NCBI RefSeq assembly: GCF_022549785.1 | Contig: NZ_JAKZGO010000007.1 | Span: forward strand, 62,001 to 126,000 | Direction: 5' to 3' | Source of the DNA: Belliella alkalica | GTDB lineage: Bacteria > Bacteroidota > Bacteroidia > Cytophagales > Cyclobacteriaceae | DNA length: 64,000 bases | In this document: one piece after another, positions 1-64,000 of the stretch | How positions within the stretch are numbered: position 1 is the first letter of the stretch | Layout of the letters: every line of letters starts with the position of its first letter | The notes under the pieces: generated by a model | What the model was told of the DNA's origin: nothing | The model's input: only the letters and a program-made list of their open reading frames with translations | Databases searched by the model: none | Translations under genes and position numbers: made by a program

Positions 1-1
1 A

Positions 2-1075
2 GAAGATGTTGAGTTTGGGATTTCTTTGGGAGATTTGGTCGGCGATGACTTAAGCTTGTTTCCCGCATATTCCGAAGTAATGGCAAAAATTGGTATTCCA
101 TGGTACAATATCATGGGAAATCATGATCAAAACTATGATGTGGATAGTGATAAATTGACTGACGAGACATTTGAAGCACATTTTGGTCCAGCTACATCTT
201 CTTTCAATTATGCTGACGTTCATGTGATTTTGCTGGAAAATATACTTTATCCTGATCCTAGAGATGGAGTTGGTTATTGGGGTGGATTCCGAGAAGATCA
301 ACTCACATTTATTGAGAATGACCTGAAACTGGTTCCAAAAGACAAATTGATCATTTTGGCTATGCATATTCCTTTGTTTGAAGAAGGTGATTCTTTTAGG
401 GATGCCGATAGGGAAAAACTATTCGAATTGCTAGCTGATTATCCAAATACATTGTCCTTTTCAGCCCATACCCATTACCAAAGACAGGATTTCTTTGGAA
501 AAGATGATGGCTGGAAACAAGAAAAACCACATCACCACTACAATGTAGGAACGCCTTCTGGAGATTGGTACAAAGGTATTTTGGATGAAAAAGGGTATCC
601 AGTTTCCACCATGAGAGATGGTACACCAAAGGGATACGTTTTCTTGGATATTGATGGAAATCAATACAAAACAAGATACCAAGTAGCAGGTAAATCATCT
701 GAATATCAAATTGAAGTATTCACCCCAAAAGTAATTGAGCAAGGAAAAAGAACAACCTCTGGCATTTACGCCAATTTCTTCATGGGGACGGAAGGCAATG
801 AAGTAAATTACCGAATCAACGATGGGAAGTGGACCAAAATGAATTACCTGGAAGATTACGACCCAAAGTATCTCGTTGATTTGTTACAATGGGATATTTC
901 TGAGGAACTCCTTGATGGAAGAAGACCTTCACTACCACAGAAAAGTATGCATCTTTGGAGAGCCAATATTCCAAATAACCTGCCAGTAGGAAAGCATACT
1001 GTAGAAGTGGAAGCAATAGATATGTATGGACAAAAACATGTTTCCAAAACTGAGATGGAAGTAAGAAAAAAATAA
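2..1075 (+). CDS. Calcineurin-like metallophosphoesterase, 5' truncated by window edge
   Basis: The reading frame is open from the first bases, so the N-terminus lies outside the window. The visible part starts inside the metallophosphatase fold: GDLVGDD is the metal-binding GD(x)2GD-like motif and MGNHDQNYD the GNHD motif, followed by the histidine motifs AMHIP and SAHTHY that complete the dinuclear metal site. The last ~120 residues match the C-terminal beta domain found with Bacteroidota secreted calcineurin-like phosphoesterases (MetallophosN/Metallophos/MetallophosC architecture). Such proteins are usually exported hydrolases of phosphate mono- or diesters; the substrate cannot be told. 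A signal peptide cannot be checked. A TTG at 26 is an internal codon, not the start. A hairpin terminator follows directly. Confidence 0.85.
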   Translation, partial: EDVEFGISLGDLVGDDLSLFPAYSEVMAKIGIPWYNIMGNHDQNYDVDSDKLTDETFEAHFGPATSSFNYADVHVILLENILYPDPRDGVGYWGGFREDQLTFIENDLKLVPKDKLIILAMHIPLFEEGDSFRDADREKLFELLADYPNTLSFSAHTHYQRQDFFGKDDGWKQEKPHHHYNVGTPSGDWYKGILDEKGYPVSTMRDGTPKGYVFLDIDGNQYKTRYQVAGKSSEYQIEVFTPKVIEQGKRTTSGIYANFFMGTEGNEVNYRINDGKWTKMNYLEDYDPKYLVDLLQWDISEELLDGRRPSLPQKSMHLWRANIPNNLPVGKHTVEVEAIDMYGQKHVSKTEMEVRKK

Positions 1076-1096
1076 TTAACTAGGGCATCTTTTTTG

Positions 1097-1130
1097 AAAA
1101 GGTCACTTCATTTTGGGGTGACTTTTTTTT
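1097..1130 (+). terminator. Rho-independent terminator of the phosphoesterase gene
   Basis: An inverted repeat GTCAC/GTGAC with flanking A and T runs lies about 20 bases after the stop and ends in eight T residues. Confidence 0.7.
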
Positions 1131-1158
1131 CTGAAATTTTTATAGTTGATAAACAAAA

Positions 1159-2030
1159 TCACAGATTGCATATAAAACACCTTAGTTTTCTCTTTTAAAA
1201 AGACAGGGAATTATCGAAAATATCTACGCCACCTTCATAGAGAAAATTTAAATCAAAAATCTACTATGGGACATAGCCCTAAAATCTTCGTAGAAATTAT
1301 AAAATGCACATATTCCCTTGAGGGGCGTTGCCCTGATTTCTTAAATACGACAAATAAAGAATGCAGGGCTACGCCCCTTGCCTGTGGTCTTATTCATTCA
1401 TTTGCTACGAAGAGCAGTGGGCTCTGCCCCCATATATTGATTTACAATTTTTCATTCAGATTATGGCTTACACTTTATCACAGATTCCAAATAAAACACC
1501 TTGGTTTTCTCTTTTAAAAAGACAGGAAGTTATTGAACTTATATCTGCCATTTTCATAGAACAAATTTAAATCACAAATCTACTATGGGGCATAGCCCTA
1601 AAATCTTCGTAGAAACTATAAAATGCACATATTCCCTTGAGGGGCGTAGCCCTGATTTCTTAAATACAACTAATAAAGAATGCAGGGCTACGCCCCTTTC
1701 CTCTGGTCTAATTCATTCATTTGCTACGAAGAGCAGTTGGCTCTGCCCCCATAAATTGATTTACAATTTTTCATTCAGAATTTGACTTACACTTTATCAC
1801 AGATTGCATATAAAACGCCTTGGTTTTCTCTTTTTAAAAGACAGGAAATTATCGAATATATCTACGCCACTTTCATAGAGCAAATTTAAATCACAAATAT
1901 CCAATGGGGGATAGCCCTAAAATCTTCGTAGAAATTATAAAATACACATATTGCCTTGAGGGGCGTAGCCCTGATTTCTTAAATACGACAAATAAAGAAT
2001 GCAGGCCTACGCCCCTTGCCTCTGGCTTTA
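1159..2030. repeat. Three tandem copies of a 319-bp palindrome-rich repeat
   Basis: Copies begin at about 1159, 1478 and 1797. The marker ACAGATT falls at 1161, 1480 and 1799, exactly 319 bases apart. The third copy stops after about 234 bases. Each copy carries several small palindromes of the form GGGC-N3-GCCC. Two of them form the arms of a larger inverted repeat: AGGGGCGTAGCCCT, then about 30 bases, then AGGGCTACGCCCCT (1321-1334 with 1365-1378 in copy 1). Copies differ by scattered substitutions; copy 1 has a mismatch in the left arm and copy 3 in the right arm. Open frames of 66 and 83 codons within the repeats have no coding character. The function is unknown; this resembles the intergenic repeats of Bacteroidota genomes. 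Confidence 0.9.
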
Positions 2031-2099
2031 TTGTAATTTTCCCAAAAATTTGAATCCCAAACCAAACTATCCTTTGTTCATCATAAAATATGCTTTAAA

Positions 2100-2780
2100 T
2101 TGGAGTTTTTAAAACTAAAAGAAAAGGGTTTGAAAATACTTGTTATTGATATAGGTGGAACTAACATTAAGGTTAGAGTTAATAATGGTGAAGAAAGACG
2201 TAAAATTCCATCCGGCAGTTTTATGACACCTCAAAACATGGTCAATGAAGTATTGAAAAATACAGAAGATTGGGATTATGATGTGATATCTATAGGTTTT
2301 CCAGGTGTTATCAAAGAAGGCAAAATCACCTCAGAGCCAAAAAACCTAGGTCATGGATGGGTTGGTTTTGACTACGAGTCAGCTTTGGGGAAACCAATCA
2401 AAATCATGAATGATGCTGCCATGCAAGCCTTAGGTTCTTATGAATCTGGAGTGATGCTTTTTCTTGGATTGGGAACTGGTTTGGGATCTGCCATCGTAAG
2501 CCATGGACATGTAGTCCCAATGGAATTGGCGCATTTGTCATATAAAAAGGGGGTTTTTGAAGATTATCTTGGCAAAAAAGGCTTTAAAGGTCTTGGAGTC
2601 GGAAAATGGACAAAGCATGTGAATGCAGTAGTAAGAAGATTCACGATTGCTTTTATTCCCGACGACATAGTCCTTGGTGGAGGAAACTCCAAACACCTCA
2701 CCAAATTACCACCTAAATGCAGATTGGGAAACAATCATATGGCTTTTGACGGTGGATTAAAAATGTGGGAGAACCAATAA
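2100..2780 (+). CDS. ROK-family glucokinase, polyphosphate-glucokinase type
   Basis: The protein (226 residues from the first TTG) has the ROK/actin-like ATPase features: phosphate-1 motif VIDIGGTNIK near residue 15, a glucose-binding catalytic Asp in IMNDAA, and GLGTGLGSAI as the phosphate-2 loop. The whole resembles PpgK-type kinases that phosphorylate glucose at O6 with polyphosphate and/or ATP. It is cytosolic. No ATG is available in frame; TTG at 2100 or TTG at 2130 (preceded by an AAAGG-like stretch, giving MKILVIDIGGTN) could be the start, and the second fits the family N-terminus better. It stands alone between the 319-bp repeat block and a strong terminator. Phosphoryl-donor specificity is not visible from sequence. 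Confidence 0.8.
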   Translation: MEFLKLKEKGLKILVIDIGGTNIKVRVNNGEERRKIPSGSFMTPQNMVNEVLKNTEDWDYDVISIGFPGVIKEGKITSEPKNLGHGWVGFDYESALGKPIKIMNDAAMQALGSYESGVMLFLGLGTGLGSAIVSHGHVVPMELAHLSYKKGVFEDYLGKKGFKGLGVGKWTKHVNAVVRRFTIAFIPDDIVLGGGNSKHLTKLPPKCRLGNNHMAFDGGLKMWENQ

Positions 2781-2867
2781 ATTCAATATTCATTATTGAC
2801 AGCTTCAATTTTAAACATTGTCCGAAACGCTAAAAGGATTGTTCGGAATTGAGACAGTTATAAATGC

Positions 2868-2904
2868 AAAAAGGCTCTATCAGTTAAAATAGAGCCTTTT
2901 TTTA
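2868..2904 (+). terminator. Strong rho-independent terminator
   Basis: A perfect stem (AAAAAGGCTCTAT paired with ATAGAGCCTTTTT) with an 8-base loop is followed by further T residues. It ends the glucokinase transcript. Confidence 0.9.
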
Positions 2905-2945
2905 TGCTGGTACTTTTTTTGAACCAAAGAATTTAAAATAATATT

Positions 2946-3140
2946 ATGATCAGTTTCCTACTTTGGTGCATCCTGTTTCTTTTATGTTGGCCAATCGCAA
3001 TACTGGCTTTGTTTTTATACCCAATAGTTTGGCTAATCCTACTCCCATTTAGATTATTGGGATTTGCGGTGGATTTATCTTTCTCAATAGTAAAGAACAT
3101 TTTTATGCTACCTTTTACTATTCTAGGTGTAAGGAGATAA
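2946..3140 (+). CDS. Small conserved-looking membrane protein
   Basis: A 64-residue protein that is almost wholly hydrophobic: two membrane segments can be drawn (about residues 3-22 and 24-40), then an amphipathic stretch and a short basic end (VRR). The ATG is close after the upstream terminator. I recall similar short membrane proteins being widespread in Bacteroidota, but I do not know a function. It faces the convergent peroxidase gene with only 8 bases between stop codons. Confidence 0.6.
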   Translation: MISFLLWCILFLLCWPIAILALFLYPIVWLILLPFRLLGFAVDLSFSIVKNIFMLPFTILGVRR

Positions 3141-3148
3141 ATTCAATT

Positions 3149-4273
3149 TTACTTAGGCAATTCTGGCCTTGTCATCCTAAAGTTAGGTGCGGAGATCGAA
3201 TGAAGAAATGCGATAATTTGTTCTTTCTCCTCAATTGTAAGCTCTAATTTAATTAACAATTCGGAAGTTTCAGGGAAATTAGGGTCGTCTTCCATACCAG
3301 GTCTTGGTTTGGGTCTAGCCATGCCATTGTCATACATCTGCAAGATTCCCATGATATCATTGAAAAAGCCATTGTGCATCCAAGGTCCTGTGTACATTAC
3401 ATCCCTCAAAGAAGGCGTCTTGAATTTGCCAATATCTTCTGGATCTTGTGTAAAATCAAACCTTCCCAAATCTTCAAATCTACCTCCGTAAAAATGAAGT
3501 CCTAGATTATGAAATTTGTTGTCGGTGAAAAAAGGTCCGTTGTGGCAATTGATACATCTTGCTTTTGTTCTAAACAAATGCATTCCTTGAAGTGCTTCAT
3601 CTGACATGGCATCTTCCCTTCCTCTCAAGAAATTATCAAAATCGCTGTTTCTGCTTACTAATGAGCGTTGAAAATAAGCAATTGCTGAGGACAAGCGCTC
3701 ACTTGTAATAGTCTCGTCACCAAAAGCTTCTTCAAAATACTTTTTATATCCTTCTATTTTTGAAAGTTTGGTAGGTAAGAAATTTATCTTTTGATGCATT
3801 TCAAAAGGATCTTCAACGGGCATCAAGGCTTGTTCTTCCAGATTGGCAGCTCTTCCATCCCAAAAAAGAGGTTCAGTTTGCCAAATATTATTCAATCCAG
3901 GAGAATTCCTTTTCCCAAGCTGATGATCATGTCCTACTGATTGCGACCGACCATTGCTCCAGCCCAATTCAGGATCGTGACACGATGCACAGCTTATCTG
4001 ATTGGAGGAAGAAAGTCTAGGGTCAAAAAACAAGACTTTCCCCAATTCGATTATTGGTTTAAGAGAATCTACGTTTTTGTATGGATTTTCAGGCATCAAC
4101 CCTATTTCCTTCCATTCCACACCTTCCGAAACATTTGGCTTAGGCCATTGATCTGAAGGCTGTGAGTAGATTTTTCTTAATTCATCCGAAGTATAATGAT
4201 GCTGAACTTGAATCCAAGCAACACTAACTAACAGAATCAAACTGGAAAATATTATGGAGATACGCTTATTCAT
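3149..4273 (-). CDS. Di-haem cytochrome c peroxidase / MauG family protein
   Basis: The 374-residue protein has an N-terminal hydrophobic export segment (about residues 5-22) and two c-type haem motifs, CASCH (95-99) and CINCH (240-244), the usual spacing of bacterial di-haem cytochrome c peroxidases and MauG-like enzymes. It acts in the periplasm, either reducing hydrogen peroxide or performing a MauG-type oxidation. Start at 4273 gives the complete signal. It is the last gene of a minus-strand run with a TonB receptor, DUF4876 lipoprotein and barrel protein; the gap to the barrel gene is 29 bases, so cotranscription is likely. This context points to handling of an imported metal or redox-active substrate, but that is inference. 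Confidence 0.9.
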   Translation of the reverse strand: MNKRISIIFSSLILLVSVAWIQVQHHYTSDELRKIYSQPSDQWPKPNVSEGVEWKEIGLMPENPYKNVDSLKPIIELGKVLFFDPRLSSSNQISCASCHDPELGWSNGRSQSVGHDHQLGKRNSPGLNNIWQTEPLFWDGRAANLEEQALMPVEDPFEMHQKINFLPTKLSKIEGYKKYFEEAFGDETITSERLSSAIAYFQRSLVSRNSDFDNFLRGREDAMSDEALQGMHLFRTKARCINCHNGPFFTDNKFHNLGLHFYGGRFEDLGRFDFTQDPEDIGKFKTPSLRDVMYTGPWMHNGFFNDIMGILQMYDNGMARPKPRPGMEDDPNFPETSELLIKLELTIEEKEQIIAFLHSISAPNFRMTRPELPK

Positions 4274-4302
4274 TATTACAAAAGCTTTTTTGGGTTATAT
4301 TC

Positions 4303-5826
4303 TTAATGGATAAAGTTGATACTAAATCCAAGTGTGTTTCTTTGACTTCCGCGGGATTCAAAATAGGCAGAATTGAATTCTCCCGCAGCAGTGAAATTAT
4401 TGAAATCAGCAAATACCACTGGGTTGAGATCAAATTTTTTGAACTTAATCCTTGCTCCAAATTCCGCATTCACATTAAAATAATCAGCGCTTAGAAAATC
4501 TATATTGGGGATTAGAACGCTAGTGCTGACTAAATTTATTTGGCTACTAAGGATATTTATACTTTGATCAAGATTCAGTCTTTGAGCGATACTAAGCTGA
4601 GGATATAAAGTAAGTTTATCTGAAATTTTTGTTGGTTTTTGCAAGCCTAGACTATAACTGACATTTGTAATTTCAAATGCATGGCTAGCATTGAAATCTC
4701 TTTGAGAATGTTGGAAATATCCCACTTCTCCAAAAATGCTAAGATTGTTAAGATTTTTAAATGAGTAAAGTAAGTTCAGTCTAGCTTTCAAATCATCTTG
4801 TTGGTAATTGTTTCCAGCAAGTAGATAATTAAAATCTGTTCCTTGGCTTATACTTACATCTGCAAATGCTTGAATTAATTTTCTTGAGTCTTGATGTTCT
4901 ACGAAAATTTTATTTTTGATAATTTCTGTATCAAAATCACCAATATTTTCAAAGATTCTGTCCGATCCTTCTATTCCTCTTCGATAAAACTTTTTATTGT
5001 TTATTGAATAATCAAATTCATTGCTGACTAGTAACTTCTCACCGATGTAATAATATCCTCCACTGAAACCATATCCACCATCAATAGACTCGTAACCATT
5101 TCTTCTAATTAGGTTAAATGATGCTCCTCCCATATAAGTATATATGTTATACTCAGTTCGGCCAAAACTATCATTACTTTGATTAAAGTTAGATACATTT
5201 CCTCTTTCTATCGCTTTTAGATAATTTCCTCCTATTGCTACTTGGTGATTGTCAGTCAATTTATACGCAAATTGTAATTTTGGATTTATTTGGTAAAAAT
5301 TGATAAGTGGCCTAGGGTCATTGCCTCTGCTATGAGTTTCTAATCTGTAATCTACTCCTATACCTACTCCGAGTTTTTCTTCAAGGAAATATTTACTAGC
5401 ATTGACAAAAGAGCTAAAGCGTTCATTCCTCCAATTACCTTTTCTTATATTTGCATAGTAAAAAGGTGACTCATTTACATCTCTAGTTTGTTTCCACCCA
5501 ACGCTATCTTGTTTTTGATTTTGATATCGAAACTGACCTTCTATTAACCAGCCTTTGACTTTTCTGTTTCCATAGCTAAAAAAGCCATAGTTTCTTTCGA
5601 ACTCGGGTATTTGTACTGTATGAAATTCACCTTCTTTGGTTTCAAAGTACAAACCACTAAAACCAAACTCTTCTTCAATAATGGTTGATCTAATTGGTTG
5701 TGTTACAAAGTTATTCAAGTAATTCTGAGTACTTTTCAGCATAAACTTTTCATTCCACTCAATTTTTTGTGAAAAAGAAGTATGGATAAAGATGAAGGTG
5801 ATAAGTATGAATAATGCTTTTTTCAT
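4303..5826 (-). CDS. Outer-membrane beta-barrel protein, DUF6850-like
   Basis: The protein has 507 residues with a signal peptide (about 1-19, ending FSQ). The rest is rich in alternating hydrophobic/aromatic strands typical of outer-membrane barrels, with a terminal aromatic-hydrophobic strand (GFSINFIH). By position after a TonB receptor and a DUF4876 lipoprotein it matches the DUF6850 barrel family that accompanies these genes in other Bacteroidota; the family name rests on recall and context rather than a decisive motif. It probably works with the receptor in the outer membrane. The gap to the lipoprotein gene is 79 bases and to the peroxidase gene 29 bases. Confidence 0.6.
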   Translation of the reverse strand: MKKALFILITFIFIHTSFSQKIEWNEKFMLKSTQNYLNNFVTQPIRSTIIEEEFGFSGLYFETKEGEFHTVQIPEFERNYGFFSYGNRKVKGWLIEGQFRYQNQKQDSVGWKQTRDVNESPFYYANIRKGNWRNERFSSFVNASKYFLEEKLGVGIGVDYRLETHSRGNDPRPLINFYQINPKLQFAYKLTDNHQVAIGGNYLKAIERGNVSNFNQSNDSFGRTEYNIYTYMGGASFNLIRRNGYESIDGGYGFSGGYYYIGEKLLVSNEFDYSINNKKFYRRGIEGSDRIFENIGDFDTEIIKNKIFVEHQDSRKLIQAFADVSISQGTDFNYLLAGNNYQQDDLKARLNLLYSFKNLNNLSIFGEVGYFQHSQRDFNASHAFEITNVSYSLGLQKPTKISDKLTLYPQLSIAQRLNLDQSINILSSQINLVSTSVLIPNIDFLSADYFNVNAEFGARIKFKKFDLNPVVFADFNNFTAAGEFNSAYFESRGSQRNTLGFSINFIH

Positions 5827-5905
5827 TCTAAGGAACTTACTCAGTGGTATAGATTTTCAAATATTGGAGGGGGCTTTTCAACCCACCTCCAAGTCAAACC
5901 AATAT

Positions 5906-7222
5906 TTAATCTGCGTAGCCGCGAGGATTTGCTTTTTTTCCAATCAAATCATTTTCTGAATTATTGGAATCCTTTAATACTTTTCTATCTCCAAATGTAT
6001 TGGCTGTCATTCTAATTCCTGCTTCAGAGGACCAAGCACCACCTGGTACATAAAAGAAACCAGCATCAATATCAGTAGGCAACATTTTTGGAACTTGGTT
6101 GGTTGGTGATTCTTGACCTTCCACACCATCTATAATAAGAGATTTAGGGATTTGATATCTCATTACAGTATTGTTGGTAATGTTTTGAGAATTAGGCGTC
6201 GCATATCTTGGGAATGTAGAGATATCATCTTCTGTTGCAAAAAGCACAATGGCTTCTCTACCTCTATTATCCATAATTAAATCTGTTCCTTGCCAGAAGT
6301 GATTGATCATATTAGGTACAGATGTATTGTCAACATCTGAAGGCAATGGCCTATCCACATCATTTCCAAGATAAACTTCAAAATCAGCATTGCTTAGATC
6401 AACTGTAAGCTCTGGATTATTAACAGAAACGGTATTGCCATCATTACCCTCAAATGGTGTTTTGTGGTTGATAGCAGTTGATGCCAAAATAATACTCTTT
6501 CCAGGCTCTACAGGATATTGATTTCCTGATCCTGGAAATTGGTAGAGCCATTTAGAATAGACGTAATCATTATTTGGATCGCCTGTTGCATTCATTCCTA
6601 CAGATTTGGTCCAATCCCATTGGCCGTCCGCTTGGGTGAATTCCGTTATTGAATTATTCAATTTTGAAACTACACCCATTATGTACAATCCATCCATATA
6701 CTGAACTTCCGTAGAGTTATTATGGATTTCAATAAACTGATCTCTGAATTGTGCTCCATCAACCCTATCGGATCCAGCAATATATATTTGCTTAAACACA
6801 AGATTTCCCAATCTTCCAGATACCAGCTCCAAAGTAAAAGATGAAGCACCTGAATTAATTGGTACACCTGTCTGATTTGCATTAAATACTACTTCATCTC
6901 CCTCAGATAAATACCCTGCAAAAGCAAAAAACTCATCTGAATCCATAGTTATACTTGCTGTAATATCATATATACCACTAGGTACAGCCTCGAACAAAAT
7001 AGATCCATCAGATGATGTTTGTCCTTCAAATGTCTGCTGAGAAGTTGTATTTCTTATTACCACATTGGTTCCAGAAGCCGATTTCTGGTCAAAATCATCA
7101 TTGTAAGTCACTTGAATTGTGACATCAGTAGGTTCTACTCTTGGTGTATCATCACGCTCAGAGCATGAAAATGCGACCATCCCTACAAAAAGCACTTTAA
7201 GTATTGTATTTTTCATAATCAT
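5906..7222 (-). CDS. DUF4876 family lipoprotein
   Basis: The protein has 438 residues. The N-terminus is a lipoprotein signal with lipobox FSC (Cys at about 20), so the protein is anchored in a membrane facing the periplasm or cell surface. An Ig-like/carboxypeptidase-regulatory-type beta domain (about 33-120, with the phrase SGIYDITASI) is followed by the DUF4876 region, which contains the stretch EIHNNS typical of LTD-like beta folds. Two starts two codons apart are possible (7222 or 7216). The gene lies 8 bases behind the TonB receptor gene, so the two are cotranscribed and probably form one surface uptake complex, the lipoprotein taking the role that SusD plays for SusC. The ligand is unknown. 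Confidence 0.75.
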   Translation of the reverse strand: MIMKNTILKVLFVGMVAFSCSERDDTPRVEPTDVTIQVTYNDDFDQKSASGTNVVIRNTTSQQTFEGQTSSDGSILFEAVPSGIYDITASITMDSDEFFAFAGYLSEGDEVVFNANQTGVPINSGASSFTLELVSGRLGNLVFKQIYIAGSDRVDGAQFRDQFIEIHNNSTEVQYMDGLYIMGVVSKLNNSITEFTQADGQWDWTKSVGMNATGDPNNDYVYSKWLYQFPGSGNQYPVEPGKSIILASTAINHKTPFEGNDGNTVSVNNPELTVDLSNADFEVYLGNDVDRPLPSDVDNTSVPNMINHFWQGTDLIMDNRGREAIVLFATEDDISTFPRYATPNSQNITNNTVMRYQIPKSLIIDGVEGQESPTNQVPKMLPTDIDAGFFYVPGGAWSSEAGIRMTANTFGDRKVLKDSNNSENDLIGKKANPRGYAD

Positions 7223-7230
7223 TAATTTGG

Positions 7231-9975
7231 TTAATATGTAAATTTTAATTCCAACCCAAAATATGGGTCTTGATTCAGTAGACTAAGGAATGTTCCAGAA
7301 TTTTCATCTAAGAGTTCTGGCCTGATATTGAGAAAGTTATTGGCAAAGAATGAAAATCTGATTCCTTTGCCTAGGTTTTTACTTAAGTTAAAATGTGCAT
7401 TGAAGTATACAAAATCAGGTCTTTGGAAATATCGTCCTGCTTGCGCTGACCTATCTAATACATCATAAATAGGATCATTCCTTTCATTCTCAGGAATTTC
7501 AAAATAATTCATTTGGCTATCATAATAACCAACAGCTCTATCGGTTTGAGCAAAGCTTCTTTGGTAATTATAGATAAACACTTGACCTCTCAGTGCCATC
7601 ACCAAACCCAATTGTGATATATGATGATTAATTGTAAATAGCCCATTGGAATTTCCTGATTGTGATTTAGCTCCTTGATAAGTGGCAAACCAGAATTGAT
7701 CCCCAGGCTGAAGATTGCCTCTTCTAAGTGGAATCAAATTATTGTCGAAAAAATAACTATCATAATAAGACAAATTCAAACTGAAAGAGGTGTTTATTGC
7801 CTCGATTTTTTTAGTTGAAGCAGTAAATTCAAAACCATAACTCCTATCAAAATTACCGTTTCCAACCCTTCTTTCTGTTACAGGAACTATTCTAGTTTCA
7901 CCAGTAGGTTGGTATATAGGTCGTTGATTTTCCCTAACTTCAATTATTTCATACTCAGGAATCTCTAAACCAACTCTATTGTTATTTACTGTAAACCCAT
8001 TCCTATTTTGCTTTAAAAATGCAGTGAAGCTAAAATTGAAGATTCCACTTTGGTAATAAGTTCCAATCTCTTGCTGGGACACTTTCATCGGTTTTACTTG
8101 TGAGGCGTCATTTGGTCTTTGATAAGTGTACATTAAATTCAAAGATTCAATTTCTTGCCCATTGAAAAAATTGATAAGGGAAATATCTTGGAATTGTGGA
8201 CCTGGAAACAAATGGATTAGTCCAGGAGCCTTAAAAGACAGCCCATAAGCTCCAGTTATGGTAAGTTTATCATTGAGTTTGTATCGTGTATTGATTCTGG
8301 GTGAAAAACTCCAATTATTAATCTGATTATCTACCCTTAAACCTAAATTCAAGTTGTAGTTCTTTTTAAAAAGTTCTCCTTTTATTTGATCCTGAACATA
8401 AATTCCAAATTGCTCTAAAAATGGATTAGTTTCCCTAAAACTGAGAGGTCTTTCATTTGAAAATTCTGAAACGACATCAGTAGTCCTGATAGGTCTCAAA
8501 GGATCAAAAACTCTACCATTACCAAAATTCCCATTAAAACTGTATGTCAATCCATAATCTATACTATGTTCAATATTTCCCGACATCAAATTTTTTGAAA
8601 AATCCAATCTTGCAGAAATATTTACTGGTTTACCCTCTATTTCCCTAGTGGCTCTATATGTTGATGGATGAAATGTACCTTCGTTTAATCCTTCACCTAA
8701 AAATCCTGTAACAGGAAGAACCCCAGGGTTGACAGCTTGTTCGACAAAAGCATAATCGAATCCGCCATTATAAGAAAAAACAGACTTAAAGCTGTCGAAG
8801 ACTGGTGTTTTCAGATTGAAATAAGTTCTATTTGAAACCACTTGAGCCTTTCTTTCATACAATACTATTCGTTCACTTCCAAAATCCGGATCTATTCTGA
8901 AATCATCTAGCGTTGTATTATATTTTAAATCTAAAGTATTTTTTATCAATTTTCCTGATCCAATAAATGCACTCCACATAACACCTCCTCCAATTCTCCT
9001 AAAAGATTTTACCGCATCTCTCATGTCGGGACGACTGTTCAAAAAATTCATATCCACGAAAATTGAGTGTCTTTCAGAAAGTTGAAACCCTTTGGATAAA
9101 TCAAAAGTCTGATCAGCTCTTGCTTGTCTTAAAGAAAAATTAAGTGGAGCTTGACCAGCGGAAGTTTCAATAATGATAGCACCATTTGACATATCTCCAT
9201 ACTTCGCAGAAGCTACCCCCTGAATGACCTCTACAGTTTCAATGTTACCTACTGATATTTGTCTCAAGTCAAACCCACCTGCTGGGTTTTCTCCTTGACC
9301 AAAGTTTGAACTTCGAAATCCAGAACCTCCACCCAATGGGCCAAAACCAGAACCTTGTGTAGGATTTCTGGCTTGCATGTTTGCATTGTTATTCATCTGA
9401 TTGTCATTCATGACGATTGCTATACCAAATGAATTATTCAAAGAGGATTGTCCAGTATTTGCAGATCTAAAATTGATAGCCTGTGAACTCTGCAAATCTG
9501 GATTTCTAATTTCTTGACCTGGGATCAACTGTAGAAGCTCAGCCAAACTGTTTGCTTGTGATTGATCTATTACGTCTTTGCCAATTTTGAACGCTGATAC
9601 TGATACATTGTCTTCATCTCTTTCAGCCGAGACCACTACTTCCGAGAGGTAGTTATCATTGTCTTGAAGTACAAAATCTCTGGTAATCAAGTTTTGGTTG
9701 GGATTAAGATCTAATTCTACTTTTTCTGTTCTTTTACCTACCAGTCTGATGGTCAAGACAATATTTCTTGCAGCTGTATTATTGATTTTCAATTCATAGT
9801 TTCCATCCTCATCTGCCAAAGTATAGACATTCTGACCTGCCATAATGGTGACATATGGAAGACTTTCTTTGGTTTTGGAATCGGTAACCTTTCCTTTTAT
9901 AGTATATTGTTGTGCACATACATTCTGAATGGCTACGAAGCAGAGAAATGAAATTAGGAGTAGATTTTTTACCAT
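7231..9975 (-). CDS. TonB-dependent receptor with carboxypeptidase-regulatory N-domain
   Basis: The 914-residue protein has a signal peptide (1-21, ending CAQ), a carboxypeptidase-D regulatory-like domain (about 24-105, GKVTDSKTKESLPYVTI), a plug domain (about 115-275, with the EVVVSAERD segment and NIETVEVIQGVASAKYGD) and a beta-barrel ending in an aromatic residue (LELKFTY). It transports a substrate across the outer membrane using TonB/ExbBD energy. The plug has a Gly/Asn-rich insertion (about 180-235). It heads a four-gene operon with DUF4876, a barrel and a di-haem peroxidase and lies 136 bases behind a histidine kinase gene. Phased ATTC repeats 41-66 bases upstream of the start could be the operator for the adjacent response regulator. 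Confidence 0.9.
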   Translation of the reverse strand: MVKNLLLISFLCFVAIQNVCAQQYTIKGKVTDSKTKESLPYVTIMAGQNVYTLADEDGNYELKINNTAARNIVLTIRLVGKRTEKVELDLNPNQNLITRDFVLQDNDNYLSEVVVSAERDEDNVSVSAFKIGKDVIDQSQANSLAELLQLIPGQEIRNPDLQSSQAINFRSANTGQSSLNNSFGIAIVMNDNQMNNNANMQARNPTQGSGFGPLGGGSGFRSSNFGQGENPAGGFDLRQISVGNIETVEVIQGVASAKYGDMSNGAIIIETSAGQAPLNFSLRQARADQTFDLSKGFQLSERHSIFVDMNFLNSRPDMRDAVKSFRRIGGGVMWSAFIGSGKLIKNTLDLKYNTTLDDFRIDPDFGSERIVLYERKAQVVSNRTYFNLKTPVFDSFKSVFSYNGGFDYAFVEQAVNPGVLPVTGFLGEGLNEGTFHPSTYRATREIEGKPVNISARLDFSKNLMSGNIEHSIDYGLTYSFNGNFGNGRVFDPLRPIRTTDVVSEFSNERPLSFRETNPFLEQFGIYVQDQIKGELFKKNYNLNLGLRVDNQINNWSFSPRINTRYKLNDKLTITGAYGLSFKAPGLIHLFPGPQFQDISLINFFNGQEIESLNLMYTYQRPNDASQVKPMKVSQQEIGTYYQSGIFNFSFTAFLKQNRNGFTVNNNRVGLEIPEYEIIEVRENQRPIYQPTGETRIVPVTERRVGNGNFDRSYGFEFTASTKKIEAINTSFSLNLSYYDSYFFDNNLIPLRRGNLQPGDQFWFATYQGAKSQSGNSNGLFTINHHISQLGLVMALRGQVFIYNYQRSFAQTDRAVGYYDSQMNYFEIPENERNDPIYDVLDRSAQAGRYFQRPDFVYFNAHFNLSKNLGKGIRFSFFANNFLNIRPELLDENSGTFLSLLNQDPYFGLELKFTY

Positions 9976-10015
9976 AGGGTGAATTCTATTTCACTTGATT
10001 GATGGCTAAAGATCG

Positions 10016-10041
10016 GAATCAAATTAGAATAAATTTAGAAT
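10016..10041 (-). promoter_or_regulatory. Candidate response-regulator operator: three ATTC repeats at 11-bp period
   Basis: On the minus strand ATTC occurs three times exactly 11 bases apart; the first two repeats extend to ATTCTAA. The array is 41-66 bases before the receptor start. Helically phased direct repeats are the usual target of OmpR-family regulators, and the regulator encoded just upstream belongs to that family. An ATTCTAA also occurs once near the regulator's own start (12118-12124). Confidence 0.4.
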
Positions 10042-10111
10042 GTGCTTCTCTAGCTAAAAAATGACTGATTTTATTCTGAATAAAATAATTATTTCAAAAG
10101 TAAGTTTACCT

Positions 10112-11407
10112 TTAACTGATTTTGACAATATTGGATATTCTAAATGAGTGTAGCTGATCAAAATACCTATAAGTGATTTTCATTTGATGCATGTTGCAAA
10201 TTTCCTCACAGATAGCCAATCCCAAGCCGCTCCCATCTGTATTTTTTGCACCCTTGTTGAATCTTTTGAAAATCTTATCTTCACCCAAATCATTGGAAAT
10301 TCCTGTGTTTTTGATGATCAAGTTTTTTTCATTCAATAAAATAATCACCGAGCCTCCATCAATATTATGGGAAATAGAATTTGTCAATAAGCTATTAATA
10401 AGGGTTTCAATAAGTGCTCGATTTCCTTGTATCGTTATATTTGGTGTTACTTGATCTACCACTTCAAGATTTCTTTCCTTGAAGCTTACCATATACAAAT
10501 CAATAGTTTCCTTAATGGTATCTGACAAATTGATTCTTTCGTTTGGTATAAATTGCTTATTCTCTATCTTGGTCAGTAGTAGAAGATTTTTATTCAATCT
10601 ATTCATTCTGCCAATTGTAAGGTTGATTTGGTCTAGAAGTGCATATTGTGCTTCTGACAAGTCCGATTGCATCAGAAGGTCTGATTTTGCCTGCAATACA
10701 GCAAGTGGAGTTTGCAGTTCATGGGAAGCATTTTCGGTAAATTCCTTTTGTTGATTGTAAGCAGATTGACTTCTATTGGTGAAAAAAAGCAAGTTTTCAT
10801 TCATTTGTTGAAATTCTTCTATATCTGTATCTACAGGAACAAGTGCATCCCCTTTATGAATTTGTAATCTTGATAACCTATCTAGTGTTTTGTAAAATGG
10901 CTGCCAAACCCTACCAGCTATAAATCTATTTATGAAATAGTATCCTACCAAAATGAAAAAGAAGAACAATCCCGCAACTGCGGTAGTATATGGAATCACA
11001 TCAAAATATTCTTCCATATCAACTTCTGCTTTCAATAGATATTCATTGTCAAAAATATCAATAACTGTTTCCAAATACCTGTATGGCCTTATACTGTTTG
11101 AATATTGGTCAAATCTCTCTGCTGTATAAAAACGATCTCCTCTTTCAGCAGGAAAAGTATCCATTGAAATAATCTTATAACCAATGTCCAACTCATTCAG
11201 GAGTCTAATTCGAAGAACTGCCGTTTTTGATTGTGGATAAAGATGGTTTAGCTGATCCTCAATCCGTAATTTGTTATTTTTTAGAGATTGATCTGCATCG
11301 ACTGTGTAAATATATACAACTACAAAATAAAACAGAGGAATGCTTATCAAAACCAGAATGATAGTCATGAAAGCAAATGGTTTGAAAGACTTGTCTAAAA
11401 GTTTCAT
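10112..11407 (-). CDS. Sensor histidine kinase
   Basis: The 431-residue protein has two membrane segments (about 12-34 and 141-162) enclosing a ~105-residue periplasmic sensor, then a HisKA dimerisation domain with phospho-acceptor His229 in the H-box ASHELQTP, and a HATPase_c domain with N-box (LLTNSISHN), a weak G1 box (KNTG) and G2 box GSGLGLA. It autophosphorylates and passes phosphate to the response regulator encoded 13 bases upstream in the same operon. The genes are followed on the same strand by the TonB receptor operon, which is its likely target. The degenerate G1 box is common in Bacteroidota kinases of this type and does not suggest inactivity by itself. Confidence 0.92.
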   Translation of the reverse strand: MKLLDKSFKPFAFMTIILVLISIPLFYFVVVYIYTVDADQSLKNNKLRIEDQLNHLYPQSKTAVLRIRLLNELDIGYKIISMDTFPAERGDRFYTAERFDQYSNSIRPYRYLETVIDIFDNEYLLKAEVDMEEYFDVIPYTTAVAGLFFFFILVGYYFINRFIAGRVWQPFYKTLDRLSRLQIHKGDALVPVDTDIEEFQQMNENLLFFTNRSQSAYNQQKEFTENASHELQTPLAVLQAKSDLLMQSDLSEAQYALLDQINLTIGRMNRLNKNLLLLTKIENKQFIPNERINLSDTIKETIDLYMVSFKERNLEVVDQVTPNITIQGNRALIETLINSLLTNSISHNIDGGSVIILLNEKNLIIKNTGISNDLGEDKIFKRFNKGAKNTDGSGLGLAICEEICNMHQMKITYRYFDQLHSFRISNIVKIS

Positions 11408-11420
11408 CTTTTAATATCCT

Positions 11421-12098
11421 TTATTCCAAACTGAATTTATAACCAATACCATATATTGTTTTTACATAATCTGGGCAGTTGACTTGCTGCAATTTCTTCT
11501 TAAGATTTTTGATATGTGCATAGACAAGCTTGTCACTGTCCACAAAATCAACTTGATCTCCAAGTAAATGATCAGCAATGGCAGTTTTTGAAAGTACTTT
11601 TGATTGCGATGAAAGAAAAAATCTAAGTAGTCGAAACTCTCTTGGAGTTAACTCTACAAATTCTTCTTGGTACTTCACTGTGTTGTGTACCAGATTCAGT
11701 TCTATCCCCCCTGCTTCGACTACATTTTTGCCATCAAATAACTTCCTTCTCGTCACTGCCATCATTCTCATCGCAAGTTCAGCCATATGAAAAGGCTTAG
11801 TCAGGTAATCATCAGCCCCAATCTCTAATCCCTTAAGCTTGTCATCCAAAGAGTTTTTCGCAGAAATAATAATGACACTATCTGTTTTTTTGAGTGTTTT
11901 TAATTCATGGAGAATTTCAAAACCAGAACCATCAGGCAATCCCAAATCCAATAAAATACAATCATAATTGTATAAGGATATTCTTTCTGAAGCATCCCTT
12001 ATATTACTCGCAATCTCACAGACTATCAGAGAGTCTGCAAAATAGCTCTGAATGTCAGTTGCTAAATTAGTCTCGTCTTCAATAATCAATACTTTCAT
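11421..12098 (-). CDS. OmpR-family response regulator
   Basis: The receiver domain begins at MKVLIIEDETN, with acidic pocket E8/D9, phospho-acceptor Asp51 in LLDLGLPDG, and conserved Lys in TKPF. The C-terminal winged helix contains ELTPREFRLLRF and ends with the wing motif TIYGIGYKF. A longer frame exists, but the ATG at 12098 gives the family N-terminus, so I use it (225 residues). It binds DNA as a dimer when phosphorylated by the kinase encoded downstream. The pair sits directly in front of the TonB receptor operon on the same strand and probably controls it. Confidence 0.93.
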   Translation of the reverse strand: MKVLIIEDETNLATDIQSYFADSLIVCEIASNIRDASERISLYNYDCILLDLGLPDGSGFEILHELKTLKKTDSVIIISAKNSLDDKLKGLEIGADDYLTKPFHMAELAMRMMAVTRRKLFDGKNVVEAGGIELNLVHNTVKYQEEFVELTPREFRLLRFFLSSQSKVLSKTAIADHLLGDQVDFVDSDKLVYAHIKNLKKKLQQVNCPDYVKTIYGIGYKFSLE

Positions 12099-12188
12099 TG
12101 GGCTTTTTTCTGAATGAATTCTAATATGAGGTATGAAAAATAGTATAGATTTATCTAGAAACAAAAAAAATGAATTTAGTAGAGTAGG

Positions 12189-12608
12189 TTAATTCCAATC
12201 TCCACTCCTATTTTTCTTCTTTTCAGAATTTACTTTCTTTGCTTTCAGCCTACTTTCTACTGCTCCTTTACTCGGTTTGGTGGCTTTACGAACTTTCTTT
12301 TTTTCAAATGCCTTATGCAATGAATCATAAAATTTCCTAATGGCAATTTCCTTATTCTGGATTTGAGAGCGTTTCTCCTGACTTTGGAACATTATTTTCC
12401 CTGTTGCATCTAACTTAGATGACCATTTTGCAAAAAGTATTTCTTTTTCCTCCTCTGACAACACCTGTGAAGCATTGACATCAAAAAACATTTGAATTTT
12501 GGAATTCACTTTGTTCACATTCTGCCCTCCAGGTCCACTACTCCGAGATGCCTGAAACTCAAACTCAGAATTGAACAGCTGTAATTTTATCTTTTTATTT
12601 ATATGCAT
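12189..12608 (-). CDS. arfB: Alternative ribosome-rescue factor ArfB (peptidyl-tRNA hydrolase)
   Basis: The 139-residue protein has the class-I release-factor catalytic loop SGPGGQNVNK (GGQ at 27-29) and no codon-recognition domain. It ends in a long basic tail (K/R-rich from about residue 100), which in ArfB/YaeJ enters the empty mRNA channel of stalled ribosomes. It hydrolyses peptidyl-tRNA on non-stop ribosomes. Length and layout are those of the family. It stands alone, divergent from the GNAT gene and 90 bases upstream of the response regulator gene. Confidence 0.93.
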   Translation of the reverse strand: MHINKKIKLQLFNSEFEFQASRSSGPGGQNVNKVNSKIQMFFDVNASQVLSEEEKEILFAKWSSKLDATGKIMFQSQEKRSQIQNKEIAIRKFYDSLHKAFEKKKVRKATKPSKGAVESRLKAKKVNSEKKKNRSGDWN

Positions 12609-12765
12609 TTTTTCATTTTTTGGAAAATACTCAATTATCCACGAGATTTCATAAGCGCAATCTTACTACTTCTATCTATGAAGATAATCACATATTGAAA
12701 ATTAAATTTAGATATTTAAATTCGATCAATTTTAAAATGTATTTCTTTTGAGCTAAAATTGAACT

Positions 12766-13266
12766 ATGATAGAAATCCACCCTGCCTCAGAAAATCAATT
12801 GGTTGAGGTTCAAAAAATAGCCTACGCTACCTGGCCCAACACTTTCAGTAATATATTGACTCCAGTTCAAATCGAATATATGTTGGATCAAATGTATGAT
12901 TTACAAGAGTTAAAATCTCAAATGAAAATCAGAAAACATAATTTCTTACTTGCCAGAGAGGGTGAAGAAACGTTGGGATTTTGCAGTTATGAGTTGAATT
13001 GTGAAGGTAGCAATAGCGTAAAAATCCATAAAATTTACATCCTTCCCAATACTCAAGGAAAAGGAATTGGAAAAAAACTATTAAACGAAGTCAAAAAAAT
13101 CGCAGACCAAAACGGCTTTAAATCAATCTACCTCAATGTAAACCGATTCAACAAGCAGGCCATTGAATTCTATCTATATATCGGATTCAAGGAGATCAAA
13201 AAAGAAGTGATAGATATTGGAAATGGATTTGTAATGGATGACCTTGTTCTGGAGTTAACATTTTGA
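12766..13266 (+). CDS. GNAT-family N-acetyltransferase
   Basis: The 166-residue protein matches the GNAT fold: beta4 followed by the acetyl-CoA pyrophosphate loop NTQGKGIGKKLL (Q/RxxGxG/A) near residues 95-106, and the C-terminal NRFNKQAIEFYLYIGF motif that closes the acceptor side. It transfers an acetyl group to an amine of a small molecule or protein; the substrate is not predictable. It is cytosolic and monocistronic. Mobile element copy A starts 43 bases after its stop. Confidence 0.88.
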   Translation: MIEIHPASENQLVEVQKIAYATWPNTFSNILTPVQIEYMLDQMYDLQELKSQMKIRKHNFLLAREGEETLGFCSYELNCEGSNSVKIHKIYILPNTQGKGIGKKLLNEVKKIADQNGFKSIYLNVNRFNKQAIEFYLYIGFKEIKKEVIDIGNGFVMDDLVLELTF

Positions 13267-13308
13267 AATCTCAAAAGCTAAAGTATTCAGCACGAGATTT
13301 TAATTAAT

Positions 13309-13458
13309 ATGTATATCCGTTTTCATACCAGTAGAATCTAAATAATTGAATTAACCTGTGATTTCGAACCAATATCAATAAATATCCAATATCTATTAGT
13401 ATCAGTTTGCCAAAAAACAATCGTTTAATTGATTAGTGGCATGATTGCGGATAATCAT
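13309..13458. mobile_element. MITE-like element, subfamily 1, copy A (150 bp)
   Basis: The element starts ATGTATATCCG and ends CGGATAATCAT, imperfect terminal inverted repeats of the form ATGnnTATCCG. It differs from copy C (41625) at one position by my count and from copy B (32141) at about 12. The A+T-rich flanks share TTAATTAA on both sides, offset by one base from an ideal 10-bp target duplication. There is no coding content. Confidence 0.85.
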
Positions 13459-13547
13459 ATTAATTAAATTCTAATGAATAAAACATTTACATTCACAAAC
13501 AGGTTTTATCATGAATCTATACTTTTACTTTTGAATTCACCAAACAA

Positions 13548-13982
13548 ATGCAAAATTTCAAAAATCATACACGCTTTTATCCTTTACATCATTTCATAAT
13601 CACACCGCTGACCCTTACATTATTTATTTGGTCAATTGTAAGGTTAATTCAATCATTTAATTCGGACTTTTTTGGGATAGCCTTGTTTCATTTTCTTGTA
13701 GCATTGATACTCCTTATCTTACCGTTATTAGCAAGAATTTATGCTTTAAAAAACCAAGATAGAATTATCAGAATGGAGATGCGTCAAAGATATTTCGAAT
13801 TAACAGGTAAATCCCTTCGCATTTTAGAGGATAAATTAAGATTATCCCAAATTATAGCACTGAGATTTGCCTCAGATGAAGAATTGGTTCCATTGATAAA
13901 CAATACGCTTGAAAAAGATCTAAGGGCAAAGGAAATCAAAAAGCTTATAAAAAATTGGCAATCAGATCATAGACGAGTATAA
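13548..13982 (+). CDS. DUF6526 family membrane protein
   Basis: The 144-residue protein begins with the pattern QNFKNHTRFYPLHHF typical of DUF6526, followed by two membrane segments (about 19-37 and 44-64) and a charged cytoplasmic C-terminal half with helices rich in Glu, Arg and Lys (RIIRMEMRQRYFELTGK). No function is known to me for the family. The gene is monocistronic; a hairpin oriented for the opposite strand follows right after the stop. Element copy A lies 89 bases upstream of the start. Confidence 0.75.
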   Translation: MQNFKNHTRFYPLHHFIITPLTLTLFIWSIVRLIQSFNSDFFGIALFHFLVALILLILPLLARIYALKNQDRIIRMEMRQRYFELTGKSLRILEDKLRLSQIIALRFASDEELVPLINNTLEKDLRAKEIKKLIKNWQSDHRRV

Positions 13983-14014
13983 AAAAAATAGCTCCTTCTA
14001 AATTAGTAGGAGCT
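13983..14014 (-). terminator. Terminator between convergent genes
   Basis: A stem AGCTCCT/AGGAGCT is followed, when read on the minus strand, by eight T residues. It serves the minus-strand SDR gene that ends at 14048. Confidence 0.75.
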
Positions 14015-14047
14015 GTCTGAAAATATAAACCCTAAATTATTTCAATT

Positions 14048-14893
14048 TTATACGCCACTATAGGCACTAAACCCACCGTCGATAGGAACTACTATTCCTG
14101 TCACAAACGATGAACCTTCTCCCACTAGCCAAAGCAGTGTGGTATTTAAGTCTTCAGGTTTGCCAAATCTTCCCAATGGTGTATGGTCTATGACTTGATT
14201 TCCCCTAGCAGTCAAAGTCCCATCTTCATTGGTTAACAACGTTCGATTTTGCTCTGTCAGGAAAAAACCAGGCGCCAAAGCATTTACCCTGATCCCCATT
14301 TTTGAAAAATGAACCGCTAGCCATTGTGTAAAATTGGAAATCGCTGCTTTTGCTCCACTATATGCTGGGATCTTGGTCAAAGGCGTAAATGCATTCATAG
14401 AGGATACATTGATGACTGAGCAACCCGGTTTGCCAACCATATCCCTTGCAAAAACCTGAGTAGGCAAGAGTGATCCAATAAAATTCAGATCAAAAACGAA
14501 CTTGATCCCTTCAGGATCCAAATCAAAAAAGGTCTTCAGATCTTCTTGATCCAAATCTCCTTCTTCCAAAAAAGGTTTGGCAGTGGTTCCCATTGGATGG
14601 TTCCCTCCTGCTCCATTGATCAATATATCACATGTCCCTAATTTTTCATTCACTTCTGAATGCGCTGCCAAAAGACTTTCTTTTTGGAGAACATTGGCTT
14701 TTACACCAATAGCATTTGCTCCTTCATTTCTTAATGATTCTGCGACCTCTTCTGCTTTTTCTAAGTTCAAATCCAAAATAGCAATCATCGCCCCTTCGCT
14801 AGCCAAAGCTTTTGCTAATACACCACAAAGTACCCCACCACCACCTGTAACTACTGCAACTTTTCCCTTGAGGGATTGAGTCGGTTTATTCAT
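14048..14893 (-). CDS. SDR-family oxidoreductase, probable D-mannonate oxidoreductase
   Basis: A 281-residue classical short-chain dehydrogenase: nucleotide motif TGGGGVLCG near 19-27, NNAG-equivalent NGAGG, catalytic Ser in NVSSMNAF and YSGAK for the Tyr-Lys pair, with the PG motif ALAPGFF. The sequence has the insertions (EEGDLDQEDLKTFFDLD) that I associate with SDR-type mannonate oxidoreductases (fructuronate reductases) replacing UxuB. I use the ATG at 14893 because the SDR fold begins there; a longer frame upstream overlaps the operator region. It would interconvert D-fructuronate and D-mannonate with NAD(H). UxuA, the next enzyme, lies 4.3 kb away, and both upstream regions carry LacI-type operators. 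Confidence 0.82.
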   Translation of the reverse strand: MNKPTQSLKGKVAVVTGGGGVLCGVLAKALASEGAMIAILDLNLEKAEEVAESLRNEGANAIGVKANVLQKESLLAAHSEVNEKLGTCDILINGAGGNHPMGTTAKPFLEEGDLDQEDLKTFFDLDPEGIKFVFDLNFIGSLLPTQVFARDMVGKPGCSVINVSSMNAFTPLTKIPAYSGAKAAISNFTQWLAVHFSKMGIRVNALAPGFFLTEQNRTLLTNEDGTLTARGNQVIDHTPLGRFGKPEDLNTTLLWLVGEGSSFVTGIVVPIDGGFSAYSGV

Positions 14894-14972
14894 AATTCGC
14901 TTTTTGTTTATATATAATGGTAGCAATTTGAAGATTATACCAAAAAGAGACAAATCAACCGAACAAAAAGTA

Positions 14973-14991
14973 CGCAAACGATTTCATTGCG
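14973..14991. promoter_or_regulatory. LacI-type operator 1
   Basis: CGCAAACGATTTCATTGCG is a palindrome-like CGCAA...TTGCG centred on the CG-containing core usual for LacI/GalR sites. It lies between the divergent SDR and DUF1080 genes, 80 bases before the SDR start. Confidence 0.55.
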
Positions 14992-15022
14992 ATTTTAAAA
15001 AGTACTTTTACACTACATTTCT

Positions 15023-15038
15023 CGCAAACGATTTCGTA
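15023..15038. promoter_or_regulatory. LacI-type operator 2
   Basis: CGCAAACGATTTCGTA repeats the first 13 bases of operator 1 exactly 50 bases further on, still inside the divergent intergenic region. Two sites on this spacing could let one LacI dimer pair control both promoters. Confidence 0.5.
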
Positions 15039-15116
15039 AATTAAAGCTTTTCAAGTCTGTTTTTACAGCATATTTCTCAATATTTAACCTTGAAAAAAAT
15101 CAGAACTCAAAATAAA

Positions 15117-16505
15117 ATGAAAAAATTGAAAACAGTAGCGCTTTTATTTACACTGGCTTTGGGATTAATTTCCTGCAAATCTGAAAATACAGAACAAACA
15201 GATGGGAAATGGAAAAACCTTTTTGATGGTGAGACTTTGGACGGATGGAAAACAGTAATGGGAGCAGCTCCATTTGAAGTAAATGATGGAGTAATCATCG
15301 GGACAGCTGTATATAATACCCCGAATACATTTCTTATTACAGAAGAGACTTTTGGTGACTATATCATGGAAGTTGATATTAAGATCAATCATCCATCTTC
15401 CAACTCAGGTGTAATGGTACGTGGTCAGTTCAATCAGTCTGCAAGAGAAGGTGAAGGTATGGTATATGGTTATCAAATAGAATCTGACCCTACCGACAGG
15501 GCTTGGTCAGGAGGACTATATGACGAAGCAAGAAGAGGCTGGTTGTATCCTTTGGACCTTAATCCAAACGCAAAATCTGCTTTCAAAATGGGTGAATGGA
15601 ATACCTATAGAATTGAGGCAATCGGAAATGAAATCAAATCTTGGATCAATGGCCAAGAGGTAGCCTATGTGGTGGATGATATGGATCAAAGTGGTTTTGT
15701 TGGATTGCAGGTTCATGCAATCTATGATGAAGCGCATGTGGGAGAAAAGACATATTTCAGAAATGTAAGGATCCAAACTGAAGACTTGGAGCCAACGCCG
15801 TTTGAAGGTGATGTTTTTGTGGTCAACACTGGGTATAATAAATTGACAGATTTAGAAAAAAAGAATGGCTGGAAATTGCTGTTTGATGGTGAAAGTTCAG
15901 AAGGATGGGTTGGTGCCTACAAAGAAACTTTTCCGGAAGAAGGTTGGCATATCAATGATGGCGTTCTGACAATACAAGGAGCAGACGGATCTGAGTCAAC
16001 AAATTTTGGGGATATTGTAACCAAAGAAATGTTCAGTGCATTTGATCTCGCATTTGATTTTAAAATCTCAGAAGGTGCAAATAGTGGGGTCAAATATTTT
16101 GTTACGCTATCTGAAGGGAACAAAGGATCTGCTATTGGATTGGAATATCAGATTTTGGATGATGAAAGACATCCTGATGCAAATAATGGACGTGATGGAA
16201 ATAGAACACTTGCATCCTTATATGACCTCAAAACAGCTGAAAAACAAGCTAGATTTGTTCGCAAGCCAGGTGAATGGAATCAGGGAAGAGTAGTCGTACA
16301 TCCTGACAACAAAGTTCAGCATTTTATAAATGGAGTCAAGGTATTAGAATATGTAAGAGGATCTGAGGAGTTTAGAGAATTGGTGCAAAAAAGCAAGTAC
16401 AATATTTGGGAGAATTTTGGTGAGGCAGCTGAAGGAAGAATCTTATTACAAGATCATGGTGACGAAGTTAGTTTCAAAAATATCAAAATCAAAACCCTAA
16501 AATAA
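15117..16505 (+). CDS. Lipoprotein with two DUF1080 (3-keto-glycoside hydrolase-like) domains
   Basis: From the ATG at 15117 the protein has a lipoprotein signal (LGLISC, Cys at about 20) and two tandem DUF1080 domains (about 30-225 and 245-460). Both contain the family's phrases: LFDGETLDGWKTV / LFDGESSEGWVGA near the start, GEWN in the middle, and a closing jelly-roll strand (FRNVRI / FKNIKI). DUF1080 is a concanavalin-like fold; members hydrolyse 3-keto-glycosides or bind sugar. It is anchored at a membrane facing outward. The next gene, 11 bases on, is an exported Gfo/Idh/MocA oxidoreductase. Exported sugar oxidation followed by 3-keto cleavage is a plausible pathway for the pair, by family knowledge. 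Confidence 0.85.
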   Translation: MKKLKTVALLFTLALGLISCKSENTEQTDGKWKNLFDGETLDGWKTVMGAAPFEVNDGVIIGTAVYNTPNTFLITEETFGDYIMEVDIKINHPSSNSGVMVRGQFNQSAREGEGMVYGYQIESDPTDRAWSGGLYDEARRGWLYPLDLNPNAKSAFKMGEWNTYRIEAIGNEIKSWINGQEVAYVVDDMDQSGFVGLQVHAIYDEAHVGEKTYFRNVRIQTEDLEPTPFEGDVFVVNTGYNKLTDLEKKNGWKLLFDGESSEGWVGAYKETFPEEGWHINDGVLTIQGADGSESTNFGDIVTKEMFSAFDLAFDFKISEGANSGVKYFVTLSEGNKGSAIGLEYQILDDERHPDANNGRDGNRTLASLYDLKTAEKQARFVRKPGEWNQGRVVVHPDNKVQHFINGVKVLEYVRGSEEFRELVQKSKYNIWENFGEAAEGRILLQDHGDEVSFKNIKIKTLK

Positions 16506-16516
16506 ACCCTTGAACT

Positions 16517-17866
16517 ATGAATAATAAATCATCATCTCGAAGAGATTTCATCAAGAAGACAACCCTCCTTTCGGCCGGATTATCATCTCTTGGTTCTTTA
16601 GGTTTCTCAGCCAAAAGCTATGGAAATATACTTGGAGCAAATGATCGGATAAATGTTGCTGTAATTGGATTGGGAAGAAGATTGGAAGCGTTTATTCCTC
16701 CATTGACAGATGGAAAAAACAACGTGACCGTAGGATATTTATGCGATGTGATGAAATCACAAAGAGAAAATGCTGCTGCCATATTTACAAAGAAACTGGA
16801 CTATTCACCCAAGTTAGAAAACAGTTTTTTTAAAGTAATTGAGGATAAAAGTGTAGATGCTGTCATCAATGCAACTCCTGACCATTGGCATGCGCCTGGC
16901 ACTTGGTTGGCTTTGGAAGCAGGAAAAAATGTCTATGTAGAAAAACCATGTAGCCACAATCCAAGAGAAGGTGAATTGCTCGTAGAATATCAGAAAAAAT
17001 ATGGAAAGGTGGTTCAAATGGGCAACCAACAGCGATCGTCTGACCATACTATTGAGATCATCAAAGCTATTCATGACGGCACGATAGGGACTCCATATAT
17101 GGCTACTGCTTTTTATAATAATGGTAGAGGAAAAGTTCCAAACCCAAGTCCTGCAAGTCCACCGGAAGGTTTGGATTGGGATTTGTATCAAGGCCCTTCA
17201 CCAAGAAAAGAGTACATGCATAATACTTGGGATTATAACTGGCATTGGTATGGTTGGGATTTTGGTACAGCCGAGACAGGTAATAACGCCACTCACGAAC
17301 TTGATGTAGCTAGATGGGCATTGAAAGTTGATTTCCCAAATCATGTGGCTGTTGATTCTGGTAAATATCATTTTCCAGAAGATGGCTGGGAAATGTATGA
17401 TACCATGCTGGCCACTTTCAAGTTTGACGAAAACAAAACCATTGTCTGGGATGGAAAAAGCAGAAATAACTACAACATGTATGGTGGCGGCCGAGGTACA
17501 GTAATCTTTGGTACCAACGGTTCTGTATTTGTTGACAGAGAGCTTTACCGTCTTTTTGATGTAAGTGGAAAGTTGATCAAAGAAGTGAAATCATCTGGAA
17601 CAGAAGGAAGCACAGGTCTAGGTGGTGGCGGAGATATGAGCACACACCATGTGGTCAATTTCTTCGATGCCATCAGAGGTAAAGGAAATCAACGATCACC
17701 CATTGACGAAGGAGCCAAAAGCAGTTTGTTATGCCATTTGGCAAATATTTCTTCTAGAATTGGTGAGAACTTCGATTGCAACCCAGCAAATGGCCATATC
17801 TATAATAGAAAAGGAATGGAACTCTGGTCACGCGAATACGAAAAAGGTTGGGAACCAAAGATATAA
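16517..17866 (+). CDS. Gfo/Idh/MocA oxidoreductase with Tat signal
   Basis: The 449-residue protein has a twin-arginine signal (SRRDFIKK then a hydrophobic stretch to about residue 35), so it is exported folded with its cofactor. The N-terminal Rossmann fold carries VAVIGLGRR (about 48-56), and the family's EKP motif (VEKPCSHN) and GNQQRS follow. The C-terminal alpha/beta domain is Trp-rich (NTWDYNWHWYGWDFG). It probably oxidises a sugar or sugar acid using tightly bound NAD(P). It is cotranscribed with the DUF1080 lipoprotein, and a strong terminator follows. The exact substrate is unknown; regulation by the nearby LacI regulator is suggested by the two upstream operators. Confidence 0.88.
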   Translation: MNNKSSSRRDFIKKTTLLSAGLSSLGSLGFSAKSYGNILGANDRINVAVIGLGRRLEAFIPPLTDGKNNVTVGYLCDVMKSQRENAAAIFTKKLDYSPKLENSFFKVIEDKSVDAVINATPDHWHAPGTWLALEAGKNVYVEKPCSHNPREGELLVEYQKKYGKVVQMGNQQRSSDHTIEIIKAIHDGTIGTPYMATAFYNNGRGKVPNPSPASPPEGLDWDLYQGPSPRKEYMHNTWDYNWHWYGWDFGTAETGNNATHELDVARWALKVDFPNHVAVDSGKYHFPEDGWEMYDTMLATFKFDENKTIVWDGKSRNNYNMYGGGRGTVIFGTNGSVFVDRELYRLFDVSGKLIKEVKSSGTEGSTGLGGGGDMSTHHVVNFFDAIRGKGNQRSPIDEGAKSSLLCHLANISSRIGENFDCNPANGHIYNRKGMELWSREYEKGWEPKI

Positions 17867-17886
17867 TTTTAAACTAACTATCATTC

Positions 17887-17936
17887 AAAAGACCTTGAAA
17901 ATCAAATTATTCGATTTTCAAGGTCTTTTTTTTTAA
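17887..17936 (+). terminator. Strong terminator after the DUF1080/Gfo operon
   Basis: A 17-bp stem (AAAAGACCTTGAAAATC against its complement) with an AAATTATTC-type loop is followed by eight T residues. It may also stop the convergent LacI transcript. Confidence 0.92.
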
Positions 17937-18028
17937 AAATTAATATATATAAATCACATTTTCAATTGTTTATACACAAATATTTAGATTACTACTTTAA
18001 ATATATATTGCTAGGCTTCAATAAAGAT

Positions 18029-19042
18029 TTACTTTGAACTCTCCCTTTCTGTAAAAACTGACGGAATAGTGACAATCTTGTCTTCAAGATCTGGTTGATC
18101 TTTTTTTGTCAGCTTCTTCATCAATAGATTCGCACATTCTACCCCTATTTCTATCGCTGGCTGTGATATAGTAGATAGTGGCGGACAAAGCAAATCCGCA
18201 ATTTTCATATTCGAAAAACTTACCATTTTCACTTGCTCTGGCATTTTGATATTAGTTTTTGCTAGTGCTCTATATGTGGCCAAAGCAAGTTTCTCTACAG
18301 ACGCCAAAACTCCATCTGGACGGTCTATTTTGTAAAAAACTTTTTCCAAATGGGCAATATTTTCAATTTCCGAGTGTCCACATGCAACGATCCAACTTTC
18401 ATTAAACGGCAAGTTATGGCTTTTCAAAGCATCCAAATATCCTCGCATCCTTTCTTTTCCAATCGATACCTCTTTAGACAAAACCAAGAAAATGATCTTT
18501 TTACAACCTTTGTTGATTAAGTGGACCGTTCCTTCATATCCAGCTTGATAATCATTTGTAATAAGTTTTGTAGTTGGGAAATCGTAAGGGATTCTGTCAA
18601 AAAATACAATTGGTATGGCCCTGTTTTTCAAAACCTTCAAATGCTCTCCTTTCTGGTTTTGACCTGAAATTGACATTACAATGGCATCTACCCTTCCTCC
18701 AACCAAAAGGGAAAGAATAGTCTTTTCTTGTTCAATATCTTCATTGGAATTATAGACCAACAAGTGGTACCCGTGTGCTTTTGTCACAGCTTCCATCCCA
18801 TCTATCACTTGGCTAAAAAAATTATTGATTCTTTCTGGAATAATCACCCCTATAGTTTTGCTTTTTTGCTCTCTCAAACTCCTTGCATAAGGATTAGGTT
18901 GAAAGTTTAGCTCCTTAGCCAAAGCCATCACCTTTTCTTTTGTACCAGAGCTAATTTCATGACTATCATTCAATGCGCGTGATACGGTAGAAGGTGCTAG
19001 ATTGAGTTTTTCTGCCAAATATTTAATGGTAATTTCAGCCAT
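18029..19042 (-). CDS. LacI-family transcriptional regulator of the hexuronate cluster
   Basis: The 337-residue protein begins with the LacI helix-turn-helix (TIKYLAEKLNLAPSTVSRALN, residues 5-25) and hinge (NPYARSLR), followed by a periplasmic-binding-protein-like effector domain (about 62-335). It is divergent from uxuA, with a LacI-type half operator between them, and two more operators precede the SDR and DUF1080 genes, so it most likely represses mannonate/glucuronate genes and itself. The inducer is probably a hexuronate or pathway intermediate (inference). The start at 19042 is the first residue in front of the HTH. Confidence 0.92.
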   Translation of the reverse strand: MAEITIKYLAEKLNLAPSTVSRALNDSHEISSGTKEKVMALAKELNFQPNPYARSLREQKSKTIGVIIPERINNFFSQVIDGMEAVTKAHGYHLLVYNSNEDIEQEKTILSLLVGGRVDAIVMSISGQNQKGEHLKVLKNRAIPIVFFDRIPYDFPTTKLITNDYQAGYEGTVHLINKGCKKIIFLVLSKEVSIGKERMRGYLDALKSHNLPFNESWIVACGHSEIENIAHLEKVFYKIDRPDGVLASVEKLALATYRALAKTNIKMPEQVKMVSFSNMKIADLLCPPLSTISQPAIEIGVECANLLMKKLTKKDQPDLEDKIVTIPSVFTERESSK

Positions 19043-19097
19043 GGCTAAATTTTAGGGTTTATAATGGTTCAAGGAGTTTCAAATATGATTAAATTTT

Positions 19098-19112
19098 CGG
19101 AAACGATTGCAC
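19098..19112. promoter_or_regulatory. LacI-type operator 3, in front of uxuA
   Basis: CGGAAACGATTGCAC resembles the operators at 14973 and 15023 and lies between the divergent LacI and uxuA genes, 81 bases before the uxuA start. Confidence 0.5.
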
Positions 19113-19192
19113 ATAAAAAACCTAAACACGACTCCTAATCTATCAATATTTTGTAAAATTAAACTTTGAACTGACAGTTTTAATAAGAATAC

Positions 19193-20374
19193 ATGAATCA
19201 ATCAATATTTAAAATGGAACAAACCATGCGGTGGTATGGTCCAAAAGATCCAGTAAGTCTGCAAGATATACGTCAAGCTGGTGCTACTGGTATCGTGACA
19301 GCACTTCATCATATTCCAAATGGCAAAGTTTGGACCAGAGAAGAAATTAGCAAAAGGAAAAAAGAGGTTGAAGCAGCAGGTTTGGTTTGGTCGGTGGTAG
19401 AATCAATCCCTGTTCATGAACAAATCAAAACACGCTCGGGTGATTATAAAACATATATAGAAAATTACAAGAAAAGTATAGAGAATTTAGCTGCTGAAGG
19501 AGTTTCCATAGTGTGCTATAACTTTATGCCCATATTGGATTGGACAAGAACTAACCTAGCTTACGAACTTCCAAACAAAGCAAAAGCATTGAGGTTTGAA
19601 AAGGATGCTATGGTGGCATTTGATGTTTTTATTTTGAAAAGACCAAATGCAGAGAAGGATTATTCTGAGGGAGAAATTAAGCTTGCAGCTGCATACTTGG
19701 AAGGGTTGAATGAAAATGAAAAAGAACTCATCATTACCAATGTCATCAAAGGACTTCCTGGTTCTGAGGAAGGTTATACCTTAGAGCAATTTCAGGCAGC
19801 ATTAGACACCTACAATGGTATTGGGCGTAAAGAATTGGAAGAAAATTTGAGGTTGTTTTTATCGGAGATTGTACCAATAGCCGAACAAAACAAAGTTTAT
19901 CTTGCGATCCATCCTGATGATCCACCTTTCAATATTTTTGGATTGCCAAGGGTAATGAGTACATCCAAAGATGTCAGAAGATTGATTTCTGAAAATCCAA
20001 GTCCATACAATGGAATTACATTTTGTACTGGCTCTTATGGTGTTATTGCTGAAAATAATCTTCCAGAAATGGTCAAGGAGTTTGGCGAGAGAATACATTT
20101 CATACACCTTAGAAGCACAAAACGGGATGAAAATGGAAATTTCCATGAAGACAATCATTTGGAAGGTGATGTGCCGATGGTACGCGTGATTGCAGAATTG
20201 ATAGAAGTACAGCAAAAACTACAAAAATCTATTCCAATGCGTCCTGACCATGGACATCAAATGTTAGATGATCTCAGAAAGACGACCAATCCAGGATATT
20301 CTGCTATTGGAAGATTAAAGGGGCTTGCGGAAATTAGAGGTGTAGAAGAAGGAATCCTTTTTTGCAAATACTAA
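19193..20374 (+). CDS. uxuA: Mannonate dehydratase
   Basis: The 393-residue protein has the full UxuA sequence character: [12 protein letters not shown] at the start, [13 protein letters not shown], the metal/substrate residues in HPDDPP, TGSYG, HLRS and RPDHGHQ. It dehydrates D-mannonate to 2-keto-3-deoxy-D-gluconate with a divalent metal in the cytosol. Two ATGs are possible (19193 or 19214); family proteins begin close to the second, MEQTMRWYG. It follows the divergent LacI gene and a LacI-type operator. Together with the SDR oxidoreductase it covers fructuronate to KDG. Confidence 0.95.
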
Positions 20375-20461
20375 ATTAAAAATATACCGTTCACAAATAG
20401 GATTTTGGAAAAAGAGGATATACGTTTTATCTTGATCTACTTAAACCTAAAAGGATAACCA

Positions 20462-21646
20462 TTGAAAAGAAGAGATTTTATTAAAGCAGGCGCTGTTGTG
20501 GGAATTGGTGCATCAATACCTGCTTTTTCTATACATCATCATTTGGATCGTCAATACAATGTAGGTATTTTGGGCTATGGAGATCGTGGTTCAGGAATAC
20601 ATAGTGTATTAGAGCAAATGCCCGATAAATTTAAATTGACTGCAATTTGCGAAACTCTGGATTTTAGGATCCAAAATGCCCGAAAAACTAGATTAAGTCC
20701 GGATGTCAAAGTTTTCAAGGACCATAAGCAAATGGCAGCTTCAAAGCTTGTTGATATTATAATCATAGCAACACCACTATCTATGCACTTTGAACATGCC
20801 AAGACAGCCTTGGAAGCTGGTAAGCATATTTATTTGGAAAAGGCAATGACTCATACAGCGGATGAAGCTAGAGCTTTGATGGAATTACATAGGCAATTCC
20901 CAAAGCAAACTATCCAAGTCGGCCATCAATACCGCTATTCTCCGCTTTATTTCAAAGTCAAAGATTACATTCAATCAGGATATCTCGGTAAAGTTACTCA
21001 AGTTGAAGCAAGATGGGATAGAAATCACAATTGGAGAAGACATGTTCCTAGTCCGGAATTGGAAAGGCAAGTGAATTGGAGAATGTATGATGAATTTTCA
21101 GGAGGTCTTGTTGCCGAACTTCTCTCCCATCAAATGGATTTTATTCATTGGGCTTTCGATACAGTTCCAAGTACAATCTATGGTACTGGAGGTATAGATA
21201 ACTTCAAAGATGGCAGAGAGACATTTGACAATGTACAAGTAGTAGCGAGATATGACAATGAAGGCATCATAGGTAACTATGGTGCAACATGTAGCAACCA
21301 ATATGAAGGGTATATTTTCAAAATAAAGGGAAGTAAAGGAACAATATCATTGCTGACCAATGATGGTTATTTTTATCCAGAACCAGATCATATGAAAGAA
21401 CTTCAAGAAGTAGATGGTGTATCGGGTGCGACAAAACTTGAATGGTCTGATAATAAATCAGGGATCAAATTGGTAACAGAACATTTGAAAGATGGTACTT
21501 TCTATGCTTTGGAAGATTTCTATAAGTCTATCGAGAAGTCTATTGAACCATATTCAAACGTGATAAATGGTGGGAATACAGCAATCGCAGTGGCAATGGC
21601 TAATGAATCCCTGAAAAGTGGCATTTTGCAAAAGTGGGAAGGTTAA
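20462..21646 (+). CDS. Gfo/Idh/MocA oxidoreductase with Tat-like signal
   Basis: The 394-residue protein starts at TTG, preceded by the purine-rich AAAGGATAACC, giving MKRRDFIKAGAVVGIGASIPAF, a Tat signal. The Rossmann motif is VGILGYGDRGSG, with the family motif altered to EKAMTH in place of EKP and GHQYRYSP for GxxxR. The C-terminal domain carries the LLSHQMDFIHW helix with the catalytic-region His. It is exported and probably acts on a sugar acid or glycoside. It lies 87 bases after uxuA in the same direction and so may share its transcript. A bidirectional hairpin separates it from the convergent SusD gene. The paralogue at 16517 is only distantly similar. Confidence 0.85.
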   Translation: MKRRDFIKAGAVVGIGASIPAFSIHHHLDRQYNVGILGYGDRGSGIHSVLEQMPDKFKLTAICETLDFRIQNARKTRLSPDVKVFKDHKQMAASKLVDIIIIATPLSMHFEHAKTALEAGKHIYLEKAMTHTADEARALMELHRQFPKQTIQVGHQYRYSPLYFKVKDYIQSGYLGKVTQVEARWDRNHNWRRHVPSPELERQVNWRMYDEFSGGLVAELLSHQMDFIHWAFDTVPSTIYGTGGIDNFKDGRETFDNVQVVARYDNEGIIGNYGATCSNQYEGYIFKIKGSKGTISLLTNDGYFYPEPDHMKELQEVDGVSGATKLEWSDNKSGIKLVTEHLKDGTFYALEDFYKSIEKSIEPYSNVINGGNTAIAVAMANESLKSGILQKWEG

Positions 21647-21676
21647 TATCTGTATAAATTGATAAAAGAGAAAAAT

Positions 21677-21704
21677 TAAGAGGGAGCATTTGCTCCCTCT
21701 TTCA
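21677..21704. terminator. Bidirectional terminator
   Basis: AGAGGGAGCA / TGCTCCCTCT stem with a short ATTT-type loop lies between the convergent Gfo and SusD genes, flanked by an A-rich side and a short T run. Confidence 0.65.
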
Positions 21705-21712
21705 TTGTCAAA

Positions 21713-23089
21713 TCAATTTCCAACATATTGATCCCAGCTCAATTCAGCTTGAGGATGAGGGAATTGAGTAAATATTGTCCCACTATCAAAAGATGTTGGG
21801 ATCTCGCTTAATTTATCATATCTTCTTGCATCAATCCAACGATGTCCCCAAGGTTCTGCCCATAAAGAATACCTTCTTTGGTACAAAATTTCATCTATCA
21901 AAGCAGTTCTAGTAGAAGCGCCTGAATATACTCCTATACCTGCGGCTTGTCTAATAATATTAATTGCAGCCACTGCATCAGCAAATTGATCCAAATTCGC
22001 ATGTGCCTCTGCTTTCAATAGAATAAGTTCTTCATTTTTAATGAAAGGAATTGGTGTAGTATTATTTGCCCACCTTGCATCTTGATGTGTTCCCGTCAAT
22101 GTTCCAGCATCTGTAGAAACAGTCACAGGATTATTTCTTTGGAAGAATTTTGCTAATCGACTATCATTAGGCGTAGCATCTTCCAATACTGACGGGTGTA
22201 CAACAACAATTGTGTTTGTAGCAGCATTTGGAATGTAAAACAAAGGGTTGAAAGCATCAGGAGGACCTAGGTATGGGTGAGCCGGACCAGCATTTAAACC
22301 TCCATTCAGATCCATAAATGATTCATTAAGTGCTGTCAATACTCCTTGCCAATCCTTTCTATAAGCATTCGCTCTAGCTAAAATAGCCTTATTGACTTGT
22401 CTTAATCTTGGAATAGTATTGAATTGGGCAAAACCTGGTGTCAAGCTAAATGGGAAGTTACCGTTTCCAGCTGCCATCAGATCACTCTCCGCAGCATCTA
22501 ACAAACTTTTCACATGATCCATTGCTTGATCATATGGTACAAAAGGTCCTGGGTTTAAAGGATCCGCCACATCAATTCTAATTCCATTGTTATAAACAAA
22601 GTTAGCAGGAATCATAAATTGGTATCCTTGTATCATTTTGGCAAAACCTATAACTGATCTTCTCTCCGCATCACTCAAAACACTTGCATTTGTTGCAGCA
22701 GAAATAAGAACATTAGCCTGATTAATGGCTTGATATGGCGCCGCAAAAGAACCACCACCAGTATTTCCAAAGCCAAAGTAAGACCTATCAGGAACTCTAC
22801 CATTTTGACCTAGCCAATCTGTCTGAAATCTTGGATCAGAACCATTTAAATACCAAATTTCTCTACCAAAGGTATTCCATGCTTGAGATACATTGGTAAC
22901 GTAGCCTCTATGCCTTGACTCTAATCCTGTCAAAACAAACTGTATTTGAGGTTTTGTTGCATTATTTGAAACACTCGATACTGATGGATTATTTGGATCA
23001 TCAATCTCATCTAGTTTCAAAGGATTACATCCCAAAATACTTAAGCCTATAAGTATTGCGAGGGTTTTATATAAATCTAATTTTTTCAT
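21713..23089 (-). CDS. SusD/RagB-family outer-membrane lipoprotein
   Basis: The 458-residue protein has a lipoprotein signal (LSILGC, Cys at about 21) and SusD-family features: N-terminal DDPNNPS, TPR-like helices in the middle (AEAHANLDQFADAVAAINIIRQAAG) and the C-terminal LIDEILYQRRYSLWAEPWGHRW region. It caps the SusC barrel at the cell surface and binds the oligosaccharide or other nutrient. It follows its SusC partner by 18 bases on the same strand. The ligand is not evident; the nearest catabolic genes are for hexuronates, so a uronate-containing glycan is possible (inference). No hybrid regulator or ECF sigma gene is adjacent. Confidence 0.92.
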   Translation of the reverse strand: MKKLDLYKTLAILIGLSILGCNPLKLDEIDDPNNPSVSSVSNNATKPQIQFVLTGLESRHRGYVTNVSQAWNTFGREIWYLNGSDPRFQTDWLGQNGRVPDRSYFGFGNTGGGSFAAPYQAINQANVLISAATNASVLSDAERRSVIGFAKMIQGYQFMIPANFVYNNGIRIDVADPLNPGPFVPYDQAMDHVKSLLDAAESDLMAAGNGNFPFSLTPGFAQFNTIPRLRQVNKAILARANAYRKDWQGVLTALNESFMDLNGGLNAGPAHPYLGPPDAFNPLFYIPNAATNTIVVVHPSVLEDATPNDSRLAKFFQRNNPVTVSTDAGTLTGTHQDARWANNTTPIPFIKNEELILLKAEAHANLDQFADAVAAINIIRQAAGIGVYSGASTRTALIDEILYQRRYSLWAEPWGHRWIDARRYDKLSEIPTSFDSGTIFTQFPHPQAELSWDQYVGN

Positions 23090-23107
23090 ATTTCTTCAAT
23101 TTTATGA

Positions 23108-26077
23108 TTAAAAATCAAGAGTCACATGGAAGAAAATTCTTCTAGGTGTAGGATAAGGTGCAATATCTACATTGTTTGCAACTGACTGAGCTCCAAACGT
23201 AGATGTCTCAGGATCGTATCCCTCGTAATTGGTAAATAAGAATACGTTATTAGCTGATACTCCTAATCTTATATTCTCAACGGATCCACCAAAAGTATTG
23301 GCTACAGATGCTTTTGGTAATGTATAGTAAACACCTATTTCTCTAACTTTTACAAATGAAGCATCTTGAATCCACCTTGCAGCATTATTAAATGGTGCTG
23401 GTGGCCTCTGTCTTCCATTTGGTATACCATCTCCATTATCGTCATTAAACCATCCATTTGTTGTCCCTCCTCCATCTGAAAGAAAAGATGTCAAATTGAT
23501 ATTATCCCCACCTTTTCTCCAGTCCACAAGAAATGAAACTTCTAGATTTTTTCGGATACTAAATGTGTTATAAAAAGACATATTGAACTTTGGTTGGGCA
23601 TCGCCCCATAAAGTAAATCCTCCTGGAACACTAGGATCAGCAGGAGTCCCTACGATAGTAGTAGGAGAATAACCTTCAGCGTATAGAAAAGTACCCAAAC
23701 CAGAACCAAAAGCTCCTGCAGTATATGTAGGAATACCTAACCTAGTTAATAAAACTCTATTTTGCCAATATAGAACTCTTGAAAACCATCTAAATGAAGT
23801 ATTGTCAACCACTGTACCAGAAATTCCAAGTTCAAAACCTTTGTTCTGTAATTCAGCCTCGTTACTTGGTGTTGTATTTACACCTGCAGAAGGTGATAAA
23901 TTTAGATTTTGGATATTATTTTGTGTGTTTTTGTTGTAATATGTAGCCTCAATTGCTAACCTATTATTAAAAAAACTAGCATCAACCCCAAACTCAAGTT
24001 CTGTGGCTGTCTCAGGAAAAATCCCTTCATTTCCAAATTGCGTAGAAACAACAGAACCAAGAAGTCCTCCTATATTTGCTCCTGTCAAAGGTGTGTAAAT
24101 ACTCCCAAATGCTACTGGACCAGCAGTCTCTCCATAAGCAATTCTTGGTTTCAATTGACTGATTACACTTGAATTGAAGAAATCAAAATTGGCTACATTT
24201 ACTGCTAATGATGCTCGCGGGAATGCATAAAATTTATTTGCATCTCCATTAAGAGTAGATTTATCCCATCTAATCCCTACTGTTCCGATTATTTTGTCAT
24301 CCCAGTTTGCTTCCTGTTGTAAGAAAACACCAGCTTCTTGGATTTCACTGACAAAATGTTCATTAATTTCTTGAACATTAGCTTGTCTGAGGTTTCTCTG
24401 GCCAGGTACTAAACCTCTTCCTCTATTAAATAAAGCACTATTGTTGAAATCTAGTCTCACTAATCCCCCCTGAGAATTCATGTTCACACTCCCCAAATTC
24501 CAATTATAAATTAGAGCAGCCTGAAAGTTAGTGTTGAAACTTTCTTGCTTCCCTAGCAATAAATCGCCAGGATTAGCAGATGCTGCCTGTGATTGTAAAA
24601 ATTCAGGTAAATAGACCATTGTAGAATTTTGAAGGAAGTCAAGCCCTCCAGCTACATTTGCCTTCAAAAAGCTTTTGCTTGTTTTTAGTAAATCAATATC
24701 TAAATTAAACGCTTGAACAAATCGATTCACTTCTGAAGTATTTACTGCATTATCAGTCAATGCAACCGGATTTTCAGCGAAATAGGGGTTGTTAGGATAA
24801 ATACCATTAACAGGACGTAAATCAAAGTAGTTTGGCACATATGCTATACTATAACCAATACTAGCACCAGAATTATTCTGATTTCCTGTAAAACCTCTAT
24901 CTGTTTGCGATTTTATATAGTTGGAAGATACACCTAACCTTATGCTATTGGTTATTTTGTGATCTATATTTGCTCTGATTGAATACCTATCAAAACCTGT
25001 ATTTTTGACTGTACCATCCTCTGATGTTATATTTCCTGACACAAAGAATTTTGTTTTATCACTTCCTCCAGTGACAGTTAGTCTTGTATTACTGAGTAAA
25101 GCAGTATTGTTGTAAAAATAGTCTTCATAATCAATTTTGTCTCCTTGCCTAAATCTTTCCAGTTCTATAGCTCTTCTATTATTGGTTTCAGGCCAAAAGA
25201 AATTGATTTTCTCTTCGCTCCAATCATCTACACCTAATAGTCTTAGAGGCTTCGCAAACCCAATGTCTTGGGATAATGAAACTTTAGTTTTTCCTTCAGA
25301 ACCTCTTTTTGTTGTGATTATAATTACCCCTGCATTTGCCCTAGTTCCATAAATGGCTGCTGCTGATGGTCCCTTCAATACTTCTATACTTTCTATATCA
25401 GCCGGATTAAGATCAGCAAGTCTATTGGATCCATCATCCTGATTGGCACCACCTGCACCGGTGACTGCCGCTCGGCCAGTTCTTTGGAATGAGTTATTGA
25501 TATATACCCCATCTAGAATGATCAACGGTTGAGACGCTCCTGTCAAACTGGAAATACCTCTCAACTGGATAGAAAGCCCTCCTCCCGGAGCACCACCATT
25601 AGATCTTATAGTCGCACCTGCAATCTTACCATACAATGCACCATCTGTGGTTTGATTGGTTGTCGTACCGGTTAGCTCTTTTGAAGATACAGATGACACT
25701 GCATTTGCTAGATTGGATCTTTTTACTGAAGATGCTAAACCTGTAATTACTACTTCCTCCAAATTAGTGGCATCTTCTTTCAATGGAACTTGAAGGTTAG
25801 TGTAGGAAGGACTTACTGTAATGTTCTGACTTAGATAACCCAATGAAGAAATTACCAGTACTGCTTCATTATTGCTGCTGATGTTCAAAGTAAATTTGCC
25901 ATCAAGGTCAGCTACAGACCCTGTAGTGGTATTCTTAACCAAAATGTTTGCCCCAATCAAGGGTTCTCCTGTCCGACTGTCAATTACGGTACCCGTAACT
26001 GTGTATTGAGCAAATGTCCATCCCACAGAGAGGAAGAACAGGGCCAATACAGCCGAGAATTTGTAAGTTTTTCTCAT
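23108..26077 (-). CDS. SusC/RagA-family TonB-linked outer-membrane transporter
   Basis: The 989-residue protein has a signal peptide (1-23, ending FAQ), a carboxypeptidase-regulatory-like domain (about 25-105, GTVIDSRTGEPLIGANI), a plug with EEVVITGLASSVKR and the SusC signature DGVYINNS, ESIEVLKGPSAAAIYGTRANAGVIIITTKRG (split here across residues about 230-260), and a 22-strand-type barrel ending FHVTLDF. It imports a nutrient with TonB energy together with the SusD partner encoded 18 bases downstream. A long A+T-rich region without genes lies upstream and should hold the promoter; I could not assign -33/-7 elements with confidence. Confidence 0.94.
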   Translation of the reverse strand: MRKTYKFSAVLALFFLSVGWTFAQYTVTGTVIDSRTGEPLIGANILVKNTTTGSVADLDGKFTLNISSNNEAVLVISSLGYLSQNITVSPSYTNLQVPLKEDATNLEEVVITGLASSVKRSNLANAVSSVSSKELTGTTTNQTTDGALYGKIAGATIRSNGGAPGGGLSIQLRGISSLTGASQPLIILDGVYINNSFQRTGRAAVTGAGGANQDDGSNRLADLNPADIESIEVLKGPSAAAIYGTRANAGVIIITTKRGSEGKTKVSLSQDIGFAKPLRLLGVDDWSEEKINFFWPETNNRRAIELERFRQGDKIDYEDYFYNNTALLSNTRLTVTGGSDKTKFFVSGNITSEDGTVKNTGFDRYSIRANIDHKITNSIRLGVSSNYIKSQTDRGFTGNQNNSGASIGYSIAYVPNYFDLRPVNGIYPNNPYFAENPVALTDNAVNTSEVNRFVQAFNLDIDLLKTSKSFLKANVAGGLDFLQNSTMVYLPEFLQSQAASANPGDLLLGKQESFNTNFQAALIYNWNLGSVNMNSQGGLVRLDFNNSALFNRGRGLVPGQRNLRQANVQEINEHFVSEIQEAGVFLQQEANWDDKIIGTVGIRWDKSTLNGDANKFYAFPRASLAVNVANFDFFNSSVISQLKPRIAYGETAGPVAFGSIYTPLTGANIGGLLGSVVSTQFGNEGIFPETATELEFGVDASFFNNRLAIEATYYNKNTQNNIQNLNLSPSAGVNTTPSNEAELQNKGFELGISGTVVDNTSFRWFSRVLYWQNRVLLTRLGIPTYTAGAFGSGLGTFLYAEGYSPTTIVGTPADPSVPGGFTLWGDAQPKFNMSFYNTFSIRKNLEVSFLVDWRKGGDNINLTSFLSDGGGTTNGWFNDDNGDGIPNGRQRPPAPFNNAARWIQDASFVKVREIGVYYTLPKASVANTFGGSVENIRLGVSANNVFLFTNYEGYDPETSTFGAQSVANNVDIAPYPTPRRIFFHVTLDF

Positions 26078-26573
26078 ATGTATGTATTTAATGAAAATTT
26101 GATATAAGTAAATATATTAAAAAACATTATTCTAAAAAGACAAAATAATAATTAATTACAATTGCAATATTTACAATAATTATACAAGCAAATAGATCAA
26201 ACTAAAAAATTATAATATTTCTTGATGTTTTTTGTAGTTTTCAAAGTCTTATTCATTTTCATTAGTGAAAATGCAATTGTACTCGCCAATAATTTAAAAT
26301 GAAATATTTATATCCCCTTTTTAAATAGCAGCAAACCAAATTGATATATTTTAAATCTATTGATGAATTAGAAACTAATCAACCAACAGCTAGCAGCGAT
26401 TGTCCGTATAATTTTATTGGAAAACTCACCTGCTTTGTCATTCAGGATGTTTATAAAATGAAACTATAAAACAATTTAATTCACTTTATTCAAAAATGTA
26501 GCTAAACATTACTGTAATTCAAGAGCTTATTGTTTGACTATATGAAAATTGAATCAAATACCGAACTTAATAC

Positions 26574-26610
26574 AAAAGAGACTGTACTTAATTACAATAC
26601 AGTCTCTATT
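26574..26610 (-). terminator. Probable terminator of the branching-enzyme gene
   Basis: The stem AGAGACTGTA/TACAGTCTCT with an 11-base loop is followed on the minus strand by TTTTGTATT. It is 190 bases from the gene it would serve because element D lies between. Confidence 0.45.
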
Positions 26611-26623
26611 AATTATTCATAAT

Positions 26624-26772
26624 ATGATTATCCGCAATTACACCATAAGGTAAATAAAACAATTGGATCAAGCGGATAATCGTCGACGGATGACAGTCGA
26701 CAGTCGACAGCAGCTGAATTCAAAGTTTGTACCTAATTAAATATGGGTACTGGTTTGAAAGCGGATATTCAT
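26624..26772. mobile_element. MITE-like element, subfamily 2, copy D (149 bp)
   Basis: It begins ATGATTATCCGC and ends GCGGATATTCAT, perfect inverted termini apart from the two variable bases. Flanks: TATTCATAAT on the left and AATTCATAAT on the right (9 of 10 identical), a target-site duplication. The interior contains AGCGGATAATCGTCGACGG followed by two tandem CAGTCGA units and a second GCGGATA. The interior is unrelated to copies A-C and similar to copy E. Confidence 0.85.
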
Positions 26773-26803
26773 AATTCATAATATATTTAAATATAAACTC
26801 ACT

Positions 26804-28819
26804 TTAACCATTCACTTTCTTCAACACCAGCGCTGTCCTATTTGGTAGGTAAATCTGAATCTTATTATCATCATCTGTCCAATAAGATATTGAAGTATCG
26901 ATTCTTTTGAATCCTCCAAAGTCACTGTCATCTGAATTAAGGACAATAGAATATTCGCCAGATTCTGGAACGGAGATTTCATATCCAAAATATGACTCAC
27001 TGATATTGAAACTAAATACAAAAATCAATTCAGCACGCTCATACACCAAAATTTTCTTTTCTGCATCAAGAAACAATTGCTTTGCATGAGCTGCTTTCAA
27101 GGCTTTGTTACTATCAATTAGCTTGATCATTTGCTTATCCCACAGATTCAAAAATTTATATTTTAAATCTTTATTGTCTGCCAAGGACCATTGTCGTCTT
27201 GCATATTGATAACTCCAGTTATTCCCTTCTCGTGGGAAATCGACCCATTCTGGATGGCCAAATTCATTCCCGATAAAATTCAGGTAACCTTCGCCTCCAA
27301 GGCTTATAGTGATTAGTCTGATAAGTTTATGCAATGCGATGCCTCTATCAACGACCAAATTTGTTTGTCCAACTGCCATACTGAAGTACATCTCTTTATC
27401 CATTAGCCAAAAAGCTATAGACTTATCTCCTACCAATGCTTGGTCATGGGATTCTGCATAGGCGATTGTTTTTTCCTTTTTCGGTCTATTGGTCAGCTCA
27501 TGCCACATCTCAAACATATCCCAATGTTCATCTGGTTTGTGCTTCAAAGTTTTGATCCAAAAATCCGGTATTCCCATAGCCAATCTAAAGTCAAAACCTA
27601 TTCCTCCATCTTCTGGTGGGCGACTTAGGCCTGGCATTCCACTAACTTCCTCAGCTATAGAAATCTGATTTTCAGAATATTCATGAATCAAAGTATTAGC
27701 CAACTGCATATACAAGACAGCATCCTCATCCACTCCTTCATCGAAGTATTTCTCGACTTTATCAAAATCAGTGTGACCATGGTGATGGTATAGAATGGAG
27801 GTGACTCCATCAAATCTAAATCCGTCAAAATGAAATTCTTCCATCCAATACAGTATGTTGGAAAGTAGAAACTGCTTTACTTCAAATTTTCCGTAATCAA
27901 ACAACTTTGAATCCCAACCTTCATGGTAGCCTTTTGGACCAGGATGAAAGTACTGATGGTTAGAACCATCAAATTCATTGAGGCCTTCATTGATATTTTT
28001 GACTGCGTGGGAATGGACAATGTCCATAATAATTGCTATACCCATTTCATGGGCTTTATTGATTAGGTATTTCAATTCCTCAGGTGTTCCAAACCTAGAA
28101 GTCGGCGAGAAAAAGTTAGAAACGTGATATCCAAAAGAACCGTAATATGGATGCTCCATAATAGCCATCATCTGAATGGTATTGTATCCTCCTTCTTTGA
28201 TTCTTGGAAGGATATTTTCAGCAAACTCAAGATATGTTCCAACACCTTCCTTTTCCTGGGCCATTCCGATATGGCACTCATATATTATTGGGTGTGCTTT
28301 GTTACTTTTAGCAGAAAACTTTTTGTCTGTCCACTTGAAGTTTTCTTCTGGAAACCACAACTGACCTGCAAAATCATGATTTTCAGAGTCTTGCTCTACT
28401 CTTCTGATGTAAGCAGGAATTCGATCATAAGCACCGTTGTCAGCCTCTACATGAACTTTTACTTTTCCTTTATGCCTTATTTTATCTTTGTATTCGTCAT
28501 AAGGCAAGAATATCTCCCAATCACCCCGATAATTTCGCTTCATTGGATGGCTATACCTATTCCAATAATTGAAATCACCCATGAAAAACAGATTGTGAGC
28601 CATCGGAGCCCATTCTCGATAAATCCATCCATTTCTAAGCTTTTCAAAATGAATTCCATAATATTCATGGGATCTTGAAAACTCCAAAATGCTACCACTG
28701 AAAGAGACAATTTCTTTTATGGCTGATTGATATCTTTGATAACGCTTATAAATGTCCTGCGAATGTCCTTCTAGCCAAGATTCATCTTGTACTAAAGGAA
28801 GAATAATAGGGTCTTTCAC
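26804..28819 (-). CDS. glgB: 1,4-alpha-glucan branching enzyme (GH13_8-like)
   Basis: The 671-residue protein has an N-terminal carbohydrate-binding-like domain (about 55-150, WIYREWAPMA), a GH13 barrel with region I DIVHSH (266-271), region II DGFRFDGVT with nucleophile Asp337, region III IAEEVSGMP with acid/base Glu390, and region IV ESHDQ (456-460), and a C-terminal alpha-amylase beta domain. DVSGMP-like and WEFG-type sequences are closest to the eukaryotic-like branching enzymes (GH13_8) rather than E. coli GlgB. It forms alpha-1,6 branches in glycogen in the cytosol. It stands alone, so a glycogen operon is not visible here. The symbol is given by function. Confidence 0.88.
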   Translation of the reverse strand: MKDPIILPLVQDESWLEGHSQDIYKRYQRYQSAIKEIVSFSGSILEFSRSHEYYGIHFEKLRNGWIYREWAPMAHNLFFMGDFNYWNRYSHPMKRNYRGDWEIFLPYDEYKDKIRHKGKVKVHVEADNGAYDRIPAYIRRVEQDSENHDFAGQLWFPEENFKWTDKKFSAKSNKAHPIIYECHIGMAQEKEGVGTYLEFAENILPRIKEGGYNTIQMMAIMEHPYYGSFGYHVSNFFSPTSRFGTPEELKYLINKAHEMGIAIIMDIVHSHAVKNINEGLNEFDGSNHQYFHPGPKGYHEGWDSKLFDYGKFEVKQFLLSNILYWMEEFHFDGFRFDGVTSILYHHHGHTDFDKVEKYFDEGVDEDAVLYMQLANTLIHEYSENQISIAEEVSGMPGLSRPPEDGGIGFDFRLAMGIPDFWIKTLKHKPDEHWDMFEMWHELTNRPKKEKTIAYAESHDQALVGDKSIAFWLMDKEMYFSMAVGQTNLVVDRGIALHKLIRLITISLGGEGYLNFIGNEFGHPEWVDFPREGNNWSYQYARRQWSLADNKDLKYKFLNLWDKQMIKLIDSNKALKAAHAKQLFLDAEKKILVYERAELIFVFSFNISESYFGYEISVPESGEYSIVLNSDDSDFGGFKRIDTSISYWTDDDNKIQIYLPNRTALVLKKVNG

Positions 28820-29045
28820 AAAAATGTTGGTTTATTTAATTCTAATTTAGAAAAAATTGAATTTCTATCCACGAATTATTTTGTATTCCTTCAATAAAAA
28901 AATAAAGACCTGCTGAAGGTTTGGTTTTTGATCCACTTAGGTATCATTTCAGATTCATCATTGTTTTTTTTTCGAAATTGAAAAATGAAAGCGAACCGCA
29001 CCTTTCTCTGTGTCACGAATCAGTATAATAATGGAAAAGAATTCA

Positions 29046-29258
29046 TTATATAAAAAAGTAAAGCATGGCCGAAGCGCAGATATAACCTACCAAAAAACAA
29101 AGAAATATTGAACCTCCAAGTGCAAATTTTTTATATTCAGGCAAATGCTTATGATGATAAGATGGACTTAACTTTTTGATATACCTTTCTGGCATAATTG
29201 ACAGAAATGCAAGTCCATAAATTGCTGTCAGCAAAACAAGTGAAAATAGTGTTTCCAT
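29046..29258 (-). CDS. Small membrane protein, unknown
   Basis: The 70-residue protein has two hydrophobic segments (about 3-22 and 48-69) joined by a basic, His/Tyr-rich loop (RYIKKLSPSYHHKHLPEYKK). I do not recognise a family. An ATG at 29258 is the only sensible start. It stands between the branching enzyme gene and element copy E. The membrane topology and good open frame make it more likely than not real. Confidence 0.45.
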   Translation of the reverse strand: METLFSLVLLTAIYGLAFLSIMPERYIKKLSPSYHHKHLPEYKKFALGGSIFLCFLVGYICASAMLYFFI

Positions 29259-29430
29259 AAGTAATTTCTAGGGCTGAACAAAGTTAATATTTAAAAGGGA
29301 TGGAAAAAGAAAATAATATTTAAATTTCTAAAAATGTCTTTCACTAATCAATCAATTGCCCAATTCTATTCACGACTTTATACTCGAGGCTTTCAAATTA
29401 GTCGAAATGAGCTTTTCCACATTTGATTTT

Positions 29431-29565
29431 ATGAGTATCCGCAATGTTGCACGTAGGGTAAGAAGTAGCTTTGTAAGTTGCGGATGCTCGTCAACAGACA
29501 ACAGTTCACAAATCGTTCATCCAATATTCTATTGCTTGGCTACGTGCAAGAAAGCGGATACACAT
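29431..29565. mobile_element. MITE-like element, subfamily 2, copy E (135 bp)
   Basis: Starts ATGAGTATCCGCAATGTTGC and ends with GCGGATACACAT. The terminal inverted repeats reach about 22 bases, including GCACGTAG/CTACGTGC. It is flanked by perfect 10-bp direct repeats ATTTGATTTT (29421-29430 and 29566-29575). Internal GCGGATGCTCGTCAACAG matches the corresponding part of copy D. Confidence 0.88.
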
Positions 29566-29654
29566 ATTTGATTTTCACCTGTTCCGTCCAAAGTCAATTT
29601 TAATATATCAACCACCGGTTTTCCAATATCTTTTGTTTCAGCTATTGAATAAAC

Positions 29655-30755
29655 TTACCCTCCATGGTCCAGTTTTTTAAACTCTTCTTCAATTTCTTCA
29701 ACAGTAGGTAAACTACTTTTTAGATTTTCGGGCAAATGTTCTATCATTTTCAATTCACTTATTCCCATTGGCTTATTTATGTCTCTTAATGCAAATTCTG
29801 CCTCAATATTATTTTTGTCTTTACAAAGTAGGATTCCGATGGTTGGATTGTCTTCATCATCTTTCATTAAGCTATCCACAGCTGACAGATAAAAATTTAG
29901 CTTACCTGCAAATTCAGGAATAAACTTGCTATTTTTTAATTCAATTACCACATAACATTTTAGCTTAGTATGATAAAATAATAAATCAATGTAATAATCA
30001 CTTTCACCAACTTGCATATGATATTGTTGCCCAATAAATGCAAAGCCCTTTCCTAACTCCAATAAAAATTTGGTAATATGTTGTATCAATTGCTTTTCAA
30101 GATCCTTTTCTTTGAAAGTTTCGCTCAAAGATAAAAAGTCAAAAACATAAGGGTCTTTAAGTGTTTGTTTTGCTAAATCAGACAAAGGTTCAGGTAAAGT
30201 GTTTTTAAAATTATTGACAGATTTACCTTGTCTATGGAATAAATCAGATTTTATTTGAAGATCTAAAATATCTCTACTCCAGTTATTTTCTATTGTTTTT
30301 TAGATATAAAAAATAGCTTCGTTGACATCTTTTGATTTCGTAAAAACATAAATATTATGCCCCCAAGGAATTTTTGAAACAAGCTGTTGTACTAATACAA
30401 ACTGTTCATTTTGTGAATTTTCTGATTGGTTTTTAGCTTCTTGCTCATTTAGTGCAACAGGTTGTTGCACTAATTGGGAGCTGTAAAACTTATAAAATTG
30501 TTTGCAGTTAAACAGGTTTCTTCTAGACAATCCTTTCATTTCTGGAAATTCACTTTGCAAATCTTTGGCAACTTGCTCTATCAATTTGCTGCCCCATACG
30601 TTCTCTTTTTCAGAAATCATTTTTCCTAAGTGCCAATAAAACTCGATTAATGCATTATTAACTGCTATGACGGATTTAATTTGTGAAGAACGGATCCTGC
30701 TCTTGAGTTCTACCAGGCATTTCTTATATTCTGAGTTTAATTCACTCATAATCAT
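29655..30755 (-). pseudogene. DUF1016/PDDEXK nuclease-like gene (YhcG family) with an in-frame stop
   Basis: One reading frame of 366 codons is interrupted by a single TAA at 30300-30302, in the middle of the sequence AIFYI-stop-KTIENNWSRDIL, where relatives have an amino acid (CAA to TAA would explain it). The N-terminal half (30755-30303) is the DUF1016 helical domain (LIEFYWHLGKMI, GLSRRNLFNCKQFY), and the C-terminal half carries a PD-(D/E)XK nuclease core (YYIDLLFYH then CYVVIELK). No frameshift is needed: both halves are in the same frame. The family occurs near restriction and defence systems, though its role is unclear. An ATG within the second half could still give a 176-residue nuclease-domain protein. 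Confidence 0.85.
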
Positions 30756-30868
30756 ATCGTTTTAAATTCAATCCCCACATCGCGCATTTGTAGCAATAGG
30801 TTTGATCTTTTGACCTAATTTACTGAATTGATCAGAATCAAATCTCAAAAATTATTCGTTCTCTATTC

Positions 30869-31900
30869 TCACAATTGAGACAACTGTGAAGACTCTCTTA
30901 CAATCAATTCAGTTTTTAATTCTACTGTTTGGTTACTTTCTACATCATGGTTTTTGATCATCTCCAAGAGTAATTTTGTTGACTCTACTCCCATTTGGAA
31001 CCCATGTTGCTCGACAGAGCTTAAACGTGGAGAGATTACCTTTGAAAGCATCCAATTACTAAAGCCTATAATTCCAATATCTTTCGGAATGTTATAATTA
31101 TTTTCTTTGAGGTATCTCATAGAACCTAAAGCAACCAAATCTGTGATGCAAAAAATTGCGTTTGGAGGGTTCTCCCCTTCCATCAGTTCTTTGGTGAAAT
31201 CATAACCTTCTTGTTCTGAAATTTTCACACAGACCTTAACCCAATAACCTTGCTGTTCTAACCCTGCATCTTCTAATGCTTTTTTATATCCCTCACATCT
31301 TTCAGAAGCATTTTTCACATCTCGTCTTCCTCTTATATGCGCTATCTTGGTAAAGCCTTCTGTTATCAAATGATTGACAGCTCCATAAGCTCCATTAAAA
31401 TCATCGACAATTACTTTTGGTGTAGGCAGTTCATCTGTGATTTTATCAAATTGAACCACTGGCTTTCCCTCTTCCAAAAATTCCATAATATGCTTTCCTT
31501 CATGGGTTTCATTTGAAATAGAAATCAATAAACCATCTACGCTGCTATTGAGCATCGCTCGACTTGCCAAAACCTCATCTTTAAGAATATCATTAGATTG
31601 TGATACCATCAGATTGTAGCCTTGCTTATTTGCCTCTGAGATTGCTCCACTGATGACTGTTGAAAAAAAATGATGCACCAATTCTGGAACTATCAAACCT
31701 ATATTGAATGTCCTATTTTTGCGGAAATTTACCGCAAGTAAATTTGGCACATAGTTATGTGATTCAGCGTATTCTTTTACAAGTTTGATGGTTTCTTGGG
31801 CAATATCAGGATGCTCTTTGAGTGCTCTTGAAACTGTAGAAACTGATATCCCCAATTCTTTCCCAATATCTTTTAATGTTAATTTCTTTTTTTCATTCAT
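30869..31900 (-). CDS. LacI-family transcriptional regulator
   Basis: The 343-residue protein has the LacI HTH (TLKDIGKELGISVSTVSRALKEH, residues 8-30), hinge region NLLAVNFRK and a sugar-binding effector domain (about 62-340). It is divergent from the symporter/GH100/kinase operon, and a palindromic LacI-type operator lies 115 bases in front of that operon's likely start codon. It therefore probably controls import and breakdown of the sugar handled by that operon. It is clearly a different paralogue from the regulator at 18029. Confidence 0.92.
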   Translation of the reverse strand: MNEKKKLTLKDIGKELGISVSTVSRALKEHPDIAQETIKLVKEYAESHNYVPNLLAVNFRKNRTFNIGLIVPELVHHFFSTVISGAISEANKQGYNLMVSQSNDILKDEVLASRAMLNSSVDGLLISISNETHEGKHIMEFLEEGKPVVQFDKITDELPTPKVIVDDFNGAYGAVNHLITEGFTKIAHIRGRRDVKNASERCEGYKKALEDAGLEQQGYWVKVCVKISEQEGYDFTKELMEGENPPNAIFCITDLVALGSMRYLKENNYNIPKDIGIIGFSNWMLSKVISPRLSSVEQHGFQMGVESTKLLLEMIKNHDVESNQTVELKTELIVRESSQLSQL

Positions 31901-32100
31901 GGTACTAGTAAATATGGATTTTTTGCATTTACCCCTCTTCTTTTCTCAAACAAACAAATACGACAAAAACCAATTAAAAATCTGTTTAAATCTAAAATTA
32001 TTTTTCAAAAAAAATCTCTGTCTGTTAGAATAAGAAAGATTCATAGTAGAAACTGATGATATATTTTGACACATAGATCTTGCCTGAATTTGGTTTACAC

Positions 32101-32130
32101 ATTAGTGTCAGGATCATTGAGGATAATCAT
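32101..32130. repeat. Right-end fragment of a subfamily 1 element
   Basis: The fragment begins ATTAGTGTCAGGATCATTG and ends GGATAATCAT; it matches the last 27-30 bases of copies A-C with a few changes. It stops exactly 10 bases before full copy B. Nothing recognisable of the rest of this copy remains to the left. Confidence 0.65.
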
Positions 32131-32140
32131 ATTTAATAAT

Positions 32141-32290
32141 ATGTATATCAGTTTTCATCCCAGTAGAATCTAAGTAATAAAATTAACCTGTGATTTCGAA
32201 CCAATATCAATAAATATCTAATATGTATCAGTATCAGTTTGCCAAAAAACAATCGTTCAATTTCTTAGTGGCATGATGGCGGATAATCAT
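32141..32290. mobile_element. MITE-like element, subfamily 1, copy B (150 bp)
   Basis: Same length and ends as copies A and C, with about 12 substitutions relative to A, including one in the left terminus (TATCAG for TATCCG). Flanking 10-mers ATTTAATAAT and ATTGAAATAT match at 7 of 10 positions, consistent with an older insertion. Confidence 0.82.
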
Positions 32291-32346
32291 ATTGAAATAT
32301 CTCATGCCAGGCAATAATCATGATGTTATTAAGACAGATTATAAAT

Positions 32347-32388
32347 AAAATTTTCGCAAACGGTTGCACAACCCTTTGCGAAAATTTT
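32347..32388. promoter_or_regulatory. 42-bp palindromic LacI-type operator before the symporter operon
   Basis: Two perfect 14-base arms (AAAATTTTCGCAAA and TTTGCGAAAATTTT) flank a core CGGTTGCACAACCC that continues the symmetry (GGTT/AACC). The left part, CGCAAACGGTTGCAC, looks like the LacI-family sites near 14973 and 19098. It lies 115 bases before the symporter ATG. Confidence 0.6.
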
Positions 32389-32502
32389 GGCCTTGCGATA
32401 TAATTATTTTTTCTTTTACTTTTCATCAAATATTATTTGCTAAGGGAAAGTTCACAAAATGAACTGTTGGCGATATATCAATTTACCCAAAATGTACATC
32501 AG

Positions 32503-34092
32503 ATGAATAAAGAGCTTATCAATAACCTCGATCTTTTGATCATGGTTGTTTATTTGATTGGAATGATTTTTTACGGGCTTTACCATTCAAAACGGCAAAA
32601 CTCTGAGGATTATTTTCTTGCAGGCAGGAGCATGACGTGGCCAATTGTCGGTATATCACTATTTGCAGCCAATATTTCTAGTACTACTTTAATCGGGCTT
32701 GCTGGTGATGCTTACAGTACTGGTATTTCTGTTTATAATTATGAATGGATGGCAGCAGTCATTTTAGTATTCTTCAGCATCTTTTTTCTTCCATTTTACT
32801 TGAGGTCAGGGGTCTTTACCATGCCTGAATTTTTGGAAAGAAGATATGACAGAAGGAGCAGATATTACTTTTCATTTATCACATTGGTAGGAAACATTTT
32901 GATAGAAACAGCCGCAGGGCTTTACGCGGGAAGTTTGATATTGAAATTGGTTTTTCCAGATATCAGCATGACTGTGATTATTTTGATTTTGGCATTTGCA
33001 GCGGCAGCATATACAATCCCTGGAGGACTTTCATCTGTAGTGCACACTGAAGTGGTACAAGCTATTCTATTGTTTGCAGGTTCATTGATTTTGACCTATG
33101 TCACCTATCAGGCTGTGGGAGGCTGGGAAAATGTCATGGCAGTGACTCCTTCAGAAATGGTAAGTTTGATTCGACCTATGGATGATCCTTCTGTTCCATG
33201 GACTGGATTATTGTTTGGAGTGCCTTTATTGGGATTCTATTTCTGGGCAAACAATCAATTTATGGTTCAAAGGGTTTTGACTGCAAAAGATCTGAATCAC
33301 GGAAGATGGGGAGCGCTTTTTGCAGGATTGTTGAAATTGCCAGTTTTGTTTTTCATGGTATTCCCCGGCACCATGGCACGGGTTCTTTACCCAAATTTGG
33401 AAAATCCTGACACCGTGTTCCCTACTTTGGTTTTTGATTTGTTGCCAGCAGGGCTAGTTGGTTTGCTGATGGCTGGCTTGTTGGCAGCGATGTCATCAAG
33501 CATCAGTGCAACATTAAATTCAGCATCTACACTCATAACAATGGATTTTGTTAAAAACCTAAAACCTGGTTTAAACAGCAAGCAATTGGTCAGAGTAGGT
33601 CAGTTTGCTACAGTAATCTTGGTATTACTGGCAGCGGCATGGACACCTCAGATTGAGAAATTTGACTCACTTTTCAAATACCTTCAAATGGTCGTAGGTT
33701 TGATAGCTCCACCTGTGGTTGTTGTATTTATTTGGGGAATGTTTTGGAAAAAGGGAAATGCAGATGGATCGTTTTTTAGTTTGATATCTGGTTTTTTGGT
33801 TGCTGTTGTGTTGATTATTTTAAAAGTATTTATGCCTGAAATTGGAATCAGTCAGTGGCATTTCTTACATACGGCACCTTTACTGTTTGTATTCTGCTCA
33901 GTGGTATATGTGATTGCAAGTATCTACGGAGCACCTCCTAGCGCAGAGGCTGTAGCAGATTATACCTGGAACAATAAGATTTACACCGACGAAACAGCCT
34001 CTCTGCAAGGTTTGCCATGGTACAAAAATTATAGAATCCTATCAATCTTTTTATTGATCATCACATTTATCATCGTATGGATATACAGATAG
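32503..34092 (+). CDS. Sodium:solute symporter (SSS family), probable sugar transporter
   Basis: From the ATG at 32503 the protein has 529 residues with about 14 membrane segments. Family marks are DYFLAGRSMTWPIVGISLFAANISSTTLIGLAG near the start (cited here in part; residues about 26-60, with the conserved FAANISS sodium-site helix) and GLMAGLLAAMSSSISATLNSASTLI in the middle (about 295-320). It resembles SGLT-type sugar:sodium symporters. The frame continues upstream to a TTG, but the extra residues are not of family type. It leads an operon: the next gene overlaps it by 16 bases. With a GH100-like hydrolase and a fructokinase-like enzyme, sucrose or another fructoside is the likely cargo (inference). 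Confidence 0.88.
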   Translation: MNKELINNLDLLIMVVYLIGMIFYGLYHSKRQNSEDYFLAGRSMTWPIVGISLFAANISSTTLIGLAGDAYSTGISVYNYEWMAAVILVFFSIFFLPFYLRSGVFTMPEFLERRYDRRSRYYFSFITLVGNILIETAAGLYAGSLILKLVFPDISMTVIILILAFAAAAYTIPGGLSSVVHTEVVQAILLFAGSLILTYVTYQAVGGWENVMAVTPSEMVSLIRPMDDPSVPWTGLLFGVPLLGFYFWANNQFMVQRVLTAKDLNHGRWGALFAGLLKLPVLFFMVFPGTMARVLYPNLENPDTVFPTLVFDLLPAGLVGLLMAGLLAAMSSSISATLNSASTLITMDFVKNLKPGLNSKQLVRVGQFATVILVLLAAAWTPQIEKFDSLFKYLQMVVGLIAPPVVVVFIWGMFWKKGNADGSFFSLISGFLVAVVLIILKVFMPEIGISQWHFLHTAPLLFVFCSVVYVIASIYGAPPSAEAVADYTWNNKIYTDETASLQGLPWYKNYRILSIFLLIITFIIVWIYR

Positions 34093-35249
34093 CAAATGAA
34101 AAAGCACTGGAAGTAGTTAGAAAATCTTCACATAAAAAGGGCTTCCTCGCTTCGGCATTGAAGAAAGATAACTATCAGAGAGTATGGGCAAGAGACGGTG
34201 TGATTACTGGTATCGCTGCTTTGGCTTCTCGTGAAGAAGATTTGATTGCTACTTTCAGAGACACTTTGATCACCCTAGGTGATGCTATCAGTCCTCAAGG
34301 TCATATTCCCTCTAATGTTGAGTTGACTACAGATGAAGTGAGTTTTGGTGGACTTGCAGGAAGAGCGGATACAGGGAGTTGGTGGATAATTGGACTTTGT
34401 CTATACTCCAAATATACTGGGGATAAAATGCTCCTAAATCGATATAAGAAGAACATAGACAGAATCCACCAACTTTATCAAGCGTGGGAATATAACAATA
34501 AAGACCTTATTTATGTACCTCTAGCTGGCGATTGGGCAGATGAATACATCTTAAGTGGATATGTTCTTTATGACCAAGTTTTACGCTACGCGGCTTTGAA
34601 ACTATCAGGAGACTTACTTCAAAATCAACAATGGTCAGATAAAGCTGAATTTGTAAAGTTGGCCATTCATCAAAATTTTGACATTTCTGATAAATGGAAA
34701 CATGCAGGAATACACCCTACAGCAAAGAATAACCTGCTGAGAAACTTTTCCAAAAAATCCTATCTACCTGCTTCTTTCAATCCAGCTGGATATCAAGATT
34801 ACTTTGATGGTTTGGGAAATGCTTTGGCTATGATTTTCAAAATCCATCCCAATCCTCAAGCTTGTCTTTCTTGGGCAACGGATAGGAATACACCATTGAT
34901 TCCAGCATTTTATCCAACCATCGACTCGGATAATCCTGATTTCAATCTATTGAAACAAAATTATCGATTTGAATTTAGGAATATACCCCATGAGTTTCAT
35001 AATGGAGGTGTGTGGCCGATGGTTAATGGTTTTTGGGGTGTGGCAAACTATATTTCAGCAGGAAAAAAACCTGCTGAGGAGATTTTGAACGCTATCATTG
35101 CACTAAACAGCAAAGATAACTGGGGCTTCAATGAATGCTTTCATGGGCAAACATTGTCGCCATGTGGTGTTCATGCTTGCACTTGGAGCGCTGCAGGACA
35201 ACTTATACTTAGTAATACAATTAGCAAAGGGTTTTACCTACTAGATTAA
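34077..35249 (+). CDS. GH100-like / amylo-alpha-1,6-glucosidase-like (alpha/alpha)6 glycosidase
   Basis: The 390-residue cytosolic protein (no signal peptide) has the motifs of bacterial neutral-invertase-like enzymes: VWARDGVITGIAAL (about 37-50), GRADTGSWWIIGL (about 98-110), LAGDWADEYI (catalytic-type Asp near 156) and HNGGVWPMVNGFW (about 312-324). In databases such proteins are variously called amylo-alpha-1,6-glucosidase or GH100. The neighbours (symporter, PfkB kinase) favour an invertase-type role that releases fructose and glucose from an imported disaccharide, but this is inferred. The start ATG lies inside the symporter's last codons (16-base overlap), and the kinase starts 2 bases after its stop, so translation is coupled. 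Confidence 0.65.
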   Translation: MDIQIANEKALEVVRKSSHKKGFLASALKKDNYQRVWARDGVITGIAALASREEDLIATFRDTLITLGDAISPQGHIPSNVELTTDEVSFGGLAGRADTGSWWIIGLCLYSKYTGDKMLLNRYKKNIDRIHQLYQAWEYNNKDLIYVPLAGDWADEYILSGYVLYDQVLRYAALKLSGDLLQNQQWSDKAEFVKLAIHQNFDISDKWKHAGIHPTAKNNLLRNFSKKSYLPASFNPAGYQDYFDGLGNALAMIFKIHPNPQACLSWATDRNTPLIPAFYPTIDSDNPDFNLLKQNYRFEFRNIPHEFHNGGVWPMVNGFWGVANYISAGKKPAEEILNAIIALNSKDNWGFNECFHGQTLSPCGVHACTWSAAGQLILSNTISKGFYLLD

Positions 35250-35251
35250 AA

Positions 35252-36169
35252 ATGAATAAAGAAATCGACATCATCGTTGTTGGGGAACTTCTGGTGGACC
35301 TTATAGGGCATGAAATCAGAGATGAAATTTTCAGAACCCATTCATTTAGAAGATTTCAAGGAGGAAGTCCAGCTAACCTTGGCGCAAATCTCAAAAGGCT
35401 AGGTAAAAATGTCCATCTGATCGCGAGTGTTGGCAAAGATGGCATGGGTGAATACTTGATCCATGAATTAAACAAACTTGGACTTTCCACCTCCGGTGTT
35501 AAAGAGCGGAAAGAATTTCCCACAAGCATGGTTTTACTCTCCAGATCTCATGGTACACCTGATTTTATTGCATATAGGGAAGCTGATCATTTTATTTTTC
35601 CAGATGATATTCCAGATGACTACCTCCTCAAAACAAGGCTTTACCATACTACTTGTTTTGCCTTGAGCAAACAGCCCGCCCAACATTCAATTATTGAAGG
35701 AGCAAAAAGAGCATATAAATTTGATGTTCAGTTGAGTATAGATTTAAATTATGCACCAACAATTTGGCCTGACCACGAAGAGGCGATTAGAGTAATCAAA
35801 GAATATTGCTCTTTGTCTCCATTTGTAAAGGTCAGTCAGGACGATTGCAATCGTATTTTTCAAAAGGAAATAGAAGAAACAGAAGCGATTGATATTTTCA
35901 AAAATTGGGGAGCAAAAATCATCTGTTTTACAAAAGGAAAAGAAGGAAGTCATCTTAGATTGGAAAACAATGAAAGTATTATCGTTCCTGCTGATGAGGT
36001 AAAAGTAGTCGGTGATGCCACGGGGGCGGGAGACGCATACTGGGCCGGATTTTTATCCGCATGGTTGGATGGAGATGATTGGATTCAATGCGTGAAATCA
36101 GCCTCAAAAATGGCAGCCTACAAACTTTCGATAGATGGCCCACTTCCCCAAAAAGTTACTTTGAAATAG
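35252..36169 (+). CDS. PfkB-family sugar kinase, probable fructokinase
   Basis: The 305-residue protein has both PfkB signatures: the N-terminal glycine-rich GGSPANLGANLKRLG (about 38-52) and the C-terminal anion hole/catalytic GDATGAGDAYWAGFL (about 254-268), with the catalytic base in GAGD. It phosphorylates a furanose sugar, most likely fructose at O6 judging by the adjacent invertase-like enzyme. Start at 35252 follows the hydrolase gene after 2 bases. It is followed on the same strand by pxpABC. Confidence 0.85.
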   Translation: MNKEIDIIVVGELLVDLIGHEIRDEIFRTHSFRRFQGGSPANLGANLKRLGKNVHLIASVGKDGMGEYLIHELNKLGLSTSGVKERKEFPTSMVLLSRSHGTPDFIAYREADHFIFPDDIPDDYLLKTRLYHTTCFALSKQPAQHSIIEGAKRAYKFDVQLSIDLNYAPTIWPDHEEAIRVIKEYCSLSPFVKVSQDDCNRIFQKEIEETEAIDIFKNWGAKIICFTKGKEGSHLRLENNESIIVPADEVKVVGDATGAGDAYWAGFLSAWLDGDDWIQCVKSASKMAAYKLSIDGPLPQKVTLK

Positions 36170-36204
36170 CTTTGGTTTTGCTCAAAAAAGCTAACTTTGA
36201 GCAG

Positions 36205-36933
36205 ATGAGCAAGATCAAAACGGCAATCGACATTAACTGTGATTTGGGTGAAGGTATGCCCAATGACTCTCTGTTGATGCCTTTTCTTGGAAGTTGCAAT
36301 ATTGCATGTGGTGGACATTATGGAGATACTTCAAGCATTAAGAGTTCCCTTCGGCTAGCAATGAAACATCATGTGAAAATAGGTGCCCACCCCTCCTATC
36401 CTGATATCAAAAACTTTGGTCGAGTGAAAATGGACCTGAAAGATACAGAGCTAATTAACTCGTTGACTTCCCAACTTGAAAATTTCAAAAATGCTTGCAA
36501 CTCTCTAGATTTGACTATCAATCACATCAAACCACATGGAGCTCTTTATAATGAATTGGCAAGAGATGAAAAGCTCGCTATCCTGTTTTTGAAATTGATG
36601 CAAGCAAATTTCCCTGATCAATTACTCTATTGCCCTCCCAAATCCATCATTTCACTTCTTGCACCAAAATTTGGAGTAAAAGTTGCCTTTGAGATCTTTG
36701 CAGACAGAAGTTATGAAGATGATTTGTCATTGGTTTCAAGAAATCACCCGAAGGCACTTTTGACTAATGTCGATGATGTTTATGAACATGTGAAATCTAT
36801 GATCCTTGATCAATCGATCAAAACAATCTCTGGGAAGCAAGTCAAAATAAAGGCTGACACATTGTGTATCCATGGAGACAATCCTAACGCGTTGAAAATC
36901 TTAAAAATGATCAACTCCCAATTTTCTGCTTAA
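36205..36933 (+). CDS. pxpA: 5-oxoprolinase subunit A (LamB/YcsF family)
   Basis: The ATG at 36205 gives 242 residues beginning MSKIKTAIDINCDLGEG, the family N-terminus. Further motifs are NIACGGHYGD, KIGAHPSYPD and HIKPHGALYN (metal/substrate histidines), and FADRSYEDD. With PxpB and PxpC it forms the ATP-dependent 5-oxoprolinase that opens pyroglutamate to glutamate. A longer frame upstream overlaps the kinase gene and lacks family similarity. pxpB starts 4 bases after the stop. Confidence 0.93.
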   Translation: MSKIKTAIDINCDLGEGMPNDSLLMPFLGSCNIACGGHYGDTSSIKSSLRLAMKHHVKIGAHPSYPDIKNFGRVKMDLKDTELINSLTSQLENFKNACNSLDLTINHIKPHGALYNELARDEKLAILFLKLMQANFPDQLLYCPPKSIISLLAPKFGVKVAFEIFADRSYEDDLSLVSRNHPKALLTNVDDVYEHVKSMILDQSIKTISGKQVKIKADTLCIHGDNPNALKILKMINSQFSA

Positions 36934-36937
36934 AACT

Positions 36938-37648
36938 ATGGAAAAGCGTTTTTTTCAGATACAACCCAATCTTTTAGAAATCAACTGGCCACAGGAAATT
37001 TCAGATGAAATCTTACAGGATCAGCTGATGTATAAAAATCACTTGGAGCAACATTATGGTGATTGTGTACTTGAAATTAGAATTGGTTTTAATTCACTTT
37101 CCGTATTGTTTGATCAAGACATAAAGAAAGAACAATGGTCGATCATTTGGAATGAATTAGAAAATTTGAAAACTGATGTACAACACTTTGAACCAAAGAT
37201 TTTCAAAATCCCGGTTTGTTATCAAGGTGAATATGGTATTGATTTGGAAAATTTGGCTAAATCCAAAAAGCTATCTGCCTCAGAATTAATAGAGTTACAT
37301 TCTTCAAAGAAGTATAGACTGTTTTTTTATGGTTTTTTACCTGGATTTATGTACTTGGGTGGCTTGGATCCAAAGTTGCACAGCCCAAGAAAATCAACTC
37401 CTGACTTGATGATTCCCAAGGGCTCTGTAGCCATAGGAGGTCGCCAAACGGGGATTTACCCTATGGACAGTCCAGGTGGTTGGCATGTGGTTGGAAGAAC
37501 TCCTTTGACACTATTTGATCCTCAAAAACCAATTCCAACCATCGCACAACAAGGAGATTTTATTCAATTCCACCAAATTGATCAAGATGAGTTTAAGTCT
37601 ATTTCCAACCAGCTTCTTACGGGCAAATATGAATTGGAGTATGCTTAA
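36938..37648 (+). CDS. pxpB: 5-oxoprolinase subunit B (KipI family)
   Basis: The 236-residue protein shows the family motifs LFFYGFLPGFMYLGGL (about 127-142), PRKSTPDLMIPKGSVAIGG and GIYPMDSPGGWHVVGRTPL (about 168-190). It pairs with PxpC as the activating half of 5-oxoprolinase. The C-terminal end overlaps the pxpC start by 8 bases, so translation is coupled. Confidence 0.93.
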   Translation: MEKRFFQIQPNLLEINWPQEISDEILQDQLMYKNHLEQHYGDCVLEIRIGFNSLSVLFDQDIKKEQWSIIWNELENLKTDVQHFEPKIFKIPVCYQGEYGIDLENLAKSKKLSASELIELHSSKKYRLFFYGFLPGFMYLGGLDPKLHSPRKSTPDLMIPKGSVAIGGRQTGIYPMDSPGGWHVVGRTPLTLFDPQKPIPTIAQQGDFIQFHQIDQDEFKSISNQLLTGKYELEYA

Positions 37649-38504
37649 GACAACTGCTTACATACATTTTCTAAAATCCGGTGGTTTATGTACTATTCAA
37701 GATCAGGGAAGATTTGGTTTTGCGGAATATGGTGTGCCCTATTCAGGTGCTATGGATCAATTTTCCTTAATGCAAGGAAATGTCCTCTTAAGAAATCAAA
37801 AGAAAGCAGCTGCATTGGAAATTGGAATCTCTGGTCCTAAAATGGTTTTTGAGATGCCGACGAGAATCGTGTTTACAGGTGCTTTGGCAGAAATATTTCA
37901 CAACGGTAAACCTATTCAACTTGGACAAATAGTAAATATAGCTTGTGATGATGAAATCAAAATTGGTAAATTCTTTCGAGGACAATGGCTTTACATGGCT
38001 TTGGAAGGAGGTTTGGAAACACCAATTTTCATGGATAGCAGAAGCTGGTACTCTGGTATTAGCTCGCAATCACGGTTGAAAAAAGGAGATTCTATTTGTT
38101 ACCTTTCAGAAGAAAAGTACCATTCGGATCATTTTTCCCATCCAAAACTAGATGGCTCTTGGTTTAAAGATAAGGAAATCGAGGTCTATAAAGGACCTGA
38201 ATGGAAAGACTTGACTTTGGAACAACAAAGTTTCATTTTGAATTCTGAATTTAAGATTTCTCCCATCTCAAATCGCATGGGAATTCAGTTGGAAGGGAAT
38301 GTTTCCAATCAGCTTAAGGAGATTTTGACTTCACCAGTTTATCCAGGCACGGTACAACTCACTCCTTCAGGAAAACTGATTGTGTTGATGCGAGATGCAC
38401 AAGTCACAGGTGGCTACCCCAGAGTTTTTCAACTTTCTGATCAAGCAATCAATATTATTTCACAGAAAAATTTTGGTGAAAAAGTAAAGTTTAGTATCAT
38501 TTGA
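37641..38504 (+). CDS. pxpC: 5-oxoprolinase subunit C (KipA / biotin-dependent carboxyltransferase-like)
   Basis: From ATG 37641 the protein has 287 residues and starts MLKTTAYIHFLKSGGLCTIQDQGR, here read as the family's typical FLKSGGLCTIQDQGR opening; YGVPYSGAMDQFS, ALEIGISGPKMVF and the C-terminal SGKLIVLMRDAQVTGGYPRV follow. It forms the hydrolase/ATPase complex with PxpA and PxpB. A longer frame extends upstream inside pxpB but is not of family type. The Nramp-like transporter gene that often accompanies pxpABC is missing; instead a short degraded frame follows. Confidence 0.93.
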   Translation: MLKTTAYIHFLKSGGLCTIQDQGRFGFAEYGVPYSGAMDQFSLMQGNVLLRNQKKAAALEIGISGPKMVFEMPTRIVFTGALAEIFHNGKPIQLGQIVNIACDDEIKIGKFFRGQWLYMALEGGLETPIFMDSRSWYSGISSQSRLKKGDSICYLSEEKYHSDHFSHPKLDGSWFKDKEIEVYKGPEWKDLTLEQQSFILNSEFKISPISNRMGIQLEGNVSNQLKEILTSPVYPGTVQLTPSGKLIVLMRDAQVTGGYPRVFQLSDQAINIISQKNFGEKVKFSII

Positions 38505-38673
38505 TCCACAAATCCTTCCATGGTATATTTTCCCCATCGTCTTCCTGCCTCAACTGATTGGGGGATTTCTCATAGGTATTGTTAGACTTTGATTTGGTTT
38601 CTTTTATGGACTGCTATTTCATTCTGTGTTTAATGGTATAATCTCCATTTTAGAATATTATACTGAATCCTGA
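38505..38673 (+). pseudogene. Remnant of a CPBP-type membrane protease C-terminus
   Basis: Directly behind pxpC one frame reads QILPWYIFPIVFLPQLIGG then FLIGIVRL, stop (TGA, 38590-38592), and in the same frame FGFFYGLLFHSVFNGIISIL up to a second stop at 38671. Membrane-like strands, and HSVFN matching the HxxxN motif of CPBP (CAAX) proteases, suggest the tail of such a gene with an Arg-to-stop change and loss of everything upstream. There is no start codon. The identification rests on a short stretch. Confidence 0.4.
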
Positions 38674-38738
38674 TTAATTTTTCCAATAGCAAAAATATAT
38701 TTCTATATTAAAGCTTTCATAAACCTAAAAACCGGAGC

Positions 38739-40250
38739 ATGGATCCACAAATCAAAAATCAAATTTTAGAACAAGGCATGTCCTTGGAAGATGCACAAGT
38801 ACAAATCAGTAATTTTCAAAGCGGATTCCCTTTTTTGCCTATTGTTTCAGCAGCAAAAATCGGAGATGGCATCAAACTATTGACACCTGAAGAAATTTCT
38901 TCTTTTGAAGCTACTTATCCTTCAAAAGCCTCAAAAATTAAGATAGTTAAATTTGTACCAGCAAGTGGTGCGGCATCTAGAATGTTCAAAGATCTCTTTG
39001 CTTTCCTTGATGGAGATGGAGATTTGGAAAAAAGTCCATTCACGAAAAAGTTCATCGATCAACTCAACAAATTTGCATTTTACGGAGACCTTCAGGAAGT
39101 CTTGAATAAAAAAGGCTCAAGTATTGAAAATGTGCTTGAATCAAAAAACTACAAGGAAATTGTTGCAGCTCTATTAGATGAAGATGGCTTAGGATATGGC
39201 GTATTGCCAAAAGGTCTATTGAAATTCCATCAATATGAGGATCACAACAGAACCCCTACCTATGAGCATTTCATAGAAGGAATCATGTATGCTGTGGGGA
39301 AAGACAATACCGTAAGACTGCATTTCACTGTATCTCCAGAACATGAAGCAAAGTTCAAGGAAGAGGTTTCAAGAATTCAAAATCCTTTGGAAGAACAGTT
39401 TAAGGTAAAGTTTGAAATCAGCTATTCCCAACAAAAAAAGTCTACTGATACTATCGCTGTGGATATGGACAACAATCCATTTGTGGAAGATGATGGAACG
39501 GTTCTTTTTAGACCTGCTGGCCATGGAGCCCTTTTGGAAAACCTGAACGAAATAAATGGTGATCTGATTTTCATCAAAAACATAGACAATGTAGTCCCAG
39601 ATAGACTCAAAGGAGAAACAAAAAACTACAAAATCGCAATTGGCGGTTTGCTATTGGAGGTTCAAGAGAAAGTCTTCGATGCTCTGGAAAAATTGGAAAA
39701 TGATTATTCAGATGAAAATATCGCTCTGAGCGAGACTGTGATTATTGATGATTTGGGAGGAAAACTTCCTGAAGATTATTCCAATTTTGACTCTAAAGAG
39801 AAAGGAAGATTTTTGTACCAAAAGCTCAATAGACCTATTCGGGTTTGTGGGATGGTGAAGAATACAGGCGAACCAGGTGGTGGCCCATTTTGGGTACAGG
39901 ATGAAAATGGCTCTTTATCATTGCAGATTGCAGAGACTGCACAGATTGACTTAGATGATTCCCTTCAAAAAGAAATCATGCAATCATCCACACACTTCAA
40001 TCCTGTGGACTTAGTCTGCGCTACCAAGGATTACAAAGGAAAGAAATTCAATCTACTTGAATTCAGGGATATGAAAACGGGATTTGTTACAGAAAAATCA
40101 AAAAGTGGCAGAACACTCAAAGCACAAGAGCTTCCAGGTCTTTGGAATGGAGCAATGGCAGGTTGGAATACAATTTTCGTGGAAGTACCCCTGATTACAT
40201 TCAATCCAGTGAAAACGGTAAATGATCTATTAAGAGACGAGCATCAGTAA
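38739..40250 (+). CDS. DUF4301 family protein
   Basis: The 503-residue protein has no signal peptide and matches DUF4301 in length and character: KFVPASGAASRMFKDL (about 67-82), FHQYEDHNRTPTYEHFIEG, and GMVKNTGEPGGGPFWV (about 373-388). The pattern GxGxASRMFK followed by substrate-pocket motifs resembles nucleotidyltransferase-like folds, but the function of the family is not established to my knowledge. Monocistronic, ended by a long hairpin shared with the convergent lipoprotein gene. Confidence 0.85.
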   Translation: MDPQIKNQILEQGMSLEDAQVQISNFQSGFPFLPIVSAAKIGDGIKLLTPEEISSFEATYPSKASKIKIVKFVPASGAASRMFKDLFAFLDGDGDLEKSPFTKKFIDQLNKFAFYGDLQEVLNKKGSSIENVLESKNYKEIVAALLDEDGLGYGVLPKGLLKFHQYEDHNRTPTYEHFIEGIMYAVGKDNTVRLHFTVSPEHEAKFKEEVSRIQNPLEEQFKVKFEISYSQQKKSTDTIAVDMDNNPFVEDDGTVLFRPAGHGALLENLNEINGDLIFIKNIDNVVPDRLKGETKNYKIAIGGLLLEVQEKVFDALEKLENDYSDENIALSETVIIDDLGGKLPEDYSNFDSKEKGRFLYQKLNRPIRVCGMVKNTGEPGGGPFWVQDENGSLSLQIAETAQIDLDDSLQKEIMQSSTHFNPVDLVCATKDYKGKKFNLLEFRDMKTGFVTEKSKSGRTLKAQELPGLWNGAMAGWNTIFVEVPLITFNPVKTVNDLLRDEHQ

Positions 40251-40263
40251 AAAGTTGATAAAG

Positions 40264-40312
40264 TCATTAACAGCAAGTCATTATTTCTAAAATAATAGAC
40301 TTGCTGTTAATA
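40264..40312. terminator. Long hairpin between convergent genes
   Basis: ATTAACAGCAAGTC (40266-40279) pairs with GACTTGCTGTTAAT (40298-40311), and the loop ATTATT...AATAAT can extend the stem. There is no long T run on the plus side. Probable bidirectional terminator of the DUF4301 gene and the lipoprotein gene at 40412. Confidence 0.5.
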
Positions 40313-40411
40313 GTTATAAGTCGATCAGTTATTGGTCAATCAAATAATATAAAAAGTAAATTATTGTTTTATTAAGTGAAGAAGATAAACCGACATTTGG
40401 TATTAAATTCA

Positions 40412-41572
40412 TTAGTTTGAAGCGAGATCTAGTTTATAAAAAGTCACAAAGTCCTCTTCAACTTCAAAATAATCTTGATTTTTTAACGCAAGGATTTCAC
40501 CTTTATTATTGACTACCGATGACCATATTAATCCTTTTGGTAAAAGAATATCTTTTTGAACCAACTGATGGTCATTGTCAAATACAGCTGCGTAGCGAGG
40601 AATACTATATATAAAATCCATCCATTCAGTTCTATTTTCTGGATTATAGTTTCTTGAAATTTCTTCATCTACTCCTTTGGTATAAATGACAATTACATCA
40701 TTTTCTCTTCTATAGAGTTTTTCAATTTTACCAAAAATGATATTCCCTTTTTGCTCATACCATTCTTGATAATCTTTCATTGGAACTCCGGGCATTGGAA
40801 TCGCACCTTCAATATTTAGGTTTACCTCCTTTACAAACTCTATTTCTCCTTCATTTTCCTTGTAAACAAAATATTTCATCTCTGCTAGTAAAAAAACACT
40901 CCATTCCTTCCCAAACTTGATAATACTAGGAGGTATGGCATTATAAAATTGGCCTGTACTGTATACCGTGTTCTCGGGGAATTCCATGGTGTTTCTAATC
41001 GTACCGGATATAGGATCAAAAACTTCTATCAGTGGACTTTTGTAGTTACTTACCAATAAATCAGCAAGATCATCCCACGGAATCCCTTCAGAGCCAATAC
41101 TTTCTCTTTCTGGTCGACTATAGGCATAATTTTCTCCAATTTTCTGTGCTGAAAAACTAAGTCCATTCAAATAAAAATAATTATCTGGAATAGGAATTTT
41201 ATTTACAATTTCACCCTCCTTAGAAAATTGAATCAATCCACTATGTTGATCCATGATGGTAAACTTCCCTTCTAGAAAACCAACTCCTATTGCCCATTTG
41301 ATGGCATTTGGACCTTCAGAAGGTAATTTAAATTTTTGGTGAAAATTCCCAAAATCATCAAAAAGCACATATTCATCATTGGAATTCCACCTTCCCAAAT
41401 ACATTCCATCATCAGAATTGTAACCATATATAAATAGATTACCTAGGTAATCAACTTGAATGGAATCTACAATTGCTAATTGCAGTTGTGCATCCTCAAT
41501 GCCTTTTTCGTTTTTGGATTCACAGGCAAAAACAAATAACAGTAGCAAGAAAAGTAAGTATTGATTTTTCAT
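40412..41572 (-). CDS. Beta-propeller-like lipoprotein (DUF4221 / 6-bladed type)
   Basis: From the ATG at 41572 the protein has 386 residues with a lipoprotein signal (FVFAC, Cys about 17). The rest is made of repeated beta segments with phrases such as LFIYGYNSDDG, FHQKFKLPSEGPNA, IPIPDNYFYLNGL and VFDNDHQLVQKDILLP, like the 6-bladed beta-propeller or DUF4221 lipoproteins that are multiplied in Cyclobacteriaceae genomes. Role unknown. It is monocistronic, and mobile element copy C is inserted 52 bases upstream of the start codon, possibly within its promoter region. Confidence 0.6.
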   Translation of the reverse strand: MKNQYLLFLLLLFVFACESKNEKGIEDAQLQLAIVDSIQVDYLGNLFIYGYNSDDGMYLGRWNSNDEYVLFDDFGNFHQKFKLPSEGPNAIKWAIGVGFLEGKFTIMDQHSGLIQFSKEGEIVNKIPIPDNYFYLNGLSFSAQKIGENYAYSRPERESIGSEGIPWDDLADLLVSNYKSPLIEVFDPISGTIRNTMEFPENTVYSTGQFYNAIPPSIIKFGKEWSVFLLAEMKYFVYKENEGEIEFVKEVNLNIEGAIPMPGVPMKDYQEWYEQKGNIIFGKIEKLYRRENDVIVIYTKGVDEEISRNYNPENRTEWMDFIYSIPRYAAVFDNDHQLVQKDILLPKGLIWSSVVNNKGEILALKNQDYFEVEEDFVTFYKLDLASN

Positions 41573-42311
41573 ATGGGAAAAGTACTCCATACAGCTAAAT
41601 ATAAAAACATAAAAATTCTAAAATATGTATATCCGTTTTCATACCAGTAGAATCTAAATAATTGAATTAACCTGTGATTTCGAACCTATATCAATAAATA
41701 TCCAATATCTATTAGTATCAGTTTGCCAAAAAACAATCGTTTAATTGATTAGTGGCATGATTGCGGATAATCATATTCTAAAATATACTTATCGACTTGT
41801 TAAGCAATAGACAAGACAAAAGATTCTATCTACGATGTTGACGATTTGAACAATGACAGATTTCAAGTGTTAACTTTACGTTAATTAAGGAAAAAAAGCA
41901 TAAATTATTGTATATCATTTTTTTTATAAAAAATTTCCTGTGTATATTTAAGTCACAGAAATTAATTTTGTCATCCAGTGAACCACAAGATATCCTAGTT
42001 GTAATTATAGGAAAGTCAAATTTTATTGAATTAATGAATTGAAATTGTTAGTTAAATATTTGGAACTAGCAAAATCTTTCATTTTTAGATTTTTGTGATT
42101 TAGCAATGAATAACATAATCCTTCTAATGGATTAGATTTGAAATATATTATTTCAATCAGTGTTTAAAACCCACTGTATGCTTTCGGTCCTCTACCTAAA
42201 AGAAAGAGGTTCTACCTGTTGAAAGTAATTTCAAAACTTTCGGGAGATTCATTTAAACTTTGTTTTTTGAGCTTTGCTCAAATATTTCTTAGAATTTTAA
42301 AACATCATTTT
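41573..42311. other. 739-bp region upstream of the injection-system operon
   Basis: The region holds element copy C (41625-41774) and then about 530 bases of A+T-rich sequence without a gene before the first eCIS gene. The operon promoter and any control site must be here; I could not place a -33/-7 pair reliably. The sequence CCTCTACCT...AGGTTCTACC close to 42190-42215 could fold weakly. Confidence 0.6.
41625..41774. mobile_element. MITE-like element, subfamily 1, copy C (150 bp)
   Basis: ATGTATATCCG ... CGGATAATCAT, one base different from copy A by my count. It is flanked by identical ATTCTAAAAT 10-mers (41615-41624 and 41775-41784), a clean target-site duplication that marks a recent insertion. 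Confidence 0.92.
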
Positions 42312-43607
42312 ATGGATGTTAAATATGTAAATCAATTTTTGAAGGACGTATTCAATTTTAGGCTTGAAAATCCAAAATTGAAAATCAGTTCTAAGTTTAA
42401 GAAATCAGGAAGTCAGGATTTAGATGACTTTATTTCTGAAAACAAGCTATCTGTTGAGGAAGTAGTTTTTCTTCTTTTGACTATGATTCCATATATCAAC
42501 CCCAATTTTTTGATTACAGTATTCAAGGAATCTTATTCTCAAAATTCAGATAACCCATTCATGGGCGGTGTAAAAGGAAAAAACCATCGAGGAATTCTTC
42601 CCAATGCAGAACTGCTTTTATTTTTGCTTGCCGGTGAAGATTTCCAGGCGAGAATGGAATACTTTAAGTTATTGGATGAAAACCATTTATTTTTTAAGAA
42701 AAATATCATTTCTAATTCAAATTCATCAGCTGAAGAGCCATATACTAGTGATGTCATAATGATGACAAAAGAGTATTTGGAGCTATTCATTTTAGGCAAA
42801 AAATATAAGCCTGTCTTAAGCAGTAAATTTCCTGCTCAATTATTAGAGACTCAGCTTGAATGGTCGGATCTGGTGCTCAGCAATACCACATCCAATCAAA
42901 TCAAGGAAATACAGATTTGGCTAACTTACAATAATAAATTACTGAATGACAACTCCTTTGGAAAAAAAATCAAGCAAGGATATGTAGCTCTATTTTTCGG
43001 ACCATCCGGAACAGGCAAAACCCTTACCGCTACCCTACTAGGTAGACATACAGGTAAAGATGTATATAGAATTGATTTGTCTCAAGTAATCTCAAAGTAT
43101 ATAGGTGAAACGGAGAAAAACCTTTCTCTGCTATTTGATGCAGCAAAGGAGCGGGATTGGATTTTATTTTTTGACGAAGCAGATGCTCTTTTTGGTAAAA
43201 GAACTAACGTAAAGGATGCGCATGACAAATATGCAAACCAAGAAGTCTCCTATCTATTACAAAAAATAGAAAGTCATGGTGGTTTGGTTATCCTAGCCTC
43301 AAATTATAAAGGAAATATCGATACCGCATTTACAAGAAGATTCAATTCCATCATTGAATTCGAAATGCCTAAAGTTCCAGAAAGGTTAAAGATATGGCAA
43401 AAGTCCATGCCTGAGCAGCTGCCTTTTGAAAATGAGGAGATTTTGGAGGAAGTGGCAAAAAAATATGAACTCAATGGTGCAAATATCATCAATATCGTGC
43501 ATTACGCTGGATTACAATCTTTGTCTCAAAAAGAAAAAGAAATCAAAACGAATACTCTGATAAGAGGTATCAAAAGGGAATATAAAAAAGAAGGGAAAAT
43601 CATCTAG
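42312..43607 (+). CDS. AAA+ ATPase of the contractile injection system (Afp15-like)
   Basis: From ATG 42312 the protein has 431 residues: a variable N-terminal region (1-200) and an AAA+ core with Walker A GPSGTGKT (about 230-237), Walker B ILFFDEADALFGKR with Asp288, sensor/arginine-finger region (ASNYKGNIDTAFTRRF) and a C-terminal lid. It matches the Afp15/PVC15-type ATPase of extracellular injection systems, needed for assembly or particle maturation in the cytosol; the exact step is not settled. I prefer this start because the frame upstream (to 42219) is not of family type. It is the first gene of the operon, followed after 12 bases by the tail terminator, the reverse of Afp/PVC order where it lies near the end. 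Confidence 0.88.
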   Translation: MDVKYVNQFLKDVFNFRLENPKLKISSKFKKSGSQDLDDFISENKLSVEEVVFLLLTMIPYINPNFLITVFKESYSQNSDNPFMGGVKGKNHRGILPNAELLLFLLAGEDFQARMEYFKLLDENHLFFKKNIISNSNSSAEEPYTSDVIMMTKEYLELFILGKKYKPVLSSKFPAQLLETQLEWSDLVLSNTTSNQIKEIQIWLTYNNKLLNDNSFGKKIKQGYVALFFGPSGTGKTLTATLLGRHTGKDVYRIDLSQVISKYIGETEKNLSLLFDAAKERDWILFFDEADALFGKRTNVKDAHDKYANQEVSYLLQKIESHGGLVILASNYKGNIDTAFTRRFNSIIEFEMPKVPERLKIWQKSMPEQLPFENEEILEEVAKKYELNGANIINIVHYAGLQSLSQKEKEIKTNTLIRGIKREYKKEGKII

Positions 43608-43619
43608 TTAACCAAAACC

Positions 43620-44192
43620 ATGCTCTACGAAACAATCCATATTCTCTCCTCTGACTTAGACAATGCTTTTAGTGAAATGACTGAGCAATCAGGAATAGTA
43701 GATATAAATCATATCAGTCAACTCGATGACGAAAGCAATGCTGACAAAGTAGTTGTCTCTCTTCTGCACATGATGCAAGAATCTACTTTGAAGAATATCC
43801 CAAATGTGGTTCCTGTGGGTACGAGGATGCAACAGATGAATAAAAAAGTTCCTTTAAACCTATTTGTAATGTTCTGTAGCAATTTTATTGGCTATGACAA
43901 TGCACTAAAGAATCTATCCTTCATTATAGAATTCTTCCAAGCAAAGCGGGTTTTTACAGATAAAAACACACATTTCAATAGAGACAGCGAAGAGTTAAGA
44001 AACCTTGGAGATTTCAAATTTACAGTAGAACTGTATAGCCCATCATTTGATGAATTGAATCAAATATGGGGTACAATCGGTGGAAAGCAGATTCTTTCTG
44101 CGATCTATAAAGTGAGTGTATTGCAGCTTGAGATGAGAAAGCCTCAATCTCAATCTGGAATTGTCAGAGATATAATATTGAAAACAAAATAA
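43620..44192 (+). CDS. Tail terminator / cap protein, DUF4255 (Afp16-like)
   Basis: The 190-residue protein has the DUF4255 (Pvc16 N-terminal) pattern: MLYETIHILSSDLDNAF at the start, VSLLHMMQEST and PLNLFVMFCSNFIGYDNALKNLSFIIEFFQ, ending with YKVSVLQLEMRK. It forms the hexameric cap that ends sheath and tube growth at the distal end. Length and motif order are normal for the family. Cotranscribed with the ATPase; the next gene starts 12 bases later. Confidence 0.88.
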   Translation: MLYETIHILSSDLDNAFSEMTEQSGIVDINHISQLDDESNADKVVVSLLHMMQESTLKNIPNVVPVGTRMQQMNKKVPLNLFVMFCSNFIGYDNALKNLSFIIEFFQAKRVFTDKNTHFNRDSEELRNLGDFKFTVELYSPSFDELNQIWGTIGGKQILSAIYKVSVLQLEMRKPQSQSGIVRDIILKTK

Positions 44193-44204
44193 ATCATAAG
44201 CAAT

Positions 44205-45020
44205 ATGTTTACATATCGAACGATTTTTGACTTTCATATTTTCCATGATTACTTTTTGAACAAAGGTCAATCAAGCTACAATGATGCAACAGATGATGAG
44301 AAATCCAAAAGGTTGCAACAGTATGATTTCAATTCTTTTCTGACTTTAAAGCCTACTTCTCAGACAGCAAAACTAATTATCAATCACAGATTGATTACCA
44401 AGCAGTCAATGTCAAATTATTCAATAATTGGAAAAGTTGATGAAGATCAGAATTCACTTATTGAGATTGCACCAACTGAATTTTTCCAATTTTATCTAAT
44501 CCTAAATGATGTTGATTTTTTAAACTACACCTCACTGTCTTTGGATAATCAGAATTATTTGATGCTCACAAATCATCCTCTTTTAGAATATTTACCAGAA
44601 TTAGCAACTCTAGATGACAATCCTATCAGTGACCTTCACTTAGTAAGTAAAGAAATACTAATCAACAATTTAAAAGAAGAAGAAATACTTCCCAATAAAT
44701 GTATTGGAGTTATCTCAATAGCAAGTAGATCTATTTATGATCAACAGAGTCTCTTAGAAGATGATGGCAAACTCAGGCCAAGCCAAAATTTCACAATACA
44801 TTTTCAAAATAGAGCTACTTTCTGGAAATATATCCTAAAGTCCGGAGCTGAATTGACCACAATTCAAGCATTACCACTCACGAAAAATGGCTTCATACCA
44901 ATCACAGAAGAGCATTTGGCAGACTTTGATGATTATGAAGTGGAGTTTCCAAACCCTAACAATTCAAAAATAACCTTAGAAGGTAACCAAGCATATTCAG
45001 AAATATTTATCAACATTTAA
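44205..45020 (+). CDS. Unrecognised eCIS protein, candidate cap adaptor (Alg16B-like)
   Basis: A 271-residue soluble protein with no signal peptide and no domain that I recognise. It begins MFTYRTIFDFHIFHDYF and ends with short beta-type segments (AYSEIFINI). It lies between the Afp16-like cap gene and the sheath gene. AlgoCIS of Algoriphagus machipongonensis has a cap adaptor between cap and tube-sheath; by position and size this protein is the natural candidate, but I have no sequence evidence beyond location. It is certainly a gene: uniform coding character, 12 bases after the previous stop and 15 before the next start. Confidence 0.75.
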   Translation: MFTYRTIFDFHIFHDYFLNKGQSSYNDATDDEKSKRLQQYDFNSFLTLKPTSQTAKLIINHRLITKQSMSNYSIIGKVDEDQNSLIEIAPTEFFQFYLILNDVDFLNYTSLSLDNQNYLMLTNHPLLEYLPELATLDDNPISDLHLVSKEILINNLKEEEILPNKCIGVISIASRSIYDQQSLLEDDGKLRPSQNFTIHFQNRATFWKYILKSGAELTTIQALPLTKNGFIPITEEHLADFDDYEVEFPNPNNSKITLEGNQAYSEIFINI

Positions 45021-45035
45021 AAAAACCAATAGTCT

Positions 45036-47021
45036 ATGGCAAGTACGTATAAAACCCCAGGTGTCTATGTGCGGGAAATTTCAAAATTTCCTCCATCCGT
45101 GGCACAAGTAGAAACGGCTATTCCTGCATTTATAGGATATACCGAAAAGGCAAAAAAAGTCAATAATGATGATTTATTGAACAAACCAACCCGCATCACT
45201 TCTGTGCTCGACTATGTGACATATTTCGGCGGAGCTCCTGAAGTAAAAGTAAATTCAATTGATCTCAACCCAACATATGATGTTGTATCTGTTGACATTG
45301 AGGAGAACTACTATATGTATGAAGCCATAAGGTTATTTTATGCTAATGGTGGAGGTCCCTGCTACATTGTCTCAGTAGGGAGATATGGGGCTACAGTCGC
45401 TAATGGTGATGGAATCAGCCCGGGACTTTTACGTGGTTTGGCAGCAGTCAAAAAACAAGATGAACCTACAATTCTTCTTGCTCCAGATGCTGCTATGATG
45501 AGTCAAGGAGATATGAATGTACTACATACTGCAATGCTAAGACAGTGCAATGATCTGCAAGACAGGGTATGTATTTTTGATTTGAAAGAAAATTCAGGAG
45601 AAGATTATGCTACTATCGTAGAAAATTTTAGAAATGGTATTGGGATGAACTTCCTGAAATATGGGGCTGCTTATACCCCATGGCTTAAAGCTAAGCTTCC
45701 AAGGGAAATTTCTTACAAAAATATAAAAGACAAAATCACATCTGGAGGTAATGTCATAACTCTGGATAGATTGGCTACAGATGCTTCAACGGAGGCGGTT
45801 GCTACTAGACTAGATGATTTGATCGATGATTTGTCAGCAATAGAGACGGCCTTGGATACAATAAAAACTGGTAATTTCTCTTCTCTGGATGCAAGAGCAG
45901 AGCGCTTGGCTACAACTCTCAGAGAATCACCTATTCCTGCCAATTTACAAAACCTATTGAATTACTATATTCAGATTATTGACATGATTCGAGATGTCAT
46001 AGATGTTGGAGATCTAGATAATATCACAATAGGAAATAATTCTGGAGAAGGGAATTTATTCGAGGCATTGGTTTCCGATCTGGGTCCATCTGATGCTAAT
46101 GGTGCAATCCACAATATTGTCGACCAAATCAGAAAAATGATAGAAGACAGTGCAGCAGCGAACAATACTTTAAGCCAGCAAGTAACTGAAAATTCGAACT
46201 CAGGTTTGGACTTTGATGTAGCAAGTAATTCCTCTATTGCATATTTTGGAAATGGTGAAGATGATGAAGAAAGAATTGCCCCACATGTTCAGAGTATTAT
46301 AGGGTTTTGGCCTGTTTTAAGATCTTCAGTAGATTTAATCATAAGCACTGCCAAAAACATGATTAACTCGACGCAGGACACCGCTTTGGACAGTATTCCT
46401 GCTTTGAAAAATATTTTCACAACTGTATCCAAAGAGTATCTCACACTACCTCCAAGCGCTGCCATTGCAGGAGTCTATGCAACAGTAGATAGCGATAGAG
46501 GTGTTTGGAAAGCACCTGCAAATGTTTCTCTAAACACTGTAGCTGACGTAACTACATTAATAGACAGACAAATTCAGGATGGATTGAATATCGATACAGT
46601 AGCTGGAAAATCAATCAATGCCATTCGCCCATTTACCGGAAAAGGAATTATGGTCTGGGGTGCGCGTACACTTGCGGGCAATGACAATGAGTGGCGATAT
46701 GTGCCTGTAAGGAGGTTTTTCAATATGGCTGAAGAATCCATCAAAAAAGCAACTGAGCAATTCGTATTCGAACCAAATGATGCAAACACTTGGGTGAAAG
46801 TCCGAGCAATGATCGAAAATTTCCTTATTCTTCAATGGAGGGCTGGAGCACTTGCGGGTGCTACGCCTGACGATGCATTTTATGTCAAAATCGGTCTTGG
46901 CCAAACTATGACTTCCATGGATATCCTCAATGGATACATGATCGTCGAAATTGGAATGGCTGTAGTTAGACCAGCTGAATTCATCGTTTTGAATTTCTCC
47001 CACAAAATGCAGGAATCATAA
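45036..47021 (+). CDS. Contractile sheath protein (Afp2-4 like), single and enlarged
   Basis: The 661-residue protein starts with the classic sheath opening YKTPGVYVREISKFPPSV and ends with the conserved handle domain MTSMDILNGYMIVEIGMAVVRP (in the last 45 residues), with KGIMVWGARTL (about 545) before it. Between about 235 and 455 there is a large insertion rich in helices, Asp and Ser/Thr, which should lie on the outside of the sheath. There is only one sheath gene here, whereas Afp has three. It forms the hexameric, contractile tube around the inner tube. The C-terminal and N-terminal strands that link neighbouring subunits are intact. Confidence 0.92.
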   Translation: MASTYKTPGVYVREISKFPPSVAQVETAIPAFIGYTEKAKKVNNDDLLNKPTRITSVLDYVTYFGGAPEVKVNSIDLNPTYDVVSVDIEENYYMYEAIRLFYANGGGPCYIVSVGRYGATVANGDGISPGLLRGLAAVKKQDEPTILLAPDAAMMSQGDMNVLHTAMLRQCNDLQDRVCIFDLKENSGEDYATIVENFRNGIGMNFLKYGAAYTPWLKAKLPREISYKNIKDKITSGGNVITLDRLATDASTEAVATRLDDLIDDLSAIETALDTIKTGNFSSLDARAERLATTLRESPIPANLQNLLNYYIQIIDMIRDVIDVGDLDNITIGNNSGEGNLFEALVSDLGPSDANGAIHNIVDQIRKMIEDSAAANNTLSQQVTENSNSGLDFDVASNSSIAYFGNGEDDEERIAPHVQSIIGFWPVLRSSVDLIISTAKNMINSTQDTALDSIPALKNIFTTVSKEYLTLPPSAAIAGVYATVDSDRGVWKAPANVSLNTVADVTTLIDRQIQDGLNIDTVAGKSINAIRPFTGKGIMVWGARTLAGNDNEWRYVPVRRFFNMAEESIKKATEQFVFEPNDANTWVKVRAMIENFLILQWRAGALAGATPDDAFYVKIGLGQTMTSMDILNGYMIVEIGMAVVRPAEFIVLNFSHKMQES

Positions 47022-47049
47022 TCATTAAATTCATTTAAACATAATTCAA

Positions 47050-47478
47050 ATGAGCTATCCTTTATCCAAGTTTCATTTCTCCGTTGAGTGGGGTGGAACA
47101 AAAATAGGCTTTACAGAAGTCTCAGGTCTAGATTTAGAAACAGAAGTCATTGAGTACAGACATGGCGCCAGCAAGGAATATGGCAAAATAAAAATGCCAG
47201 GTTTGAAAAAAGAAGCCAACATCACCTTGAAAAGAGGAACTTTTGCTTCTGACAATGAATATTTTGCTTGGTACAAAACCATCTCCATGAACAAAGTAGA
47301 AAGACGTGATATCACGATTTCTCTACTCAATGAAGAACATGAACCTGTAGTGGTTTGGCAAGTGAAAAATGCCTGGCCTACAAAAATCCAATCCACCGAT
47401 TTGAAAGCAGATGGCAACGAAGTCGCTATCGAATCTATGGAATTGGTACATGAAGGACTTACCATCAACAACGAATAA
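47050..47478 (+). CDS. Inner tube protein 1 (Afp1-like, T4 gp19/Hcp fold)
   Basis: The 142-residue protein has the gp19-type tube pattern: FHFSVEWGGTKIGFTEVSGLDLETEVIEYRHG near the start (cited to the core SGLDLE), LKRG at the turn, and VAIESMELVHEGL at the end. It stacks in hexamers to form the bulk of the inner tube that carries cargo. It is the best conserved gene of the cluster and should be the most abundant together with the sheath. Confidence 0.93.
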   Translation: MSYPLSKFHFSVEWGGTKIGFTEVSGLDLETEVIEYRHGASKEYGKIKMPGLKKEANITLKRGTFASDNEYFAWYKTISMNKVERRDITISLLNEEHEPVVVWQVKNAWPTKIQSTDLKADGNEVAIESMELVHEGLTINNE

Positions 47479-47480
47479 AT

Positions 47481-47921
47481 ATGACCTACTACCCTCCTGT
47501 CAGCTTTCATTTCAATGTAGAATTTTCGGGTATTACTGCCCAAGAGTTTGACATGCAATTTCAGTCAGTTTCTGGACTGACAGCAGAACTTGATGTAGAG
47601 GAACTAGCTGAGGGAGGTGAAAATAGGTTCAAGCATACTTTACCTGTCAAAAGCAAATATTCAAATCTCGTCTTAAAGCGAGGGATTGTCATTGATTCAA
47701 AACTTATAGATTGGTGTAAAAAAGCAATTGAAGATTTTGAATTCAAACCTATTGATTTGACAATCAAACTTCTCAATGAAAAGCATGAGCCACTTCTAAG
47801 TTGGTCTGTAGCCAATGCAATCCCTGTCAAATGGGAAGTTGATGAATTCAATGCGATGGAAAGTAAAGTAATGATGGAGTCCTTGGAACTCAAGTATAAC
47901 TATTTCAAAGTGATCAAGTAG
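47481..47921 (+). CDS. Inner tube protein 2 (Afp5-like)
   Basis: The 146-residue protein has the same fold: PPVSFHFNVEFSG, SVSGLTAELDVEELAEGGENRF, LKRG and VMMESLELKYNYF. As in Afp, a second, slightly longer tube paralogue follows the main tube protein and should form the tube ring adjoining the baseplate. It starts 2 bases after the stop of tube protein 1. Confidence 0.9.
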   Translation: MTYYPPVSFHFNVEFSGITAQEFDMQFQSVSGLTAELDVEELAEGGENRFKHTLPVKSKYSNLVLKRGIVIDSKLIDWCKKAIEDFEFKPIDLTIKLLNEKHEPLLSWSVANAIPVKWEVDEFNAMESKVMMESLELKYNYFKVIK

Positions 47922-47924
47922 CGT

Positions 47925-48077
47925 ATGCCTATAGAAATCAGAGAACTACACATCAAAATCAATGTGTCTCCTGAAAAAGAAAAGCCAAAATCAAAAGGAG
48001 CCAACTCCAATGGAGAAATGGTTCAGGAAGTTGTAGAGGCTGTTTTGGAAACTTTAGAACGTAAAAAAGAAAGGTGA
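47925..48077 (+). CDS. Small DUF5908 protein of the injection system
   Basis: A 50-residue protein starting MPIEIRELHIKINV, the characteristic DUF5908 opening, with a charged middle (SPEKEKPKSKG) and an amphipathic C-terminal helix (VQEVVEAVLETLERKK). It starts 3 bases after the tube 2 stop and its TGA overlaps the next start (TGATG). DUF5908 proteins occupy this place between tube and LysM genes in eCIS clusters; the function is not known. It is easily overlooked because of its size. Confidence 0.85.
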   Translation: MPIEIRELHIKINVSPEKEKPKSKGANSNGEMVQEVVEAVLETLERKKER

Positions 48078-48769
48078 TGGAAAATTCTGGTTCATTAAAA
48101 AAAATGTTCATCAAAGCTTTTAGCGATGAGGAATTCAAAAATGAAGTTCCAGAAGGAACCTATACAGCGCTTGTCAACCCTGAAAGTTACTCTTTTAATT
48201 ATACAACGGTACAAAATGAAGATCAAGCTCCAGGAACCAGCAGCACACCTCCGAAGTTTAACAAAATACTTCCCCAAGAGCTGACATTTGAGTTTCTTTT
48301 CGACAGAACTGGCGCCATCAAAGACAGTCCAGCTGACCCCAATGGAATAATCGATGACATTGAACATTTCAAGAAAGTCACATTCGATTATCAAGGCGAT
48401 CAGCATCGGCCAAACTATCTTAAGATTGCTTGGGGTTCTTTACTTTTCAAAGGTGTATTAAGTAGTCTGGATATCAATTTCAAGCTATTCAGGGCAGATG
48501 GAACACCGCTAAGAGCCACAGCTAGTCTTGCAGTAACTGGTTTTGTGGAGGACAATTTGAGAGTGGCTTTGGAAAATAATCAGTCTCCTGACTTGACCCA
48601 TTTCAGAGAGGTCAAGCACGGAGATACACTGCCCTTGATGACCAATCGGATCTATGGAGACTCCAAGTACTATTTGGAAGTCGCCAAAGCGAATAGGATC
48701 TATGATTTTAGAGGTCTGAAAGTTGGAACACAAATCTATTTTCCACCAATTGAAAAGTTAAGTAAATGA
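48077..48769 (+). CDS. LysM-domain baseplate/tube adaptor (Afp7-like)
   Basis: The 230-residue protein has the Afp7/gp53-like N-domain (TALVNPESYSFNYTTVQ, QELTFEFLFDRTG) and a C-terminal LysM domain (about 175-228, VKHGDTLPLMTNRIYGDSKYY ... IYFPP; quoted in part). It connects tube, hub and baseplate. The ATG at 48077 overlaps the preceding stop; a GTG one codon upstream is less likely. Its own TGA overlaps the start of the spike gene (ATGA). Confidence 0.9.
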   Translation: MENSGSLKKMFIKAFSDEEFKNEVPEGTYTALVNPESYSFNYTTVQNEDQAPGTSSTPPKFNKILPQELTFEFLFDRTGAIKDSPADPNGIIDDIEHFKKVTFDYQGDQHRPNYLKIAWGSLLFKGVLSSLDINFKLFRADGTPLRATASLAVTGFVEDNLRVALENNQSPDLTHFREVKHGDTLPLMTNRIYGDSKYYLEVAKANRIYDFRGLKVGTQIYFPPIEKLSK

Positions 48770-50508
48770 GTAATTCCGAAACCATCAATACAAGCAGAAG
48801 TGCAGATTTGGTTACAGTCACTGTTTCTATCGATGGAACAGAACTGTCGAGCGTATTTCAGCTGCTGAATGTAACTGTCCACAAAGAGGTCAATAGAATT
48901 CCGATGGCGAAGCTTGTCTTTTCTGATGGTGATCCCGCTACGAGGGATTTTGAATTGAGCAATATGCAGGAAATGATGCCAGGAAAACAGATTGAAATTT
49001 CGGCTGGATACCACAGTGATGAAGCTGTAATATTCAAAGGCCTCATCATCAAGCATCAGATCAAAGTCAAGGGAACATCCTCGTTATTGATTGTAGAATG
49101 CAAAGACCAAGCAGTCAAATTGACTGTGGGCAAAAAGTCCAAAACCTTTCATGACATGAGTGATAGTGATGCTATGGAAGCTATACTATCCAATTATCCT
49201 TTGACTTCTGAAGTTGCCTCAACAAATTTTACGCATAAAAAATTGGTGCAATACGACAGTACGGATTGGGATTTTCTAGTATCAAGAGCTCAAGCTTGTG
49301 GAAAATTGTGTTTTGTGTCCGATGGAATGATCAAAGTATCTGCTCCTGATGTGGATACAGATGTAATTCAAAAGGTAACCTATGGAGCCAATATTCTTGA
49401 TTTTGATGCAGAAATGGATGCGAGAAATCAATTTAAAAAAATCACTGCACAAACTTGGGATGGTCCTAGACAAGAAATTATTGAAGTAGAAAAAGAGCTT
49501 GAAAACCTTTCCCTTCATGGAAATTACAGCAATTCAGACTTGGCGAATGTCATAGGTTTGGAAAAACTCGAATTAAAAAATGGTGGAAATATTCCTGACG
49601 AGCTTTTACAAGATTGGACTGAAGCCACCATGCTTTATCAATCCCTTTCAAAAGTAAGGGGAAGAGTGAAATTCCAAGGAATTCCAGAACTACTTCCTAA
49701 TACCTGCATAGAACTCGAAGGTTTGGGAGAAAGACTCTCTGGAAAAGCTTGGGTTTCAGGTGTTTTTCATCAAATCAATGATGGCAACTGGACTGTTGAT
49801 GTTCAGTTTGGATTGAATCCAGAATGGTTTTCAGAGACCTATCCAATCCATTCATCACCAGCTTCTGCCCTACTTCCGGCCGTCAAAGGCTTACAAATTG
49901 GGGTAGTAAGCCAGTTGGAAGATCCCGATGGAGAAGATAAAATTTTAGTCAAAATCCCCATTATCAACTCTGAAGATGAAGGTGTTTGGTGTAGAGTTTC
50001 TTCCCTAGATGCTGGTGAAAGCAGAGGTGTATTCTTCAGACCTGAAATTGGTGACGAGGTGGTTGTTGGCTTTTTGAATGAAGATCCAAACCAACCAATT
50101 GTATTAGGAGGATTGCATAGCAGTGCCAAACCGGCTCCTATAACTGGAAATGATGATAATCACGAGAAAGGAATTATAACTCGGAGTGAGTTGAAAATTA
50201 CATTCAATGATGAAACCAAGACTATTACGATAGAAAGTCCAGGAGGAAAAAAAATTGCACTAGATGAAAATGCCCAAAATATATCTATTGAAGATGAAAA
50301 CAACAACCAAATCATCTTAGACGCTGATGGAATTCAGATCATATCAGGTAAAGACCTTCAATTCAAAGCATCAGGAGACGTAAATATCGAAGGGATGAAT
50401 GTAACAGGTAAAGCAAGTGCACAACTCACAGTCGAAGGTAGTGGCGGTGCCGAAATCAGTAGCAGTGCCTCAACAGTAGTCAAAGGAAGTATTGTTCAAA
50501 TCAATTAA
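48766..50508 (+). CDS. VgrG-like hub/spike protein (Afp8-like)
   Basis: The 580-residue protein has a gp27-like hub (about 10-350, with VSIDGTELSSVFQLLNVTVH, STDWDFLVSRAQACGKL), a gp5 OB-fold (about 370-455, VSQLEDPDGEDKILVKIP, DEVVVGFLNEDPNQPIVLGG) and a C-terminal triple beta-helix spike (about 470-580, ISIEDENNNQIILDADGIQI). It forms the trimeric central spike below the tube. It carries no extra effector domain. Confidence 0.92.
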   Translation: MSNSETINTSRSADLVTVTVSIDGTELSSVFQLLNVTVHKEVNRIPMAKLVFSDGDPATRDFELSNMQEMMPGKQIEISAGYHSDEAVIFKGLIIKHQIKVKGTSSLLIVECKDQAVKLTVGKKSKTFHDMSDSDAMEAILSNYPLTSEVASTNFTHKKLVQYDSTDWDFLVSRAQACGKLCFVSDGMIKVSAPDVDTDVIQKVTYGANILDFDAEMDARNQFKKITAQTWDGPRQEIIEVEKELENLSLHGNYSNSDLANVIGLEKLELKNGGNIPDELLQDWTEATMLYQSLSKVRGRVKFQGIPELLPNTCIELEGLGERLSGKAWVSGVFHQINDGNWTVDVQFGLNPEWFSETYPIHSSPASALLPAVKGLQIGVVSQLEDPDGEDKILVKIPIINSEDEGVWCRVSSLDAGESRGVFFRPEIGDEVVVGFLNEDPNQPIVLGGLHSSAKPAPITGNDDNHEKGIITRSELKITFNDETKTITIESPGGKKIALDENAQNISIEDENNNQIILDADGIQIISGKDLQFKASGDVNIEGMNVTGKASAQLTVEGSGGAEISSSASTVVKGSIVQIN

Positions 50509-50519
50509 ACAAGATTCAA

Positions 50520-50810
50520 ATGGGAATGCCAGCAGCTAGAATAAACGATATGCATGTTTGTCCAATGGTAACAGGAAATGTCCCGCATGTGGGAGGCCCA
50601 ATTCTTCCTCCTGGAGAGCCAACAGTCTTGATTGGTGGCATGCCTGCAGCGAGAGTTGGCGACATGGCTACTTGTACTGGGCCACCTGATAGCATAGTAG
50701 CGGGTTCGGCCACAGTCATGATCGGAGGAATGCCAGCTGCTAGATTGGGAGATAGTACAGCACATGGTGGCTCTATCGTATTGGGTGAATTTACAGTATT
50801 AATTGGATAA
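50520..50810 (+). CDS. PAAR-repeat spike tip (Afp10-like)
   Basis: The 96-residue protein consists of PAAR repeats (GMPAARINDMHVCP, GGMPAARVGDMATC, GGMPAARLGDSTAHGG) with His/Cys residues placed to bind one zinc ion at the tip. It sharpens the spike. No effector extension is present. Confidence 0.93.
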   Translation: MGMPAARINDMHVCPMVTGNVPHVGGPILPPGEPTVLIGGMPAARVGDMATCTGPPDSIVAGSATVMIGGMPAARLGDSTAHGGSIVLGEFTVLIG

Positions 50811-50812
50811 TC

Positions 50813-51223
50813 ATGGATAATAACAAGCCGTTTTTGGGACGCGGATGGTCTTTCCCACCTACATTCAATAACAGATCTGGCTCGCTTAAAATGCTTAGTG
50901 GTGAGGAAGATATAGACAGTAGTTTAGAAATCTTACTTTCTACCAAACAAGGAGAGCGAATAATGCATCCCAATTTTGGGTGCAATTTGGAGGAGTTGTT
51001 ATTCAACCCACTTGACAGGACTTTGATTACTTATGTGTCTGATTTGATCAAAACGGCAATTCTGTACTACGAACCAAGAATAGATGTGCAAAAAATCGAT
51101 ATCTACGAGGATGACATCATCAATGGGAAGATCATTATTGATGTAGAGTATCTCGTCAGAGCTACAAATTCAAGAAAAAATAAGGTTTTCCCTTATTATA
51201 AAGATGAAGGAATAGAAATCTAA
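50813..51223 (+). CDS. gp25-like baseplate wedge protein (Afp9-like)
   Basis: The 136-residue protein has the gp25/TssE pattern GWSFPPTF, LLSTKQGERIMHPNFGCNLEELLF and the conserved YYEPRIDV. It starts sheath assembly at the baseplate. In Afp the gp25-like gene comes before the PAAR gene; here the order is reversed. The gap to the PAAR gene is 2 bases. Confidence 0.92.
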   Translation: MDNNKPFLGRGWSFPPTFNNRSGSLKMLSGEEDIDSSLEILLSTKQGERIMHPNFGCNLEELLFNPLDRTLITYVSDLIKTAILYYEPRIDVQKIDIYEDDIINGKIIIDVEYLVRATNSRKNKVFPYYKDEGIEI

Positions 51224-51230
51224 GGCAAAT

Positions 51231-54200
51231 ATGAGCAGTAGCGATAGCAATATATTGAGCATTTTGAAACGAAACGGAAGTAGTCAGTCTAGCCGTTACA
51301 GAAAAGATCTTGATCCTGATCAACTTGAGCTTATGGGCTTTGGTGTAGAGGATTGGATTTTATTTGCCTACAATTTTGCCCAAAAACTAAACTTCTATGA
51401 TAACAACAATGAAATTGAAGGAAATTGGGATAAGTTTTTTCAGGAATTAAGTTTAAACCCTTCAAAGCTAATTTATGAAAGCAATTTTGATTTAGAGGAA
51501 ATCAAAACTCAACTCAAATCAATTCTTAGTCAGTACCAAGTCAACGGAGAACTCTCTCCACATTTGACTTTATTTATTTCATTTTTGAAAGTGCTTGAAA
51601 CTAGTCGAAGCAAATTCAATCAATTGACTAAAAAACACTTGGACTTCTACTACACTGAAGTACTAAAAATGGAAAAATTACCTCCATCATCTGATAGTGT
51701 ATATGTGATCTTGGAATTGACAAAAAAGGCCCTAAACCAAAGAATTGAAGCGCAAACTCTTTTCAATGCAGGAAAGAACAAAGAAGGTAAACCACTTATT
51801 TATGTAAATCCTGAAGAAAGTAGTATCAACTCAATAGAAGTAAAATCCATCAAAAATATCTTTCATGATAAAAAAAGGAAAAGAATTAAAGAATCAGTTT
51901 TGTTGGACATAGAAGATGGAGAAAGTGATACTTTGCAAAACAAACAGAGTTGGTGGCCATTTGGACACACTGATAGCAATGATGTGCTTTTGCAGAATCC
52001 AACAATTGGCTTTTTGGTTTCATCTAGTATTTTGCTTTTGAATGAAGGTCAAAGAACCATAAAGATAACTTTTACTTTTGGAGCTTCTCTGAATTTCAAT
52101 TTTGAACAATTCATTTCAATTTTTGAAGTTTATATAACCACTGAAAAAGAATGGATTCAAATCGAAAATGAACAAATCAATAAAATAAATGGATCCAATA
52201 CACAATTAGCATTAGAAATTGAATTGGCAAATAATTTTCCTTCTGTAACCCCTTTTGTTTCTGAAGATTTATTTTTAAATAAAGTCAATTCTCTTCCAGC
52301 TTTAAAATTTATTTTAGATACCTCCTCTCCTATTGGCTATAGTATTTTCCAGGAGTTGACGACTAAGAAATTGCAAAATTTAAAAATCCAAGTAATTGTT
52401 GAAGGAGTCAAAAACATACTTTTAGAAAATGACCAAACAACATTAAACCCACAAAAGCCATTTTATCCATTTACCACACGCCCATTCAAAGGATCAAGTT
52501 TTAGCTTCTCTTATCCAGAAGCATTTTCGAAAAACTGTAAAAATTTGAACCTGAAGTTTGATTGGAAAAACACACCTGAGGGATTTGCAAAGCACTATGA
52601 AACTTATGTTTTGGAAGCAAAGAACAATGTAGCTTCAACAACTTTTATGGGTATCTTAAACTTATCTATCCTAAATATATCACCAATAGCACAAAAGTTA
52701 GAAAAACTTGAGATTGAAGATTCTAGGGACTTAAAAGGTCTTGAAATACTAAAAAAAGAAAATATTGGAGATGATGTACAAAGAATGCAGCTAAGGCAAA
52801 GTGCAACTTCTTCGTCCAGCACACCTATAGTAAATAATGACAGTTATTTTAAATACAAGTCAGAATTACTCGTCAACGGAATTGTATTAAAAGGCCTAAA
52901 TAGTATAGATGAGACTATATTTATAGAAGATAATGGAGATTACAATTTCAAATACAAAATTAATAATCAAATAAGTAAATTACCAAATGCGAAAATTCGA
53001 GTAAATCTTCAACAATCTTTTCTGCATGAAATTTATCCGAAAATTTATGCAATGGTATTGACATCCGAATCGGATAGCAAAATACTCCCAAATGAACCTT
53101 ATACCCCTTTAGCTTCCGATTTGTCTTTTGGTTACGAAGCAGAAGTTGTTTTTGAACAAAATTCAATTGAGAACAAAATCATTCAAATCCATCCTTTTGG
53201 ATTCAGTGAGTGGGAAGATAAACTTCTTATAAGCTCACAATATAATCAAGCTGGCTATTTATATATTGGCTTGGAAAATGCCAAGCCTCGTGATATCCTT
53301 TCACTTCTTTTTCAATTGGATGAAGGTACAGAAAATCCACTTTCTGTGGATATGGAACCAATTCGATGGGCGACATTAAGTAATAATACGTGGCAAAATT
53401 TACCTAAGGAATCCATTCTCTTGAATGAAACATTAAATTTTCTGAGATCTGGAATAGTCAAAATTGAGCTACCTTCTGTAATTGATACAAACAATACATT
53501 GTTTGCTCCTGGCTTATTTTGGATTAGAGCTCAGCTTTTGGGAGCGCATGATGCCGTTTGCCGTTGTATAAATATCCATTCACAAGCAGTCAGGCTTCAA
53601 GCTTTAGATTCACTTCAAGCTACACACCTTCCTGGGAAATTAGAAAATGGAGTGATTTCAAAATTTGAAAAAAGAGTTTCTCATTTTAAAAATGTAAGTC
53701 AACCCTATGCTAGTTTCGGAGGAAGAGGACTGGAAACTGATAACAATTTCTACAGAAGAGTCTCAGAAAGACTTCGCCATAAAAATCGAGCTATTACTCA
53801 ATGGGATTACGAACACTTGATTTTAGAAGCGTTTCCAGATTTGATCCTTGTCAAGTGCCTCAATCATACCAGTCCCACCTGCTTTAATGCTCCGGGTCAT
53901 GTTACAATCGTAGTTGTTCCAAGCACTAGGCAGTTTGATACAGAAAAGATAATATACCCAAGGGTAAGCAGTGGAAAGCTTGAGGAAATAAAAATGTTTG
54001 TTAGCAGATATATCAGTCCCGCCATAGAAATCCATGTAATCAACCCTGATTATGAAAAGCTGAGTATAACGGTAAATATAAAGATTCTTCAAGGATTGGA
54101 TTTTAATTTTTATCAAAATCAACTCAAAAAAGACATAACGAATTTTCTTTCTCCATGGGCTTTTGAAAACAATATTTTACTCAATTTCAACAAAGAATTT

Positions 54201-54386
54201 CATAAAAGTCAGATTCTATATTTCATTGAAAATCTGAGTTATATAGACTATATATCAAAGCTTGAATTGAGGATTGACAACAAGCCAATAGAGAACACAG
54301 TAAGGGCAACTTCCCCAAGTAATATTATCGTGAGTGATGAATCTCATTTGGTATCTCTGTCCATTGATAATTGTTCAAAAGTATAA
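51231..54386 (+). CDS. Baseplate protein, gp6/J-like (Afp11-like), 1051 residues
   Basis: The C-terminal part has the baseplate J / Afp11 signature (about 829-870, NNFYRRVSERLRHKNRAITQ then WDYEHLILEAFPDLILVKCLNH) and the following VVVPSTRQF region. The long N-terminal part (about 1-750) has no motif that I know and consists of beta-rich segments, larger than typical Afp11. AlgoCIS has a cage formed by large extensions of its baseplate; this extension may correspond (inference). The Afp12-like gene starts 4 bases after the stop. Confidence 0.88.
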   Translation: MSSSDSNILSILKRNGSSQSSRYRKDLDPDQLELMGFGVEDWILFAYNFAQKLNFYDNNNEIEGNWDKFFQELSLNPSKLIYESNFDLEEIKTQLKSILSQYQVNGELSPHLTLFISFLKVLETSRSKFNQLTKKHLDFYYTEVLKMEKLPPSSDSVYVILELTKKALNQRIEAQTLFNAGKNKEGKPLIYVNPEESSINSIEVKSIKNIFHDKKRKRIKESVLLDIEDGESDTLQNKQSWWPFGHTDSNDVLLQNPTIGFLVSSSILLLNEGQRTIKITFTFGASLNFNFEQFISIFEVYITTEKEWIQIENEQINKINGSNTQLALEIELANNFPSVTPFVSEDLFLNKVNSLPALKFILDTSSPIGYSIFQELTTKKLQNLKIQVIVEGVKNILLENDQTTLNPQKPFYPFTTRPFKGSSFSFSYPEAFSKNCKNLNLKFDWKNTPEGFAKHYETYVLEAKNNVASTTFMGILNLSILNISPIAQKLEKLEIEDSRDLKGLEILKKENIGDDVQRMQLRQSATSSSSTPIVNNDSYFKYKSELLVNGIVLKGLNSIDETIFIEDNGDYNFKYKINNQISKLPNAKIRVNLQQSFLHEIYPKIYAMVLTSESDSKILPNEPYTPLASDLSFGYEAEVVFEQNSIENKIIQIHPFGFSEWEDKLLISSQYNQAGYLYIGLENAKPRDILSLLFQLDEGTENPLSVDMEPIRWATLSNNTWQNLPKESILLNETLNFLRSGIVKIELPSVIDTNNTLFAPGLFWIRAQLLGAHDAVCRCINIHSQAVRLQALDSLQATHLPGKLENGVISKFEKRVSHFKNVSQPYASFGGRGLETDNNFYRRVSERLRHKNRAITQWDYEHLILEAFPDLILVKCLNHTSPTCFNAPGHVTIVVVPSTRQFDTEKIIYPRVSSGKLEEIKMFVSRYISPAIEIHVINPDYEKLSITVNIKILQGLDFNFYQNQLKKDITNFLSPWAFENNILLNFNKEFHKSQILYFIENLSYIDYISKLELRIDNKPIENTVRATSPSNIIVSDESHLVSLSIDNCSKV

Positions 54387-54390
54387 AAGT

Positions 54391-57036
54391 ATGGCTATTC
54401 CAGATCTCAAAATATCAAAAAATATACAGACGCAAGATGATCTAGACTTTGATTTCCTTAGGAAAAAGGGAATAGAATATATCGAGCAGTTTGGCCGAAA
54501 ACTTTGGACGGATTACAATACCCATGATCCTGGCATTACTACGCTTGAGATATTGTGCTACGCCATTACTGATTTGGGACTAAGGATTAGCATGCCTATT
54601 CAAGATTTGCTGAATTTTGATAAAGGTGGAGATCAATTTTTTGAAGCACATAAGATCATGAGCAATCATGCATTGACTGCACTCGATTACAGAAAACTTT
54701 TCTTGGATATTGACCCTCTCAAAATCAATAATTGCTTTTTGAGGCCTTTTTCAAAAAAACTATTTATCAACTGTCGGGATGCAAAAGTCAGTCTCTTGGC
54801 AAAAGCTTTTGAAGATGTACCTAGAGAATTACGCAGAGATACTCAGATCAAGGGATTGCATACACTTTGGGTGGATTTTGCCGATGATGTGATCAATCCA
54901 AAGCCATTGATTGAACAAATTAGAAAGACTTATCACGCCAATAGAAATCTCTGTGAGGACCTTGTTGAGATCAAAACAGTGGACAAACAAGAAATAAGGG
55001 TTTGTGCTGATATTGAAATCAGCCCTCAAGCAGATGAAAATCTTATCAATGCACAAATACTTTTGGCAATTGAAAACTATTTTTCACCAAAGGTAAGATT
55101 CAATTCTTTGGCAGAAATGACAGCTAAAGGATATGCAACAGAGGCGATTTTTGAGGGACCTCTTCTGAAACATGGGTTCATTATCGATGAAGAGCTTGAA
55201 AAAAATGAATTGAGATCAGAGGTTCGATTGAGTGATTTGATGAATCTCATCCTCAAAGTAGAAGGTGTAATTTTGATCCATGATATGAGCATTAGTTTTT
55301 GCAACGAAAAACAAGAGCAAGATGATCTTTGGAACCTTTGCATCAAAGCCAACCACAAGCCGGTTTTGTGTAAAGGCAAAAGTGTTTTTTCCTTCAAAAA
55401 GCAAGGTCTTCCAATTAATTTGGATTCTCAAAAAATCCAAAATTACAGGAAGATTTTGATGCAAAGTATAGCCAATAATCTAGAAAAAACTGCAGCTAAC
55501 AATACCCTTTCTTTTCCCAAAGGGAATAATTTCAAAATTGGGAATTATCAAAGTATCACTCATAATTTCCCTGAAAATTATGGAATCGGCAATCATGGAC
55601 TTTCGAAGAATCAACCCCGTATCAGGCACGCCCAAGCAAAACAATTGAAGACGTATTTACTTTTTTTCGATCAAATTTTGGCAAGTTATTTCAAACATCT
55701 TGAAAATGTAAAAGATCAGCTTTCAATTTCAGGAAGACTATCCAATAGCTATTTTTCCCAAACAGTTTCTGATATCAAAGGAATAGAGGATTTGATTATA
55801 GATTTCAAAAAATTTGATCCAAAAGATTTACTCCAAAATTTTGATGATCAAGAAATAAGAAATTCCAAGATCAAGGATCATTTGATTGCTAGATTTTCAG
55901 AAAACTTCGGAAACTATGCTTTTCTTATGAAAAGTATATATGGCGATGCATCAGAGGAAATTGTTCATGACAACAAACAGGCATTTTTGGAAAATTACGA
56001 CCATATAAGCAGTCGCAGAGCATCAGCTTTCAACTATTACAAGCAAACAGATCAGACATTATGGAACAGCTCGAATGTGTCTGGCTTGGAAAATAGAATT
56101 GCTGGCCTTTTGGGAATCAAAATGGCTGAAGGGAACTCTTACAAAAGGGAAACCATCACTGAAAAATTTGTAGAAATCTATAAAGTCAATGCCAGTGAAT
56201 ACCGATGGAGAATAAAAAACAGTGAAAACCAGATCATTCTTACTGCCACAGAAAATTACAACACTTATCGGGCAGCTGAAAGAGAAATGTATCAGAGTGT
56301 TTACAAAGCCATAAACACAGACAAAATAGCAATCTCAAATATCAAAAACACGAATTTCAAAAGAAAAACAGTCAATGTAATCGAAATTGTAAAATCAGAT
56401 TCTGGTAAGTATTCTTTCAATATCATCAACCCAAACATTAAATCTTTCAGTGATCCAAAAAGAATAATTGCCCGTCAGTACAGGTTTTTCAATTCTATTG
56501 ATAAAGTGAGGGATGCAGTGTTGGATACAATAGAATTTTTTGTGAAAGAATTTTCAGATGAAGGAATTCACTTAATCGAACATGTGCTAATGCTTCCTGA
56601 GGGTAAAAATCATAAAGATGAAAACTATTATCTTCCTATTTGTGCTGATGATTGCGATCAAGGATGTAATGCCGACCCTTATACATTTAGACTTAGTATT
56701 GTTCTTCCAGGTTATACCCAAAGATTTTCAGACATCAATTTTAGGAGATTTGCAGAAGACCTGATTCGCAAAGAAATTCCAGCCCATATTTTGGCAAAAA
56801 TATGCTGGGTAGGTCATAGAAAAAACACTGTTGAAGATAGCAATAACGATTTGCTTCAGTTTGAAGAAAATCTCAGGAAATACCTGATAGAAAAAACCAA
56901 TGGCAAACAAGACACCTTGCCTCTACTCATCAAAGCTATAAATAACCTGAATAATTTCTACCTCCCTGGTCAATTGCATGATTGCGATTCTAATGAGATT
57001 GAAGGAAAAATTATTCTTGGTAGAACCAATATTTAA
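54391..57036 (+). CDS. Baseplate protein 2 (Afp12-like)
   Basis: From ATG 54391 the protein has 881 residues. The opening (about 40-70, WTDYNTHDPGITTLEILCYA then ITDLGLRISMPIQDLL) and the terminal part (about 750-800, DPYTFRLSIVLPGYTQRF then FRRFAEDLIRKEIPAHILAKICW) are those of the Afp12 family, which forms baseplate wedges with Afp11. The start upstream at 54334 lies inside the preceding gene and is rejected. The central region (about 330-700) is helical and Lys/Asn-rich, with cysteine pairs close to the end (CADDCDQGC). Confidence 0.88.
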   Translation: MAIPDLKISKNIQTQDDLDFDFLRKKGIEYIEQFGRKLWTDYNTHDPGITTLEILCYAITDLGLRISMPIQDLLNFDKGGDQFFEAHKIMSNHALTALDYRKLFLDIDPLKINNCFLRPFSKKLFINCRDAKVSLLAKAFEDVPRELRRDTQIKGLHTLWVDFADDVINPKPLIEQIRKTYHANRNLCEDLVEIKTVDKQEIRVCADIEISPQADENLINAQILLAIENYFSPKVRFNSLAEMTAKGYATEAIFEGPLLKHGFIIDEELEKNELRSEVRLSDLMNLILKVEGVILIHDMSISFCNEKQEQDDLWNLCIKANHKPVLCKGKSVFSFKKQGLPINLDSQKIQNYRKILMQSIANNLEKTAANNTLSFPKGNNFKIGNYQSITHNFPENYGIGNHGLSKNQPRIRHAQAKQLKTYLLFFDQILASYFKHLENVKDQLSISGRLSNSYFSQTVSDIKGIEDLIIDFKKFDPKDLLQNFDDQEIRNSKIKDHLIARFSENFGNYAFLMKSIYGDASEEIVHDNKQAFLENYDHISSRRASAFNYYKQTDQTLWNSSNVSGLENRIAGLLGIKMAEGNSYKRETITEKFVEIYKVNASEYRWRIKNSENQIILTATENYNTYRAAEREMYQSVYKAINTDKIAISNIKNTNFKRKTVNVIEIVKSDSGKYSFNIINPNIKSFSDPKRIIARQYRFFNSIDKVRDAVLDTIEFFVKEFSDEGIHLIEHVLMLPEGKNHKDENYYLPICADDCDQGCNADPYTFRLSIVLPGYTQRFSDINFRRFAEDLIRKEIPAHILAKICWVGHRKNTVEDSNNDLLQFEENLRKYLIEKTNGKQDTLPLLIKAINNLNNFYLPGQLHDCDSNEIEGKIILGRTNI

Positions 57037-57054
57037 AATTTTAACCATCAAGTC

Positions 57055-60000
57055 ATGAAACTTCAAAACATCACTTCAGACTATAAATCTTTTGCAGATA
57101 ATCAGCTTCTGACAGCAGCACAGCTCAATCTGCTCGTACAATATCTGGACAATCAAGACAGGTTATCTAGACTTGCCCTTACGGGTGCTGGTATTGTCTG
57201 TGGTATGGAAGTTTCCCTTTCAGACGATGTTTTGACCATAAGTCAAGGAACTGCTTTGACTACAGATGGGGATCTGATCAAGCTTAGAAATAAAAATTCA
57301 AATTCAAAAAAATCACCTATAGCTATTCAGGGAATTGATTTTGTAGCCTATTTACCTTTCAGTAATCACAAGGTTCAGTATGAACCATTTTTGGAATCAA
57401 AGGAATCATACATCCCAATTTTGGAATTGCTCACAGAAGAAGAAGCCAAGAGTTTTCCATCTTCAAAAAACATTTCAGATATCAAAATCAATGATTATGT
57501 AGTGGTTCTGTACCTGGAAAATTATACAAAACCTTATGATGTCTGCAACGAATCTGATTGCGATAGTCAAGGAATTCCTGAGATTTCCAGACTTCGCTAT
57601 TTTTTGATTGACAAAGAAAATGTAGGAAAAGTAGTCTTAAAAAATGACACAATTTTCAATCAATTTGGAAAAATCAAAGACCTCACAGGAAAAAATGTAA
57701 AGATAGAAAGAGTGATTGCCTCTACTCTTATTCAAAAAGAGTCCATTTACTTGGAGAAATATAATGATGTAGCAAAAGAAGCAACCATTAGATTCAATCA
57801 AGCTTGTAAAGATTTATTCGAAATTTTGGGTAAAAGCTTCGGTTTTGAATTGCCTTTATCATTGAAAGCCAGAAATATTTTTGTTCCAAAACCATTCCCA
57901 AATGCTCAATACAACTATGATTTTTTACTTGACTTAATGGCTACTTATGATGAAATCAAAGACTTGACACTTAAAATAGATTCTATATGCAACCATGAAA
58001 TTAACTCGTTTCCAAAACATATTCTTTTGGGAACCATTGAGGATGATTCAATCAGACATGGTTTTTACAAATCTTCGGCTTTGGCAAATGATCAAAATGT
58101 GAAAGGAAAAATCAACATGCTTCTTAATCGATTAGATGCCATGGTGACGAATTTTAATGGTGGTAGAAATATCGAAATCCAAATCAGACCTTCTAAACTA
58201 TGCGCTAATCTTAGTGAAAAAGCCATACCAAGATATTATCTCGAAAATTCACCATTGAGAAAAAACTGGAAATTTGGATCAACTGAAAGAGATCAGCAAG
58301 AAATCAACAGTGAAAAAGACTTGGGCTTTGACCTTTCCTGCAAAGATTTCTTTAGAATTGAAGGAGCTTTCGATTTAAACTGGGCTACAGCATTGGATGC
58401 TATCCTTAAGAAAAAGGTAGAATATGGATTGAATTTCGATGTGGTCTGCCTCAATTCTGAAATGGAAATGAAGGATTTGGATTTAAATGATTTCCCGGTT
58501 TTGTTTAAAGATCTTCAGACGAATCTATCTGCATGGCGAGCACAACAGATTTGCTTACTTCAAACAGCGACTACATTTTTGACAGGCTTCAGTACAAAAG
58601 CGGATGGTGGCCACAATCATGTAAAGGACTATTTTATAAGAGAAACTTTTGTGAGTGCTGTGTACGAAAATCCAGTTGGTTCATTTAGGGATATTTATGG
58701 GATGACTTCCAGTACTGAAAAGGCAAAAACAACTGAGGTTAAATCTGAATTACCGAAAGAAGAGTCAAGAAAAAAGAGTACATCAAACGCTGATTTATAC
58801 AATGTAGTCAACATTGCAGGTACTAGAAAACTTGATGTAGTCGAAGAAGCTCACTATTACAAACAACCTACTTCTTATTTCCCAATTACAAAAGGTGCAG
58901 AAGATATTGGAAAGGGTTTCGAGTCTTTCAATGAGGTAAAAGGAAATTATTCATTCCATGATTTAGTCGCCATTTATGAAGGTCAACTAGTAAGTGTAAT
59001 ACCAGATTTGAAAAATTGGGCTGAGGTAGATAAGGAAATGAGAGTCACCTTCCCTACCAAGCTAATGGCAGCTATTCAAACGTTGAATAAGGAATTTCCA
59101 ACAAACATAAATTTCATCAACGAAGCAAAACTTGGGTCTTTTGAAGCTGCTTTGGATAACCTATGCAAACTGACTAATGAAGCATTTAATTTCATTTCAG
59201 AAACTATCAATGACGCAGGAAATGATTATGTCAAAAAGGATTTTGAAGACCATTACTTGGCTATATTGAATAGGTTGAAAGAAAATTGCTGCGCTGGTGA
59301 TTTTTTGAAAGTGATATTCCAAGAAACAATTGATAGAAAAAAGAGGATTTTAGAAGATACCAGATTTTCAAATTTTGTAGCAAAGCATCCAGGTTTGGAA
59401 CACATGGCCGGTGTGCCGAATGCAGGTACTTTTGTTTTGCTTTACAATGCCAAAACCAATAGGGTTATTGCAGACTTTGCCCTCCCCTATATTTGCTGCT
59501 CCAAAAATGCTCCTATTGCATTTATGGTCACGCCACCTATCGAAGATAAAGAAGATGTTCAGTTTGATATAGAACCTACGATCTGTAAGCGAGATAAGGA
59601 AACAGTCAAGGTTCCATTTGAAATCATTCCGCAAGATGCTGAAATTAACCTAGCGACCCCTTTCAAAGGACTTTCCATCAAAAATAACATACTTTCCATT
59701 GATCAGAATTTCAAAGATTTTGAAATTCCAATACAGTTTGTTTCAGCTGGTAAATTACTCGAAAAATCAATCAAAGTAATTCAAAAAGGCTTACTTGAAC
59801 TCAGCTATGAGTTTGACAAAGAAAGAGAAGCTTTTATTGTCAAATCGAATTTACCCTATGCCAATTATCAATGGTACATAAATGAAAAGGAATTTAAAGG
59901 AGAGAGTTCTGAATATTTGATAATCGACAAAGAATTCAAGAAGGAAATCAAAGTCTCTTTAATGGTCGAGACACCTTGCGGAAAAGAAGAGTCACAAATA

Positions 60001-61041
60001 TCTATCAATCCGCCAATTGAAGATGAGGAAGCAATTAGCTTTAGTATAGAACCTCAGCATTGTAAAGACCCAAAAAATCAAGACTCGATACCATTTTCGC
60101 TAGTTCCAAATAGGACTAAAATTTCATTGGAATCAGATTATTCTGGTCTCAGTATAAATGGCAATAATCTAATTATCACAGCAGAATTTGATGCTTACGA
60201 TAAGCCCATTTATTTCATCCTCAATGGTCAAAAATCAAAGCAAAGCATCACCATAATTGAGCAGAAAGAATTAGTCTTAAGTCACCAATACATAGCTGAA
60301 AGTAATCTTCATGTAATTACTTCAAATATCTCAGTGGAGGAATTTCACTGGACTTTTAACAAAAAGAAAATCACTTCAGAGACATCAGAAAAAATAGAAT
60401 TGACTGATTTCAATGCAGGAAAAAATTCTGTAAGCTTATCTATCCAAACGGAATGTGGCTTGCTGACTACTGATATTGAATTTGATCACAAAGGTAAAGA
60501 AGAAAGTGATTGCTCTTCGAAAGCTTTGGAGCGACTTTCAACTTTAAAAGTAAATCTTGCAAGACTTATTGGTAGATCTGAACTAAGAGTTTCAATTGAA
60601 AAAGATCTTAGCGCACTAAGTGAGTTTGTTCAAGACTTTGAAAAAAATACCAAGAGCTATATTTCTGGAAACAACTTAGGGAATTTTAGTGGTATTCATA
60701 ATTCATTTGAAAACCTCAATAGCAAGGTATTCGATGAGCGATTCTTTAATCACCGAGAAGTAATCATAGAAGTTTATAAAATCAGTCTGGAAATGGTTTA
60801 TGCCATGATGACGTGCATTGATGGGAAAGTTTTGGAAGAGATGTCGGGAGCCTTTAATATGCTTTTCAATACCATTGAAAACCATCTCAAAAACCCTGAA
60901 TACACTAAGATGTTGCTTGCATTGCGAAATCTTATTGAAGAGTTAATTGAATTCAGAATAAAAAATGGAGCAAATGACAATGAAGATATTTTGATCATTC
61001 ATTTAAGTAGGCTACTTTCAATTCTAAAAGAACTGGGATGA
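57055..61041 (+). CDS. Unrecognised 1328-residue eCIS protein with duplicated Ig/PKD-like domains
   Basis: The N-terminus (about 1-90, DNQLLTAAQLNLLVQYLDNQ ... GAGIVCGMEV) resembles, by recall, the start of a protein commonly found after Afp12 genes in Bacteroidota clusters; I know no function. A middle region (about 90-800) is mostly helical. Two repeat units follow at about 827-985 and 986-1144; each begins PPIED-E, contains a Cys near EP-C, ends with a PKD/Ig-like part (YANYQWYINEKEF / VEEFHWTFNKKKI) and a closing ETPCG / QTECG. The last 180 residues are helical. No tail-fibre gene was found elsewhere in the visible cluster, so this protein could be a surface or fibre component; that is inference. 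Its stop overlaps the next start by 4 bases. Confidence 0.85.
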   Translation: MKLQNITSDYKSFADNQLLTAAQLNLLVQYLDNQDRLSRLALTGAGIVCGMEVSLSDDVLTISQGTALTTDGDLIKLRNKNSNSKKSPIAIQGIDFVAYLPFSNHKVQYEPFLESKESYIPILELLTEEEAKSFPSSKNISDIKINDYVVVLYLENYTKPYDVCNESDCDSQGIPEISRLRYFLIDKENVGKVVLKNDTIFNQFGKIKDLTGKNVKIERVIASTLIQKESIYLEKYNDVAKEATIRFNQACKDLFEILGKSFGFELPLSLKARNIFVPKPFPNAQYNYDFLLDLMATYDEIKDLTLKIDSICNHEINSFPKHILLGTIEDDSIRHGFYKSSALANDQNVKGKINMLLNRLDAMVTNFNGGRNIEIQIRPSKLCANLSEKAIPRYYLENSPLRKNWKFGSTERDQQEINSEKDLGFDLSCKDFFRIEGAFDLNWATALDAILKKKVEYGLNFDVVCLNSEMEMKDLDLNDFPVLFKDLQTNLSAWRAQQICLLQTATTFLTGFSTKADGGHNHVKDYFIRETFVSAVYENPVGSFRDIYGMTSSTEKAKTTEVKSELPKEESRKKSTSNADLYNVVNIAGTRKLDVVEEAHYYKQPTSYFPITKGAEDIGKGFESFNEVKGNYSFHDLVAIYEGQLVSVIPDLKNWAEVDKEMRVTFPTKLMAAIQTLNKEFPTNINFINEAKLGSFEAALDNLCKLTNEAFNFISETINDAGNDYVKKDFEDHYLAILNRLKENCCAGDFLKVIFQETIDRKKRILEDTRFSNFVAKHPGLEHMAGVPNAGTFVLLYNAKTNRVIADFALPYICCSKNAPIAFMVTPPIEDKEDVQFDIEPTICKRDKETVKVPFEIIPQDAEINLATPFKGLSIKNNILSIDQNFKDFEIPIQFVSAGKLLEKSIKVIQKGLLELSYEFDKEREAFIVKSNLPYANYQWYINEKEFKGESSEYLIIDKEFKKEIKVSLMVETPCGKEESQISINPPIEDEEAISFSIEPQHCKDPKNQDSIPFSLVPNRTKISLESDYSGLSINGNNLIITAEFDAYDKPIYFILNGQKSKQSITIIEQKELVLSHQYIAESNLHVITSNISVEEFHWTFNKKKITSETSEKIELTDFNAGKNSVSLSIQTECGLLTTDIEFDHKGKEESDCSSKALERLSTLKVNLARLIGRSELRVSIEKDLSALSEFVQDFEKNTKSYISGNNLGNFSGIHNSFENLNSKVFDERFFNHREVIIEVYKISLEMVYAMMTCIDGKVLEEMSGAFNMLFNTIENHLKNPEYTKMLLALRNLIEELIEFRIKNGANDNEDILIIHLSRLLSILKELG

Positions 61042-62501
61042 AAGAAGAGCTGATCATTGTAGAAAAATTGGCAATTGACGTACAGATACAGTCCAAACTA
61101 ACTTCAAAACAAATCATGAAGGATACTGAACTGTTTGTATATAAACATGTCCTACCCCTTCTAGAAAAAATCCTACTCAATTATAAGTTTAAGGGTAATC
61201 TAAGGATAAATGCAGCTGAACTTGAGATTGATCTCAAAAGTCTAATCACAAATAAATCTATTTTTGGGTTTAATGAAGCACAGCTAGAAACAGAAATGAA
61301 GAGAAAGTTAGATCAACTAATTCTTTCTAAAATTGATTCAAAAAGACCAATAGCTGAAACTTCAAAAGGCATTATTGAAATATTGATATACTTTCTGTCA
61401 AATGGCTCCCTACCATGGTTTGCGCCAAGAAATTATAATTTGGATACGGAATTAAGGCAGTTTTTGAAAACTAAGAATCTAAAAACCTCCCAAAAGAAGT
61501 TGATTTCCCAATTAAAAATCACCTTCCAAAAGAATCCTAAAACCTTTCTAAGATTCATCAAACAGATTGAAAATGAATTGATATTTCAAATTTTGACTTT
61601 TGGTCAAAAAACAACATTTTCTCCATTAGAAAGCAAAACAATCATAAAGCAAGCTCAATCAAAAAATAGAGTTTTGGTTTGGGCATTGGTATTTTATAAA
61701 TCATGGTTTTTTCCTTCCAAATCAACAGCAATCTTAAACGAGATCATTCCAGATTTAAGAAGACTTGAGTACAAGGAATTCATAAAATTGACTAGGTCAC
61801 TATCTTTTGTAGGCAATAATACATCAGACAACTCTGTCAATCCAATTTCATCTTTACTAAAGTTAACTGACTTTGTAATTTTTCAGCAGCTTTTCAACCC
61901 GAGGTTACGAGAAAAAGAGTTTTTTGAATTTCTAAAAAGTGAAAACAAAAGTATGGTCAAAGAAAAACCAAAAGAAAAAGTTGAGGAGAAAAAAGCAGCT
62001 GAAAAACAAGCAACAATTTATATTGATAATGCAGGATTGATTATCATCCATCCTTTTCTCCTTAATTTCTATAAAAAAATCGGTGTTTTAGATAAAAAAA
62101 ATAGCATTCCAAAAGAAAGTTATGACCTCGCAATTCATTCGTTGCATTATCTCTCAACTGGAAAATCCTATGCATATGAGCATAGTTTGGTATTTGAAAA
62201 ATTCCTATGTGGAGTACCTATAGAATTTTCGGTTGATAGGTTCTTTGAATTAGAAACAAATATAAAGGAAGAAGCAAATAGTCTTTTGATGGCTGCAATA
62301 GGTCATTGGGGGAAATTAAAAAACACATCACCTGAGGGTTTGAGAGAGTTATTTTTCACAAGAGAAGGAAAACTTGAATTAGAAAGTAAAAGATTAACAA
62401 TCAAGAGAATGTCTCAGGATATTCTTCTTGAATCATTGCCATGGAATCTTTCAATCGTAAAGTTTCCTTGGTTGAAGAATAGCCTATTTGTTCATTGGTA
62501 A
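61038..62501 (+). CDS. Contractile injection system tape-measure family protein (CIS_TMP)
   Basis: The 487-residue protein matches the CIS_TMP family: N-terminal IIVEKLAIDVQIQSKL, then a region with a K/E-rich linker (about 310-325, KEKPKEKVEEKKAAEKQ), YIDNAGLIIIHPFLLNFYKK (about 330-350), AIHSLHYLSTGK, FLCGVPIEF and the C-terminal NTSPEGLRELFFTREGKLEL ... SLPWNLSIVKFPWLK. It is thought to set sheath length or to assist cargo loading, but its large non-repetitive form makes the ruler role uncertain. It begins inside the last codon of the 1328-residue protein gene (ATGA). Confidence 0.88.
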   Translation: MKEELIIVEKLAIDVQIQSKLTSKQIMKDTELFVYKHVLPLLEKILLNYKFKGNLRINAAELEIDLKSLITNKSIFGFNEAQLETEMKRKLDQLILSKIDSKRPIAETSKGIIEILIYFLSNGSLPWFAPRNYNLDTELRQFLKTKNLKTSQKKLISQLKITFQKNPKTFLRFIKQIENELIFQILTFGQKTTFSPLESKTIIKQAQSKNRVLVWALVFYKSWFFPSKSTAILNEIIPDLRRLEYKEFIKLTRSLSFVGNNTSDNSVNPISSLLKLTDFVIFQQLFNPRLREKEFFEFLKSENKSMVKEKPKEKVEEKKAAEKQATIYIDNAGLIIIHPFLLNFYKKIGVLDKKNSIPKESYDLAIHSLHYLSTGKSYAYEHSLVFEKFLCGVPIEFSVDRFFELETNIKEEANSLLMAAIGHWGKLKNTSPEGLRELFFTREGKLELESKRLTIKRMSQDILLESLPWNLSIVKFPWLKNSLFVHW

Positions 62502-62508
62502 ATAAAAA

Positions 62509-64000
62509 ATGTCAGTTGTAGCAAGCCATATAGAAAAACCAAAAACTAAAAATCGGTCAACTAATTCTCCAAATAAGGAAAGTCAGTCATTGATCGATTC
62601 AAAACCTATATGGTCTGAAAACTCACTTAATTTGGATCAAGATATGCTCTTGGATGATACTTCCAATTCATTTTTGCTCCAAGATTCCCTTTTTCCTGCT
62701 ACTGAATCTAGTGCATCAAGTGGTAATACAAATTCCTCTCTTACTTCAGAAGCAGCAAGTTCTTCCTCAGAAAATACAGACCAACCAACTGTAGAAATTC
62801 CAGAAATGGAAATTTTGCAAGGCGAATCAAATGCTGAAGGTCAAGCTGTTGAAACTTCAAATGAGGAAGCAATTTCCTATCCAAGTTCTCCTTATGAAGA
62901 TCCAGCTTTCAATGCGCTAGTCAATGCCAGTGAGCAAGTTGCAGCACAGACTTCCCAACATGAAAATCCTGAAGTAGAATCTCAAAGAGCCCAAAGAGCT
63001 GCTCCTATCGCAGCAAACGAAAGTATGGGTGCTGCCCAAACAAGTCAGGTTGAAGCGATGGCTGCCCAAGAGCCTAATGAATTTGATGCAGCTGGTTTCA
63101 AAGCAGCCTTGATGGCTCAGATTGCGCAGATGCAACTACCTGCAAATGCCGAAGAAGCTACAGAATTTGATCAACACAACAACCTCTCAGAAATTCAGGA
63201 AAACGCTACTTCACAAGTAAACCAAGAGCAAGAACAATCAGCTGGCCCAATAGCAGCATCAAGTGAAGCTGAACCCGATGTGGATGCAGTTGTAGCGCGG
63301 GAAATCGAAGAAATACCTGCTCCAAATATCGGTGAAACTCCTGCGAGTATCTCGGCAAATCGATCAATGCCAAGCCCAAGACCAGAGAGTCAGGTAAGCA
63401 CTCCACTTCAAGACAATGTTCAGGAAGTTGAGCAACAGATGGAGAGCAATAATATCAGTGAGCAGCAACTTGCAAATGCAAATGAACCTAGTTTTTCCAA
63501 AGCTTTAAGCTCTAAGGAATCTGCAAAAGAACATGCAAATTCAGCTCCTGAACAATTTAGAGCAGGAGAGCAATCTACCTTAGGAGCTACGGCAGCTTCT
63601 GCCGAAAATATCAGTCAAGGCCAGCTTCAAGAGATGCATGGAGACAGGCAAGCTTCTTTCGAAGGATTGGCACAGACACAAGAGCAAACAGGTGCAAATG
63701 ATTCCGCTGAAAGGACAAGAATAGCTGCTGACATCAATGCGATTTATGTAAAGACAAAAACCAAAGTAGAAGGCATTCTCAATACTTTGGAAGAAAAAGT
63801 CACGCAGATGTTCACCGAAGCCGCTACCAAAGCGAAGCAATTATTTGAGCAATATGTGGATAGAAAAATGCGCGCTTACAAAGCTGAGCGCTATAGTGGT
63901 TTAGATGGCGCAGCAAGATGGGCATATGATAAACTTGCTGGTATGCCTGATGAAGTCAATGATTTTTTCACTGAAGGAAGACAAGTTTACATAGATTACA
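62509..64000 (+). CDS. Large disordered/helical eCIS-associated protein, 3' truncated by window edge
   Basis: The frame starts at ATG 62509, 7 bases after the tape-measure gene, and is open to the end of the window (at least 497 residues). Residues 1-400 are low-complexity, rich in Gln, Ala, Glu, Ser and Asn, without Cys, and predicted disordered. From about 400 it becomes helical and charged (IAADINAIYVKTKTKVEGIL ... RYSGLDGAARWAYDKLAGMP). By recall, such helical segments occur in very long proteins next to CIS_TMP genes, sometimes carrying eCIS cargo or DUF4157 domains. It may be tape measure or cargo; the C-terminal end would decide. Its stop lies outside the window. Confidence 0.75.
   Translation, partial: MSVVASHIEKPKTKNRSTNSPNKESQSLIDSKPIWSENSLNLDQDMLLDDTSNSFLLQDSLFPATESSASSGNTNSSLTSEAASSSSENTDQPTVEIPEMEILQGESNAEGQAVETSNEEAISYPSSPYEDPAFNALVNASEQVAAQTSQHENPEVESQRAQRAAPIAANESMGAAQTSQVEAMAAQEPNEFDAAGFKAALMAQIAQMQLPANAEEATEFDQHNNLSEIQENATSQVNQEQEQSAGPIAASSEAEPDVDAVVAREIEEIPAPNIGETPASISANRSMPSPRPESQVSTPLQDNVQEVEQQMESNNISEQQLANANEPSFSKALSSKESAKEHANSAPEQFRAGEQSTLGATAASAENISQGQLQEMHGDRQASFEGLAQTQEQTGANDSAERTRIAADINAIYVKTKTKVEGILNTLEEKVTQMFTEAATKAKQLFEQYVDRKMRAYKAERYSGLDGAARWAYDKLAGMPDEVNDFFTEGRQVYIDY

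Follow-up and report, generated by a model that had tools for sequence, protein, structure and literature searches.

The window analysed here, a stretch of 64,000 nucleotides of Belliella DNA, ends in an operon of co-directional genes on the plus strand. The ORF check found all 16 genes of this operon, which extends from 42312 to 66423 with its last gene overrunning the window. The first-pass annotation had described 16 consecutive plus-strand genes with gaps of less than 30 bases, and this description holds: the intergenic gaps are -4 to 28 bases when the Alg12 gene is started at ATG 54391, the start that agrees with the homologues. The alternative start, GTG 54334, results in a 53-base overlap. 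As had been stated, no in-frame ATG of the ATPase gene comes before the one at 42312. Twelve genes passed the curated Pfam cut-off, matching AAA, Pvc16_N, sheath (two domains), gp19 tube (two genes), DUF5908, CIS_tube, Phage_base_V, PAAR, GPW_gp25, Baseplate_J and CIS_TMP. The three long ORFs with no decisive Pfam match (44205-45020, 54391-57036 and 57055-61041) were assigned via solved structures. The best E-value per gene for the 15 genes besides the cargo gene ranged from 2.2e-14 to 1.5e-209, which is far above chance. The gene order is identical in the window, B. calami (DSM 107340) and B. kenyensis (DSM 46651); in this comparison, an antisense ORF masks a tube gene both in the window and in B. 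calami. At the level of sequence, the 16 genes are thus confirmed as a complete AlgoCIS-type contractile injection system of Belliella (Cyclobacteriaceae).

All features described below are on the plus strand. The first gene (42312..43607) encodes an AAA ATPase (Pfam AAA, 4.3e-26) of the Alg15/Pvc15 type by position and family, and is probably the cargo-loading ATPase. It is followed by the cap protein Alg16A (43620..44192; Pvc16_N, 3e-27; 7adz cap protein, 1.3e-44) and by the cap adaptor Alg16B (44205..45020; no Pfam match; 7adz cap adaptor, 1.6e-25, residues 3-269), which had previously gone unnamed; the two form the cap pair of the AlgoCIS type. The single sheath protein Alg2 (45036..47021; Pfam sheath domains; 7adz sheath, 2.2e-146) precedes the inner tube Alg1 (47050..47478; gp19, 3.5e-49; 7adz, 9.2e-82) and the tube initiator Alg5 (47481..47921; gp19; 7aeb_Y, 5.9e-69). 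Phage_sheath_1 was matched only once in the genome, in agreement with the earlier claim of a single sheath gene. The DUF5908 gene (47925..48077; 2.2e-14) lies where the plug Alg6 is expected and is likened to it by position and size only. The gene at the Alg7 position (48074..48769) had been called a LysM protein; it has no LysM match, and Pfam gives CIS_tube at 1.2e-52. Next are the VgrG-like spike Alg8 (48766..50508; 7aef_q, 1.5e-209), the PAAR tip Alg10 (50520..50810; Pfam, 4.2e-28), the gp25-like Alg9 (50813..51223; Pfam, 9.1e-25), the baseplate J-like Alg11 (51231..54386; 7aeb_G, 9.9e-191) and the baseplate wedge Alg12 (54391..57036; 7aeb_A, 9.7e-208). Alg11 is 1051 residues long here compared to 1050, and aligns in two stretches, the best of which (Alg11 510-1039) covers the cage region (278-643; domain IV cage extension) in part only. 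A fibre gene had been expected beyond 64000, and instead an Alg19 homologue of 1328 residues lies inside the window (57055..61041; 9wt0_a, 9.6e-99, best stretch residues 2-804). The 1443-residue chain of 9wt0 is named 'PKD domain-containing protein' and is read as the Alg19 tail fibre from the entry and its title. The CIS tape-measure protein (61038..62501; 487 residues; CIS_TMP, 8.1e-91) comes last before the cargo gene.

The earlier identification of an AlgoCIS-like extracellular system was borne out by these parts. An AlgoCIS chain was the best solved-structure match for all nine structural proteins compared (out of 15), including the cap adaptor, the spike and the tail fibre. A T6SS membrane complex had been reported missing, and the IcmF/TssM profile indeed had no match in the genome, although this is one family, leaves room for other T6SS types and has little bearing on T6SSiv. 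Likewise, no head, packaging or lysis gene was found by Pfam among the 19 neighbouring ORFs. The sheath was matched in 61 of the 148 sampled genomes of the family. Such machines are common, and the particle itself is an ordinary new member of an already known kind.

The placement of the ATPase does not follow the expected pattern. The first-pass annotation had taken the ATPase-first order as a resemblance to AlgoCIS. This point fails because the ATPase gene is located downstream of the tape-measure gene in all seven AlgoCIS-type sister loci of the Cyclobacteriaceae (G138, G047, G034, G095, G123, G031 and G146), and also downstream of the DUF4157 gene in six of them, whereas it is the first gene in the operon of the Belliella lineage. 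ATPase position is of limited use as a strict mark of this lineage. In four loci from Dokdonia and one Aquimarina (L040, L041, L043 and L045), the ATPase and cargo genes are found upstream of the caps, mostly behind a tape-measure gene, and ATPase placement therefore varies. The locus tags of AlgoCIS, 12705 for the fibre and 12695 and 12690 for the cargo, are consistent with a fibre gene before the cargo.

The unusual part of the operon, unlike the particle, is the last gene, which had gone unrecognised. It starts at 62509, 7 bases after the tape-measure gene, and ends at 66423 on the contig, with the first 497 of its 1304 residues encoded inside the window (62509..64000). The protein has a low-complexity N-terminus, a hydrophobic helical core of about 300 residues (residues 600-905; 64306-65223) and an endonuclease-like tip (residues 991-1304; 65479-66420). 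In five of the seven sister loci, a DUF4157 protein takes this place. On the basis of its position and architecture, the last gene probably encodes the cargo of the injection particle. For AlgoCIS, PMC8894135 reports cargo that sits in the lumen and has an N-terminus predicted to be disordered. For Pne1, a nuclease effector of MACs, a location outside the tube has been suggested (PMC6748791); lumen loading is therefore not the sole option. No immunity gene was seen adjoining the cargo gene, and the distance from the cargo to the next opposite-strand gene is 156 bases in another Belliella genome (G143) and 50 bases in G096. This hints at a non-kin target, but only weakly because eCIS toxins are reported to lack immunity genes often (PMC8213781). 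A 125-residue PD-(D/E)XK gene lies 314 bases past the cargo gene of the window, and in G143 this gene is not behind the cargo.

DUF4157 (PF13699) had no match in five of the ten whole genomes searched, namely those of the window and three other Belliella, which together are G000, G108, G143 and G040, and that of G096. For the window, this refers to an assembly of 105 contigs. Among 19 whole genomes in another search, those of L042 and L043, for which no completeness is given, were also without a match. By Pfam, DUF4157 is missing from the cargo proteins of the window, G143, G096, G072 and three G010 copies, and from those of L040, L042, L045, L054, L093 and L095. These statements rest on Pfam because a small custom DUF4157 profile misses degenerate copies (Caballeronia, Sphingomonas). 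The Belliella cargo thus has neither the DUF4157 of AlgoCIS cargo, a trait of the cargo rather than of the particle, nor an N-terminal DUF4157 like that of Tme, and no DUF4157 partner of the Sle1/Sle2 type was matched in the whole assembly. The idea that this absence is a rarity was dropped: 16 of the 61 sheath-matching genomes have no DUF4157 match (one of the 16 is only 88% complete). The role of DUF4157 in eCIS cargo is described as unknown in PMC8213781 and PMC11297309.

The tip matched the endonuclease family PF13930 at 2.4e-4, which is under the cut-off. It is 40% identical to the tip of a G066 protein and 34% identical to that of a Tenacibaculum protein, both of which score above the PF13930 cut-off, and residues H170, D174, N186, N195 and E203 of the tip are unvarying in all seven aligned rows. 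More widely, relatives' tips scored above the cut-off for PF13930, Ntox15 or DddA-like families. The AlphaFold model of the tip has block pLDDT values of 31-48 around the conserved residues, and it had no match in the PDB at E <= 0.001. The tip resembles DNA-cutting enzymes and may have nuclease activity. The 47 tips compared fall into 20 clusters, and unlinked tips are found on cores that are up to 97% identical. Sequence comparison shows by this that tips have been exchanged, and the core appears to be a reusable carrier whose tip was swapped in evolution.

Neither Pfam nor NCBIfam has a name for the core, which is found in several phyla; 16 columns are invariant in an alignment of 15 rows. 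All 12 core-bearing genomes among the 148 of the family also have a sheath match; the value of 1.2e-5 for this co-occurrence ignores kinship and is overstated. Between the window and B. kenyensis, identity is 86% for the core, 49% for the fibre and 39% for the tape-measure protein. The AlphaFold model of the core consists of helices throughout but is of poor quality, with a mean pLDDT of 63.8. It had no match to viral structures at E <= 0.001, the best being one named tail tape measure (E 9.1e-3, TM-score 0.15), and searching the PDB with a profile of the core returned two designed chains only. The idea that the core is confined to eCIS was dropped. A toxin on a Streptomyces anulatus plasmid bears the core, and the gene table of its surroundings, which is incomplete and lists many proteins as hypothetical, names no CIS gene over 9 kb to either side; the core may therefore not be tied to injection systems. 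In 8 of 34 named core loci, window-type eCIS genes are absent from the surrounding DNA covered. An ancestry from phage tape-measure proteins did not hold up against a reversed-sequence control. One PHROGs tape-measure family was matched by up to 13 of the 15 cores (counting E up to 1; best 7.8e-12), and tape-measure families were also matched by all four reversed cores (best E 0.0017, 1.8e-6, 7.2e-5 and 7.5e-5). The forward E-values of these four cores are below the reversed ones, and a window symporter used as a control matched no tape-measure family; homology is not claimed because the reversed cores match too. The window core had no match at E <= 0.01 among 50,697 phage records, and an IMG/VR pattern scan yielded 89 stretches and no relatives.

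In summary, the operon is likely to encode an AlgoCIS-type extracellular particle with one large cargo that carries a swappable tip on a carrier core. The particle would assemble in the cytoplasm, and the AAA ATPase would load the cargo, N-terminus first in line for recognition, into the lumen of the tube, no DUF4157 partner having been found. After the particles exit the cell, the Alg19-type fibre would bind the target, and sheath contraction would expel the cargo. The conserved hydrophobic helical core may then help the tip across the membrane, where the endonuclease-like tip would attack nucleic acid.

It is unlikely that the machine instead stays in the producer, as a cytoplasmic or T6SSiv-like device whose nuclease hits the producer or a contacting cell, as proposed for a Streptomyces CIS. 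Clade Ib is reported to include T6SSiv as well as eCIS (PMC8894135), and the nuclease effector Tme of S. davawensis is described as active within its own population (PMC11126660). The Alg19-type fibre encoded in the operon argues against retention, as does the AlgoCIS paper, which describes free particles and reports that neither AFP/PVC nor MACs have a homologue of Alg19 (PMC8894135); the lack of an IcmF match counts for little here. A structural or scaffolding role for the last protein, with a coincidental or degenerate nuclease-like tip, is quite improbable. The Pfam score of the tip and the matchless structure searches would fit such a role, but the cut-offs passed by relatives' tips and the conserved tip residues do not, and a structural part would not need to swap tips between near-identical cores. 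That the operon is a remnant or silent is very improbable: of the four Belliella sampled, one is without the operon and has the two flanking genes adjacent, but here none of the 16 reading frames is interrupted, and the order is kept in B. calami and B. kenyensis.

It is possible, though less likely than not, that beyond the Belliella particle and its cargo the core is a cross-phylum carrier that, once injected, moves nucleic-acid-acting toxin tips across the target membrane without DUF4157. If this is true, the 'eCIS core' domain would be dispensable for cargo loading in an entire lineage of AlgoCIS-type machines. A Belliella lineage that retains the full particle and a cargo, and whose genome gave no match to DUF4157, offers a natural test of the need for DUF4157 in loading, and the core with its exchangeable tips resembling nucleic-acid enzymes is a defined protein piece for testing the membrane step.

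The closest known system is AlgoCIS of Algoriphagus machipongonensis, a clade Ib eCIS also from the Cyclobacteriaceae. Genes for a single sheath, a cap adaptor and an Alg19-type fibre are common to both. In contrast to the two DUF4157 cargo proteins of AlgoCIS, Belliella has one cargo, which lacks this domain. The MACs of Pseudoalteromonas luteoviolacea, compared by description, share clade Ib and a nuclease effector, and differ in the fibre and in the suggested position of Pne1 outside the lumen. Sle1 and Sle2 of Streptomyces lividans (PMC13277306) differ in that Sle1 is reportedly paired with the DUF4157 protein Sle2; by description, this system likewise has a CIS effector without DUF4157 and with varied C-termini. 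Tme, the tapemeasure-related effector of the Streptomyces davawensis CIS (PMC11126660), is reported to have an N-terminal DUF4157 and a gene upstream of the baseplate genes, whereas the Belliella cargo gene follows the tape-measure gene. As described, Tme resembles the Belliella cargo in its length and in having hydrophobic helices and disordered stretches, and this CIS effector ends in an EndA-like endonuclease at the C-terminus.

The window, bases 62001-126000 of a 252,292-base Belliella contig, contains the greater part of an operon of 16 consecutive plus-strand genes that runs from 42312 to 66423 with intergenic gaps of -4 to 28 bases. Twelve of these genes were named by Pfam above the cut-offs, and the cap adaptor, Alg12 and tail fibre were named via solved structures. 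A PDB comparison covered nine structural proteins (cap, cap adaptor, sheath, inner tube, tube initiator, spike, Alg11, Alg12 and tail fibre), and in all nine the best match was an entry for AlgoCIS, the Algoriphagus machipongonensis injection system (7adz, 7aeb, 7aef or 9wt0; E values of 1.6e-25 to 1.5e-209). The gene count, the Pfam names and these matches bear out the first-pass annotation, which had described an AlgoCIS-like extracellular contractile injection system (eCIS). Belliella and Algoriphagus are both members of the Cyclobacteriaceae.

The same annotation had taken an ATPase-first gene order as a likeness to AlgoCIS, and this part was not upheld. The window's proteins were compared with eleven AlgoCIS-type loci; a few small genes are masked there, either by antisense ORFs or because two sequence pieces meet at that point. 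The order ATPase, caps, sheath, tubes, baseplate, fibre, tape-measure, cargo was found in three Belliella and in the family genome G096. ATPase-first is not an order shared by the loci examined: in the other seven (G138, G047, G034, G095, G123, G031 and G146) the ATPase comes after the tape-measure gene. It also comes after one or more genes with DUF4157 (eCIS_core, PF13699) in six of these seven, while in G034 it lies between the tape-measure and DUF4157 genes. A gene of 288-291 aa, which by eye resembles a tetratricopeptide protein, is located between the DUF4157 cargo and the ATPase in G138, G047, G095, G123 and G031; the Belliella and G096 operons have neither this gene nor a DUF4157 gene. 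Outside the family, the ATPase and cargo are upstream of the caps in Dokdonia and one Aquimarina. The AlgoCIS locus tags agree with a fibre before the cargo (PMC8894135). A muramidase gene (PF11860) was seen between cargo and ATPase in G146 (L035 15734-16558) and in G047 of the same genus; PF11860 had no match in four Belliella genomes.

Related machines are common in the Cyclobacteriaceae, since a sheath match was present in 61 of the 148 family genomes sampled, the CIS tape-measure family in 56 and DUF4157 in 51; eCIS are described in 69% of sequenced Algoriphagus (PMC8213781). Six genomes of this sample (G005, G022, G061, G080, G102 and G144) had a DUF4157 match and no sheath match, and two of them, G022 and G102, had the tape-measure family. 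Within Belliella the operon occupies a single genomic site. In B. calami (G108) and B. kenyensis (G143) it is flanked by a WYL-regulator gene and a DUF4301 gene, and in an operon-free Belliella with no sheath match (G040) a 388-aa gene homologous to window 40412-41590 and the WYL gene, which borders the operon at its opposite end, are 106 bases apart. The G096 operon is placed elsewhere in the chromosome than its WYL and DUF4301 genes.

The last operon gene (62509-66423) encodes a probable cargo protein of 1304 residues. Residues 1 to ~390 have a high content of S, E, Q and A and look disordered by eye, residues ~406-595 are predicted with fair to good confidence to form long helices, and residues 600-905 make up a poorly modelled hydrophobic helical core. 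Pfam gave no match on this core, and an NCBIfam search of five cargo proteins gave nothing useful; in relatives, weak Pfam matches below the cut-off fell on the core twice, to DUF6040 in G096 and to a methyltransferase model in G002. The tip (residues 991-1304) matched PF13930 at 2.4e-4, below the cut-off. It is 44% identical to the G096 tip, 40% to the G066 tip and 34% to the tip of a Tenacibaculum protein, the latter two proteins exceeding the PF13930 cut-off. Tip residues H170, D174, N186, N195 and E203 are invariant in seven aligned tips, which we take to fit a putative nuclease of the beta-beta-alpha-metal type. The cargo gene is followed by a PD-(D/E)XK_3 gene (PF13366; 66738-67115) and a tandem array of ~144-base period (67003-67864; both within 3239-4365 of L002, a stretch of the strain's DNA that reaches past the window end); the corresponding space in B. 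kenyensis is too small for them. An array of 8-base period lies between the WYL gene and a DUF5777 gene (68991-69163; L002 5492-5664).

The core was found in 12 of the 148 family genomes, all 12 of them sheath-positive. A scan of genome contigs placed it at 34 loci, many from metagenome bins, in Flavobacteriaceae, other Bacteroidota, Cyanobacteriota, Pseudomonadota, Ilumatobacter (Actinomycetota) and a Chloroflexi fragment. In the DNA examined, 26 of these loci have one or more window-type eCIS genes, and the remaining eight are mostly short contigs. Plasmid records added 35 cores, mostly from Streptomyces and also from Deinococcus and others, of which three were opened. On a Streptomyces anulatus plasmid (L093 7297-10530) the core is joined to a tip of the DddA-like deaminase type, and no gene within 9 kb is named as a CIS gene. 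In Kordia algicida (L059 8135-12054) the cargo frame is split into two overlapping ORFs; it is whole in two other Kordia. Descent of the core from tape-measure proteins of phages, considered at first, was not supported by a reversed-sequence control.

A tree was built from 45 cores; of the 49 found, one split, one truncated and two partial cores were excluded. With support of 96/94, the Belliella and G096 cores cluster with one G010 copy and the cores of Flavobacterium, Aquimarina and Dokdonia, apart from nine other rows of their own family. The core has probably moved between lineages, because the tree mixes families, with at least three family-label changes on well-supported branches, to which a long-branch warning applies. 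Between the window and B. kenyensis, identity is 86% for the core, 68% for Alg12, 49% for the fibre and 39% for the tape-measure protein, and the tips have no BLAST match; by these identities, the core outlasts the surrounding sequence.

Tips are carried by 47 of 49 core-bearing frames (core score of at least 200, after removal of L039 and L047, which duplicate G108 and G143). Clustering of at most the last 190 residues (BLAST E <= 1e-3 over at least 40 residues) gave 20 clusters among the 47. Among the 303 pairs whose cores share 50% identity or more, tips fell into different clusters in 263, even where the cores are as much as 97% identical, although the pairs are not independent and "different" means different by BLAST, the window and B. 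kenyensis tips both still matching PF13930. A Pfam scan of 21 core-bearing proteins named PF13930 in 12 (five above the cut-off), Ntox15 in one and a DddA-like deaminase in one, with no named tip in seven; the named families presumably act on nucleic acid. In G010 (L029 10658-19660), two shorter ORFs behind the core cargo have last residues resembling those of the cargo and are each preceded by a 461-aa gene; judged by eye from the ORF ends, they look like spare tips with paired genes. In Flavobacterium sp. SUN046 (L042 8108-13961), the ORF after a full-length cargo begins within the core and has a same-cluster tip, possibly a spare cassette.

By analogy with Pvc15 (PMC11495950), the AAA ATPase would load the cargo. 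The core would insert into the membrane, a role suggested because of its hydrophobic helices and the insertion proposed for the Streptomyces CIS effectors Tme (PMC11126660) and Sle1 (PMC13277306).

Among open-licence papers, a single taxonomic one was found that touches on contractile injection together with Belliella or Cyclobacteriaceae, and none was found on nuclease effectors and tape measures of contractile injection in Bacteroidota. According to Danov et al. (PMC11297309), 51.5% of predicted eCIS toxins carry DUF4157, for which they suggest a chaperone role, acting in cis or in trans. DUF4157 had no match in the window cargo or in whole-genome searches of the window strain (rated 100% complete, 105 contigs), B. 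calami, B. kenyensis, G040 and G096. Sheath-positive genomes without DUF4157 are not rare (16 of 61). In contrast to the Belliella cargo and genome, AlgoCIS and Tme carry DUF4157 as described, in AlgoCIS within the cargo (PMC8894135). Whereas no DUF4157 partner was matched in the window genome, Sle1, which itself is without DUF4157, is described as paired with a DUF4157 protein (PMC13277306).
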